Positions 1 through 64,000 of a DNA stretch of 64,000 nt are shown here, one piece after another. Source of the DNA: Eutreptiella sp. 'Long Island Sound 2002'. Lineage: Eukaryota > Euglenozoa > Euglenophyceae > Eutreptiales > Eutreptiaceae. The DNA lies in contig OZ038385.1 of assembly GCA_964036045.1 (NCBI GenBank), positions 59,057,919-59,121,918 on the forward strand. Direction: 5' to 3'. Numbering within the stretch: position 1 is the first letter of the stretch; every line of letters begins with the position of its first letter. The position numbers and the translations under genes are program-made. The notes under the pieces were generated by a model. The model was given only the letters and a program-made list of their open reading frames with translations, did no database searches and was not told where the DNA came from.

Positions 1-355
1 GATGGAAGATGGCTGTATGCAGCCAAACTGCGTCCAAAACAATGATCGCAAACACCTTCTGTGCTTGAGACGTTGCTTGGACAATGGGAGAAGGGGGCGT
101 ACGGCACAGGCTCTGTGCTGTCCCTGTGCATGTTCTTCGCACGCCTTGCACCGTTTCGGAATGGCAGTGTTGAAAATGGGGTACAGTGGGGATCCAGAAC
201 AGGCGCCCAAGACGCCCCAGAGCTTCTGCTTCTTTTGCATGAGAATACTAGGCACCCACTCAGACCTGCCGCTAGTGGCTGACCCGTAAACTGACAGTTG
301 CCAGGATTCACCCCGTGTCGTGCACTGCTGAACGATACACGGCCTACTGACATCG

Positions 356-372
356 CCCCCCCCCCCCCCCCC
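356..372. repeat. Poly(C) run of 17
   Basis: Seventeen consecutive C residues are followed by TACCG. A similar run of 16 C followed by TATG lies at 9427-9442. These are simple homopolymers and no function is assigned. Confidence 0.9.
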
Positions 373-2144
373 TACCGCCCCACATCCGACTACATCCAGA
401 AAAAAGCATACATGGGGGAGCAAAGGTAAAAAAGCTCTTTACACAAGTCAAGGAAACCACAGACACCCTCATAGAGGCCCTAGACAGCACAGTTCCGACG
501 GGCATACTTCTGGATTGACACGCCGCCCAGTTCTGACTCAGTAGCGGTCAGCTTCCCCCAATTGCGCCTGAATTCCTGGACACTAGTGGCAAGGCTGTGC
601 CTCCTTAAACCCAGTCCCCCTCAGCTACCAGCACCACGACGAAATCCACCTTGAAGCACACTGGTCATTGGATGCAAGAGCAGTGCAATCGATCCATGGC
701 CTGCATGTTCGTCAAGTGAGGCCCATGCACAAGGAAAATGAATTCAAGGTTTGTCTGACCACTACCCTGCAGAGAGGAATGGGTGGCTGCACTGTGCATG
801 CACAGCGCGTAAACCGCTAACCTACATATTTGTGGCTGGAGGAAACGCCCAATATCGCGAAATTGTGGTATAGAATCAAGCATTGGAGGTGTTCAATGGC
901 AAACATGCCCACTGTGCGCGCGCCGCATAGTCACTCCACAAAGGATTTTGGGTCGTCCAACATTTGCAACATGACCATGTGCCTAAAATCATGTGCACTG
1001 TCCACAAATTTTGTTCAGATGAATGCTTTGGGCTTGTGGGCACGCTTGCAGCACTTCCGTTTTTCTCAGCCCCCTTACCCTGCACCAGCACAATGAACAG
1101 GCTGGACAGATCCCCTTTTCGCTGTGATAAGTTTTTCTCTCTCTTGCCTGTGGTTTGGATTGGTTGTCACGTCACGAGTTGCTACGCACAAGGCAGTTCA
1201 CAGGCGCATGACCATGCATTGAAGTATCGGTAGGTAATCAGTGGGTTGAAAAGGTAAGTTTAGCGCACAGTCTCAGACTCAGGACCTGAGCACAACTGAA
1301 TCTGTTCAGCCCAGCTCTGATGCACAAATCTGTATTTCTCTCAAGAGCACAGGTGTACTGGGTGCCACAAGAAAGATGCAGTTGCGGCAATCGATCGTGA
1401 ACAACAGAGGAAGCAGCAAGCACTGTGCCACCTTTGCTTCCCAGAGTCTGAGGTTTCAGTGAATGCGGCAGGCTGCTAAACCTGGCATTTCTATCTGTTC
1501 ATGCTCCAGTAGCTGCTTTGCACAAAATTTCTGCTCAACAGCTCTGATACACAAATCTCATCTCAGAATACCTCAGAGTACTGGTCTGCTACATCGCTGT
1601 GCCAGTACAAACAAAAAGGAAGGCAACTTGTTCATACCTGAAAAGGCTTTTGCCGATTAGGCCTGTGCTGAGAGGTGGCAGCCTGTGAAAAAGGTGCAAT
1701 TGAAGATGGACACATTCCTCATGGGGGGAGGGGGGAGGATTGCCATGCTCTCTCAGGGATGAGGATGGTCATGGCAGACCAACTGCTGTCTGAGGGGTGG
1801 GATGGGGGTGGGCTGCCTGCATGCGGTCAGTCAACAAGCATTCCCCCGCAGCCGTTGTGTTTCCAGTTCTGATTCCAAACGTGTTCAGAGTATTATATAT
1901 AGGGTGCAGTTGGGTGATGCCATGGTTTTGCAAACTGATTGAGGGGTAGGATTGCCACTGATGCTTCGTTGTGGCGCTGCTGCTAGCAACATGGGCTCCC
2001 AGTGGGGAAAGGTGTACATGATTTTGCTGTTTTGGCTGAAACATTCAGTGGTCTGCAAGTTTGGTTGCTGAGCATGGAAGAGGGAATATGTTGCTTGTCT
2101 CAGTTGCAATGTTGGGAAGGAGGACACAAGAGGAGTTACGTTGG

Positions 2145-4358
2145 TGGTAACACTGCATTTTCGTGTTTTGTCGTTGGGTAACATGAAATCCGGGTAACAA
2201 CGCAAGGGTTGTACACATGGGGAATGCCGTGCACGCAGTGCAAACTTTTGTACATCGGTAACTAATTGAACCGTAGTTTTGGCTCTTTTTCACCAGTTGG
2301 TTGTTCCATAACAGATTTTTTTACGCTTTTTGTGGATGGAGGATGTGGCACATTGAAATTGCCACCCATTTTCAGCCATTTTAGCTCATTTTTACCCCGT
2401 TTTGTTGCACATTATTTGTTATAGTTGGATGCTGGATTATGATGATGGGGAATCACCGGACGTCGTCCACATTCACAATGCAACAACTCGGCAAGTGGGT
2501 TGTGCACACGCTCCAAAGCGGATTCCAACCTTCATGGTCATTGCTTTGCTATCTCGAGGAAACAATGTCTTTGTGGATTCTCTTTATGAGCCAGCACTTT
2601 AACCCTCCATCCGCACTCTCGGATCACCGCGCATCAGTAGCATGGCTTATCAGTCGCGGCCCACATAGTGCTGCTTATTGCTACAAGTTGGGCCCCGATG
2701 GGGTCAAGGCAGAATGCCTATGTCTCCAGAAGGCTGCCACAACCGTTGACCTGTTGCCGTGGTAATATGTTGCCCACCCACTTAAAATGTAAAATGCAGC
2801 GTTACCACGGCCAAGCTTGTGCACTCTGTGGGCATTGCGTACACAATACAATGAAACGTTGCTAGGGAGGAAGGAAAGAAACCACCCTACACTTATGCAA
2901 GCGTCACAAAGGTGTTCATATCTTTGGTGATTGGTGGCTGTGGCCAAGCACAATCTGCTGTTCCGTGAGTATCTGGTTACACTGCTGGTAACATTTGAAG
3001 TTTGATTTTTAAACTTTTGATAACATGCATTGCATTTTGTATCATAGTTGATCAAAGTTCGGCGGGGCTCAGCTGTGGGAACTGCGCATCTGCACCTGTA
3101 AATTGCAAAGGACGCTCAAAAGAAAGAAGCTGCCGCTTCCAAGAAGCAACCACCCAGTCCCACAGCAGCAGCTTTGAAAAGAGGCCATGACGAAGACAAA
3201 CCCGAAAAATGTTCCCATGTATTGTGCTGCGCCGTTTTTTGCTGTTTACCGTTGTCGTCTTTATCTCTGGCTCCGTGGTTGCTTTTCTCTTTGTCACAAG
3301 CATGTCCCAATCCGAGAAGCTGCGGGCACGCCTCAAGCAAGGGAAGACTTACAATAGTCCCCCAAGCATGCTACTCTGGACAAAAGAATTTGTGCACTAG
3401 ATACCGGAGGAGTTGGACAGTCGATGGTAGACAAGGCGCCACATCCGCGTCATGCACCACCTTCGCATGACACACAAGAATCTTTCTTCATTGGTACTTT
3501 TAGCCCAATGGCAACTTTGCCGAATGAGGACCATCACTGAGCAGCAACAATCGTTTTGCATATGCAAACACCACAGCAGTGAGTTCGGCAGCGCAACCAG
3601 TCGGACCGGCTACATACATGCCAATGCATGGGTACGCCGGGGCAACACAACCCCCCATCAATGGTTGCATATATGGTAACATACCGGTACACTGGAGAAA
3701 GAAAAAGTCTGGGTAACACTTTGATGGTTGCATGTGCAACGTGTGGTAACATCGGAACTGCTCGACATCCTGTGTGCTACTTTTGGGGGCCCTAAAAGTT
3801 TTTGCTATCTTCACCACCTTCGTAGGCGGGGCCCATCGGCAGTCCCGCCTCCGTGTGATAGGGTAAGAGATGCCGAAGGTTCTAGAAGCTCCCGAAGTCT
3901 CCACTCCCGCTGCGACGTTTGCAAAAGTCTCCGGTGCCCTATCTTTGTCAAGGCAAGTGCTCCAAGGTGCTGCTGGAGCCCTGCTATTCGGCAAGGCGGC
4001 CCACCCTAGCAATCTCAGCGGACCCTAGGGCCACACCCGTACCCGTGCAAGGAGGGAAACCATTCAGTTGGGCCCTCCACTCTAGCTAGTGGGTAGCTCT
4101 TGCGGGCGCCGATACTTGCTGGCCCGGTTTGCTGAAAAATCCCCACGAAAGACTTAGGAGAACCTTTATGTGCAACGGGTGCTGCGGGCGGGTGAGGAGG
4201 CCCTCATGTGATGAACATCGAGGTTTATGTTTCTTTTTGCTTTTCCTGCACACAATGTCCCCAATGTCCTCTGTTGGCTAGAAAACGCATCGCCCGGGTA
4301 ACACTACAATGCCTGCTTATGTGGTATCGGACGGGCAACAAAAAGTGTTGGTTACACA
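2145..4358. repeat. Scattered GGTAACA motif cluster
   Basis: The octamer GGTAACA(C/T/A), or its close variants GGTTACAC and GTTACCAC, recurs about a dozen times in 2.2 kb, for example at 2145, 2177, 2193, 2967, 2981, 3675, 3713, 3750, 4298 and 4351. Spacing is irregular, so this is not a simple tandem array. It may be an old, diverged repeat. Confidence 0.3.
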
Positions 4359-4696
4359 TCAACTGTTAGGGCAAAAGGACTAGTTAGTGTACAAGGTACG
4401 AGTCAGTGTACCACCCCTAGTGAATCCATTGTTTTGACGCAAAAAAGTCACGTTTTCATAGAATGGTTTTTGGGACAGAAAACCAAGGAAAACCATGGGA
4501 GAGTTTACGATTGCAAAACCATTTAAAGATATCACACAGAAAACTAGGAAATACATAAATAAAAGAAATTGTTGCTATTTTGGATGACTTTTGGAAATTC
4601 TTTTGGTTAGTTCCCACTGGGCTGGTAGGTTAAAGTGAGAAAGTGTTAAGGCTATAGAGTATTTAACAAGTGGAAGGCAATTTTTCGTACTACAGG

Positions 4697-4715
4697 TAAG
4701 GTAAAGGGACCGGTT
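4697..4715 (+). repeat. Left terminal inverted repeat of pogo-type transposon
   Basis: The sequence TAAGGTAAAGGGACCGGTT here is matched in inverted orientation at 8069-8087, with one mismatch in 19 bases. The outermost TA on both sides (4697-4698 and 8086-8087) fits the TA target duplication used by Tc1/mariner/pogo transposons, so the element proper would be 4699-8085. Confidence 0.8.
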
Positions 4716-4716
4716 C

Positions 4717-4815
4717 ATCCCCGGTGACCAGTTCAGCCCCACCCTGGGGATTATCAGGGCAGGGTGGGGATGAATAAGACACCCCCTGGGGATAAAAAGG
4801 ACACCCCCGGGGATA
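4717..4815. repeat. Subterminal GGGGAT repeats
   Basis: Just inside the left terminal repeat the hexamer GGGGAT occurs at 4746, 4766, 4788 and 4809, mostly within CCTGGGGATnA contexts, with CATCCCCGG on the other strand at 4717. Clustered subterminal repeats of this kind often bind transposase, but that role is inferred here. I do not see the same cluster inside the right end. Confidence 0.5.
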
Positions 4816-4839
4816 AACAGGGCACACCCTAAAACACTA

Positions 4840-5530
4840 CAAACCATAAAAAGCTTGTGTTACCTGTTTTCCTTTACAAACCCTGTAATGTTTGTGTTTC
4901 TCGTAAAAAGTTTTTCTCTTTTCTTTTTGTGAAACTATGCAGAGGGTTCTGTCTCTCAAAACCCCGTGATGTGTTTTCTCCGTACCAAAAGTTTATGACT
5001 TGTGTTTTGTAAAAGCATGCAATGTTTATTTGTTTTATTACAACCGTGTACTATTTCATTCTGTTGCAAAAGGTTGATGTGCCCTGTATTGTACAGCCAT
5101 GCAGAGGCTGTTTAGAATGAAAACTTTGTAATCTATTTGTATGTACCAGGTTGCACTCTCCTATTTCATAACACTATACAACTTTTAATTTTTTGTAAAA
5201 CCATGCAATGTTTATTTCTTTGTAAAACCATTCAATGTTTGTTTTTTCGGGCAAAAGGTTGCACTCTTCTGTTTTGGAAAACCATGCAAGGTTAATTTTT
5301 TTTTCAAAATTTTGGACTGTTTTTTTTCTTGCTAAAGGTGGATGTCTCCCGTTTTGTAGAACCATGCAAGGTGTTTGTTTTTTTAAAACCTTGCAATGTT
5401 TGTTTGTTGCAAAAGGTATTCCCATTTGTAAACCCATGCTTTTCAAAATTAAGGAGTGTTTTTTTTTTGGGAAATTAAGGAGTGGTTTTTTTTTAGGGGG
5501 AAACCGTGGTAATCTTTTGCTTTGTATAAC
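4840..5530. repeat. Degenerate A/T-rich tandem repeat
   Basis: A unit of roughly 60 bp, with a core like TTTGTAAAACCATGCAATG followed by a T-rich run, recurs with heavy divergence. Clear cores are near 4996, 5196, 5223, 5276, 5356 and 5385. It lies in the presumed 3' untranslated part of the transposase gene. Open frames across it are products of the repeat. Confidence 0.55.
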
Positions 5531-5844
5531 TTTGCACTGTCTCCCTAGCACACTTGCACAGAGCAACACGGTGACAGTTTCTGAATGCTTCCATACACCT
5601 GTTGTAAAGGTACTTGAAGCACTGAGACAGCTTATGGACATAAGTGTGTACCTGGCTGAAAGTGTATGGCTTTGCACTTTTGATGACCGTGCCTAAAAGC
5701 ACAATCATTCTAAGTCTGCCAGTGTGTCCCATGACATATATACTCTATAAGTCATGTACTCTACAAGTCTTGTACACAATCTACTAGCCATGCCATGCAT
5801 GGCACAGTGGCATGAGGGAAGGAGATGTCATTAGAACCACAGTT

Positions 5845-7794
5845 TTAATCTGTGTCGATGTCCATGGACGAACCACTGTCATGCGTCACGTAGCACGCGA
5901 ATGCGGAGGCATTAGCTTCGTCTTCGCTGGACGTGTCGCTATCCGTCACTTGACGCTTGGCAGCACGCGCAGACCTTTCATCACACTGACGGGCACGCTT
6001 TACATGTCGTGACCCTCCGGCGAAGGCGTTCGTGTGGGGGCGTCTCAGCCTGCCATTGCTGTGCGGTGCAGCGGATGCTTCGGCAGATGTGCGTGCGCGT
6101 TTAGCAACGGGCTCCGCTTGCCGTGCCTGAGCGTGCATGCCTCTGTTTCTTGCTTGCTTGGAAGTTTTGCGTCGCGCTTTGGCTTCCTCTTGCTGATCAC
6201 GTTCTTGCTGCGCAGCCTGCGCGGCTGCAAGGAAGCTGGTCTTCGTGACCCATCCACCAAGGCGCAGCGTCGATGCATCATCCTTTGTTTCCATGGTGAT
6301 GGTCCTTGCGGTTGCTTGGGATCCCATTTCTCTGGTGGTAGAAGGGGAGTCTTGGGATGCGGAGCACTCTTGAGATGCGGGACAGATGGCAGTTGCCGGT
6401 ACAGTACGGGATGCCAACTGCGCAAGCAGCTCCAAGCACTTGCCATCTGCCTCCTCTTGCTTAGGGCGCAGACGTTCCTCAGGGGCGTGGCGTAAGAAGG
6501 TCTCCACGCTGTGCGGTACAAGGCCTGTAACGCGGAACGCTGTACGGACCTTCTCACCGGTGCACGTTTGATACCACGCCTGCTCAACGAAGGAAACGAA
6601 TCTGGCGACACCCAGGCTCCTCCCAAGGTTGCTCTTGATGAACTGGTCCTGCAGCTGCCGGTACCGGCACTTGACTCCACGAAACAGTGCACGGTCAAGA
6701 GGCTGGATTATGTCTGTAGCGTGACTTGGAAAGAGGACAACGGACACACCGGCCTTCTTGCACACAGTCAGACCTCTCACTCCAAGATGCGTCCTTGAAC
6801 CGTCCAAGAACAGCACGATCTTGTTGTAGGGATTACTGAGCGGACTCAATCTGGGAACCAGGACTTGCTCCACCCACTCAACAAAGATCTCACTACTGGA
6901 CCACCCAGTTCCCGTGCCTTTCAGGATAACCTCTCGGTCGCAGTACCTTAGATGGGTTCCCTTCACAGTCTTGGTGTCAAACAAAAGGGTGGGCGGTAGA
7001 GCCTCTCCACTCGCAACCACTGCTGCAATGACAGTCACAGCCTTCCGCTGATACCCCTGCCGCCGCGGCACTGACCTCCGACCCCTGATGCTGTACACCT
7101 TGCGTGCCGCTGCCCTGGTGATGAAGTTCTGATGGAAGGAGGTCTCATCCATGTTCACGATGTACCGGCCGTCGTAGTCCACCTCTGCAAGGGCCTTGGA
7201 GGCTTCAGCAAAGAAGTCTCGCCACTGATCTTCGTCCAAGCGACTGTCAGCACGCTGACTCTCCACCAGGCTCGGGGTACGGCTGACCACGTCCGTGTTG
7301 CGTGCTTTGAATAGGCGCCACCACTTGTTGCCTGACCCCAGCTTGAACCCGTGCTCCTCTGCATGTCTCCGTGCCTCCTCCACAATGTCATGCTTGTATG
7401 GGGTCAAGGAACTCAGCAGCTGCTGCTCCAACCACTTCCTCATATGAAGGTCTTCCACTCTGGGTGGCGGCCCAGGCCGTCCCATCACCACACGCTCACT
7501 GTTCATGAAGCGGAGCAGGTTCTTCTTGATGGTCTTCTTGTCCACGGTGAACAGCCTCATGGCTTGCCTCAATGATCCCCGCCCAGCGGCAACCCAAGCG
7601 ACGGCCTCTTCGAGGTGTGTGGTGTGCTGCGGCAGAGGATAGGATGCGTATGGCTCGTGTTCCGTTCTGTTGACGCTGTTTGCATTCCGTTTACCTCTCA
7701 TACCAGCCTTAGAACGCCCCTTTGGCAGCGTTTCACAGGCGTTCCTGATTTTCCGGCGAGCTGCAGTTCTACCGATACGGGATCCCAACCGCAT
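5845..7794 (-). CDS. Pogo-family DDE transposase, 649 aa
   Basis: This is a cut-and-paste transposase of the pogo/Tigger/jerky branch (DDE superfamily endonuclease), expected to act in the nucleus on the flanking terminal repeats. The protein has a basic N-terminus, a pipsqueak-like helix-turn-helix at about residues 61-96 and a CENP-B-like second DNA-binding helix region at about 117-175. The DDE core follows: first Asp in NMDET (216), second in FLDGSRTHL (331), third in IIQPLDRALF (367), a 35-residue gap. The basic tail (about 530-610) suits DNA binding or nuclear import. The ATG at 7794 lies in the element's upstream region with terminal repeats outside on both sides. There are no stops or frameshifts. 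A domesticated gene is possible but less likely, because the terminal repeats are intact. Confidence 0.9.
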   Translation of the reverse strand: MRLGSRIGRTAARRKIRNACETLPKGRSKAGMRGKRNANSVNRTEHEPYASYPLPQHTTHLEEAVAWVAAGRGSLRQAMRLFTVDKKTIKKNLLRFMNSERVVMGRPGPPPRVEDLHMRKWLEQQLLSSLTPYKHDIVEEARRHAEEHGFKLGSGNKWWRLFKARNTDVVSRTPSLVESQRADSRLDEDQWRDFFAEASKALAEVDYDGRYIVNMDETSFHQNFITRAAARKVYSIRGRRSVPRRQGYQRKAVTVIAAVVASGEALPPTLLFDTKTVKGTHLRYCDREVILKGTGTGWSSSEIFVEWVEQVLVPRLSPLSNPYNKIVLFLDGSRTHLGVRGLTVCKKAGVSVVLFPSHATDIIQPLDRALFRGVKCRYRQLQDQFIKSNLGRSLGVARFVSFVEQAWYQTCTGEKVRTAFRVTGLVPHSVETFLRHAPEERLRPKQEEADGKCLELLAQLASRTVPATAICPASQECSASQDSPSTTREMGSQATARTITMETKDDASTLRLGGWVTKTSFLAAAQAAQQERDQQEEAKARRKTSKQARNRGMHAQARQAEPVAKRARTSAEASAAPHSNGRLRRPHTNAFAGGSRHVKRARQCDERSARAAKRQVTDSDTSSEDEANASAFACYVTHDSGSSMDIDTD

Positions 7795-8068
7795 TATCTA
7801 AAATGAAAAAAAACAAAGGGGAATCAATCTCGGAATCGTATATTTCGCGCAGTATTCATTTTGCTATTACGTGGTGACATTAGGGCTTACGTAACTTTGC
7901 GGCGCTAATTTACGCGATTTCGCGCGGTATTATCTGGCGATTTACGGGATCGCCAGATGGATCTCGATTATTTTTATAATGTTCAACAAAATGTTTCTTT
8001 GATTATAAATCGTCATTTCCTGATAACTTTATTTGCCTGGCGATCCTGCGCCGCGACAGTGGGTGTCT
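7795..8068 (-). promoter_or_regulatory. Transposase upstream region with perfect palindrome
   Basis: This is the non-coding leader between the transposase start and the right terminal repeat. It contains the inverted repeat ATCTGGCGAT / ATCGCCAGAT at 7932-7941 and 7949-7958, with a 7-nt loop. A related GGCGATC occurs near 8040. A site for self-regulation or transposase binding is plausible but unproven. Confidence 0.45.
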
Positions 8069-8087
8069 AACTGGTCCCTTTACCTTA
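8069..8087 (-). repeat. Right terminal inverted repeat of pogo-type transposon
   Basis: The reverse complement reads TAAGGTAAAGGGACCAGTT and pairs with the left end at 4697-4715, with a single G/A difference. The outer TA (8086-8087) matches the left flank. Confidence 0.8.
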
Positions 8088-8317
8088 TCTCCAATTACTT
8101 TTGGGGCCAATTAGCATGCACAACTAGGAAGGTACTCCACCTTGGTTGCAAAAAAACTTTATCTATCTTTTATTTTGCAATGGAGACTAGAGTCCCATAA
8201 TGACTTCCTTTATGCCTTAATTAAGCCTTTGTATGCCAAGGGTGCTCAGTTTTGACACACTGACATAGGGGCGGGATCCGTTCAGTTTTATCTATCTTTT
8301 TCATGGTTTTCCTATAT

Positions 8318-8535
8318 GTCCGGCGCTTCTGGAACATGTTCCGGCGCTTCCGGAACATGTTCCGGCAGTTCCGCAACATGTTCCGGCGGTTCCGGAGCAT
8401 GTTCCGGTGCTTCCAGAACATGTTCCGGCGGTGCTGGAACATGTTCCAGAACATGTTCCGGTGCTTCCGGAACATTTTACGGCACTTCCGGAACGTGTTC
8501 CGGCGCTTCCGGAACATGTTCCGGCGCTTCAAGAT
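8318..8535. repeat. 21-bp minisatellite built on a 12-bp palindrome
   Basis: About ten copies of a 21-bp unit alternate the palindrome GGAACATGTTCC with a spacer close to GGCGCTTCC. One unit is shortened near 8440-8455. Because 21 is a multiple of three and the unit lacks stops, several frames stay open and spell seven-residue repeats. I read these as by-products rather than genes. Confidence 0.9.
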
Positions 8536-10180
8536 ATAAGGCGCCCCTTTTTGAGGTTCATGGGTGCCATTCCCAGAAAGCCCAACTAAAAAGTAACCAA
8601 CCATATATGACATAGGTGACATGGCAGTGACCTCAGGGCTACATAGCCATGCCATCTCATCAAATATGGCCAGAATACAAAGGGTTCCCGTCTCAAGGTG
8701 AACCTAAGACCAAGAGGTGCGCCGGATTAGTTCAATGTTTTGATTCCAAACATTGACAATCTCTCCAAGTCTCCATTAAACATTTCTTTGTGATTCGGTT
8801 TATTTGTCTATCGTGCGGTAGACTCGCTGGAGCAATTCTCCCTGTGGTGAGAGATACCGCACATGGCTGGGCAGCCTGCCAAAGCTGCAGCCCAAAGCAG
8901 AGGGCATGTGGCCCTACCCACAGACACTTGTGGGGACACCCCCCCAACCGGGACACCTGGACCGGGTGGCCGTGATATTGCCTTCCCAAGCACGTGCAAG
9001 AGCGGCCGAAGAGGCCCCTAACATAGGGCAGTGGGGGGGACAGGACGTCCCCTTGGCAACACCTTCTTCTTGCACCGTCAAAGGAAGCATCCCGAGCTCC
9101 CGGAGATGCCTACCTACCCTACCTACCTCTGTTACACATTGCTCCGGGCACTCATGTCCCGCGTTGCTTTCTCGCTGTGAAGGGCGGGAAAATAACGGAG
9201 AGGTATTGCAAAAGCGGAGGGGTGACGTGGTGTGGTGTGCCGACAAGGCCTGCCTTTATCCACAAAAATGGCGGACAACGATAGCGATGTACGGACACAA
9301 TTGGCGGGGAGCCACTCCTCTCCATCCTCCCGCACGCATCAACCATGCCGCGCGCATTTCGATGCACACGTTTGCGCCTCCGTGGCACTTCCTCCTCCAC
9401 CGTCATATTCTCCCTCATGTCTCATGCCCCCCCCCCCCCCCCTATGTCGTCCTCCATTATGGCTGTTCCCCACAATCCAGCCGCTGTATCTTCTTGTAGT
9501 AGAACATCACACGCTTTACTGCCCTTCTGATGTCGAATTGCTGCTCTTCAATCATGTGCTCCACGACCTCTATGAGGTACTGCATCCTGTCATGCAGGTG
9601 TTCATCCACTCTGGGCACCATTCGCTGCGCCGCTTCTTGTGGCGCCGTGTAGTGTTCCGACACTTCTCACTTGTCCATGCTGATTACCATGTGCATCAGC
9701 GCTCGCTTCTGCTGCCGCCACACGACCTCATTCTCCGCGTCTTCTGCCGTTCTCTACCCCCGCCGGAGCCACCGTACGTCACCATCCTCATGTTCATGCC
9801 CCCCAGCAAGTGACAGTATTCTTGGTACTCCATGCAGTGTTCGTATGTTTCCATGTGCCGTACGCAAAGACACTCCATGTACCCCTCTGATATTTGTACT
9901 CCGATGCGTCCATACTACCTTAACTGTTAACATAAGACCGCATTTGGGATCAGCAGCTGCCCTGTTAGCGCCTACAACCTTCTGATCCACAAGTGCCTCG
10001 GCAACATCTCCCGCCGCAGCGGGTTCAGATACCTGTTGGCCCGCACCCCTACTTTGGCTGTAAGATATGATTCCATCCGCGTCGCATCGATGCCTTCTCT
10101 CTGTTTCGTCTGCATGTGCGCACGTTGTTCGTACAACTTGATGTGCTACTCCATCTAAGTAAGAAAAGTCACTACAATGT
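8536..10180. other. Unassigned region with decayed sequence
   Basis: No gene is recognised. A short non-LTR-like tail sits at 9109-9126 and a run of 16 C at 9427-9442. The minus strand between about 10140 and 9457 has short open blocks with plausible amino-acid composition but many interruptions. It may be an old decayed coding region, but no family motif is visible. Confidence 0.5.
9109..9126 (+). repeat. ACCT-type tail of an old non-LTR fragment
   Basis: The stretch CCTACCTACCCTACCTACCT resembles the (CCTA)n tail that ends the giant LINE at 39404-39422 and the TTACC tail of the SINE at 29129-29147. The GC-rich sequence just upstream, with CCCGAG near the tail, could be the 3' end of a related SINE or LINE. 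No target duplication was found, so this is tentative. Confidence 0.35.
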
Positions 10181-11143
10181 CTTTCTTGGAGGGCTTGATC
10201 CAGGCCAAGCCCCCCTCAAAACCCTTTTGTTGATGCCAAGGCTAACTTAAGTATTTTTATCTCTCTTTTGAAGCTTTCAGTACACTTTCTCCAGGAACTA
10301 GGGTTATAACCCTAGCCCCCCCATGAAGTTCACCCCTACCACTCAATTGAACGGAGGTATCTTCCTTCATGGCGGTTATACCGAAATGAAACAGGCATTT
10401 CATGCCTAAGGCCTTGGAGGTTAAGCCTAGTGGTCTCCCACCCCAAGACCCCTATACTCAATTGTTTCTACCACTTATTGTGGTTCTACTTTGTAACTGT
10501 TTTCGAATTCAGTTGCTTGGCCAAGTCATAATCTGTGTCTGGCCTAACTCCTTTGCCCCACTTTCCTAACCAGCACCATTTCACCCAAAAGAGTGCATAT
10601 GAAGTGCTTGATGCTAACTTGGAGGCTAGAGTCAGGCCAGTTTTCACATAAAATCTTTTGTTTTATCCATTTGTGATTGAATCTTTGTATTTAAGCCTGC
10701 TTTGTCTATCTGCAGCCCTTCTGTGTTACATTGGATTTCAAAACTATTCATTGATTCGATCCACATCCTGTTCTTGCTCTACTTGCTGCTTTGGTTTGGG
10801 TTTTCAACTTCAAAACCTGCAGGATTTCATCAAAATATCTAGGGCACTAATCAAGGACATCTTTCCGGTAGCAGAGGCAAACCCTGAGTAGCTTTCGAAC
10901 CGACTCTGAGCAGAAGCACAAGAAAAGCACACTGAAAAGCATATTGAACATGTCCACTCAACTGTCCTCCCGAACCTGGGCGATCAGAAGTGTACAAGTC
11001 CAACTTGGCAGTGTAGCCCACCCAAAGAGTGAACCGCCACTCAGAGCAGCATCTGGGTCTCAGGAAGATCCAGAGCACAGAAGGGCGAATCGAAATCCGC
11101 CCAGAACAACCCCTTTAACCATGGAGACCTTAGCGGCCCATAG
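10181..11143 (+). other. Probable leader or 5' LTR region of the Ty3/gypsy element
   Basis: This stretch lies directly upstream of gag and lacks a recognisable gene. It contains a TATA-like TGTATTTAAGCC at about 10685. The second LTR lies beyond the window or is lost, so LTR boundaries and the primer-binding site cannot be set. Its assignment to the element rests on position only. Confidence 0.35.
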
Positions 11144-11251
11144 TGAGGACAGCCCGCAAAGGTTCCGCAGGCGAGTCGAAGCCTCCATCGCCCGGCCTCT
11201 TCTTCTACTGTTCTTGGAGGTGCTGAAGAACAAGAGGACCTACGAAGTAGG

Positions 11252-12472
11252 ATGGTCGAGTTTATGCTCCACGAGGAGTACCACAAGTCCACCGTAGGGG
11301 AAGATGGAGAAGTACCTCTTGATGCCCTCGGGTCTCCGCCTCAAACTGAGATGGGTTCCTTCCTTTATTCAGGGCCATCTACAGCCATAGCGGACACAGT
11401 ATCACTACCGAGACGACCAAGAGTACACGAGCACCCGAGAGCATGGCATCCAGACCTGCCAACAACTTCAAGGGCTCCTGAAAAGAGTCTGGATCCTCTT
11501 CACCCAGAGCCCACCTATAGGGCTCTGGATCGCACGGCCGGACTTTTGGCCAAGCTCCTATCCGGATCTGAAGACCCGGATGTGACAGCTCTGTCAGAGG
11601 CTGTCAAGGCAAAATTGGATATCATGGAACCCTTACCCAAGCCAGCACTACTCTCACCTTCACCCGGATTGAGCACGTTGGCTGATGATCGCAAAAGATG
11701 AAGGGTGTCCAGGTTGCTACCCAAGGTTACTTGCCCGAGCCCTTTTCATCCTCCCGCTAGGACAGTCCCAATTGCTGAATTACAGGACGTATCTGTGACT
11801 GAGACTGAGAAAAGGGGGCTCTCAGCCCTGGCACCCCTGGCCAGCGTATCTCCTCCCCCTTCAGGCCTAAACCCAGGGGGTGGGAAGAGTGGCACACCTA
11901 TTGCCCAGGCGAACATCCTGCTAGAATTGCCGGAGTTCGATCCGAAAAATCTGCCCGAATGGGCAGAAGAATTTGCTGAGTTTCTTTTGCTAACTGGCCA
12001 ATCCCATGTGGATGTGGCCACTAAATGCTCGCTGCTGAAACGCTCATGCAAAAAGAAATTTTTGCAAAAACAGGTGAAAGAGATTGTGAAAACCTGTTCA
12101 ACATGGGCTGAGGTACTCCAAAGACTGGAGAAAACATTCTCAGTCTATGAGATTGACCTCAGTGTGCGCACACAGATTGAGGAGCTACCTATGCTGCCTG
12201 AGTTTCCTTCCGCTGCGCGAGTCTCCGAATACGTGTGCGACCTAGAGTATCTGTTTTCACGAATGAACGTGGGCTCCTATGGAGCCACTGAGCCCCACCT
12301 GTGGCTCATGAGTAAGATCTCTACTCGTACGTGGGATGACTGCCGCGCTACCTCCGAGAGGAAGAGCCGGACCAACTCTTACGACGACCTGGTGGACCTG
12401 ATGATGGAGCTAGCTCTTGACGGGGAGAATGACTCCCACATGGAGAAATTCCTCAAGAAGCACTTGGGTTGA
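11252..12472 (+). pseudogene. Gag-like capsid polyprotein (one internal stop)
   Basis: The frame is open from about 11144. The first ATG in a good position is 11252. A TGA at 11699-11701 splits a Pro/Ser-rich N-terminal part from a longer helical part (11705-12472) that contains LPEFDPKNLPEWAEEFAEFL, a typical start of an LTR-retrotransposon capsid region. Coding ends at TGA 12470-12472, but the same frame continues into the zinc-knuckle and protease region, so this stop may also be a mutation in an original gag-pro polyprotein. The product would assemble virus-like particles around the element RNA. Assignment rests on position and capsid-like composition. Confidence 0.65.
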
Positions 12473-13894
12473 GGTGGTACCCCTACCCCCGAACGTGGCG
12501 AAGGGAAATGGCCTAAAAATCCCACTAACGCCAACCAGGGAGGTGGTAAAGGAAGGGGTAACCTACGTGCCATGAATGAAGTTAAACCTGTTGCAGGTAC
12601 ACCCCCTCTGTTCTGTTGTAAACCTGTCAATGACAAGGGGGGACCTTGTCATGCCCCTGACTGCGACCACCGCAGTAGTTGTATGCTGCAGATGAAACGA
12701 CAGCAGCACTCCAAAGATGAGAAAACTGTGACCCATCAGGATCACTTCAAGTGTACCATCACCTGTGGCTATTGTGGCAAACGTCGTCACTAGGAGGACG
12801 AATGTCACATAAAGAAACGCGAGAGTGATAAACTCAAGCGGCAGGAGGCTGAACGCCAGAAGAAACAAACACCCACCAGAACTGCCCGGAATGGGGATAA
12901 GGGTGGTAAAAGAGGTGGCAAGGGGGGTGGCAAAGGTGGACCCCCTAACCCCCAGAGGCGCTCATCAGCGCCTGCTGCTACTTCCCCTCCTGCCGAAGGT
13001 GACCGCAAGAAACGCCCACAGGGGGATAGCGCCTCCCCTGAGGGGAATAACTCCAAGAAGAGGCGACTGGCCTGGATGGCCAAGTCCCTCATGGCTGCAG
13101 AAGTGGATGTCCAATTCCCTGCTGAGGAGTAGGGGGGCGGCTCCGAAGAGGAGGACTTGGTTTTTTGGATCCTCGTGAATATCGGGGATCAAGTTTTTCG
13201 AGCGGTGCTTGACACCGGTGCAACACTTTCTATAGTGGCCCGGCGCCTGCTAAAAACTTTCAAGAAAACTAAGACCGTGGCCATAAGAGTAGGGGATGGG
13301 CGTACCATCCATTCCTTGGGGGGGGTGGATGTGACTATATGCCTGGGCGACGAAACTGTGACCCAACACTGCAGAGTTTTGGACACCGACGCCTTTGACA
13401 TCGTCATTGGTACCCACTTCCTACGAGGAAACCCCCGGGTAAAAATGCTGTCTCTTCAGCGCCCCTATTCTCTGCACTGCGCCTTTGGCAGTGGGCTCTT
13501 CTTCGTACCTTTCGAGCTGTCACGACGAAAAGAGCTTGGGCTGCGCTACGCATCCAACACTAACTATCGTACTGAAAACTACCAATTGGCCCGTCACGTT
13601 CCTGAAAATGGACTGGCGGCCCTTCAGGTAAACCTGGATGAGATCCAGGTGGAATTGTTTGCGAGCCGACAACAGCACATCATGCAGTTGTACTGCTCGA
13701 AACAACTGAACAATGCTTTCCGTTTCTTCTGGAAAGCAATGGGCCTAGCCTATGCTAGCCCTCCCTTCTCCCTGCTCGCGAAGGTTCTAACCAAAATCGC
13801 TTATGAGGGAGGAAGGGTTGTCATGTGCACCCCTGACTTACTACTGGCGCCGTATGCCAGATCGAACGACCGTGGGAAGAGTGCAACTCCCTGA
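12473..13894 (+). pseudogene. Nucleocapsid zinc knuckle and retropepsin-like protease
   Basis: In the same frame as gag, a CCHC zinc knuckle (C-x2-C-x4-H-x4-C, 12764-12805) is broken by TAG at 12791-12793. A Lys/Gly-rich basic stretch follows, then TAG at 13129-13131. The aspartic protease core AVLDTGATLSIV has its DTGA at 13211-13222, and a later IVIGTHFL resembles the second conserved protease block. This module would bind RNA and process the polyprotein. The frame ends at 13894, while the downstream polymerase is read in the next frame, so a frameshift lies around 13830. Confidence 0.75.
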
Positions 13895-15389
13895 CGGTCC
13901 CATCTATGTGCCTAAAGACTCAGACACAGCTATGCAGGCTCCTGAGTGGGCCAGTTTCTTATCCATCGTCGATGGATCTCTCAATCCTGTACCCCTGTGT
14001 GACCTAGATCAGGTGCTGCTGAAATAGGTCATGGCCGAAAATCGTGGCCTGACTCTTTTTGATCTCAAAAATCGATCTCCTCAGCACCTATCTGCCACAC
14101 TTACGGGATGTGAATCTCCCGATGGCTATCTGGAACCTGCAGCTGTCAAGGAGGATACTGACGACCAACTGTCTGAGATCGCCAGCACTATCCCTCCTGT
14201 AGATCCAAACTGTGTTGATCTAAAACACAGTGCCATCCTAGCCCAGCTGTTGCTGGAGGAGGTAGATCTACAGTCAACCTCAGAACCAACTTCCCCTGTT
14301 CGTAAACCGGTGTTACACATGCAGCCTATGCACACAGGTGAACCCGTGGCCCGGAAGCCTGATGCTCTAGCGCGGCCTGCTTCTAATAACATGCCACTGT
14401 CTGAGCATGACACTCAGGAACTCCGACGGCTGTTGTACCTGAAGGCCGAAGGTATTGAGCGCCAAGAGCGGCTGCAATACCTCAGACAGACCTGGAAATC
14501 CTCCATCTGGTATGCGGAGGACGATGATTCCTACACACTGCCTGACCCTGAGATACCCCTAGTGTATTCTTTGCACTATGGGCAGCAATGTCCCCCTGAG
14601 TGGGACGATGGTTTAGTACGTGCCGAAAGTGATGACCGGCAGAAAAAGAAAGAACATGGAAAGAGCAACCTCCATGCTGAGGGGGATTTCCTGCAGAAAA
14701 TCGAGAGTCTTAACCTTGACCCCCGACTGAAGAAACTGCTACTAACCTATGAGGAGGAGTTCGGCGCCTTGCCGCCCCCCCTCTGTTGTAAAAAACTGGT
14801 CCAGATGGACCTGAAACTGAAGCCTGAATTTGAAAAGACGCAAGTGAGGCGTCGTCCCTATCCTGCTCCACAGGAACAGGATGAAGAAATCGAGCGCCAG
14901 ATCCAAGAATGTATTGATGTTGGCCTTGTGGGGGAATATAAGAAAGGGGACTACCCCCATCACTGCAGTCCCTGTTTCCTGGTTGCTAAACCAGGGTCGA
15001 CTGCTCTACGACTGGTTGTTGACTATGGTGAGGTCAACAAGAAAACCCAGAACCACTCACGGAGTATTCCTAACATGGAAAATACCTTGGAGCGTATTGT
15101 GAAATGCAGGTACAAGACCAAAATGGACAAACGCAGTGGTTTCTGGCAGGTAGACCTAACCGCCGCAGCTCAAGAGCTGCCGGCTTTTATAACCCCTAAG
15201 GGTCGTGTGTTTAAGTGGAAGGTCATGCCTTTCGGGGTGGCTAATGCCCCAGCGCTCTTCCGGGAGCTAATGAACAAAATTTTGTACATACTGAGGCGCA
15301 GACCTCTAGTACAGGAGTTGATTTCTCGGGGTGCAGAACTGGAGGCCCACATCGACAACGTGAGTTTGGGTACTAATACCCAAGAGGAC
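13803..15389 (+). pseudogene. Reverse transcriptase of Ty3/gypsy pol, interrupted
   Basis: This frame carries the pol linker (stop TAG at 14025-14027) and then a Ty3/gypsy-type RT. Visible blocks are RLVVDYGEVNKKT (fingers), KMDKRSGFWQVDL with the first catalytic Asp (about 15120-15160) and VMPFGVANAPALF. The catalytic box reads HIDN where this family has xxDD: the second Asp codon is AAC at 15357-15359, which should abolish polymerase activity. The domain is cut after the codons for NTQED by the giant LINE insertion. The RT thumb and the start of RNase H resume at 39423. Confidence 0.85.
15377..15389 (+). repeat. Target-site duplication, left copy (giant LINE copy 1)
   Basis: TACCCAAGAGGAC here is repeated exactly at 39423-39435. 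Removing 15390-39435 restores the Ty3/gypsy reading frame through NTQEDH, which confirms the insertion boundaries. Confidence 0.92.
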
Positions 15390-17535
15390 GAACTCAAACG
15401 ACGAACTCAAGACTAGACTAGACTAGGGTGCGGCAAGGACAAACAAAGTAAACGCCAAACAAACACAAGTAAATGCGCTTGCTCTTGGGCGTCGCCAAAA
15501 CCAATGAGTGGAGTCACCGAAAATAAAGCATAGCACGCTAACAACCGAAGGAGCCTCTCCTCTTCCCTTGTCTATTTATGCCACATGGTGCCTACCTCGA
15601 ACACGGAGCCAACCGACATGACCAACACCACGGAGCGGAGCAAACACCAGACATGACGAGAAACCGACGAAACAACACGCCGCTAAACAACACGCGGCAA
15701 CGACATAACACCAAAGAAACACGAGAACACCGCGGAAAACGACTAAAGGAGGAGTACAAGGCCACGCTACGACACCGGCAAGGAGGCACAAGGCAAACAA
15801 ACACCAAACAACCACAAATGAAAGCGCATGCACGGGAGTGCCGCCAACAATCAGAGAGTGAAAACGCCAAGTGTAAAGTGTAACACATTAACTACCGGTG
15901 CAACCTCTCGATCCCATATCCATGGCCAACATACCAAATGGTATGGCACGCCCCGCGGAGCCAACCGAAGTGAACGGCATCACGGATTGGAGCACGCGCC
16001 GAACATGGCTGAGAACCAATGGCACAACACGCCGTGAGCCAACGCACGGCAACAAAACATGACGCTGGGTATCACGAACACACATACACGGCTCGCACCA
16101 CCGTACAACGCCACACAACAACGCAACAACACCATGTACCGAGACAAAACACGTACCCAAACACCACACAACACCGATCACAACAACACAACGCGGCACA
16201 ACAAAACACCACAACGAACACGCAACCACAAAAACGCGGGAAAACCGCGACAAACAACGCCACACGACATCACCCAGCGGAGCTACATGGCACCACAATG
16301 GAGCTACGTAGCGCAACCAACAAGACAAAACCACAACACCACGCAACGCCGAGACACACCACACGACAACAAACCCGACAACACGGAACACAACACCACA
16401 GCCAACGGCAAAACAACGGTGCACAACACAACGTGTTGTACAACGCAACCAACCGACAAACAACAACACACAACATCGAACAACGGTACCTGACGCCACA
16501 CACCAACGTCCCACCCAACGCACCAAAACACAACGCGACAACACAGCACACCACAACGCAACGCACGCCAAGACACATAACGCAACAAGACGAAACCCAA
16601 CACCAAAACAACCCCAACGCGACACGCGAAAACGGACAGCACAAAACACACAACCCAATACGCGCACGCAACGACACACGGCGCAACGGAGCAACGCAAA
16701 GGTGGGCGCAACACGGGGAACCCACCTGGAACCAACACAAAACACGACGCGCCACCACGCACCACAACTGCACACTACTACACATAACGTCAACACCACC
16801 ACCAACAACAACCGGACACAACCATATACCAACACCACGACATGACCCGGCACAGCGCAACACACTGTGACGCGCCACACAATACCACGGCAACACGCGG
16901 TACCGTACCACAAGACGGCACTCGACAAACAGCGGCTGACCCAACAGCGGCACACAACACGCGACACCACAACCCAACGGCAGCCACACGACACCACACA
17001 ACACAGCGCAATGCTACACAATACAACCAACAACAAAAACAACATAAACCGCGGCATGGAACAGCCAGCGCCCGGCACCGCAGGACACCACCTAACGCGA
17101 CACAACGAAACAGCACAGCACGCACTACGACACGACGCAACGCCACGACCACACTACGCCGCACAACCCAACGCCGGCCAACACGGCGCGACAAGGCAAC
17201 ACCAATACGCAACGCCGCGCCACAAACCACAATAAAAAAGGCCGTGACCCGACGTGACCTGACCCCACATCTTATGTGCCGCAGCACGTCCAAATGGCTG
17301 CTGCTGACCGACGATAAAGAGCGCAATTTGTACCGTGCAATACAGCAGGCAAACGAGATCCCGGAGACGCTGACACCAAGGGCAAGAGGTATGCCACCTA
17401 CCAATCCTGTAAGGTGCACACACGCATGCGAAAACACGCGGCGGAAAAATGGGAGGTGCACGTACAAGCGAAGCCTCCACAACCAAATACGTGACACGCA
17501 AGAAGACCACACACGCAATGCAAACACAGGACACG
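15390..17535 (+). other. T-poor 5' untranslated region of the giant LINE
   Basis: This leader runs from the insertion junction to the ORF1 start codon. From about 15420 to 17230 the plus strand is very rich in A and C and poor in T, so stop codons are rare on both strands and long frames arise by composition alone. No protein motif is seen. The first 0.7 kb contains tandem monomers, a likely promoter region by analogy with monomer-driven LINE promoters. Confidence 0.6.
15427..16125 (+). repeat. Tandem 5' monomers of about 350 bp
   Basis: Two diverged units follow one another. Matching landmarks are GGCAAGGA (15432 and 15777), an ACCGAAGG/ACCGGTGCAACCTCTC block (about 15545 and 15893), CGGAGCCAACCGA (15604 and 15956) and CAACACGCCG (about 15673 and 16023). 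The spacing is 345-353 bp. A third, more diverged unit may follow, but I could not delimit it. Confidence 0.65.
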
Positions 17536-17539
17536 ATGG
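17536..17539 (+). repeat. 4-bp target duplication ATGG, left copy (LTR element)
   Basis: ATGG here and at 19748-19751 flank the LTR element. The duplicated bases include the ATG of LINE ORF1, so the downstream ORF1 kept a start codon but was cut off from its leader. Confidence 0.75.
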
Positions 17540-17574
17540 TGAAGCGGTGGTGGGGTGCCCAGGCTTTTGGCTCC

Positions 17575-17982
17575 TTATTGCCCAGATATTGTGAGGATTC
17601 TGTAGTTTGACGCTTTGCTTCGCTTCACTAGTTCCGTTGCTACGGCCCTTGAAGTTCCTGCAAAGTTTTTGTCGAAATCCCTGATTTTTCGCAAAATCTC
17701 TTGAGATTTGTGAAACTCGGAAAAGCCTCTTTTCTCTGGACGTGCAAGCGCCTCCAGTAGCGCACCAGCCCCACTCTTGGTCATCCTTCTAGGCACGGAG
17801 CGACACACGAGGAGCACTGAAATCACTTCGGCGTCCGTCGTTCCCACAGGGTTCTCCATGTCCATAGCTTGGCTTAAATCATCGTAGGACCCTTGCATGG
17901 TCCCATACATGACACAGTCTGGTGTCCTGTGCACAGAAAAGGGCAGAGTGTTTGGTCTCTGTGAAGCACAGATCCCACGCAT
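17575..17982 (-). CDS. LTR-encoded 135-aa protein of unknown function (copy A)
   Basis: This uninterrupted frame lies wholly inside the LTR, starts with ATG and is preceded by an A/T-rich TATA-like block about 60 bp upstream. The product is mildly basic, with a helical C-terminal half containing EILRKIRDFDKNF. I see no signal peptide, membrane segment, Cys cluster or known family motif. The twin in the other LTR differs at one residue (His here, Asp there, in SEF[H/D]KSQ). It could be a real accessory protein or chance coding in a young repeat. Two nearly identical young LTRs cannot tell these apart. Confidence 0.4.
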   Translation of the reverse strand: MRGICASQRPNTLPFSVHRTPDCVMYGTMQGSYDDLSQAMDMENPVGTTDAEVISVLLVCRSVPRRMTKSGAGALLEALARPEKRGFSEFHKSQEILRKIRDFDKNFAGTSRAVATELVKRSKASNYRILTISGQ

Positions 17983-18040
17983 GCCCGTAACTTATGCTAC
18001 ACCCTTGGATGAACCCGTCGTAATTAAAATTAATGATCTG

Positions 18041-18056
18041 CAATAAAAATTTATTG
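18041..18056 (-). promoter_or_regulatory. TATA-like block in the LTR
   Basis: The near-palindromic CAATAAAAATTTATTG lies upstream of the 135-aa frame on the minus strand. It is repeated at 19519-19534 in the other LTR. It could serve as TATA element, polyadenylation signal or both, as LTRs require. This is inferred from sequence and position. Confidence 0.4.
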
Positions 18057-18269
18057 TAAAATCACTGCCTTTTGGTGGTCTTTCATGCCTGAGCGTGAGC
18101 TGGCAATTATCGCCTGCGACATTCTGGCGCTTCGCGGCAGCGTTCGCGCTGCCTGTCCGCAGGCTCCAAAAGGTCTACGGAGTACCTAAGGTACATTCAT
18201 CCATCCCAGGAAACACCCATTGAGTGGTCTGTTCTTGCGCAATCGTGGACAGCCCACGATTTCGCGTCA

Positions 18270-19017
18270 CCCCTCTCCTTAAAAGGCTTGCTAGGCTGAT
18301 GGCGGCTCTGCAAGCCCCACGCGTGGGTGTTTCCTGTGCATAGTATACACGCGCTGACGCCTCTGCGCGCCAGCAGTAAAAGGGTGGGTGCCCAACAAGA
18401 GCGCTGGACCACTGATTGCACTTAGTGGCGCAGACATCTAAATGCTTGGGCTCCACCACCAGAAACATGGCAGATTAATAATAAAATTAATGCCGGCCCA
18501 GAAAATAAAAACGACACAGCGCGCTGGGGTCCCACGCTGGTCTCACTGGACTGGCCACTGAAGAGCGTCAGCGGCGCTCCCTGACTGGTATTTACGTACC
18601 AAACCCCTTCGCACACCATGCCTCAATGCGCTTGGCGCGTCCAAGCGCACGGGATCTGCCACGATGCTGTACTCGACGTTGTACAGCGAGGGTCTCTTTT
18701 GCCTCGATGCTGCAGGCTGCCTTGGTCTGCAGCGAGGGCTCCCATGGTGCTTCCAAGGTCAGCATTACTACAGTGAGAGCAGAACAGCTGCGTCACACGG
18801 GGGGAATCGCTGACGATCTTCACGAGCGACGGCTGGGTCTGGTGTCGTGCGGACCCATGGGGCGGAGGGGTGCTACGCAAGCCGGCGCAGCAACGCACCT
18901 CCATACAGCCGAGCGCAGTTTTTGTCCTCGGGCGTTGCACTGCGGATCGCTGGGCGTCTCTGCCGCAGTGCCACTCACGTCACGCTACATGGGACCTGCT
19001 GCACGGTACGATGATTT
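18270..19017 (-). other. Internal region of the LTR element, non-coding
   Basis: These 748 bp between the LTRs show no gag, protease, RT or integrase motif on either strand. A purine-rich tract borders the LTR at 18270-18280. A short imperfect repeat with CAGCGAGGG occurs near 18680 and 18731. The region presumably holds the packaging and priming signals of a non-autonomous element. Confidence 0.6.
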
Positions 19018-19747
19018 TGAAGCGGTGGTGGGGTGCCCAGGCTTTTGGCTCCTTATTGCCCAGATATTGTGAGGATTCTGTAGTTTGACGCTTTGCTTCG
19101 CTTCACTAGTTCCGTTGCTACGGCCCTTGAAGTTCCTGCAAAGTTTTTGTCGAAATCCCTGATTTTTCGCAAAATCTCTTGAGATTTGTCAAACTCGGAA
19201 AAGCCTCTTTTCTCTGGACGTGCAAGCGCCTCCAGTAGCGCACCAGCCCCACTCTTGGTCATCCTTCTAGGCACGGAGCGACACACGAGGAGCACTGAAA
19301 TCACTTCGGCGTCCGTCGTTCCCACAGGGTTCTCCATGTCCATAGCTTGGCTTAAATCATCGTAGGACCCTTGCATGGTCCCATACATGACACAGTCTGG
19401 TGTCCTGTGCACAGAAAAGGGCAGAGTGTTTGGTCTCTGTGAAGCACAGATCCCACGCATGCCCGTAACTTATGCTACACCCTTGGATGAACCCGTCGTA
19501 ATTAAAATTAATGATCTGCAATAAAAATTTATTGTAAAATCACTGCCTTTTGGTGGTCTTTCATGCCTGAGCGTGAGCTGGCAATTATCGCCTGCGACAT
19601 TCTGGCGCTTCGCGGCAGCGTTCGCGCTGCCTGTCCGCAGGCTCCAAAAGGTCTACGGAGTACCTAAGGTACATTCATCCATCCCAGGAAACACCCATTG
19701 AGTGGTCTGTTCTTGCGCAATCGTGGACAGCCCACGATTTCGCGTCA
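19018..19747 (-). repeat. LTR (5' LTR on the minus strand)
   Basis: This is the second 730-bp LTR, with TG and CA ends. The LINE ORF1 resumes immediately after it with the duplicated ATGG. Confidence 0.85.
19053..19460 (-). CDS. LTR-encoded 135-aa protein of unknown function (copy B)
   Basis: This is the same frame as in the other LTR, intact and different at one residue. In the element's own orientation it begins about 287 nt into the 5' LTR and ends 35 nt before the LTR boundary, so a transcript from the TATA-like block at 19519-19534 could cover it. No family was recognised. Confidence 0.4.
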   Translation of the reverse strand: MRGICASQRPNTLPFSVHRTPDCVMYGTMQGSYDDLSQAMDMENPVGTTDAEVISVLLVCRSVPRRMTKSGAGALLEALARPEKRGFSEFDKSQEILRKIRDFDKNFAGTSRAVATELVKRSKASNYRILTISGQ

Positions 19748-22700
19748 ATGGAGCAGGAGCACCAGGACAACGACGCCCGGGGGAAACCCGCAACGCCGAG
19801 CACGCCATCAACAACCACCCAAGGGGGGACACAACGCCCGACCGGCCCCGATGATCTCGGAGGCCCCGGAAGCCGGAAGCACGCACCAGGCACGCCACAC
19901 CCACATCCCACCCACGCGGTACACGGCGAACGCCAGGATCCAACGACCCACGACCACACGAACTATGACCCCGGCACCGCCAACACACCCGAGCCCCGGG
20001 GGGGGGAGACAACACGGGGGGGAGAGACACGACGCCAACTGGAACCGGAACCAGACCAAACCCTATCACAACGTACCGACTACAGTGCCACAAGCCGGAC
20101 CGCAAGTACCGTAACACGCCAGCGTACCCCGAGCCAGGACCGCACGGAGTATAGCCAAGACACATACTACAGCCACATAACACGGGGAGACGCCTGCGAC
20201 CCGACACAAGAACCGGCCTCGTCACAACACACGGACTACAGCGACCGAACCACGAATAAATCCACAAACGCTGCGCCGTGCAGGCGTACACCGAGCCCCA
20301 ACCACACGAATACAGCGCCCAAGACACGGACCATTGCGGCACACCTCACCACGAGGCGCCGCACTGCGACAACCGGGACGAATCCCCGCGACCAGGGCCA
20401 CAAACGGAGACGATGGCCGCGGAGATAACACAACCAAGCCCATCGGAGGACCACACACACGAAGCACCGCTATCCGTGTCCAGTGGCACCTCCGGCACCG
20501 CGATGGACATCCACTCCCAACCAGCCAGCCCTCCTGAGGCCCATGACCCACCCCTGGAGTCACTGCCCAGTGGCCTCGACATCTCCACGAACCGCGACCC
20601 CATGAACCTGGACAACGACCCACTGCAGGACAGCATCCAACGCGTGCTGCAAGTGGCAGCCGACGCGCACCAACAACCCACATGGAGCCTATACCGGGCA
20701 CTCAACGAGGCAGATCAACGGATAACAAGCACAGGAAGCAACCGAGACCCAGGTGCATACATCCAGGAGCTGCGGAGGGACATACACAATGCCCAGCAAC
20801 AATCACCGGAAGGAGTGGTGGTACAGGGACGAGAGACCAAAACTGGAGCGTGGACGAATTTCACGCGGGCCCCACACGCGGAGGAAGCCCTGGATTTCAT
20901 CCAGGAATCCGACGCCCCGCCGCCAGCAACCCTCGAAGAAACAGCGGAGGCTCTCGTCCTCACCCTACACAGTTGGACACGGGGCCACAACATCGTCCTG
21001 CATGACAAGACAGGGCCCCCCTACGCACGCACCGCGACATGCCGACCAAGCATTGCGGCCACGGGAGAAGCCCACCTGGAATGGAAGCCCGAGCGAGAAG
21101 ATGACGAGTATACCCTAGTGCACGCCACCCGGCACGAACATAGGGAAGAGAAGGAGCCTACGCCCGAGCCCGCCGCGACCCCCCCACCGAGACCAACCCC
21201 CCGACACTGGACCCTGTACCGACAGCTGGCCCATGCCCGCACCCTAGCGGAGCACAGTATCCGGCCGTACACGGAAGTTGCATACGTGGAACGCATGCTA
21301 CAAGACTGGACCAAGTACGAAACAGAGGTCCTGGAGGGACACACGGGCCCGCCGGGCGCCACATCCCGTACAACGTGGGACGACATAGTGCCGGACGGAG
21401 ACATCGGAGCGCTGGCTACGACCGTTCGAGCCACGTTCGGAGACGGCTCCAGACCCGACCACCCGTATGGAGACCACAGAAACCCCGCCATCACGAACGC
21501 CATCCTGGCCTACCACAGCTGGTCCACTCAGCAAAGCATCCACCTCCACACCCCGCACGATGACCCACGCGAGTGGTATCCTATTGGGCCACCAGCGCTG
21601 GAGTTCTACCCGCACGAAGATGCAGCCACCGGAGCACACAACATCACCAGCCTTCGACCCACAATGCCACAACCGATACGGGAGCCACACATACCCCCCA
21701 GTCCTACGAAACCCCAAACGCCCACGCGACACGAACACAGGCCCCCCCAACAAGGACACAGCCCGGCAGCCCACGGAAAGGCCGAACCCCCCAACGCCAC
21801 CACAACCGTCCAACAACTCGACAAGCCTCTAACCTTGCGTCACGTCCCAGACAACTACCAACTACCCCGAGGGGGGAACCACAGAAGGAGCACGGCAACG
21901 ACATGGCGACTACCGACAGGCACCATCGATTGGAAGAAAGTCCTCCCACGGATAGCAACAATGGCATCCATGCGCCTCCTTACGCCACACCAAGTACACC
22001 TAACACAGGCCACGCACCTCTTTCTAACCACCCAGGGCACGGCGACCATGGAAGGCCCGGCCCTGGACGACGACGACCAGACGCCCCAGGCGAGACCCAC
22101 ACAAGCGATCTGGATAAACGCGACAACGGGTACCGACATTACCGTCGACCCCGACCCGGAGTGGATGGCTATCCACTACACCCTGGACTGCACCAAGGAC
22201 GACCCCACGCTAACGGAATGGCAGACAAGGTGGGCCGCAGAAGCCAACCGCCTCCACAAGGGCGCCCTTGACGGCACCCTCACGCCGCAGACGATGGAAC
22301 CCGCGGGACGTACCGCCCAGGCACACCGGGACCCCACCAACCACACCCTCTGGCACTACCCCACTACCATACACCCAGAGGCGGTAACCCAGATCAAAGA
22401 GACGCTCTCTCTAACCCTCCCGGACACCCACAACGCCCACCAGCCGGGGAAGTTCACGGTATACTGGAACTTCCCAACAGACACCGGCATGGTGCCCCAT
22501 GTCGCTGAGCCCCAACTGCCCCCGCACTCGCCAAGGCGGCTCAAGCCATGGCGCACAGGGAAGGTGCCCCACAGGACTGGAAACCGAACGTCCTTGTCGA
22601 ACAACGCACCCACCACAACGCCAACAAAGCACAGCAGGCTGGACGCCAAATACACCCGCCATTGCACGACAAAGACGGTAACCTCCAACCCCACAGCCCA

Positions 22701-25039
22701 TGGATGGTACACTTCATACTGGAAGACCATGGGGACAAACGAAAGGGCACAGAAGTACAAATCACTCACGCCCTGGCACACACACACCTCAACTACACCG
22801 TCCCCACCTCAAATGCACTAGTCACCTACGGCGAGGCACGGAAGTCCACGTACAGATTGCAGGCCGACACCGAGGGCATGGCATACACAGTGTACACTTG
22901 GGCAAGGTACGGGGACCTGCCGGCCCCCATCTGGCACCCGGACCCGTCCTGGCAGCAACCTCTCCACGGGAGACGAGTACCACGCCAGAGTGTTAAGCCA
23001 GCGGGGAACACCGCCGCCGGAACCCACGACAACCCACCCCCCCTAAACATCATAAACTCCGCCCTCGCAAACGCTAGAATGCCTCTCATAGACACGGGGT
23101 GCCCTACCCCAGATGACACCACCCACCGCCGAACGTGGGGCACCATCAGAAGGACCCTACACCACGTATCGACCGCGACCAAGCCACCTGGATCGATCAG
23201 GGCTCTGTCACCATCAGGGTGGGGGGGTGGTTGAACACCCTAAGCCCCAACAAACTACGCAGGGTGGCGGGGCCCTACATACTATATCCAGTACCACACG
23301 GCATGGATGGCCCCTGCCCGGAGCTGCGACCCGGGGACCCCCCCTGCGGCCACCCCTGCCCCCACGCACTGTTCCAACCATTGCCCCCACAGCCCGCCCC
23401 ACTCCCAGGTATATACCTAAACACGATAACAGGCGCCAAAGGAGTATACCTCAAGACGGGCAACACCACGGGCCAAGCCGTCCCTCTCGATCAGGTACAC
23501 CACATGGCCCTGGGGCCACGACTACCCAACGCCGACAAACCGCGGAACCCGCTAGCGGGACGCGGCGCACGCGAACCCAGACCAGTGGACCCAAACGCCC
23601 CAGGCCCCGACAGGGCGCTACTACACCTCACCATGAAACACACGGCCCAACTCCCGACCACCCTGGCGGGAGAAAAGTACTTCATCGTGGAGGGACTGAC
23701 GGACGATGTCATCACCCTGGCAGCCAACACCCTGGCGGCCACCACGGACGCGTGGGACGTCGCCGTGGGCCACCCCACGGCGCGTAAGGACAGGGTACAG
23801 GGCACAGAAGACACCCTGACGCCGGACCTTATGAACCACCTGGTGACCCTGACCAGTCCACCGGAACAACACGACCGGAAAACCAAGGGTCCGAAGGTCA
23901 CTGACTGGGCGGTCTTTCATGACAAGCCCCCGGATACCCCCACGGTGACACTAACATGCCACCAACACACATGGTGGGTGGCGCGGTGAAACGCCACGGG
24001 CACAACAGACAAGGTCCACACATTCACACCGGCAGCAAAGCCGGCGACCCCACTGGCACTGGAAGACCGTTTTAGCCACTCCGCCCCCCACACCAACCAC
24101 CCCAGGGCGCACTGGCTAGCCCTCAAAACGGCGATGCACTGGACAGTGGATGCCCCAGCCACGGACACCACGCTACCCGAGACATGGCTTACACTCACGC
24201 ACAACCTGGCAGCATATGTGCGGAAGTAGGGGACAGCACAGGCGCAGCGCTGGATGTCCTGGCCCGCGGACACGGAACGAACTCTCAAACTCCGCACCAC
24301 CAGCCTACAAGAACACACGAATCGGGTTCGGGGTATGCACAGGCCGCAGGAGGGACAGGGACCGGCGTACAGCATATTCCGACGCGACGCACCGAAGCCA
24401 GCCCCCAAACCGGCGCCAGAGCAGCCCCAACCCAAACCGAGGCCCCGCCCGGGGGGAGCGGACACCTCAGCCCGCAGGGCCAAACGGCCCAAACCGGAGC
24501 CCAAAGTGGCCCGAGCGCCGCCGCCACCCGATCCGCAACCGAAGCCGAAGGCCCCAGCATGCCCGCTTTTCATACGGGCGGAACGTGCCGCCATGCACCC
24601 CGAATGGCCAGACGGCGCAGAAGTACAAGGAGTATACGGAACCACGCTTAAAGGGCAACCGAAACAATTCGTATGGTTCCGGGGCAAGATACAGGGCAGA
24701 CTGGCCACACCGGGCCAACACGGCAACCTACAGTTGAAAATCAAGTGGCACGCACTCCCAGAATGGGGCGAAAAAGTGGAGACCTCAAACCTCGAACTCT
24801 GGGACGACAGACAATTCCCGGAGTGCCCGGTGCAGCTCCGCACACCCGCCAACCAGGTACCACCGGGCACCGTCTGGACGGGTGACGTGCCGCAGACATG
24901 GCTGGAGGAACCGGATATACCGGAGGAAGTCGGATTTACCCGAATAGGTGAGGAGGAAAGAAGAGATGGCGAAGCAATAGCACTACACAAGACACATATA
25001 TGGCTGCAGCGATCAACCACAAACTGCGACTGGGACAAT
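19748..25039 (+). pseudogene. Giant LINE ORF1 (about 1,760 codons, broken)
   Basis: The start ATG (19748) is the copy recreated by the LTR element's target duplication; the original lies at 17536. Coding passes between frames near 20280, 22550 and 23140 and meets stops at 23987-23989 and 24227-24229, so this copy is dead. The protein is rich in Pro, Thr, His and Asp. A domain beginning W(S/T)LYR at about 20680 and again at about 21205 is duplicated in tandem: each unit later has LxxHSW (LTLHSWTRGHNIVLH and LAYHSWSTQQSIHLH). The C-terminal third has a basic Pro/Lys stretch (about 24390-24560) and then a compact segment around FVWFRGKIQGRL. No RRM or CCHC motif was found. As in other LINEs, ORF1 probably binds element RNA, but this is inferred from position. 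In copy 2 the reading frame ends at the TGA corresponding to 25037-25039. Confidence 0.6.
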
Positions 25040-28000
25040 GACTACTACCACGCCGCGCCGGGGACCCCACAGGGGCCACCAACATGCGCGCCCCCGAGGT
25101 CACAACTGCGCTTGTCACTCTCATGTCCCTCAACGAACCGGGCGCCCTGTACGACGCGACCAAAGCTCCGGACCTACAAGACGTACCCATCATGGCGAAA
25201 TGCGACCCGGACGCCATGGTGTGGCAGGAGCAGGCCCTCAAAACCCAGACAACCCACCCCAGCTTAACCCCCATCCTCACCAGGACGGGACACCAATACC
25301 GCACCACATGTGTCAAGGGGGTTCCCATGTCCCACAAACGTGAAGTCCAAGTACACATCCACCACCACCTGGGGGTGGAAGGCCGCCTAGAGGCATACGA
25401 ACTGGTAGGCCCAATGTGGCAACTGAATGTCCTCAACGTGCACGTCCCCTTTGGAGACGCCACGGAGACGTTCCTCGAACATCTCATGGAGGCCTACCGA
25501 CAACTTGCCATGATGGGCCCGACTGTCATCATAGGAGACTTCAATGCAGCCCCATCAGCGGACGATCGCGGAGGACGACCGACGCCCAAGGACGCAGCGG
25601 TACAAGTGGCCATGCAACATCTAGGCCTGCAGGACCTCACAGCCTCTCTACGAGGCCAGCCCTCACACAGATCACCACAACCTGGCGCCGCAGATTCCCG
25701 CATCGACCTCTGCTACGCGGACTCGGCACACGTCGAGGTGACGCGGGTGCAATACCATGACCTGCCATCCAAGATCACCGGACACCGACCCCTGGAGGTA
25801 CAAATCAAGGTGCTTCAGGTACCCCCGGCCTCCAGGGATGGCATGGACCACGAAGAACAACCACCCATCCAACCGCCAGGAGAGAACGACACCCACGGAT
25901 GGGTAGCATATTACCGCACGGTACAACGCATCCTGGGCCAGCAAGACAAAACGGACCTCAACCTCGCCATGCGACAGGCGGCCACGGCATGCGGCCTCAG
26001 CGGGCAGCGCAGAACACAGGACGACGCCACCCCGCATCAAGACCTACGATCCCTGGTCACAACCATATGGCACGACAAGCGAGCACTGCACACGGCAATG
26101 CACTCACATGACCTGCAAGCCCAAAATGACGCCCAGGAAATCGCAGCACGACTGGAAACCGCACGCCAGCAACTCAGAGAATGGCACGTCCGCCGGGCGA
26201 AGGAGCTGGCGCAAGAACAACAGCGCTACTTCCAAAACCCCCAACCCTACAAATCACTGAAACACGTGGACAAGGTCCTGGGGAAGACGGGCCACCGAGG
26301 CATCAAGGCGGTACGCCTACAGGACGGCACAGTGACCAACGATCCCAAGGTGGTCCTGGAAGAAGTCCTCAACAGCTTCCTGCGCCAGCACAACACTGAG
26401 GATGGCGATCTGTCAGCATACACAGAGGAACTGATATCCCACCCGCCGAAACTCTACAACCGGACACAGCGACGAGACATGCACCGAACCCCGTTCACAA
26501 TTCGGGAGCTCGATGAGGTGTTGTACAAACTACAACCGGCGAAAACTCCGGGAGTGGACGGACTCCCGGCGGAGCTCTACCGTAGACTACCACTGAACCT
26601 GAAGAGACACTTAGCCGCGCGCCTGTGGGATATCGCCATCGGGAAAACGGACGTGCCACCCGACTGGGCGAACCTAGTACACCCGCTCTATAAGAAAGGC
26701 GACCGGGCGAACCCGGACAATTGGAGACCCATCGTGTGCGCCACCACGGAGGCCAAACTCATATGGATGCTCATCCTCAAACGGGTGGCCCTGGCAGTGT
26801 ACCGGGCTGTACCGCCCACCATGTGGGGGGCCATACCGGGTAGATCACCGTTGGAGGCCATATTTATGCAAGACGCCGTGGTGGACATGGACCCGATCAG
26901 CCTCATCATCACATCCCTGGACGTCAAGGGGGCCTTCCCCGACACCCCGCACCGCCTCCTACGGGCCGTCTGGGAACACATGGGACTCCCCTTCCAGGGC
27001 TTCCAGCAAGCATACCTCGCCACCCGCATGTACGCCGTGAAAACCGACGTGGGCACCACCCCATGGGTCCACCCCGCCATTGGGGTCCCACAAGGGGGTG
27101 CGGAAGGCCCATTCCTCTTCCTACTCGTCACCCTCCCGCTGGCGTTTTACATCCGACGCACGTACCCGGACGTGGCACCATATCCCCTACGGACCACGCT
27201 CCTAGCGTTTGCGGACGACATGGCGGTGGTGACCGCCACCGCGCGCCAACCCCTGCCGACCACCCCGGACCCCGCCAGAGCCACCAGGGTCCTCCACGTC
27301 GTCACCACCTATCTGGAGGGCAATCAGCTGCTGGTACACAACGTCAAATTTGCCACCATGGTACACAATGCACCGCCGCCACCCCTCCGCCCCGGGGACC
27401 TGCCCATGGACCCAGTAAACACGGCCACCTACCTGGGAGTCCAGCAAGCGGCCACCGCAGGCGGGGTCACCCTACCGCCAAACCTGTTACGGCAGCTGAC
27501 AAGGACACTGGTTATAGCATCAGCATCAGCATCACAGCACTCTCCACCCAGGCTTTGGCATACTTCCTACAAGCCGTGCTCAACGCAGCTATAGGATTCC
27601 AAGCCCTGCACCTAATGCACCCCCAACACATGCTACAAGCAGCCATCACCACAGTACGACGAGCGTGGACCATCCACGGCCACCAGCCCACGTCACTGCC
27701 TGCAACGGTGCGTGCGGCATCGCCACCGTACTACGGAGACAACACCGACCACCTCGTCCACAACGCGTACACAGCTCACACTGCGGCCCACCTGCATCGT
27801 CTCATGCACAATCACGAGCCGGAGGTACGGGAAGTCTTCACGCTGACGCTGCGGGAGGCCCAGTACCACCGCAACACCTGCCCCCAATACATACTTCACC
27901 AGCGGGGTCTCCCCACCAAGGTGGGGACCCGCATATGGAACCACCTACAACTCCTACTGCCCCACCACAACCACGTCATCCAAACGAACCATCGGTGCAG

Positions 28001-28841
28001 GGAAACCGGCCCTCTGGCGGTCCTTCACACCGATGTGGGGGGGGGGACCAACGGGTAGCACCACCACTCTGGACCTGGTGGGCACCACCCTCCACCTCGT
28101 ACGGGTCACCCCGAACCAGATGAAAGCCCTCCAACGAGTGGGCACACACCACGTCCCATTCCTACAACACCCGGAGTGGCCCAACAAGTCACTCCTGGAG
28201 AACCACATGCGCAGTGCGGCCACCCAAACCGGGCACCCCCAGCCAACAGATGAGGAAGTACGTGAGGCGTACAACCTGTTTTGGAACACGCACAAACGAC
28301 CACTGCCACCGAGCCCACTGCAAGGGAACCAAGCCCACCACCGGCCACCGGAGCAAGTGGAATATGTACCCAGCACCACGGTACCAGCGGTACTCCTCCT
28401 AGCACCCAACGGGCTAAAGACCACGTTGCGGCCGGGCAAAGCGGGGGGCAACCTGTGGATGCTACCGCCACCCACGGCGCGCCCCTTCTGTCCGCCGCCA
28501 CTATCGCAAGACAAGCTGACGGGCACCCCCACCACTTGCTGGCGATGTGGGCCCCACGCGCTGGCCACCCCATGGTCCCTCCTCCAGTTACTGGCGCGCT
28601 ACCACCCCATGCCAACGGCCCACGCTACCCCGGAACAGCACCGGGGGCTGCGCACGCACTTCGAACAAGCGGCAGAGAGTGACACGGCCACAGTGACGTG
28701 GGACCCCAGCACCAAGGCGGAATGGAGATTTCACAGGGGCACGTGGAACACCCAGCACCCAGCCATCACTTTCCCGGTGATAGCCAAGCACCGCAGCGCC
28801 ACGCCGGAGGCTCCAGCATACCCGGTCAAACACCGATGCTC

Positions 28842-28855
28842 CCAAGTACAGGACT
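28842..28855 (+). repeat. SINE target duplication, left copy
   Basis: CCAAGTACAGGACT is repeated at 29148-29161. The uninterrupted site is seen in giant LINE copy 2 at about 44167-44180, which confirms the insertion. Confidence 0.92.
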
Positions 28856-29147
28856 ACGAAGGTCTCGTAGTTCAGCGGTCATGCACGTGACGCCTGAACT
28901 AAAGGTGCTCGGTTCGAATCCCGGTGGAGGCTGAACGCAATGTCCAAGGCGCTAGGGTGTCGGTGACCCCGCGAGCCGGAAGGGACACAGCGTCGGTTCG
29001 AACCCCGGTGGGGGAGGAACGTAGTGTCCTAGGCGCTAGGGTGTCGGTGACCCCGCGAGCCGGAAGGGATGCTGCGAGGGACAGGTAGGGATCACTGATA
29101 CGCTGGAGTTCGGAGATCGCCCGAGCAACTTACCTTACCTTACCTTA
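28856..29147 (+). mobile_element. Dimeric tRNA-like SINE with TTACC tail
   Basis: This 292-bp insert has a tRNA-like head. A-box-like TAGTTCAGCGG (28868-28878) and B box GGTTCGAATCC (28911-28921) have pol III promoter spacing. An anticodon-like stem CGCCT/AGGTG encloses a 7-nt loop between them. The rest is a diverged tandem duplication: each half has GGTTCGAAnCCCGGTGG, then GGCGCTAGGGTGTCGGTGA and CCCCGCGAGCCGGAAGGGA. It ends in about four TTACC units. The 14-bp flanking duplication and the empty site in copy 2 prove mobility. The tail resembles the giant LINE's (CCTA)n tail, so that LINE is a candidate for mobilising it. Confidence 0.9.
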
Positions 29148-30806
29148 CCAAGTACAGGACTGGCAGACGGTCGAGTGGACCACATTCCACCCGCAGACAG
29201 CATACTTACTCCAGTACGTGTACGGCTACCTGACACAGGGCCATGAAAGGAACAATGACTATGTCCGCATGAACCCGGCGGCAACCGAGATCATCCGCCA
29301 GGGGGTGGGGGTGTATGCTACCCGGAGACTCCGACCGGACACCAGCACGCCGTGGGCCTCCAGGGAACGGGGGGCACACATCCATGCCTACCAACCAACG
29401 ATGCCGTGCCGCCTGCCGCACCCGGACAACCACACCACGATCATCCTCGCGGATGCCTCCGGCACTACAAGCCTCACCCCGGCGGCCGGGGGGGCGGCTT
29501 TAGAGTTGGAAGTGGACACGACAAACCGACTGCACCAACGCCACCTCACGGGGGCTACCATCTTCGGGGCCTCCTCTCACGGAGAACTGAAGACGCTGGC
29601 GATCGTCGTGGACGCCGTCAATGACACCCACCAAACGCCGCGTGACCAGACGCACCATGTGTGGGTAGTAGTGGACGCAGCGGTGGACTTCCAAATCGTC
29701 CGCAGGCTGGCGCGGCAACCCCTGCACAAGGCGACTGACTCTAGCCTGGGCACCCAGGCCCTACACCTCTGGACAGCCCTGAGGCGCCTCCCCAAACACG
29801 TCGTCCTGCATCTCGTCAAACAAGAATCTCATCGGTATAGCCTGGGCAACAGACACATAGACCTGCATGCCCACAACCAGCTTGCCGAGCACATGCCGGA
29901 CAGCGAGGACCCACCGCTACGAGACCACATGCACATACACCTCCAGCACCTGCCACCCATCCCACGCCCCGGGGAACCACCAGCCTGGGTGCCAGACGAT
30001 CGCATCTATAACGACACGGGGAGGGCATACCACTACCCACAACCCATCCGCACCATGGCGCACATTCGGGGCAGTCAAGCCGACAACGCCCTTTTGAGCC
30101 GTCTCCAGTACGAAATGCGCATCGCATTGTACTTCTCGGCTTTGGACCCATCCCTGATGCCGGTGCACCTGCAGACACGACGTGCCCAGCTCTTGCTCGA
30201 GCAGCTGCCCCTTCTAGACAGGGTGGCACGCTGGTATGCCCGGCGAGGTATAGACATACCCCCGGAATACACAATATGCCCCTGCCATCTCCAACAGCCA
30301 GAAACATGGGAACACTTCAAACGCTGCCCATTAGCCCAAGAGGACAACCAGCTGGCCACGTGGGCACCGGATAGCACCGTCACACAACACGCCGGATGGG
30401 GCCGGGCCACGCCACCGGCAAATGAGGTTCGACGCCTGATGCGACAGCTGGAAATCAAGGAGGCAGTGCTCAGAGGAGCGGTGCCACTCCAGCTTTACAG
30501 GGTCGTTGCCGACCACGCCCCAGAACCCAGGGCCACAATACGTCACATGCAGCTCACCGCCGTCAGAAGGGCGGACGCACAGCTGCAGCACCGCGTTCAA
30601 GTATACACACAGGAAGCACAACAAACATCCCACGACCGCCGCACGTACTATAATCTCCTCATCCACTACCAACATGCGCAACGTAGCGACTAGCCACACG
30701 CACGGGCCCGCAGCAACAGCCAGGCACCTACCGTAGCACCGCCCGGAGCGCGCGCCCCCTCCCCTGTAGTGGCCCGATCGTCCTGCGAACGACACCTCTC
30801 CTCAGG

Positions 30807-33800
30807 ATGCCCGAAGGTGAAGCACCGCATCCACGGCCGGGGAACCCATGCGGGGTCTGCATGGAGGTGAACGACGACGATGGCAACCCCCTTTGCGGGC
30901 ATGACCTCGGCTGCGGCGGCACGGAGCAGCTGCACTGGTTCTGCAGCCCGTGCATCGCGAACTTGTGGTCGTGCCCACTCTGCCGGCGACCGCAACGACT
31001 CTGCACGGCTCTGCCGCCGCGCGAAACGCAAGACGAAGAGCTCACCCTCCAGACGCTGCGGACTCTGATCCGGCAAAACGTCTGGAACGACGGCGCGGGG
31101 GAGGACAGCCCCAACGTCGAGTGGTTGGACGTCCGCACCGACGAGGACCCAGCGACACCCCCCCCCCCCGCCCCCCCTGGCGCGCACCAACCTGGACGCT
31201 GCCAGACCCGGACGCGGACCCAACGGTTTACGTCCCCGACCACGAGGACTACAACGACGCACCACGGGGCAGTCTGCCCCCCATTGGCAACCTGCCCGGC
31301 AGTTGGGGCTACGTCAGCCCCACGAACCAAAACAACTACCGCAACATCGTCGTCACCCTCACCACCCGCCTCCCGATCGCCTTCGGCTGGCTGGTGGGGG
31401 ACGCGGAATGGGCGATGGGCATCGCCCGCGGTGCCCATGGCGCCGAGTGGGGGGACTTCTTCCACCGCGGCGGGCCCATGACCCCGGGGGCGACCGAGAG
31501 GCTGATGGCGGCCTACCTCACGTGGAGGGGCACACCCCCTCCACGCAGCCTCGAATCGCTGATACAGCGCACACTGCAGCCGCACGTCCCGCCACCACAA
31601 CCGGGCACATACGGCAATGCAGCGGTGGCCAGGATGATGGCCAGAGGTACCCGGCTCCACGGTTCATCCTACTCCCCCCGGAGAATCACCGCAACCATCA
31701 CCACCGCCCCGCCCCGATCCCGCGCCACGACAGCGACTAGGGCCACGAGCGTACGTGCCCGAACGTCGGCCGCGACATCCTCCACATCCCCCGACCCATC
31801 CACCTCCGCCCCCACCATGCCCGCCGCCGAACCACACCAACAACACGCCGCCGACACCACGCGGACTACAGGCGTTCCGGCACCATCTAGGGCCGGCACA
31901 CCACAGAGCCCCCGACAAGAGCGTGCGTCCAAACGGGCGGCGCAACGACAACCAACACAACACCGCACGACCACAGGGAGCCGGGGACACCTAGCATCAC
32001 CTGCCAGGAGCGGAGCCCTACCCGGCCCCACGAATACGGGGGCGGTGGGTACCCAGCCCGGGCAGCCCCCCCGCACCGCACACCCGCACAGGGTACCGGC
32101 CCCGAGCCCCACAGGGAGCCCGCAACCCCTAACACCACCCGTCGCGCCTGCGCACGGCCCACGGCCTGCAGCCAGCCAAGCGGCAACAACACAGGCCCAC
32201 CCGGAACCCCGCCCGCACCATGGCGCACCTGACCGGCCGGCAGCGGACCCAACGTACACGCCGACCGACAACCTCCCCACACGGACACACACCGCTACCC
32301 CGACCGACGCCACCACCGCCCGGCCCTCCGACGCCGGGCACCCCCACACCCACGGCCCCACCGGGGGCCTAACCCCCCGGGCTTCGGCAACGACCGGCAC
32401 GGAGGACCTACCGGCCACAACGCACGGCGGGTCGGTGCCCCAGCAGCACCACGCCCCACCAACCAGACCACCGGCACGACCGGCAGAACCGTCATCTCCC
32501 GGCCGCCCGGCCCCCGGCCCAGGCCCCGGCCCGGATCCGCCACGCACCGCCGCCCCGGCGGACGCCCCGCAGCCCGCGGACCCGGGGGGCCTACCCGAGC
32601 CGCCACCCGTGGCGGGAGGCCACGCCCGGGGGGCACCACCGCCGGCGGACGATGACGCCGAACCGCCTACACCGCCGACCCAACCGCAGCGCGACGCACC
32701 CGCGGTGGGCGCGGAAGGACTGCAGAGACCCCCGCAACGAACGCCGACACCAGCACCAATGGGGGAACCTGGCGGAGGAACGGACCAGACATCAGTGCGG
32801 AGTGCCGACCTGACGAACGACACGGCACACGGAGGAGACGAGGCATTGGCAGATGGCCAGCCTGACGCGGAACCCGAGGGGCCAGCTCCCGACACCGGGT
32901 GTGCGGACGGCCCCCACCGGCCCTCGACCGCGGATCACGCGGGCGCCGCCCCCCGGGCGCACCTGGCAGCCCGCGCAGACACGAGCAGGCCAGGGGAGGC
33001 GCTGCCGCGAGATCCACCGGAAACCAGCGCGGGGTCAGAGGCCCGGGAAACCACGCCCGACACGCCCCGGCGCGCGGACGAAGGAGAAACGTCACCCAGC
33101 GGGCACAACCGCGACGACGACTCCTTCGATGCCTTCATGGACTCCTGCAGGGATGACCCCCGGACGGTCCCAGCACCGGAGATGCCACGCGTACACCTGG
33201 AGCCGCAACGCGACCAGGCGGAGGATACGCCCCTCACGGTGCCACGACAAGCGCACCTCCAGCGTGACTACACCACCCTGGGGCAGATTGCCGCTACGGG
33301 CGAGGGGCAGACGACCGCGAGCGGCGCGGCGGACCGGACTACGGACGAGCGCAACGCCCCAGGTGAGGGCACGCGCGCGGGAGCGGCCACCAACACCGCG
33401 AGTGAGCCTGTCGCCCCACCGCCGGGGCCCGCCCCGCCCTGGGGGCGGGGACACCTGGACTATGCACGCTTGGAGGGTGACGCCGGCCACCCCAGCGAAC
33501 AAGCAGAGCAAAAAGCGACCCAAGACCTAAGCTTCTGGATCCCCAGGCTTGTCACAGGGGAGCAGTTCGAACTGGCGGTCCGCATACGATGGGTACTTTC
33601 TTCGTGGTCCCGCCACCTCGCGGAGGGAGCACGCACCATGGCAGACGTCACGTTTGGTCATCGGACAGGGCACACGCCCCCCGCCACCATGGACCGCCCC
33701 GACCAATGGCGCTATGTGGCCACCCGGCTCATGGCGCATATGGGAGCCTACAGCCCAGATGAAATGAACGGACTGCACTGGCGGTGGCACCAGCGCGCCG

Positions 33801-35671
33801 CCCTGCACATCCGTGCGGCCATGCAGGACCATAATATCTGGAACATCCCTTGATCACCGGGCCACCAGGGACACGCCTCAGGCCACCGGCGACCGCGGTC
33901 CCAAGACGTCCCGGAGTCCCCCAGACAGGCGGCGCGCCGAAACTCACCGGACCACCCACGGGGTCCACCACCCGGTAGGGGTTCCCCCTTTGGCACATAC
34001 AGCAGCCCCCTGCGGCCGTTCGCCCCACGGAGGAGTCCGGGCAGTCCCCACGCCTCGAGGGTGCAAGGCGACACGCCGGAGCAGCGCCAAGAAACCAGGC
34101 ACCCTGGCCGATCCCGTCGCCGCAGCCGCACGCCGCCCCCCGCAGCGCGACGAGTCCTCTTCAATGAGGATATGGACAGGGACCACGGGGGCCCCCGCGA
34201 CCCCCAAGCTCGGCGAACATCATCGACCTCCGACCCAAGACGCCGGTCCAAGAGGCCCCGCACCGAGCGGACGCACATCCCCACCATTCTCACGCCGGCC
34301 GAGCGCGAGCGGCAAGCAACGCTTCAAGCAGACCCGCGCCAGACGGCGGGCGAAACGTCCAGCTCATCTGCCTCCTCCCTCCCGGGGTCAGCGGCCGATC
34401 CGCTACCGAGAGGACCACAGGCCACGGACACGCGACCAAGGGAGCCCGTGCCCGACCCCAGCCCTACTCAAGGGGCGGGGGGGCAGCCCTCCCCGCAGTC
34501 CAGAAGCCGCGAGGCCACGGAGGGCACATCGCGGCAGCCGGGACACGACGCGAGCAGACCGAGGGCGGACACAGAGATGACAGGGACCTCCAGCCCCCAG
34601 GAGCCCGCTGGCCCACTGCCCACCGCCACGCCCTGCTCGATGCCCCAGCAACGGGAACCCCCCACGAAGTACATGCCTGGGGGACAACCGGGCGCCACCT
34701 CACGGCACCCCTCCCCGGCTGACGCGGCACTGGACCAAGATCGGGTGGCCATGCCCCCCGCGCCCCCCCGACCGCCACAGCAACGGGGCACGCATCCCTT
34801 CGACGACGCGGAACTGAAGGCGCTCTACGACATCCACGCTTCCACGCCCTCGAGCGAGCTGGTGGCCACCCTCCGGGAACACCTCCGTAACGTCGACCCG
34901 AACAGGCTTTTCGCCGTAGTCCCCCTGCCACATGCCCCGACAACCCAAATCGTTGTGCGACAGCTCCAGGCGCTCGTCACCCCCGGGACACAGGTCTCTG
35001 ACGACCTCATTGAAGCGTGGATCTGGTGGTTCAACACCCACCAACCGGCCCAAGGAGGCGTATGGGTCCCACACCTGGGCTGGATACACACGCTCATAGC
35101 GCCACCGACGGACCCCAGGCCTGCACCCACCACCGGAGGCCGGGAGCGGGGCGCCCCACCACCGAGACCCGACAACCTCCGTATCCCACCGCACGAGGGC
35201 CTGGAGGCATGGGAAAGCGGGACCGCCCGTAGCAGGGGGCACAACCTCACGAACCTGACGGCGCACTACCCGGAGACGACGCGCGCAGCACCCCCACCGC
35301 GCGAACGTGACCCCGGTACCATCGCCATGATCGTACTGGAGAATGGCCACTACTACCAGGTGCGGATCATCCCGCACCCGCAGGACAACCATTGGAGCCT
35401 GGAGGCCGTCGACTCCATGCTCCAGGCGACCACGGGCCTGCCGAACAACCCTACCCCCCTGCTCCCAAACCAACCCCCGGACCCCCTGACGGCCATTGTG
35501 TCGGGGGCGGCAGGCACCTGGCACCCAGGCCACGCCCTCTACTGCCTCTGGCGGTGGGCGCGGCGCCGCTGGCCGCACACCAGGGCGTGGTCAGCGGCGT
35601 GGAGATTCTACCTCGACGGCCGGCAGCAGATGGAGGCCATCCCGGAGCCGACGGCAGAAAACCCCCACTGA
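30807..35671 (+). pseudogene. Giant LINE ORF3: RING finger plus long Pro/Thr-rich protein
   Basis: The ATG at 30807 lies 113 nt after the ORF2 stop. Residues 15-59 form a RING-type zinc finger: C15-x2-C18, C36, H43-x2-C46-x2-C49, C56-x2-C59, with HWFCSPCI and CPLCR as in E3 ubiquitin ligases. A long Pro/Thr/Ala/Gly-rich, probably disordered region follows, then a folded-looking segment near 33520-33850 (FWIPRLVTGEQFELAVRIRW) and a second at 34800-35650. The last segment has VSDDLIEAWIWWF, GHYYQV and HWSLEAVDSM, faintly like Ulp1/C48 proteases, but no catalytic Cys is clear. Two extra C in the poly(C) at 31148-31159 shift the frame and TGA 33851-33853 interrupts it; copy 2 reads through both places. 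Function in the LINE is unknown: ubiquitination of a host or element protein is one reading. Confidence 0.7.
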
Positions 35672-35734
35672 GCCCAACTTATGCCCCGTCTTCGCGGTTC
35701 ACCAGATCCGGCCACTGAAGCTGGGTGGGCAGCT

Positions 35735-37060
35735 GCAGCCCGCCATCCGCACTGAGACGGAGGCCCGGGCGGCGCACGCGGCCCTGGTGCACGAAATCTT
35801 CAGTGCCCTCCGCAGCGCCCTTGTACGACGTGCGGGTAACCCCCCAGGGCCCTGACCCGCGACCAACCACAGGACCTGCAGCGACGACGCACGGCCGCAC
35901 GCGCACGGCACGAGACCCACACCAGCCACACGCAGGGAAGAAACGGCGCGGCGGACCCGGGACCGCCTCCTCCCACCAGAGAACCGGACGATGACCGTCA
36001 CGACAGCGGCAGCGGGGTCGGCCACGAACCACAACGACCCCAACCGGGCAGACCTCGCCCAACACGACCCCTCGTACAACCCAGCAACGCGCGGCCGCGC
36101 AACATGCTAGGGCACCACCCGTCGACCGGACACACCGGCGGGGACGGCGTCCACCTGCCCAGCACGCACAACGGACACCCAAGGAGTGGAGGCTAGCCTT
36201 AGCAGCCCACGGTGTCAGACGCAAATACGACCCCAGCGACCTCTTCCCACATCCCCCGGGCGAGGGCCGCACTTCCCGCACCTCAGCGACCCGCCTGAAA
36301 CAAGGAAAGGGGGCAGCGCCACACCCGGGACCGCCATCCCACCTGACCCTCCTCTCCCACGTAACGGGTCCGCGAGGGGCCGGGCAAAGGGGCCAGCCAA
36401 ATACGCGGAGCCCGCGGCCGAACCGATGACCACGGGGGTGTTGTCGAACAGCGCACACCACCGGATCCGAGCACTGCCGCTGGGCGATTGACGGCAACCC
36501 GCCGTCCGCACTGAGGCGGAGACCCGGGCGGCACGCCGAGCCCTTGTGCACGCAAACTTCAGTAACCTCCACGGCGCCCCGGTGCAACGCATGGGACGCC
36601 CCCCGAGGACCCTGAGCCGCGCCTGGCGACAGGTCCTACCGCAACGACCCGGTGGCACACAGCCGCGCAACACACCCCAGCAACACCTGACGGTCTGACA
36701 AACCGACGAGACGGATATCAACATGCCCCACACATGCAACAGATGCCCGGAGAGTGGAGGCCAGCCTTCGCAACCCGTGGTGTCAAGCACGCACGGAAAC
36801 CCCAAGACTTCCTCCTACAACCCCCCGGGCGAGGGCCACGCTTCTTGGACCCCGCGACCCACCTGCAGCAGGGAACGGGGCGGCACCACGCCCGGACTGG
36901 TCCTCCTGCCTCACCCTCCTCTGCCGCGAGCAGGATCCACAAGGGGCCGGGCAAGAGGCCCGGCCAAATACGCGGGACCCGCGGCCGGGCCGATAACCAC
37001 AAGAATGTTAACGAAACACCGGCCAGAGTATTACCGTCCAGGGCGAGCATCCGGAGATAA
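35735..37060 (+). repeat. Diverged tandem duplication in the giant LINE 3' region
   Basis: Two blocks of about 0.6-0.75 kb are related. Matching landmarks are CCGCACTGAG(A/G)CGGAG (about 35748 and 36507), AAATCTTCAGTG/AAACTTCAGTAACCTCC (about 35798 and 36548), GAGTGGAGGC (36184 and 36752), CCCCCGGGCGAGGGCC and AGGGGCCGGGCAA (36375 and 36937). Short frames across both blocks share a few residues (such as EWR.A.A..GV), so a further decayed ORF is possible, but no complete one is supported. Confidence 0.65.
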
Positions 37061-37911
37061 GTGCACTGCAGGGACCAGCGCGTACCTCCGCCGGGGAGTT
37101 GGGCGCCTGGGACGCGTAAGGTTACGACACGTATAACCTATGCGAATGGTACGAGGGGCACACCCCCCGCAGACAGTTAACAGCGTCCATGAGGGGGAGG
37201 GGGGCTGCAACATTACCCGGTATTCCTGTCCTCCACAACCCTACCCGGGGCATGCGGGGGGCCACAAGCTCACCACACGGGGCCGCGCCGACCCCCCTGC
37301 CAACAGGCACGGGTGTGTTACGCCGAGCCCAACCCGCCACGTCGGACGGAGCATCCCGACACCACAACACAAGCCGAACCATCCTAACCATCCTAGCCAC
37401 CACACCCGGCACCGTGACACAGACACGCCACCCGAATGACCCGCAACGCACGACACGAGAAGGCGCACGGCAGACAGACAGGCACGAGCACGAGCACAGC
37501 ACCACCGAGCTGGAGCAACGCCCTGGGGCTCCCATGGGGAGCACAGGGACACACCGAGGGGGACCGGCGGGGCCTTGCCACCGACGGGGGTGTACATATG
37601 AGTGGCACAAGCGAAACTGGAAGTACGGCTACGGAGCACCACGAAATACCGGAAAATGGATTGTGCATGCAACACTGCCAGGGCGGGGCAGGGAACAGGG
37701 CAGCGGCAGGGGAAAAAACTTTTTACAGCGGTCCGACCACTTGTCATGGCTTTTCTCCCCCGCGGCGGGCGGGCGGCGCACAGTACAAACGTACCGTGCC
37801 GGCCCCACACACCTGGCACCGACCAACATCGCAACAAGCGGCACACCTGCACACGACAAATCCGACTGCGTCAACGCCCGCTGCGACGACAAGGAACGAA
37901 CGCCGAACAAA
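37061..37911 (+). other. Giant LINE 3' region, no recognised content
   Basis: This GC-rich sequence lies between the diverged duplication and the 378-bp tandem array. It is shared with copy 2, where it is split by the AlkB-LINE insertion, and resumes there at 61612. No coding motif was seen. Confidence 0.5.
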
Positions 37912-38960
37912 CCAACCAAGAGGCGACTAACACGACCACACACCGCCAGAACCACTACAGCGGACGCAACGTGACCGTAAACAGACCGCGCGCGCACCGA
38001 CCAGCACCAAGCTGGCAGGGCGTGCATGGACCGGTGCGAGAGCGACGACCAACGAGCTAGCGACACCGTAGCGAGCCGCGCCCCCCGACCACCATGGCTA
38101 CAAGCACAGAGGAACACTGCGACTCTACCGCTGCGGACGCGGCCCACGAACATTCCCAAACTACACTACACGACACTTGTACAAACCAAGACACCACAAA
38201 CCGACGCAGACACAAACATGCTAGCTAAACGGGCAGGATTCAACGATAAGACCACCGGCAGCAGCGCAACGGACCCCAAACACAAACCCGGCCGACCATG
38301 AGGCGGCCAGGACAACCGCGCACCAACCACACCACAGCTGCAGCCAGCACTTGACCGTAAACAGACCACACGCAAGCCGGCCAACGCCGAACCAGCCAGG
38401 CGTGCACGGGTCGAAACGGAAACGGCGCCCAACGGGCTGGCAACACCATGGTGCGCCACGCCCACCGACGATCGTACCCACGAACACAGCAGAACACCAC
38501 AACGCTGCCAATACAAACACGACCAACCAACGGTAACAAACTACACAACACTACACTTGGACAAACCACGACGCCACTGACCAGCACCGACACGGACATG
38601 CCAGCTGCATAAACAACATGCGGCGGAATGACCACCGGCAGCAGCGCAATGGAACCCACGCAAACCAAGTCGACCATGAGGCGGCCAAGACGACCGCGAA
38701 CCAACAACACCGCAGCTGCAGCCGCCACTTGACCGTAAACAGACCACACGCAAGCCGGCCAACACCAAACCAGCCAGGCGTGCACGGGTCGAAACGGGAA
38801 CGGCGTCGAGAGGGTTGGTGACACAGTGGTGCGCCGCGCCCGCCGACGACCATGCCCACGAACAAAACTTGGCTCTACCATCACGCAACCGACCAACCTA
38901 CATTAACAAACTACACCGCAACCGTACCATGAGACCGACCAACCGACCACAACGACCTAC
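37912..38960 (+). repeat. 378-bp tandem repeats in the giant LINE 3' region (3 units)
   Basis: Units share GACCATGAGGCGGCCA (38294 and 38672), TTGACCGTAAACAGACC and GGGCGTGCATG/AGGCGTGCACGGG. The first unit (from about 37912) is more diverged and the last is incomplete. The period is 378 bp. The plus strand is T-poor, so long frames across the array on both strands are compositional. Copy 2 carries one unit more. Confidence 0.85.
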
Positions 38961-39403
38961 TTCTAACCCCCGGCCCCCCGGGAGAGCGCAAGCTCGACCG
39001 AGTCAGGAGGTGTGAGTGTGCGCCACGGCATGCGAGTCCCGTAGCACGTGCTTCTTCAAGTCGCCTCACACCTACTGAAAACCAACCCAGGTGGGGGTGC
39101 CTGCAGGACAGGGCCTTTGGCCTGGCTCCGGGCCCCTGGGCCCCAGAATCCGGAGGTTGATGAGGATGTGCGGTGGGACCCTCCCCCACGTATCATCCGC
39201 CCGAAGGAGAGGAATGTGAGACTTCGGTCGAACATGGGTTACCTCTCTGGGCAGAACCCGCTGTAGGGTACTGCTCGCGGCGACCGCGCCCTTCCCCCAT
39301 GTGGGGGAGCCGCTTTGTGGGGGCACGTGAAGTAGGGCCGTGGGTGGGTGAGCAAAAGCCCCTTGGTAAGTCCCCCCTGCGGGGCAACCCCAGTCCCGAG
39401 TCG

Positions 39404-39425
39404 ACCTACCTACCTACCTACCTAC
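39404..39425 (+). repeat. (CCTA)n tail of giant LINE copy 1
   Basis: Five CCTA units end the LINE and run straight into the target duplication TACCCAAGAGGAC (39423-39435). A simple-repeat tail instead of poly(A) is known in some LINE clades. The target itself begins with TACC, so tail and target share a few bases. The 3' sequence leading to the tail (about 38961-39403) contains no gene. Confidence 0.9.
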
Positions 39426-39890
39426 CCAAGAGGACCATGTCCTTCTCCTCTGTGAATTTTTCATTGTTTGTCAAGAAAACCATCTCCGAATCAAACTCGA
39501 AAAATGTGAGTTTATGAAAGAGGAGATGGAGTATTTGGGTTTCGACGTGGGGTATGGCTGGTGGAAACCCGCCGCGTCTAAGATGCAGCCCCTAGGGGAC
39601 ATGCAGATTCGCGATGACCCTAAGAAGGGTCTACACGACGTGAAGAGTTTTGTTGGCGTCTGTAACTTCTATAGGCGTCACATCCACAATTTTACCTACT
39701 CCTCTGCCCCCCTCACTGACCTAATCAAGAAAACTACTCCCTGGAGGTGGACCGCCAGAGAGGAGGAGTGTTTCCAGGAGTTGAAGAAGAAAATTGCCTC
39801 GTGCAACTGCTTGGGAGTACCCCGCCCTAAGGGCGAGATAGTCCTGATCACTGATGCCAGTGATGTAGGGGGGGGTGGAATGATCTACCA
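39423..39890 (+). pseudogene. Ty3/gypsy pol continued: RT thumb and start of RNase H
   Basis: The frame picks up exactly where it stopped at 15389, after the repeated target bases. It reads through the RT thumb (KCEFMKEEMEYLGF), the connection (FVGVCNFYRRHI..FSYSS-like block, LTDLIKKTTPWRWT) and VLITDASDVGGGG, which supplies the first RNase H Asp. There are no stops. It breaks off after the codons for MIYQ at the junction with giant LINE copy 2. The rest of RNase H, the integrase and the 3' LTR should lie beyond that copy, outside the window. Confidence 0.88.
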
Positions 39891-40375
39891 AACCGGAGCC
39901 CAAAGTGGTCCCAGCGCCGCCGCCACCCGATCCGCAACCGAAGCCGAAGGCCCCAGCATGCCCGCTTTTCACACGGGCGGAACGTGCTGCCATGCACCCC
40001 GAATGGCCAGACGGCGCAGAAGTGCAAGGAGTATACGGAACCACGTCTAAAGGGCAACCGAAACAATTCGTATGGTTCCGGGGCAAGATACAGGGCAGAC
40101 TGGCCACACCGGGCCAACACGGCAACCTACAGTTGAAAATCAAGTGGCACGCACTCCCAGAATGGGGCGAAAAAGTGGAGACCTCAAACCTCGAACTCTG
40201 GGACGACAGACAATTCCCGGAGTGCCCGGTGCAGCTCCGCACACCCGCCAACCAGGTACCAGCGGGCACCGTCTGGACGGGTGACGTGCCGCAGACATGG
40301 CTGGAGGAACCGGATATACCGGAGGAAGAGAGGATGGCTGCAGCGATCAACCACGAACTGCGATTGGGACAATGA
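39891..40375 (+). pseudogene. Giant LINE ORF1, C-terminal remnant (copy 2)
   Basis: This is an open frame for the last part of ORF1, from the basic Pro-rich stretch through FVWFRGKIQGRL to a stop at 40373-40375. It lacks the roughly 70-bp segment present in copy 1 at about 24930-25000, so here the frame reaches the stop 42 nt before the ORF2 ATG (40418). This version probably shows the original ORF1 end. Confidence 0.7.
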
Positions 40376-40417
40376 CTACTACCACGCCGCGCCGGGGACC
40401 CCACAGGGGCCACCATC

Positions 40418-43400
40418 ATGCGCGCCCCCGAGGTCACAACTGCGCTCGTCACTCTCATGTCCCTCAACGAACCGGGCGCCCTGTACGACGCGACCAAAGC
40501 TCCGGACCTACAAGACGTACCCATCATGGCGAAATGCGACCCGGACGCCATGGTGTGGCAGGAGCAGGCCCTCAAAACCCAGACAACCCACCGCAGCTTA
40601 ACCCCCATCCTCACCAGGACGGGACACCAATACCGCACCACATGTGTCAAGGGGGTTCCCATGTCCCACAAACGTGAAGTCCAAGTACACATCCACCACC
40701 ACCTGGGGGTGGAAGGCCGCCTAGCGGCATACAAACTGGTAGGCCCAACGTGGCAACTGAATGTCATCAACGTGCACGTCCCCTTTGGAGACGCCACGGA
40801 GACGTTCCTCGAACATCTCATGGAGGCCTACCGACAACTTGCCATGATGGGCCCGACTGTCATCATAGGAGACTTCAATGCAGCCCCACAAACGGACGAT
40901 CGCGGAGGACGACCGACGCCAGAGGACGCAGCGGTACAAGTGGCCATGCAACATCTAGGCCTGCAGGACCTCACAGCCTCTCTACGAGGCCAGCCCTCAC
41001 ACAGACCACCACAACCTGGCGCGGCAGATTCCCGCATCGACCTCTGCTACGCGGACTCGGCACACGTCGAGGTGACGTGGGTGCAATACCACGACCTGCC
41101 ATCCAAGATCACCGGACACCAACCCCTGGAGGTACAAATCAAGGTGCTTCAGGTACCCCTGGCCTCCAGGGATGGCATGGACCACGAAGAACAACCACCC
41201 ATCCAACCGCCAGGAGAGAACGACACCCACGGAAGGGTAGCATACTACCGCACGGTACAACGCATCCTGGGCCAGCAAGACAAAACGGACCTCAACCTCG
41301 CCATGCGACAGGCGGCCACGGCATGCGGCCTCAGCGGGCAGCGCAGAACACAGGACGACGCCACCCCGCATCAAGACCTACGATCCCTGGTCACAACCAT
41401 ATGGCACGACAAGCGAGCACTGCACACGGCAATGCACTCACACTACCTGCAAGCCCAACATGACGCCCAGGAAATCGCAGCACAACTGGAAACCGCACGC
41501 CAGCAACTCAGAGAATGGCACGTCCGCGGGGCGAAGGAGCTGGCGCAAGAACAACAGCGCTACTTCCAAAACCCCCAACCCTACAAATCACTGAAACACG
41601 TGGACAAGGTCCTGGGGGAGACGGGCCACCGAGGCATCAAGGCGGTACGCCTACAGGACGGCACAGTGACCAACGATCCCAAGGTGGTCCTGGAAGAAGT
41701 CCTCAACAGCTTCCTGCGCCAGCACAACACTGAGGATGGCGAACTGTCAGCATACACAGAGGAACTGATATCCCACCTGCCGAAACTCTACAACCGGACA
41801 CAGGGACGAGACATGCACCGAACCCCGTTCACCATTCGGGAGCTCCATGAGGTGTTGTAAGAACTACAACCGGGGAAAACTCCGGGAGTGGACGGACTCC
41901 CGGCGGAGCTCTACCGTAGACTACCACTGAACCTGAAGAGACACTTAGCCGCGCGCCTGTGGGATATCGCCATCGGGAAAACGGACGTGCCACCCGACTG
42001 GGCGAACCTAGTACACCCGCTCTATAAGAAAGGCGACTGGGCAAACCCCAACAATTGGAGACCCATCGTGTGCGCCACCACGGAGGCCAAACTCATATGG
42101 ATGCTCATACTCAAACGGGTGGCCCCGGCAGTGTACCGGGCTGTACCGCCCACCATGTGGGGGGCCATACCGGGTAGATCACCGTTGGAGGCCATATTTT
42201 TGCAAGACCCCGTGGTGGACATGGACCCGATCAGCCTCATCATCACATCCCTGGACGTCAAGGGGGCCTTCCCCAACACCCCGCACCGCCTCCTACGGGC
42301 CGTCTGAGAACACATGGGACTCCCCTTCCAGGGCTTCCAGCAAGCATACCTCGCCACCCGCATGTACGCCGTGAAAACCGACGTGGGCACCACCCCATGG
42401 GTCCACCCCGCCAGTGGGGTGCCACAAGGGGGTGCGGAAGGCCCATTCCTCTTCCTACTCGTCACCCTCCCGCTGGCGTTTTACATCCGACGCACGTACC
42501 CGGGCGTGGCACCATATCCCCTACGGACCACGCTCCTAGCGTTTGCGGACGACATGGCGGCGGTGACCGCCACCGCGCGCCAACCCCTGCCGACCACCCC
42601 GGACCCCGCCAGAGCCACCAGGGTCCTCCACGTCGTCACCACCTATCTGGAGGGCAATCAGCTGCTGGTACACAAAGTCAAATCTGCCAGCATGGTACAC
42701 AATGCACCGCCGCCACCCCTCCGCCCCGGGGACCTGCCCATGGACCCAGTAAACACGGCCACCTACCTGGGAGTCCAGCAAGCGGCCACCGCAGGCGGGG
42801 TCACCCTACGGCCAAACCTGTTACGGCAGCTGACAAGGACACTGGTTTTAGCACGCATCACAGCACTCTCCACCCAGGCCCTGGCATACTTCCTACAAGC
42901 CGTGCTTAACGCAGCTATAGGATTCCAAGCCCTGCACCTAACGCACCCCCAACACATGCTAAAAGCAGCCATCACCACAGTACGACGAGCGTGGACCATC
43001 CACGGCCACCGGCCCATGTCACTGCCTGCAACGGTGCGTGCGGCATCGCCACCGTACTACGGAGACAACACCGACCACCTCGTCCACAACGCGTACACAG
43101 CTCACACTGCGGCCCACCTGCATCGTCTCATGCACAATCACGAGCCGGAGGTACGGGAAGTCTTCACGCTGACGCTGCGGGAGGCCCAGTACCACTGCAA
43201 CACCTGCCCCCAATACATACTTCACCAGCGGGGTCTCCCCACCAAGGTGGGGACCCGCATATGGAACCACCTACAACTCCTACTGCCCCACCACAACCAC
43301 GTCATCCAAACGAACCATCGGTGCAGGGAAACCGGCCCTCTGGCGGTCCTTCACACCGATGTGGGGGGGGGACCAACGGGTAGCACCACCACTCTGGACC

Positions 43401-45713
43401 TGGTGGGCACCACCCTCCACCTCGTACGGGTCACCCCGAACCAGATGAAAGCCCTCCAACGAGTGGGCACACACCACGTCCCATTTCTACAACACCCGGA
43501 GTGGCCCAACAAGTCACTCCTGGAGAACCACATGCGCAGTGCGGCCACCCAAACCGGGCACCCCCAGCCAACAGATGGGGAAGTACGTGAGGCGTACAAC
43601 CTGTTTCGGAACACGCACAAACGACCACTGCCACCGAGCCCACCGCAAGGGAACCAAATCCACCACCGGCCACCGGAGCAAGTGGAATATGTACCCAGCA
43701 CCACGGTACCAGCGGTACTCCTCCTAGCACCCAACGGGCTAAAGACCACGTTGCGGCCGGGCAAAGCGGGGGGCAACCTGTGGATTCTACCGCCACCCAC
43801 GGCGCGCCCCTTCTGTCTGCCGCCACTATCGCAAGACAAGCTGACGGGCACCCCCACCACTTGCTGGCGATGTGGGCCCCACGCGCTGGCCACCCCATGG
43901 CCCCTCCTCCAGTTACTGGCGCGCTACAACCCCATGCCAACGGCCCACGCTACCCCGGAACAGCACCGGTGGCTGCGCAGGCACTTCGAACAAGCCGCAG
44001 AGAGTGACACGGCCACAGTGACGTGGGACCCCAGCACCAAGGCGGAATGGAGATTTCACAGGGGCACGTGGAACACCCAGCACCCAGCCATCCTTTTCCC
44101 GGTGATAGCCAAGCACCGCAGCGCCACGCCGGAGGCCCCAGCCTACCCGGTCAAACACCGATGCTCCCAAGTACAGGACTGGCAGACGGTCGAGTGGACC
44201 ACATTCCACCCGCAGACAGCATACTTACTCCAGTACGTGTACGGCTACCTGACACAGGGCCATGAAAGGAACAATGACTATGTCCGCATGAACCCGGCGG
44301 CAACCGAGATCATCGGCCAGGGGGTGGGGGTGTATGCTACCCGGAGACTCCGACCGGACACCAACACGCCGTGGGCCACCACGGAACGGGGGGCACACAT
44401 CCATGCCTACCAACCAACGATGCCGTGCCGCCTGCCGCACCCGGACAACCACACCACGATCATCCTCGCGGATGCCTCCGGCACTACAAGCCTCACCCCG
44501 GCGGCCGGGGGGGCGGCTTTAGAGTTGGAAGTGGACACGACAAACCGACTACACCAACGCCGCCTCACGGGGGCTACCATCTTCGGGGCCTCCTCTCACG
44601 GAGAACTGAAGACGCTGGCGATCGTTGTGGACGCCGTCAATGACACCCAACAAACGCCGCGTGACCAGACGCACCATGTGTGGGTAGTAGTGGACGCAGC
44701 GGTGGACTTCCAAATCGTCCGCAGGCTGGCGCGGCAACCCCTGCACAAGGCGACTGACTCTAGCCTGGGCACCCAGGCCCTACACCTCTGGACAGCCCTG
44801 AGGCGCCTCCCCAAAACACGTCGTCCTGCATCTCGTCAAACAAGAATCTCATCGGTATAGCCTGGGCAACGGACACATAGACCTGCATGCCCACAACCAG
44901 CTTGCCGAGCACATGCCGGACGGCAAGGACCCACCGCTACGAGACCACATGCACACACACCTCCAGCACCTGCCACCCATCCCACGCCCCGGGGAACCAC
45001 CAGCCTGGGAGCCAGACGATCGCATCTATAACGACACGGGGAGGGCATACCACTACCCACAACCCATCCGCACCATGGCGCACATTCGGGGCAGTCAAGC
45101 CGACAACGCCCTTTTGAGCCGTCTCCAACACGAAATGCGCACCGCATTGTACTTCTGGGCTCTGGACCCATCCCTGATGCCGGTGCACCTGCAGACACGA
45201 CGTGCCCAGCTCTTGCTCGAGCAGCTGCCCCTTCTAGACAGGGTTGCACGCTGGTATGCCCGGCGAGGTATAGACATACCCCCGGAATACACAATATGCC
45301 CCTGCCATCTTAGAGAGCCAGAAACATGGGAACACTTCAAACGCTGCCCATTAGCCCAAGGGGACAACCACCTGGCCACGTGGGCACCGGAGAACACCAT
45401 CACACAACACGCCGGATGGGGCCGGGCCACGCCACCGGCAAATGAGGTTCGATGCCTGATGCGACAGCCGGAAATCAAGGAGGCAGTGCTCAGAGGAGCG
45501 GTGCCACTCCAGCTTTACAGGGTCGTCGCCGACCACGCCCCAGAACCCAGGGCCACAATACGTCACATGCAGCTCACCGCCGTCAAAATGGCGGACGCAC
45601 AGCTGCAGCACCGCGTCCAAGTATACACACCGGAAGCACAACAAACATCCCACGACCGCCGGACGTACTATAATCTCCTCATCCACTACCAACATGCGCA
45701 ACGTAGCGACTAG
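40418..45713 (+). pseudogene. Giant LINE ORF2 (copy 2), three lesions
   Basis: Same domain order as in copy 1: AP-endonuclease (GDFNAAP, SRIDL, TGHQPL), RT (NPNNWRPI, SLDVKGAF, PQGG, AFADDM), RNase H (ADASG near 44468, HGELKTL, VVDAAVDF) and a terminal Cys/His motif (CPCH...HFKRC). TAA at 41858-41860, TGA at 42305-42307 and one extra A near 44813-44816 disable it. All three places are intact in copy 1, and this copy is intact where copy 1 is broken, so the lesions arose independently after insertion. The SINE target site is empty here. Confidence 0.88.
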
Positions 45714-45828
45714 CCACACGCACGGGCCCGCGGCAACAGCCGGGCACCTACCGTAGCACCGCCCGGAGCGCGCGCGCCCCCTCCCCTGTAGTGGCCCGAT
45801 CGTCCTGCGAACGACACCTCTCCTCAGG

Positions 45829-48800
45829 ATGCCCGAAGGTGAAGCACCGCATCCACGGCCGGGGAACCCATGCGGGGTCTGCATGGAGGTGAACGACGAC
45901 GATGGCAACCCCCTTCGCGGGCATGACCTCGGCTGCGGCGGCACGGAGCAGCTGCACTGGTTCTGCAGCCCGTGCATCGCGAACTTGTGGTCGTGCCCAC
46001 TCTGCCGGCGACGGCAACGACTCTGCACGGCTCTGCCGCCGCGCGAAACGCAAGACGAAGACCTCACACTCCAGACGCTGCGGACTCTGATCCGGCAAAA
46101 CGTCTGGAACGACGGCGCGGGGGAGGACAGCCCCAACGTCGAGTGGTTGGACGTCCGCACCGACGAGGACCCAGCGACACCCCCCCCCCGCCCCCCCTGG
46201 CGCGCACCAACCTTGGTGCTGCCAGACCCGGACGCGGACCCCACGGTTTACGTCCCCGACCACGAGGACTACAACGACGCACCACGGGGCAGTCTGCCCC
46301 CCATTGGCAACCTGCCCGGCAGTTGGGGCTACATCAGCCCCACGAACCAAAACAACTACCGCAACATCCTCGTCACCCTCACCACCCGCCTGCCGATCGC
46401 CTTCGGCTGGCTGGTGGGGGACGCGGAATGGGCGATGGGCATCGCCCGCGGTGCCCATGGCGCCGAGTGGGGGGACTTCTTCCACCGCGGCGGGGCCATG
46501 ACCCCGGGGGCGACCGAGAGGCTGATGGCGGCCTACCTCACGTGGAGGGGCATACCCCCTCCACGCAGCCTCGAATCGCTGATACAGCGCACCCTGCAGC
46601 TGCACGTCCCGCCACCACAACCGGGCACATACGGCAATGCAGCAGTGGCCAGGATGATGGCCAGAGGTACCCGGGTTGACGGCTCATCCTACTCCCCCCC
46701 GTGAACCACCGCAACCATCACCACCGCCCCGCCCCGATCCCGCGCCACGACAGCGACTGGGGCCAAAAGAGCGTATGGGCCCAAACGTCGGCCGCGACGT
46801 CCTCCACATCCCCCGACACATCCACCTCCGCCCCCACCATGCCCGCCGCCGAACCACACCAACAACACGCCGCCGACACCACACGGACTACAGGCGGTCC
46901 GGCACCATCTAGGGCCGGCACACCACAGAGCCCCCAACAAGAGCGTGCGTCCAAACGGGCGGCGCAACGACAACCAACACAACACCACGCGACCACAGGG
47001 AGCCGGGGACACCTAGCATCACCTGCCAGGAGCGGAGCCCTACCCTGCCCCACGAATACGGGGGCGGTGGGTACCCAGCCCGGGCAGCCCCCCGGCACCG
47101 CACACCCGCACAGGGTACCGGCCCCGAGCCCCACAGGGAGCCCGCAACCCCTAACACCACCCGTCGCGCCTGCGCACGGCCCACGGCCGGCAGCAAGCCA
47201 AGCGGCAACAACACAGGCCCACCCGGAACCCCGCCCGCACCATGGCGCACCTGACCGGCCGGCAGCGGACCCAACGTACACGCCGACCGACAACCTCCCC
47301 ACACGGACACACACCGCTACCCCGACCGACGCCACCACCGCCCGGCCCTCCGACGCCGGGCAGCCCCACACCCACGGCCCCACCGGGGGCCTAACCCCCC
47401 GGGCTTCGGCAACGACCGGCACGGAGGACCTACCGGCCACAACGCACGGCGATCGGTGCCCCAGCAGCACCAGGCCCCACCAACCGGACCACCGGCACGA
47501 CCGGCAGAACCGTCATCTCCCGGCCGCCCGGCCCCCGGCCCAGGCCCCGGCCCGGATCCGCCACGCACCGCCGCCCCGGCGGACGCCCCGCAGCCCGCGG
47601 ACCCGGGGGGCCTACCCGAGCCGCCATCCGTGGCGGGAGGCCACGCCCGGGGGGCACCACCGCCGGCTGACGATGACGCCGAAACGCCTACACCGCCGAC
47701 CCAACCGCAGCGCGACGCGCCCGCGGTGGGCGCGGAAAGACTGCAGAGACCCCCGCAACGAACGCCGACACCAGCAGCAATGGGGGAACCTGGCGGAGGA
47801 ACAGACCAGACATCAGTGCGGAGTGCCGACCTGATGAACGACACGGCACACGGAGGAGACGAGGCATTGGCAGATGGCCAGCCTGACGCGGAACCCGAGG
47901 GGCCAGCTCCCGACACCGGGTGTGCGGACGGCCCGCACCGGCCCTCGACCGCGGATCACGCGGGCGCCGCCCCCCGGGCGCACCTGGCAGCCCGCGCAGA
48001 CACGAGCACGCCAGGGGACGCGCTGCCGCGAGATCCACCGGAAACCAGCGCGGGGTCAGAGGCCCGGGAAACCACGCCCGACACGCCCCGGCGCGCGGAC
48101 GAAGGAGAAACGTCACCCAGCGGTCACAACCGCGACGACGACTCCTTCGATGCCTTCATGGACTCCTGCAGGGATGACCCCCGGACGGTCCCAGCACCGG
48201 AGATGCCACGCGTACACCCGGAGCCGCAACGCGACCAGGCGGACGATACGCCCCTCACGGTGCCACGACAAGCGCACCTCCAGCGTGACTACACCACCCT
48301 GGGGCAGATTGCCGCTACGGGCGAGGGGCAGACGACCGCGAGCGGCGCGGCGGACCGGACTACGGACGAGCGCAACGCCCCAGGTGAGGGCACGCGCGTG
48401 GAAGCGGCCACCAACACCGCGAGTGAGCCTGTTGCCCCACCGCCGGGGCCCGCCCCGCCCTGGGGGCGGGGACACCTGGACTATGCACGCTTGGAGGGTG
48501 ACGCCGACCACCCCAGCGAACAAGCAGAGCAAGAAGGGACCCAAGACCTAAGCTTCTGGATCCCCAGGATTGTCACAGGGGAGCAGCTCGAACTGGCGGT
48601 CCGCATACGATGGGTACTTTCTTCGTGGTCCCGCCACCTCGCGGAGGGAACACGCACCATGGCAGACGTCACGTTTGGTCATCGGACAGGGCACACGCCC
48701 CCCGCCACCATGGACCGCCCCGACCGATGGCGCTATGTGGCCACCCGGCTCATGGCGCATATGGGAGCCTACAGCCCAGATGAAATGAACGGACTGCACT

Positions 48801-50692
48801 GGCGGTGGCACCAGCGCGCCGCCCTGCGCATCCGTGCGGCCATGCAGGACCATAATATCTGGAACATCCCTGGATCACCTGGCCACCAGGGACACGCCTC
48901 AGGCCACCGGCGACCGCGGTCCCAAGACGTCCCGGAGCCCCCCAGACAGGCGGCGCGCCGAAACTCACCGGACCACCCACGGGGTCCACCATCCGGTAGG
49001 GGTTCCCCCTCTGGCACATACAGCAGCCCCCTGCGGCCGTTCGCCCCACGGAGGAGTCCGGGCAATCCCCACGCCTCGAGGGTGCAAGGTGACACGCCGG
49101 AGCAGCGCCAAGAAACGAGGCACCCTGGCCGATCCCGTCGCCGCAGCCGCACGCCGCCCCCCGCAGCGCGACGAGTCGTCTTCAATGAGGATATGGACAG
49201 GGACCACGGGGGCCCCTGCGACCCCCAAGCTCGGCGAACATCATCGACCACCAACCCCAGACGCCGGTCCAAGAGGCCCCGCACCGAGCGGACGCACATC
49301 CCCACCATTCTCACGCCGGCCGAGCGCGAGCGGCAAGCAACGCTTCAAGCGGACCCTCGCCAGACGGCGGGCGAAACGTCCAGCTCATCTGCCGCCCCCC
49401 TCCCGGGGTCAGCGGCCGATCCGCTACCGAGAGGACCACACGCCACGAACACGCGACCCAGGGAGCCCGTGCCCGACCCCAGCCCTACTCAAGGGGCGGG
49501 GGGGCAGCCCTCCTCGCAGTCCAGAAGCCGCCAGGCCACGGAGGGCACATCGCGGCAGCCGGGACACGACGCGAGCAGACCAAGGGCGGACACAGAGATG
49601 ACAGGGACCTCCAGCCCCCAGGAGCCCGCTGGCCCGCTACTCACCGCCACGCCCTGCTCGATGCCCCGGCAACGGGAACCCCCCACGGAGTACATGCCTT
49701 GGGGACAACCGGGCGCCACCTCACGGCACCCCTCCCCGGCTGACGCGGCACTGGACCAAGATCGGGTGGCCATGCCCCCCGCGCCCCCCCCGACCGCCAC
49801 AGCAACGGGGCACGCATCCCTTCGACGACGCGGAACTGAAGGCGCTCTACGACATCCACGCTTCCACGCCCTTGAGCGAGCTGGTGGCCACCCTCCGGGA
49901 ACACCCCCGTAACGTCGACCCGAACAGGCTTTTCGCCGTAGTCCCCCTGCCACATGCCCCGACAACCCAAATCGTTGTGCGACAGCTCCAGGCGCTCGTC
50001 AGCCCCGGGACACAGGTCTCTGACGACCTCATTGAAGCGTGGATCTGGTGGTTCAACACCCACAAACCGGCCCAAGGGGGCGTACGGGTCCCACACCTGT
50101 GCTGGGTACACACGCTCATAGCGCCACTGACGGACCCCCAAGCCCGCACCCACCACCGGAGGCCGGGAGCGGGCCGCCCCAGCACCGAGACCCGACAACC
50201 TCCGTATCCCACCGCACGAGGGCCTGGAGGCATGGGAAAGCGGGACCGCCCGTAGCAGGGGGCACAACCTGACGAACCTGAGCGCACTACCCGGAGACGA
50301 CGCGCGCAGCACCCCCGCCGCGCGAACGTGACCCCGGTACCATCGCCATGATCGTACTGGAGAATGGCCCACTACTACCAGGTGCGGATCATCCCGCACC
50401 CGCAGGACAACCATTGGAGCCTGGAGGCCGTCGACTCCATGCTCCAGGCGACCACGGGCCTGCCGGACAACCCTACCCCCCTGCTCCCAAACCAACCGCC
50501 GGACCCCCTGACGGCCATTGTGTCGGGGCGGCAGGCACCTGGCACCCAGGCCACGCCCTCTACTGTCTCTGGCGGTGGGCGCGGTGCCGCTGGCCGCACA
50601 CCAGGGCGTGGTCAGCGGCGTGGGGATTCTACCTCGACGGCCGGAAGCAGATGGAGGCCATCCCGGAGCCGACGGCAGAAAACCCCCACTGA
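45829..50692 (+). pseudogene. Giant LINE ORF3 with RING finger (copy 2)
   Basis: The RING finger is in the same frame as the next 230 codons here, which supports RING and downstream region as one protein. Cys30 of copy 1 is Arg here, while the other zinc ligands (15, 18, 36, 43, 46, 49, 56, 59) are kept, arguing that Cys30 is not a ligand. TGA at 46702-46704 and further frameshifts (between about 47460 and 47830, near 49786, and near 50140 and 50290) break the frame. Where copy 1 has TGA at 33851 this copy has GGA and reads on, so the two segments of copy 1 belong to a single ORF3. The stop at 50690-50692 matches that of copy 1. Confidence 0.7.
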
Positions 50693-50756
50693 GCCCAACC
50701 TATGCCCCATCTTCGCGGTCCACCAGATCCGGGCACTGGCGCTGGGTGGGCAGCTG

Positions 50757-52080
50757 CAGCCCGCCATCCGCACTGAGACGGAGGCCCGGGCGGCGCACGC
50801 GGCCCTGGTGCACGAAATCTTCAGTGCCCTCCGCAGCGCCCTTGAACGACTTGCGGGTAACCCCCCAGGGCCCTGACCCGCGACCAACCACAGGACCTGC
50901 AGCGACGACGCACGGCCGCACGCGCACGGCACGAGACCCACACCAGCCACGCGCAGGGAAGAAACGGCGCGGCGGACCCGGGACCGCCTCCTCCCACCAG
51001 AGAACCGGACGATGACCGTCACGACAGCGGCAGCGGGGTCGGCCACGAACCACAACGACCCCAACCGGGCAGACCTCGCCCAACACGACCCCTCGTACAA
51101 CCCAGCAACGCGCGGCCGCGCAACATGCTACGGCACCACCCGTCGACCGGACACACCGGCGGGGACGGCGTCCACCTGCCCAGCACGCACAACGGACACC
51201 CAAGGAGTGGAGGCTAGCCTTAGCAGCCCACGGTGTCGGACGCAAATACGACCCCAGCGACCTCTTCCCACATCCCCCGGGCGAGGGCCACACTTCCCGC
51301 ACCTCAGCGACCCGCCTGCAACAAGGACAGGGGGCAGCGCCACACCCGGGACCGCCATCCCACCTGACCCTCCTCTCCCACGTAACGGGTCCGCGAGGGG
51401 CCGGGCAAAGGGGCCAGCCAAACACGCGGAGCCCGCGGCCGAACCGAATACCACGGGGGTGTTGTCGAACAGCGCACGCCACAGGATCCGAGCACCGGCG
51501 CTGGGCGATTGACGGCAACCCGCCGTCCGCACTGAGGCGGAGACCCGGGCGGCACGCCCAGCCCTTGTGCACGCAAGCTTCAGTAACCTCCACGGTGCCC
51601 CGGTGCAACGCATGGGACACCCCCCCAGGACCCTGAGCCGCGCCTGGCGACAGGTCCTACCGCAACGACCCGGTGGCACACAGACGCGCAACACACCCCA
51701 GCAACACCTGGCGGTCCGACAAACCGACGAGACGGACGTCAACATGCCCGACACATGCAACAGATGCCCCGAGAGTGGAGGCCAGCCTTCGCAACCCGTG
51801 GTGTCAAGCACGCACGGAAACCCCACGACTTCCTCCTACAACCCCCCAGGCGAGGGCCACGCTTCTCGGACCCCGCGACCCACCTGCAGCAGGGAACGGG
51901 GCGGCACCACGCCCGGACCCGTCCTCCCGCCCCACCCTCCTCTCCCGCGAGCCGGATCCACAAGGGGCCGGGCAAAGGGCCCGGCCAAATACGCGGAACG
52001 CGCGGCCGGGCCGATAACCACAAGAATGTTAACGAACCACCGGCCAGAGTATTACCGTCCAGGGCGAGCATCCGGAGATA
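50757..52080 (+). repeat. Diverged tandem duplication in the giant LINE 3' region (copy 2)
   Basis: This is the counterpart of 35735-37060, with the same two blocks and landmarks (for example GAGTGGAGGC near 51206 and 51775). Between 52081 and 52234 the sequence again follows copy 1 until the AlkB-LINE interrupts it. Confidence 0.65.
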
Positions 52081-52219
52081 AGTGCACTGCAGGGACCAGC
52101 GCGCACCTCCGCCGGGGAGTTGGGCGCCTGGAACGCGTAAGGTTACGACACGTATAACCTATGCGAATGGTACGAGGGGCACACCCCCCGCAGACAGTTA
52201 ACAGCGTCCATGAGAGGGA

Positions 52220-52234
52220 GGGGGGCTGCAACAT
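52220..52234 (+). repeat. Target duplication of the AlkB-LINE, left copy
   Basis: GGGGGGCTGCAACAT is repeated at 61597-61611. The unduplicated site is present in giant LINE copy 1 near 37198-37212, which confirms both boundaries. Confidence 0.92.
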
Positions 52235-52570
52235 CACTTTCTGAGTGTCTATTTTTTTTCGATTGACCCTCAGAAATTTATTGATGGATCCACCAGCAGT
52301 CCAGGCTGCTCGGTGATTAACGAAAATCCTGGGCTGTTCAAGTTCTGGGCTGATCCCGTGAAGCCGTGGATTACCATCAAAGGTCCCAAAGCCGCAAATT
52401 GGAGCCGAGGCAAGCGCAACAACCTTGCCGTCAATTTCTTTTGCCTAGCGCAAAGCCGCAATCGTGAGCGCCGTCCTTTTCCTAGCTTCTCAACGCCGTT
52501 TTCTTGGCAATGTCGCAAGTTGGGCTCAAGGAACGTTCCGCAAAGGACAAGACCGAAAGCAAGCAGCTAA
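52235..52570 (+). other. 5' leader with an uninterrupted short frame
   Basis: From the first base of the element a frame stays open to 52570, overlapping the ORF1 start in another frame. It reads through CSVINENPGLFKFWADP and ends in a basic stretch. There is no good ATG at its start. It may be a chance opening in the leader or an upstream ORF. Confidence 0.3.
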
Positions 52571-55500
52571 AGTCCGTGAAAAGTTTCATTGCTCGAACTC
52601 AGGCTAAAGTGGACGCCAAACTGACTCAAAGCCGGCTTCTCCCTACGCTTTCGCCCGCCAAGCGCGAGAACGACCCATTTCACCCTTCACTCGACCTTTC
52701 CCCGTCACATGAAGAAGGCACGTCATCCAATGTCATTTCAGACGATGAACAACCCGAAGATGTCGCAAAAGAACTCTTCCCACTCGCCGAGACAACGGCT
52801 CACACCGCCAAAGGAAAAGGAGCCCAAGAACCACAACATCAAGTCCAAGCGCCCGCTCCGCCCAACTCCGAGAAGGTACAAGACTCCGTGCCCGAAGGCA
52901 CGCACGAGAACACCGAAGGAAGCCATCCATGTGACGCCGAAGAGTTGAAACAACAAGAAGAAAGTAGCGAAGACCCGTGTGGAGATTCGGCAATGAACAA
53001 CAACGCCGCTCTCAACGACAACGCAAGGAGAACCAATGAGGTTGAGCCCGACAACTCCCTCTTAACGCCACGTGAGGAGCAATCTACGCCCAGCGCTATT
53101 CCGTCTCCCGAAGGAACACACGAAAAGGCCGAAGACGGGGAAGACCCTACTCCCGATGAAACGGATGGTAATTCCGGAAAACCCTTCTTCAACCCTTCCC
53201 TTGCCCTGGATGGTGTCTTTGCAAAATTCTTGGTTAAACATAAAGGTGAGATCAACACACACGATCAACAAGCACTATGGGGAGAAACGCATGTCCATGA
53301 CACCTTAGGAGTTGATACAAATCCACTCGGGTTAGAGAAACACCACAAGCAAGTGATCTATGATCAAGTACACCCAACAATAGACCTTTGCGCGAGCGAC
53401 GGGTGCACCTTTTTCCATGACATTGATTGCTCCGGCAACAATGCCTACTCCACAATTGGACATGACAATTTTAGGTACCTCAACGACATCCTTCATCACC
53501 ACCCAAAGTTCTACATTTTTCCACACCCACAAGATTACTACAACTCCAAATACAAATACGGCAACACGTAGACCGAGTGGGCCCATGCCATCAACGAAGC
53601 CTTGCAAGAAGCCTTTGATTCCGGTGTTGTGTACGAAGGCTCCTTCATTCTCCCGGGAATGGAAGACAACCTTTCGGCGGAGACCCTCTACATGAACCCC
53701 TTGAACCCCGGCATGATCTCCCTTGCCCCTTGGGTGTGTGGAGTAGACCGGCTTTCGGACGCCAATACGTACAACCCATCACCTAATGCCGATGGCTCCG
53801 TGCGGCTCAACTTGCTTGACTCTCCTCAATACCCATATTTTCACCTTCACCTCTCCACCCGTCACAAGCACCACGCACACATCCGCTACGGCGACATCAT
53901 GCACCCTCACACCTCCCTACAGCGGGCCATAAATAAGGTAGACGGCACCGTCCAAGTGGCCGCGGTGCGCACAACGCTACGATTCGAAGTTGCACGGCAT
54001 TTGCTCCCGAACTTCACCGTCTCTTCTCCAAAAGAGCTTTCCAAAAAATCCAAGCGGGAACGAGGAGAGTATAGGCGGCGCCGTGGCAACGCCCGGGACT
54101 TTTTTGTCCTCGTCAACCGCCTTTTCCATTTCGAAAACGACCACATCTCGGTCAACTCCAAAAATGCTTTCTTTCCGGCGGAACGCATACAGCCTCTACA
54201 ATCATCCTCCGAACATATGTTTCGCTTCGATTACACCATTCCAACCCCCCTCGCCGAGAAACTTCTCTCCACCATCTTACAACACCCTTTGTGGACACTC
54301 GGCAAGGTCTTTTGCATCCGTGGTTCCGATCTAGGGAAGGACAAAACTTTCAAAGTTGTACCTTCAAAGGCATACAAACAGGCCACGCCGGACTTCAAAC
54401 AAATTGACGTGTGGAAATCCCTCCTTACTAGCGAAGCCGCGCGGCGGTGCGGTATCCTAGGGGCCATTCCCAGAACACAACACGAGTTTTACGTGTGCAT
54501 GAACTATCACAACACCCCCTTGCTCCCCCAACGGGACTCCCTCACTTCCATGAGTTACATGCTCTTCCAAGAGAATAACCTGGTCACGTATCGGGGCACT
54601 ACGGGAGCCATGATCTCTTGGGGAGGATACTCCTCTTGGCGCTCCAAACACCCGGGACACAAAATGGACCTCTCCGCCTCTCCCCGGAAAGTGCACAAAG
54701 ATGCCCCTCCCCCGCCCTCCCCGGTGAAGGCTTGCTTCAACCCCCTCCCTGAACCACCTGACCCAGAACTGGTAGAACTACACGCCCCGTCATCCACGCC
54801 GGACGTTGATGTAATGTTCGGGGTCTCCCTGCTTGGGAAAATTCGGCACATTTCCTTGTTCAGCGCCCCCATGGCTAAGGTGCGAGTCTACCGAGTGAAA
54901 TATGCTCATTACGAATCCGCGCTCCTTGCAGAAGGCTTCACTGTGTCCCAGCTCGTCTTTCACCCCGAGTGCCCCGACACGGCCGCGCGAGACAACCTTT
55001 TGGCTCCCGCCAACCCCCTAGTGCCGGAAGCCCAGGATTTCCTATCACGAGTCATCGAGGCGGCGACTGCCTACGGCAGCGCGGAACAACTAAGTCTCGC
55101 GAGGGACCATTACTTGTCCACCAGCAAGCCCCTCTCCCTCACAGAAAAGATCGCACAACTCCACCTCCCAACGGGGAAAATTTTCGACCCCATCCCGGAA
55201 ATAACAGGAGCTTTCATATCCAATGAATTTTTCTCAGAAGAAGAAGAAGCCCTGGTGATGTCCTACAGTGCAGATGAAAATCACCAGTGGCTGTCCGAGG
55301 GGCACCGCACAATGCTTCATTTCGGATTCAGGTACAATCCAGAATCAAAAGAAGTTGAACCTTTTGAACCGACCCCTCCTGAGTTTATTCAAGCGATTGG
55401 GCTACGGGCGTTCTCTGCCTGCGCCCAGGTCCTGCCTCCCTCTCTCTTATGCCCCAAGATGTGGTCAGTGGCTCGATACGAGCCTGGCAGTGGCCTGAGG

Positions 55501-55839
55501 AGCCACGTAGACGTCCCTCAGCTAGGCCCTTATGTCCTGGATGGCTCCTTTGGGTCAGGTGCGGAAATGGTTTTCGAACCGCGTCCCCTCCCCGGATCCA
55601 CCCTCTTTAAGAAATAACAAAAAGTCTTCCTACAGCGCCGCAGCCTCCTCCTAATTTCTGGGGAAGCCCGCGACAAATGGAAACACCAAATCCCAGCTCG
55701 CGACTATGACACAGTGGAGAAGCGGCGCATTCCCCGGGACTCCAGGGTATCCCTTGTCTTCCGTCACACTGATGTCGGAACGGGCCTCCATACGACATCC
55801 TCAGGGCCCCCTGACCCAGGGCAACATGAGACGAATTAA
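52510..55839 (+). pseudogene. AlkB-LINE ORF1 with C-terminal AlkB-like dioxygenase domain
   Basis: One frame runs from ATG 52510 to TAA 55837-55839, broken by TAG 53569-53571 and TAA 55615-55617. The first 220 codons are acidic, Ser/Pro/Glu-rich and probably disordered. A middle region (about 53200-54660) looks folded but is unrecognised. The last 190 codons (about 55200-55765) match AlkB-type 2-oxoglutarate/Fe(II) dioxygenases: FISNEFFSEEEE at the entry, RYEPGSGLRSHVD with the HxD iron ligands (55504-55512), RSLLLISGEARDKWKHQIPAR with the distal His, and RDSRVSLVFR with the 2-oxoglutarate-binding Arg near 55744-55764. AlkB proteins remove alkyl groups from nucleic acids, so this domain may protect or demethylate element RNA. 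That role is inferred. Confidence 0.82.
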
Positions 55840-56170
55840 TGAACCTACACTCGGCGTCACCCTTCTGTGCACACGAGACGTGGTCTTCGCTTTAAGACCC
55901 CAGATACCCTCCATCACCATTATTGCATGTTCTCAGGCATGGCAAGGCCATCGCTCTACCACTCCCCCTGTGCGTAACATGAATTCCTTAACCCCTGTGA
56001 CCGCCAGGTATGCCCTGACCGGGCTGATCTGTGCTCACTGTGTACCAGACCACAAAATCCTGTGGTTCCCCTTGTGGGAAGCTCTGATGAGTCTACCGAA
56101 TGCTACCCGTCCCCATATTCTTTCTGCCCCCCTCCCGCCCGTCAGTGCCACCGCAGGAGAAGTAACATGA
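55826..56170 (+). CDS. Small overlapping ORF, 114 aa, unknown function
   Basis: The ATG (55826) lies inside the end of ORF1, whose TAA follows at 55837-55839. Its own TGA (56168-56170) overlaps the ORF2 ATG as ATGA. The start regions of this ORF and ORF2 share CATGAGACG. The product has a CAHC pair and a Trp-rich patch (KILWFPLWEAL), with no recognised family. The frame is intact in a copy whose larger ORFs are damaged, but it is short enough for that to be chance. The tight overlaps suggest coupled translation. Confidence 0.5.
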   Translation: MRRINEPTLGVTLLCTRDVVFALRPQIPSITIIACSQAWQGHRSTTPPVRNMNSLTPVTARYALTGLICAHCVPDHKILWFPLWEALMSLPNATRPHILSAPLPPVSATAGEVT

Positions 56171-59100
56171 GACGGTGTCAAGAGGTCCTCGCCCGCGTGG
56201 GCGTGCACGGTGCCTCCCTCACCGCCACCGTCTCCCGCATCGCGGAGATTCTCCCTGTGGAGCAAGCACACATCAATCCGAGAATATTGGTCCCAGACAC
56301 AAGTGTCTCTACACAGCTGGCTATACACCCCTCTATTCGCACTGCCTGTGACACGGCCTTACACCACACGCCCAAAGCATACGCACAAGCACTTCACTCT
56401 CGGATTTCTGCACTAGAACAGTGCGAACCCGACCCCTCAATACAAAATGAGGCCCCTGCCCACATACCAACGCTTCTGACACCGGACTCCCCACTGAGTG
56501 CCCGCTCTTCCTCCATTCGGACACCCTCCTTCCCCCCTCCCCCCCAAGTGCACAAGCCCTTCAAACCTAAACGCTTGCGCCGCCCCCTCCCTTCTCTTCC
56601 CTCCGTCCCGGCCATCCGTGTCGTGTCCTTCAACACGGCAAACAGCCAGAACGCACCCGCGGCAATCTTGCATTTCCTAAACGAGGGATATGACATTATA
56701 CTCCTTCAGGAGCTAAACTCTCCCCCTCTCCTCCCACAGCGGTACGCCTTCGGCAGTGACCGCGCTAAAGTCTTTTCAAATGTCTGCGGCCACAAACACG
56801 GGGTGTCGGTCATTGCAGGCCCCCGCATCGCGAGATATACCAGCTGTGTCCCGCCCAGAGACAGCGACGGCCTTATCTGTGGTGCCAAAATATCCCTTCT
56901 GGAAGCAATTCCCCTGCACGTCTTCTCAGTTTACTCCCCCCCGGTGCGTACAGGGGCCCCAGCTCCGTACCGTGACACCATACAGCGAGTTCTTGCTTCT
57001 TACTTCAACGATCATCCCAATCACATCCTGGGGGGTGATTTTAACTGCGTTCTGGATCCCGAACTTGACCAGCACAGCCTGGTCGATCTACATAAGTGGC
57101 ACTGGCTCACGGGGGAGGTGGAATACCTCCCATCTAGGTTGGTGGACACTTTCAGGTCAGAGCACCCCTCCCTCAGGCAGTACACCCGCTACGCAAGCGA
57201 CCGCTGGGACAGCGAAGCAAGGCTGGATTACATCTTTGCGTCCCCCCGCCTAGTGTCGCACTTTCCCCTTCTGGATGCGTCGATCCTCACGGACTACACC
57301 ATCTCTGACCACAACCCAGTGGTTGCGGTCTTCCAGTGCCCCTCCCCGATCCTTCTGTCTCAGCCCCCACTCCCCCCTTGCATTTTTCGGAAGCTTTCTA
57401 GAGACGAAAAGCAACAATTCTCCAACAGCATACGGCTCATCTCCGACTGGTGCCGGGACCTCCAGGAGGCCCCTGCCAAGGCCCCATTGGAAGAGATCAT
57501 CGCCGCCACTGATTCTCTCCTTATGCAGGTTGGGTCTGCGTACCACAAAATCACGCGTCCGAAACCGCAGCGCAAGGACCAAGAGAGCTACGGCAAGCTC
57601 AGGAAATTATTACGCTCACCCCCGCCTCCTTCTTCCCCAGCATTTCCCGAGCACATTGCGGAAGTTCAATCCGTGGTAAACACATTACGGTCCTCGGACG
57701 AAACCAAAGCGAAGAGAAAGCTTCACAGTAGTCTGGTCCGAGGGGTCCAGATGAAAACCACTGTTGCTCGCACCCTTTGCCCTAAAGACCTGGAGCCTCT
57801 CGTAGTCAGAGATCCAGCCACCAAAGAGCTCCTGAGTGACCCGGCGGATGTAGCTAAAGTTTTTGGGGACACCCTGCTCCATCTTGGAGGGCATCCAGAT
57901 TACGCCCCCCCTCAGGACTTCGTCGACGAGGTCCTGTCCCACTCCCCCACATGCCCCGTTTCTGCCAAGAACGACCACATACCTCCTGTGACCTGGCAGG
58001 AGTTCCAGAACCACTTAAAACACAGTAAGCAATCAAAAGCCGGGGGACCGGACAAAACAAACAACTACATCCTGGCCCTCTGTCCGGAACCCATTCAACG
58101 TTTTTTCCACTCCATTTTAAACCGCTTCCTCCACTCGCCGCTGCCGCCGCACTGGCTATGCGCGAAAATATGTTTGCTTTATAAAAAAGGCGACCCTTTC
58201 TCCCCCTCAAACTACCGTCCTATTGCCCTCTTAAACTGTATTTACAAACTCTTGGCCACTTTTGCCTGCAAACACCTGCGCGCTCAGGCTTTTGCACACG
58301 ACATCCTTTCAGAAATCCAGCACGGTGGCCTTCCCGGCCACCAATGCGCTGATCATCTGTATCACCTCAAAGCCCTTTATGCAAAATCGAAGAAAAGCTA
58401 CTCGCTGTTCATCGATTTCAATAAAGCCTTTAATTCTGTGCCACATGGCACACTCTGGACCGTCCTCGAACGGGCAAATTTTTCTACGTCCACAATTTCT
58501 CTCATAAAGCAACTATACTCCTTCCCACAAGACAGCCCCATCATCAATGGCCGCACTCCCCACGCATACCTCCAAACCAGGGGCCTCCGACAAGGATGTC
58601 CCCTTTCCCCCCTACTCTTCATTCTCTATCTCAACTCCCTCTTCCACCATTTTTTTGCCACTGTGCCCCCCCCCCGGGCAAATGCCCGCACTAGCCACCA
58701 CGCCTACATCGACGACATCCTGATCAGAAGTGAGGACGTCATCTACGTCCAAAACAGTCTCAACTACTTCGATGGGCCAGCCAGGGACTGGGGTCTGGAC
58801 ATGAATGTGTCTAAGACCGAAGTCCACGCCAATGGCACAGCCCCCCAAAAAGAGTTTCTGACACCCAGGGGCTCGGAGTTCCACACGTACAACAAAAAAA
58901 CGGGTCGCCCGCACACATGCTATAAATACCTGGGGGTTTATCTTTTTACTTGCCACCAGGCAAAGGGCCTGTTTCACATGCTCAAGGCGGAGATCCAGAG
59001 TTATTTTGCCCGGCTCTCTCCCTTGCCTCTTACACTTAGTGAGAAGGTCCGCCTGACGAACTCTCAGCTGGTCCCGGTACTCGCCTACCGCTTAATCACC

Positions 59101-61396
59101 CACTCACTTTCCCCCAACCAGCTCGAAAAGCTTCAGGCACTCATCTGGGCGGGAGTTGCGTCTCGCAGCGTCACACGTCTAGTCTCCCCCAAAGACCGTT
59201 TCGCGGCTCGCCCAAAGGGAGGGTTGGGAATGAAGTTCCTACCGCACAGCGTCCACGTTGCCACCGTGAACTATGGGCTACGGGCCCTTTGCGGCCTTGC
59301 CCCAAAGTCAGTTTGCCTTCTGTACGTCCAGTCTTTACTTAGCTCGAACCAGAGGGCCTCGGACCCAGTGCAAAACTCTTTTATGGACTCCATCCATGCC
59401 CTTGGCATATCTTTCCACAGCATAGGCCCGTGGAGACCCACTGCTATTCGGGATCTAACGCGTGGTACCCAGCTAACCGTTAGGTTCAGGTCAGGACAGG
59501 CAAAAGGAAAAGTGACCGAGGCCACCTCCAAATGGGCCAACGTCTCGTTCCACGACGGGGTCTACTCAGTGGATACCCACACGTCTTACACCATGCACAT
59601 GCCGTGCCACGCCGTCATGGATTACTCCCGCCCCTCTCACTTCCAGCTAGTCCCTGAATTTTTGCTCCCTCAGGAGACCATCCCCGAACCCCCAGCGCCA
59701 CCGCACAACGCACACGCACTGGGAATCAGCCAACACGGCCATCTCTTCGCTCTGCAGACACAACACTACGTAGAGAAGAAGTCTCTCGACGAGTGGGGAT
59801 GCCACGATGCCGCGGAGGCACTAACCAGGCCGCCGACCCCCGGCCTACAGCGGGTATGGCTCTACTCCGATGGCTCCTCCGATGAGTCCGGCCATGCGGC
59901 CGCCGTCACGGCCTTTCTACCCGACGGTACAACCAGAGTCCTGTGCCTATCCTCACCGCATCCCTCTTCTCTGGGTTCGGAGTTCTGGGGGGCGATAGCA
60001 GCCATTCGCTGGATCCACAGGGAGCTTTCCCAATACGAAGTATGTTTGTTGATTGACAACGAACAGGTGGTGTCCACCCTCCAGAAATGCCAAGTCTATA
60101 GGCCCAGCCCGTTCCAAGACGACACATGGACCGTCGCCGTACACAGCGCCCTACTTCTCATCACCAACCCCCTCCACATCATGTGGATTAAAGGTCACGC
60201 CAATTTCATTGGCAACGAAATCTGCGACCATTTCTCTAAATGGGCAGCTCACAGCCTGACTTTTACCCCGGACCTCCTCCCCCCCCCCCCCACTGGGTTC
60301 AGTGGCGGTACACCACCTGCCTGTCCTCCACAAGTTTAAGGTGCAGCAATTCCGCCACCTCTTGCCGCAGCATTCCCATAACAACATAGCGGTCGGCCCC
60401 AGCTTCAGCCTGTACAATAAAGCTTCCTGGTTTTCGTCCCTGTTTTTCAAACTGGCGTCCGGGTGCTACAATGTGCACGGATACCAGTGGAGCAATATGC
60501 TCCACGACTACCACTGTTCCAGGTGCGGACAGCACCATCCTTTCCACCCTTTATCTTGCCTGGCCTTCTGCAAAGCGTTGGACCAGCACGTCCAGGCATA
60601 CGTCTCTTCCTGGGGACCCCTTTTCAGCCCCATTGTCCTGCACTGGTGGCTCTCTGGGCCCTCAAAGGCTGACCGCAGGAACTTCATGAGAACTCTGGTA
60701 CCTAAGTCCCTATGGTCCTGCCTCTCCAAGCCGATCCCGGGCTCCACTCGCGCCGAGCACAGAGCCATGCTTGGCCTAGCCCTGGAGGAACGCGTAAAGC
60801 ACCTGGACAAGCCTGTCCGCCAAGCACATGATTGGCTGTGTTCGAATCCTCTCCCTTGGGACCCAATACTTTGGGCGCACCACTCCGACCCACTCAACCC
60901 CTTCTCGGTTTCGCAAGGTGCGTTCAGTACCTCCGTCCCCAAGCCCCCTCGGACCCGCCCCGTATACCAGCACCCCCCACCTCTCCCCAAACACGCCTTA
61001 AAAAAGCCGTCCAAGCCAGCGTCAGCCAAAGCACAACCAACCACCTGCCGCGCGCCAAAAAACTCCAAACGCCCGTCCAGCCGCGCATCCGCACCACGCC
61101 CCCCCCCCCCCCCTCGGCCATTCTCCGCCCTCCTCAGCACTCACGCCCACCGCAACCACAAAAACGCCAACGATCACCACAAACCCATCAGGCCACAATC
61201 GTTTGGGCGCCCCCAAAGCGCGCCAAGAGCGCTCTCCCCCTCCCACCCCCACGCTCCACGACACGCTACCGTCAAACACGTCTACCCCTCCCCTCTAGGC
61301 CCACCGCTACTAGGTGCCCAGGTCCGTCTGCCCCTGCCCCCCCCCACTCCAGCGCCTCCCGGGACATCCGAAAATGTTTTCCACCCATCCAGCTAA
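56167..61396 (+). pseudogene. AlkB-LINE ORF2: endonuclease, reverse transcriptase, RNase H
   Basis: ATG 56167 overlaps the stop of the preceding ORF. After a Pro-rich N-terminus the AP-endonuclease shows VVSFNTANS, LLQEL, GGDFNCVLD (about 57031), RLDYIF (57220) and SDHNPV (57304). The RT shows YKKGDPFSPSNYRPIAL, FIDFNKAFNSV, RGLRQGCPLSPLLF and YIDD (58705-58716). RNase H shows SDGSSDE (59866), SEFWGAIAA, LIDNEQVV and KGHANFIGNE with a final Asp (about 60190). One base change in the poly(C) near 60280-60291 shifts the frame. Beyond it the protein continues to 61396 with a CSRCGQHHPFHPLSC zinc-binding motif and a basic Pro-rich tail. About 1,740 codons, long for a LINE ORF2. It would carry out target nicking and reverse transcription. 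Confidence 0.9.
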
Positions 61397-61596
61397 CTTC
61401 TGTCTCCTCCTCTCGACCCCTTCAGCCCTCCGCCCCTTCCTGAACCCCCCCCCTCCCCCACAGGGTAAATCAGCGTTCATCTAACCTAACCATCAGAGCA
61501 GCCGTGTACATATCTTTATATTTTGTTCTAAATACTTTCTTTGGGGGACGTCAGCCCCAGAACAAGTTGATGCGGTTAAGAACATTCAAAAAAAAA
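61397..61596 (+). other. 3' untranslated region and poly(A) tail of the AlkB-LINE
   Basis: About 190 bp of non-coding sequence, C-rich at first, ends in TTAAGAACATTC and nine A (61588-61596), directly followed by the second target copy at 61597-61611. Confidence 0.85.
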
Positions 61597-64000
61597 GGGG
61601 GGCTGCAACATTACCCGGTACTCCTGTCCTCCACAACCCTACCCGGGGCATGCGGGGGGCCACAAGCTCACCACACGGGGCCGCGCCAACCCCCCTGCCA
61701 ACAGACACGGGTGTGTTACGCCGAGCCCAACCCGCCACGTCAGACGGAGCATCCCGACACCACAACACAAGCTTAACCACCCTAACCATCCTAGCCACCA
61801 CACCCGGCACCGTGACACGGACACGCCACCCGAATGACCCGCAATGCACGACACGAGAAGGCGCACGGCAGACAGACAGGCACGAGCACGAGCACAGCAC
61901 CACCGAGCTGGAGCAACGCCCTGGGGCTCCCATGGGGAGCACAGGGACACATTGAGGGGGACCGGCGGGGCCTTGCCACCGACGGGGGTGTACATATGAG
62001 TGGCACAAGCGAAACTGGAAGTACGGCTACGGAGCACCACGAAATACCGGATAATTGATTGTGCATGCAACACTGCCAGGGCGGGGCAGGGAACAGGGCA
62101 CCGGCAGGGGAAAAAACTTTTTACAGCGGTCCGACCACTTGTCATGGCTTTTCTCCCCCGCGGCGGGCAGGCGGCGCACAGTACAAACGTACCGTGCCGG
62201 CCCCACACACCTGGCACCGACCAACATCGCAACAAGCGGCACACCTGCACACGCCAAATCCGACTGCGTCAACGCCCGCTGCGACGACAAGAAACGAACG
62301 CCGATCAAACCAACCAAGAGGCGACTAACACGACCACACACCGCCAGAACCACTACAGCGGACACAACGTGACCGTAAACAGACCGGGCGCGCACCGACC
62401 AGCGCCAAGCTGGCAGGGCGTGCATGGACCGTTGCGAGAACAACGACCAACGAGCTAGCGACACCGTAGCGAGCCGCGCCCCCCGACCACCACGGCCACA
62501 AGCACAGAGGAACACTGCGACTCTACCGCTGCGGACGCGGCCCACGAACATTCCCAAACTACACTACACGACACTTGTACAAACCAAGACACCACAAACC
62601 GACGCAGACACAAACGTGCTGGATAAACGGGCAGGATTCAACGATAAGATCACCGGCAGCAGCGCAACGGACCCCAAACACAAACCCGGCCGACCATGAG
62701 GCGGCCACGACAACCGCGCACCAACCACACCACAGCTGCAGCCACCACTTGACCGTAAACAGACCACACGCAAGCCGGCCAACGCCGAACCAGCCAGGCG
62801 TGCACGGGTCGAAACGGAAACGGCGCCCAACGGGCTGGCAACACCATGGTGCGCCACGCCCACCGACGATCGTACCCACGAACACAGCAGAACGCCACAA
62901 CGCTGCCAATACAAACGCGACCAACCAACGGTAACAAACTACACAACACTACACTTGGACAAACCACGACGCCACTGACCAGTACCGACACGGACATGCC
63001 AGCTGCGTAAACAACATGCGGCGGGACGACCACCGGCAGCAGGGCAACGGACCCCAAAGCAAACCAAGCCGACCATGAGGCGGCCAAGACGACCGCGAAC
63101 CAACAACACCGCAGCTGCAGCCGCCACTTGACCGTAAACAGACCACACGCAAGCCGGCAAAAACCAAGCCAGCCAGGTGTGCACGGGTCGAAACGGGAAC
63201 GGCGCCCAATGGGCTAGCAACACCATGGTGCGCCACGCCCACCGACGATCGTACCCACGAACACAGCAGAACACCACAACGCTGCCAATACAAACGCGAC
63301 CAACCAACGGTAACAAACTACACGACACTACACTTGGACAAACCACGACGCCACTGACCAGCACCCACACGGACATGCCAGCTGCATAAACAACATGCGG
63401 CGGAACGACCACCGGCAGCAGCGCAATGGAACCCACGCAAACCAAGCCGACCATGAGGCGGCCAAGACGACCGCGAACCAACAACACCGCAGCTGCAGCC
63501 GCCACTTGACCGTGAACAGACCACACGCAAGCCGGCCAACACCAAACCAGCCAGGCGTGCACGGGTCGAAACGGGAACGGCGTCCAAAGGGTTGGTGACA
63601 CAGTGGTGCGCCGCGCCCACCGACGACCATGCCCACGAACAAAACTTGGCTCTACCATCACGCAACCGACCAACCTACATTAACAAACTACACCGCAACC
63701 GTACCATGAGACCGACCAACCGACCACAACGACCTACTTCGAACCCCCGGCCCCCCGGGAGAGCGCAAGCTGGACCGAGTCAGGAGGTGTGAGTGTGCGC
63801 CACGGCATGCGAGTCCCGTAGCACGTGCTTCTTCAAGTCGCCTCACACCTACTGAAAACCAACCCAGGTGGGGGTGCCTGCAGGACAGGGCCTTTGGCCT
63901 GGCTCCGGGCCCCTGGGCCCCAGAATCCGGAGGTTGATGAGGATGTGCGGTGGGACCCTCCCCCACGTATCATCCGCCCGAAGGAGAGGAATGTGAGACT
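61597..64000 (+). mobile_element. Giant LINE, copy 2, 3' part (runs off the window)
   Basis: After the target duplication the sequence continues the giant LINE 3' region where it left off at 52234, parallel to copy 1 from about 37213. It ends at the window edge at the equivalent of 39223, so about 200 bp including the (CCTA)n tail are missing. From 61612 to 62309 no gene is seen. The 378-bp array follows. Confidence 0.88.
62310..63740 (+). repeat. 378-bp tandem repeats in the giant LINE 3' region (4 units)
   Basis: GACCATGAGGCGGCCA recurs at 62692, 63071 and 63449 (spacing 379 and 378 bp), with a more diverged first unit from about 62310. Copy 1 has one unit fewer. Frames across the array on both strands again reflect low T content. 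Confidence 0.85.

Follow-up and report, generated by a model that had tools for sequence, protein, structure and literature searches.

The window, a stretch of 64,000 nucleotides from Eutreptiella sp. 'Long Island Sound 2002', carries a long insert (15390-39422) that sits inside a Ty3/gypsy gene; all window features described here lie on the + strand. The insert is bounded by an exact 13-bp target-site duplication, TACCCAAGAGGAC (15377-15389 on the left, 39423-39435 on the right), a 13-mer present at just these two positions on the window's + strand, and its (CCTA)n tail directly abuts the right-hand duplication. When the flanks were joined at the duplication, the gypsy reverse transcriptase (RT) frame contained no stop codons, while the alternative frames had 33 and 48. 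Thus, the duplication, the tail and the restored Ty3/gypsy frame, all claimed in an earlier note on this DNA, were borne out. The raw insert measures 24,033 bp, and subtracting a nested LTR element with its 4-bp ATGG duplication (2,212 bp) and a nested SINE with its 14-bp duplication (306 bp) leaves 21,515 bp. The net size of about 21.5 kb given in the note therefore holds for the window copy (copy 1) but not for the complete element: copy 1 lacks about 520 bp of a 5' end common to other copies, and the full length is thus about 22.3 kb.

Both nested elements are absent from other copies. The short LTR element (17540-19747) consists of 730-bp LTRs with one difference and a 748-bp interior, and is missing from all three full-length copies described below, indicating a later insertion; it does not match the gypsy flanks at 10001-15376 and 39436-39890. 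The tRNA-like SINE (28856-29147), which has a (CTTAC)n tail and is flanked by the duplication CCAAGTACAGGACT, corresponds to an empty site in the second window copy at 44167-44180, and does not match 38901-39422 or 15390-28855.

The element begins with an A/C-rich 5' UTR (15390-17535), shortened by the missing 5' sequence and devoid of 3-base periodicity. At its start lie tandem monomers of about 345-352 bp (15431-15775 and 15776 to about 16127), whose ungapped repeat score of 42 exceeded the highest value, 18, obtained from 300 Markov shuffles. The ATGG duplicated by the LTR insertion (17536-17539, with its second copy at 19748-19751) holds the likely start codon of ORF1, a region of about 5.2 kb (19748-25041) that is frameshifted in copy 1. 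It is followed by ORF2 (25042-30693), which encodes an endonuclease and RT and is here both frameshifted and interrupted by the SINE; in some other copies, ORF2 is open over 1,778 codons. ORF3 (30807-35671; about 4.9 kb, or about 1,620 codons), also frameshifted, comprises a RING-like N-terminus, a long low-complexity middle and a C-terminal region. The 3' UTR (35672-39422) is non-coding by periodicity, 3-base periodicity being limited to ORF1-ORF3, and contains degenerate internal repeats, a tandem repeat of about 379 bp with a variable number of units (37912-38957), and a conserved 3' end that leads into the (CCTA)n tail. Folding of the 3' end was no better than that of shuffled sequences (z -0.60). 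Self-comparison revealed no terminal repeats belonging to the element itself, the LTRs residing solely in the nested 2.2-kb element.

Copies of the element in the window and the host genome

A second copy of the element (copy 2, 39888-64000) extends from the end of ORF1 to the tail, which ends about 196 bp beyond the window, and is 97-98% identical to copy 1 over long matches. The earlier note had placed a second copy with the same gene order at 39891; the copy exists, but it starts at 39888 and ORF1 is almost absent, being represented by roughly its last 0.5 kb. Because copy 2 is 5'-truncated in this way, it gives no evidence that ORF1 moves together with the other parts of the unit; ORF1 is seen together with the remainder in other genomic copies. 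Copy 2 is itself broken by another LINE of about 9.4 kb (52235-61596). This nested LINE resembles the giant LINE in combining an endonuclease with an RT in the same host, but is distinguished by a Pfam RNase H match within its single 1,453-codon ORF2, a poly(A) tail and a 5' spliced leader, and its RT is only 24% identical to that of the giant LINE over 278 aligned positions.

We searched the host assembly (2.28 Gb) and fetched 6 copies from 53 scored ORF2 loci, chosen non-randomly as lacking a stop in the ORF2 match. In three of the six, shared ends enclosed all three ORFs, and neither the nested LTR element nor the SINE was present. Other full-length copies sharing both ends, for which the note proposed a search, do occur; the remaining three were truncated or broken. 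The full-length copies measure 22,339 bp, about 21.94-21.97 kb, and 24,035 bp, of which 1.70 kb is an insertion, and ORF1 is interrupted in all three.

The same arrangement recurred in genome-wide matches. Of 10 same-strand pairs of 5' end and ORF2 lying within 60 kb of each other, 8 were spaced 7.77-7.90 kb apart. For ORF2 and ORF3, 11 of 13 near pairs had a spacing of 8.06-8.81 kb, and for ORF3 and the 3' end, where pairs up to 30 kb apart were considered, 8 of 16 had one of 5.10-5.52 kb; the window copy or a fetched copy accounts for one, two and one of the agreeing pairs, respectively. Among the best candidates, all 72 scored ORF3 matches covered 603 or more of the 605 residues in the query. 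We found (CCTA)n at each of the six 3' ends inspected (window copies 1 and 2, C8, C15, C4 and C1_28.46), and later 5' starts, indicative of truncation, in copy 2, C1_28.46 and C21. A search beside C1_28.46 for an older ORF3 found none. A preliminary scan of the assembly yielded 1,116 candidate 5' ends and 1,993 candidate 3' ends. These data indicate that the host genome contains many copies of an element that measures about 22 kb when complete. The claim that ORF1, ORF2, ORF3 and the 3' region form one unit is upheld by their collinearity in the three full-length copies and by the recurring spacings, and the opposing arrangement, with ORF1 or ORF3 outside the target duplications, was absent from the few copies whose ends were inspected.

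Target duplications varied in length. One of the three full-length copies has a 13-bp duplication matching at 12 of 13 positions, while the available flanks of the other two (C15 and C4) contained no target duplication. At two truncated copies, the flanking duplications span about 585 and 1,007 bp, which is remarkably long for a duplicated target site. Including the 13 bp of copy 1, the observed lengths are therefore 13 bp, 13 bp (12 matching), about 585 bp and 1,007 bp.

Protein domains and selection

ORF2 contains an RT domain (PF00078, 4.1e-16, residues 552-801) and, upstream in the same ORF, an APE-type endonuclease (PF03372, 2e-07, residues 129-242). The best PDB sequence matches of the RT were the LINE-1 ORF2 protein (1.1e-08) and then R2. 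By eye only, RNase-H-like and CxC..H..C motifs are discernible in ORF2, and the order of motifs after the RT may be RNase H-like; Pfam and PDB yielded no RNase H match for this protein. The predicted model of the ORF2 C-terminus (pLDDT 34.8) was too poor for a fold search, and that of the ORF3 C-terminus (mean pLDDT 39.5) was left out of fold searches. ORF3 gave no domain match above the cut-off, its RING-like match falling below that of Pfam. The idea that the C-terminus of ORF3 might be protease-like found no support in Pfam and was dropped. No Rfam family was detected at gathering thresholds within the window, and one scan each of viral and prokaryotic contig collections, from which the window's own genome was possibly left out, returned no relatives.

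We then considered dN/dS. Against older relatives, ORF1 gave values of 0.68, 0.45 and 0.32; for ORF2, the value was 0.34. In each case, only the coding frame fell below 1. For ORF3, the shared variants within 32432-35671 gave a dN/dS of 0.36 (p=0.0016), and here too no other frame was below 1; this test used 42 shared variants from 7 copies with no tree, and left out the RING-like part. Singletons in ORF3 departed from 1 in a wrong frame (dN/dS 1.54, p=5.5e-4), and composition therefore biases the measure. Comparisons of copies 1 and 2 gave values of 1.25 and 0.94, and the ORF2s of young copies, compared pairwise, gave values of about 1; such pairs therefore show decay only. Together, the codon comparisons show that those parts of ORF1, ORF2 and ORF3 that were tested have been under purifying selection in the source lineage.

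Nature of the element

Our results make it very probable that the insert represents an almost complete copy of a non-LTR retrotransposon (LINE) of unusual size, which is mobilized as a single RNA of about 22.3 kb. We base this conclusion on the coincident ends, the variable-length target duplications, the simple-repeat tail and the 5'-truncated copies, as well as on the APE-type endonuclease, the RT and the selection seen in the three ORFs where they were tested. Transcription would start in or before the 5' monomers; the ORF2 protein would nick the target and, by target-primed reverse transcription, copy the entire RNA starting at its (CCTA)n 3' end, a process that would sometimes halt early and leave truncated copies. 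ORF1 may bind RNA, and ORF3, with its RING-like start, may aid the element, perhaps via the host ubiquitin system. A more specific proposal, to which we give an even chance, is that the element represents a distinct euglenid lineage of giant LINEs that requires the third gene of about 1,620 codons with its RING-like start, and whose strand cuts, hundreds of bases to 1 kb apart, would generate the kilobase-scale duplications.

An ordinary-size LINE comprising ORF1 and ORF2 might instead have gained ORF3 and the 3' region as passive cargo, by 3' transduction of host DNA. ORF3 follows the RT, as transduced DNA would, and its want of a domain match above the cut-off also fits such an origin. We nevertheless consider it unlikely, given that ORF3 and the 3' UTR are collinear in all three full-length copies and have many genome-wide matches, that the best-candidate ORF3 matches are near-complete over the query, and that the shared ORF3 variants bear the mark of purifying selection. 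Moreover, about 8.7 kb would have been transduced here, whereas 3'-transduced L1 pieces rarely exceed 1 kb in the human genome or 3 kb in that of the mouse, according to one review (PMC6431247). An ancient capture of ORF3 and the 3' region, followed by later use, is possible.

The region is highly repetitive, and the two window copies harbour three nested insertions (the LTR element, the SINE and the other LINE), as might be expected of an assembly chimera or of elements that piled up by chance between 13-mers unrelated to each other. The restored gypsy frame, the empty SINE site in copy 2, the lack of the LTR element in all three full-length copies and the recurrence of the same order and spacing on many contigs speak against such an artefact, which we regard as very improbable. 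Finally, large size and accessory ORFs are known from terminons (PMC6431247), and could suggest a giant Penelope-like element or an LTR-type retroelement. That reading is the most remote of all: the RT best matches the LINE-1 ORF2 protein and then R2, an APE-type endonuclease lies upstream, and the element has no terminal repeats of its own. Terminons are also described in that review as endonuclease-deficient with a 3' hammerhead motif, features at odds with this endonuclease and with the empty Rfam result for the window. The note's description of a LINE several times the usual size is thus supported, the complete element being roughly three times the usual length or more.

Relation to known elements

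APE-type LINEs include L1 and the RNase-H-bearing I-type groups. The giant LINE shares with them the order of endonuclease and RT, target duplications, 5' truncation and a simple-repeat tail, and, like rodent L1, it has tandem 5' monomers. It differs in its length of about 22.3 kb rather than a few kb, with ORF1 and ORF2 each exceeding 5 kb; in its third large ORF downstream of the RT; in its 3.7-kb 3' UTR with a variable 379-bp repeat; and in the flanking duplications of 0.6-1.0 kb at two copies. LINEs are regarded as compact, their size being limited by RT processivity and 5' truncation, and the literature searched, consisting mostly of papers outside subscription, yielded no LINE near 20 kb. 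The ends common to several copies of about 22 kb imply that an RNA of this size is within the reach of target-primed reverse transcription. We suggest that this family is a natural case in which to test how processive the RT is, what a third ORF contributes and how duplications of 0.6-1.0 kb arise at some insertions.

Terminons, giant Athena/Penelope-like elements of rotifers of up to 40 kb, share with the giant LINE its great size, the combination of an RT with accessory ORFs, and frequent 5' truncation (PMC6431247). In contrast to terminons, the giant LINE has an APE-type endonuclease and an RT that is L1-like by sequence score, and it inserts at interspersed sites, with short duplications in two cases. 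In a different assembly, that of Euglena gracilis, 32.7% of the sequence is reported as unclassified repeats and 1.49% as LINE (PMC11252322); giant LINEs may explain part of such unassigned repeats.

Full-length copies show the giant LINE to be one unit

We found TACCCAAGAGGAC exact at both edges of the giant LINE (window copy 1), at 15377-15389 and 39423-39435, and nowhere else on the plus strand of the window; the right copy is directly preceded by the (CCTA)n tail of the insert. When the flanks were rejoined at the duplication, the gypsy reverse transcriptase (RT) frame was open (0 stops), the two alternative frames holding 33 and 48. Without its nested LTR element, its nested SINE and their duplications, window copy 1 has a net length of 21,515 bp. 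The exact 13-bp duplication, the (CCTA)n end, the restored Ty3/gypsy frame and the size of about 21.5 kb after subtraction, all claimed in the earlier note, are borne out by these results.

The nested LTR element (17540-19747; 2,208 bp; duplication ATGG) has 730-bp LTRs with 1 difference and an interior of just 748 bp, and lacks three-base periodicity. The nested SINE (28856-29147; 292 bp; 14-bp duplication) has an empty site in window copy 2. It appears tRNA-like by eye, and its (CTTAC)n tail is similar, not identical, to that of the giant LINE; ARAGORN called no tRNA in it, and beyond this likeness of tails we found no sequence common to the SINE and the giant-LINE 3' end.

The earlier note had also held that ORF1, ORF2, ORF3 and the long 3' region travel as one unit, citing window copy 2. 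That copy begins near the end of ORF1 (39888) and is no proof for ORF1; the claim stands instead on full-length copies in the host assembly. When the genome assembly from which the window comes (2.28 Gb, 2,205 contigs) was searched with ORF2, the best 53 of 18,259 first-look candidates were scored, and six loci, each without a stop in the ORF2 match, were fetched, a choice that biases the sample to well-kept copies. Three of the six are complete and share both ends, a check that the earlier note had asked for: C8 (60.6 Mb; 22,339 bp), C15 (12.4 Mb; ~21.94-21.97 kb, with ~30 uncertain bases at its start) and C4 (80.3 Mb; 24,035 bp including a 1.70-kb insertion). Each aligns to the window element from 15396 to the tail, without the LTR element and the SINE. 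Their 5' ends lie ~520 bp beyond the start of window copy 1, which indicates that the latter is slightly 5'-truncated; the 5' match limits of C8 and C4 fall within a few bases of one point, and that of C15 ~30 bases short. The other three copies are broken or 5'-truncated, and the fetched copies C1_28.31 and C1_28.46 are not independent insertions, as they have one left flank in common.

We also compared four separate match lists for same-strand neighbours: 5' ends (best 40 of 1,116), ORF2 (best 53 of 18,259), ORF3 (best 72 of 114,863) and 3' ends (best 40 of 1,993). These candidate numbers are not copy numbers. Among the matches listed, and with all pair counts lower bounds because the lists hold only best matches, the distance from 5' end to ORF2 was 7.77-7.90 kb in 8 of 10 pairs within 60 kb, from ORF2 to ORF3 8.06-8.81 kb in 11 of 13, and from ORF3 to 3' end 5.10-5.52 kb in 8 of 16 within 30 kb; these last form two classes (5 pairs at 5.10-5.15 kb, 3 at 5.52), offset by ~380 bp, one unit of the 3' repeat. 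Over longer spans, again among the matches listed, one of three 5'-to-3' end pairs lay at 21.5 kb (C1:154.5 Mb), the other two, near 35 kb, needing further insertions to fit; one of five 5' end-ORF3 pairs within 60 kb lay at the expected 16.3 kb; one of seven ORF2-3' end pairs, that of the window copy itself, was spaced as expected (13.96 kb); and leftover pairs had longer distances or joined neighbouring copies.

The section headings of a review of giant eukaryotic transposons name giant gypsy elements, terminons, Helitrons, Polintons and Teratorn and include no LINE (PMC6431247). We found no LINE of the giant element's size in the literature searched, which is not proof of absence.

Coding capacity and selection

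Most 600-base windows across ~20.2-35.8 kb showed clear three-base periodicity; the signal was weak for those with starts at 28,590 (this one holds the SINE), 30,390, 33,390 and 33,990, and neither 15.4-20.2 kb nor 35.8-39.4 kb had any. ORF2 encodes an endonuclease and an RT; among the three full-length copies, its reading frame spans 1,778 uninterrupted codons in two and 1,474 in the other, and none has an intact ORF1. Five of the 72 scored ORF3 matches (best 72 of 114,863) are stop-free and lie in reading frames open for 1,594 codons or more. ORF3 starts with a RING-like cysteine/histidine pattern, for which Pfam RING matches were sub-threshold (E 0.07-0.97); window copy 2 has lost one of its cysteines. 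At 24930-24999, ~70 bp separates ORF1 from ORF2 in window copy 1, versus about 5 bp in all six fetched copies.

The differences between window copies 1 and 2 are neutral (dN/dS 1.25 in ORF2, 0.94 in ORF3), and pairwise values among young ORF2 copies were neutral-like (0.84, 0.94 and 1.20). Against older relatives, namely the elements that harbour two of the copies, dN/dS was below 1 in the right frame only, both for ORF1 (0.68, 0.45 and 0.32) and for the first 1.5 kb of ORF2 (0.34); wrong frames gave 1.08-2.37. For ORF3, we applied a tree-free variant test to seven sequences (32432-35671, the RING-like part left out), excluding codons touching reference gaps and sites with fewer than 4 sequences. 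Variants present in at least two copies had a dN/dS of 0.36 (22 synonymous, 20 nonsynonymous, p=0.0016; other frames 1.34 and 1.84). Singletons had 0.84 (other frames 0.81 and 1.54), the wrong-frame 1.54 (p=5.5e-4) being a base-composition warning for the measure. The same test on ORF2 as a control gave 0.51 for shared variants (p=0.045) and 0.99 for singletons. Purifying selection therefore probably acted on ORF3 in the source lineage.

Template RNA and insertion history

Window copy 2 contains a different LINE of ~9.4 kb (52235-61596), bounded by GGGGGGCTGCAACAT (52220-52234 and 61597-61611). It starts with the 26-base ACTTTCTGAGTGTCTATTTTTTTTCG (52236-52261), which we take to be the spliced leader of Euglena gracilis, and a short A-run closes it. 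That leader has 26 nucleotides, the last 12 being TATTTTTTTTCG (PMC4778363). With the leader at one end and the A-run at the other, this nested LINE probably derives from a trans-spliced mRNA template. A sub-threshold AlkB-like match (PF13532, E 0.046) falls in its ORF1 region, and its ORF2 encodes endonuclease, RT and RNase H. In contrast, the 5' ends examined of giant-LINE copies lack the spliced leader, whose last 20 bases are absent from all 28 fetched loci; the giant-LINE template RNA thus probably begins at its own promoter, for which a pair of ~350-bp monomers close to the 5' end are candidates. The anatomy of the giant LINE is consistent with target-primed reverse transcription, in which we infer roles for ORF1 and ORF3.

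Alongside the 13-bp duplications of window copy 1 and of one full-length copy (12 of 13 positions matching), two far longer ones occur. Window copy 2 lies between direct gypsy duplications of about 585 bp (39888 and L027:195-786; 12 differences in 580), and gypsy sequence resumes beyond the far one. C1_28.46 (L018-L020) is flanked by a 1,007-bp duplication (28 differences). Both flank truncated giant-LINE copies and are far above the usual target-duplication length. Their divergence (2.1% and 2.8%, respectively) is similar to the 2.2-2.6% separating the two window copies, as expected if they were created at insertion. Window copy 1 is located in just one of the two gypsy repeats flanking copy 2, and therefore probably inserted later. 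No end-adjoining duplication was found for C15 or C4, the latter having a weak 35-base match away from its ends.

Other features of the window and genome

A DDE_1 transposase-like gene (5845-7797, minus strand) is open for 650 codons (PF03184, 1.2e-19), and a 21-bp-based tandem repeat of TTCCGGAACATG type (8319-8534) is partly self-complementary. The paraflagellar rod protein domain PF05149, a Euglenozoa marker, had 39 matches in the host assembly (best 1.2e-105) and none in 14 control genomes. Taken with the spliced leader and the light-harvesting domains described next, this points to a photosynthetic euglenid as host, very probably Euglena or a close relative. Euglenids have light-harvesting polyproteins; among the best 150 of 2,610 PF00504 candidates scored, light-harvesting domains stood in tandem within single, very long, polyprotein-like open frames that reach 6,122 codons (C9:43.68 Mb and C23:19.07 Mb, among others).
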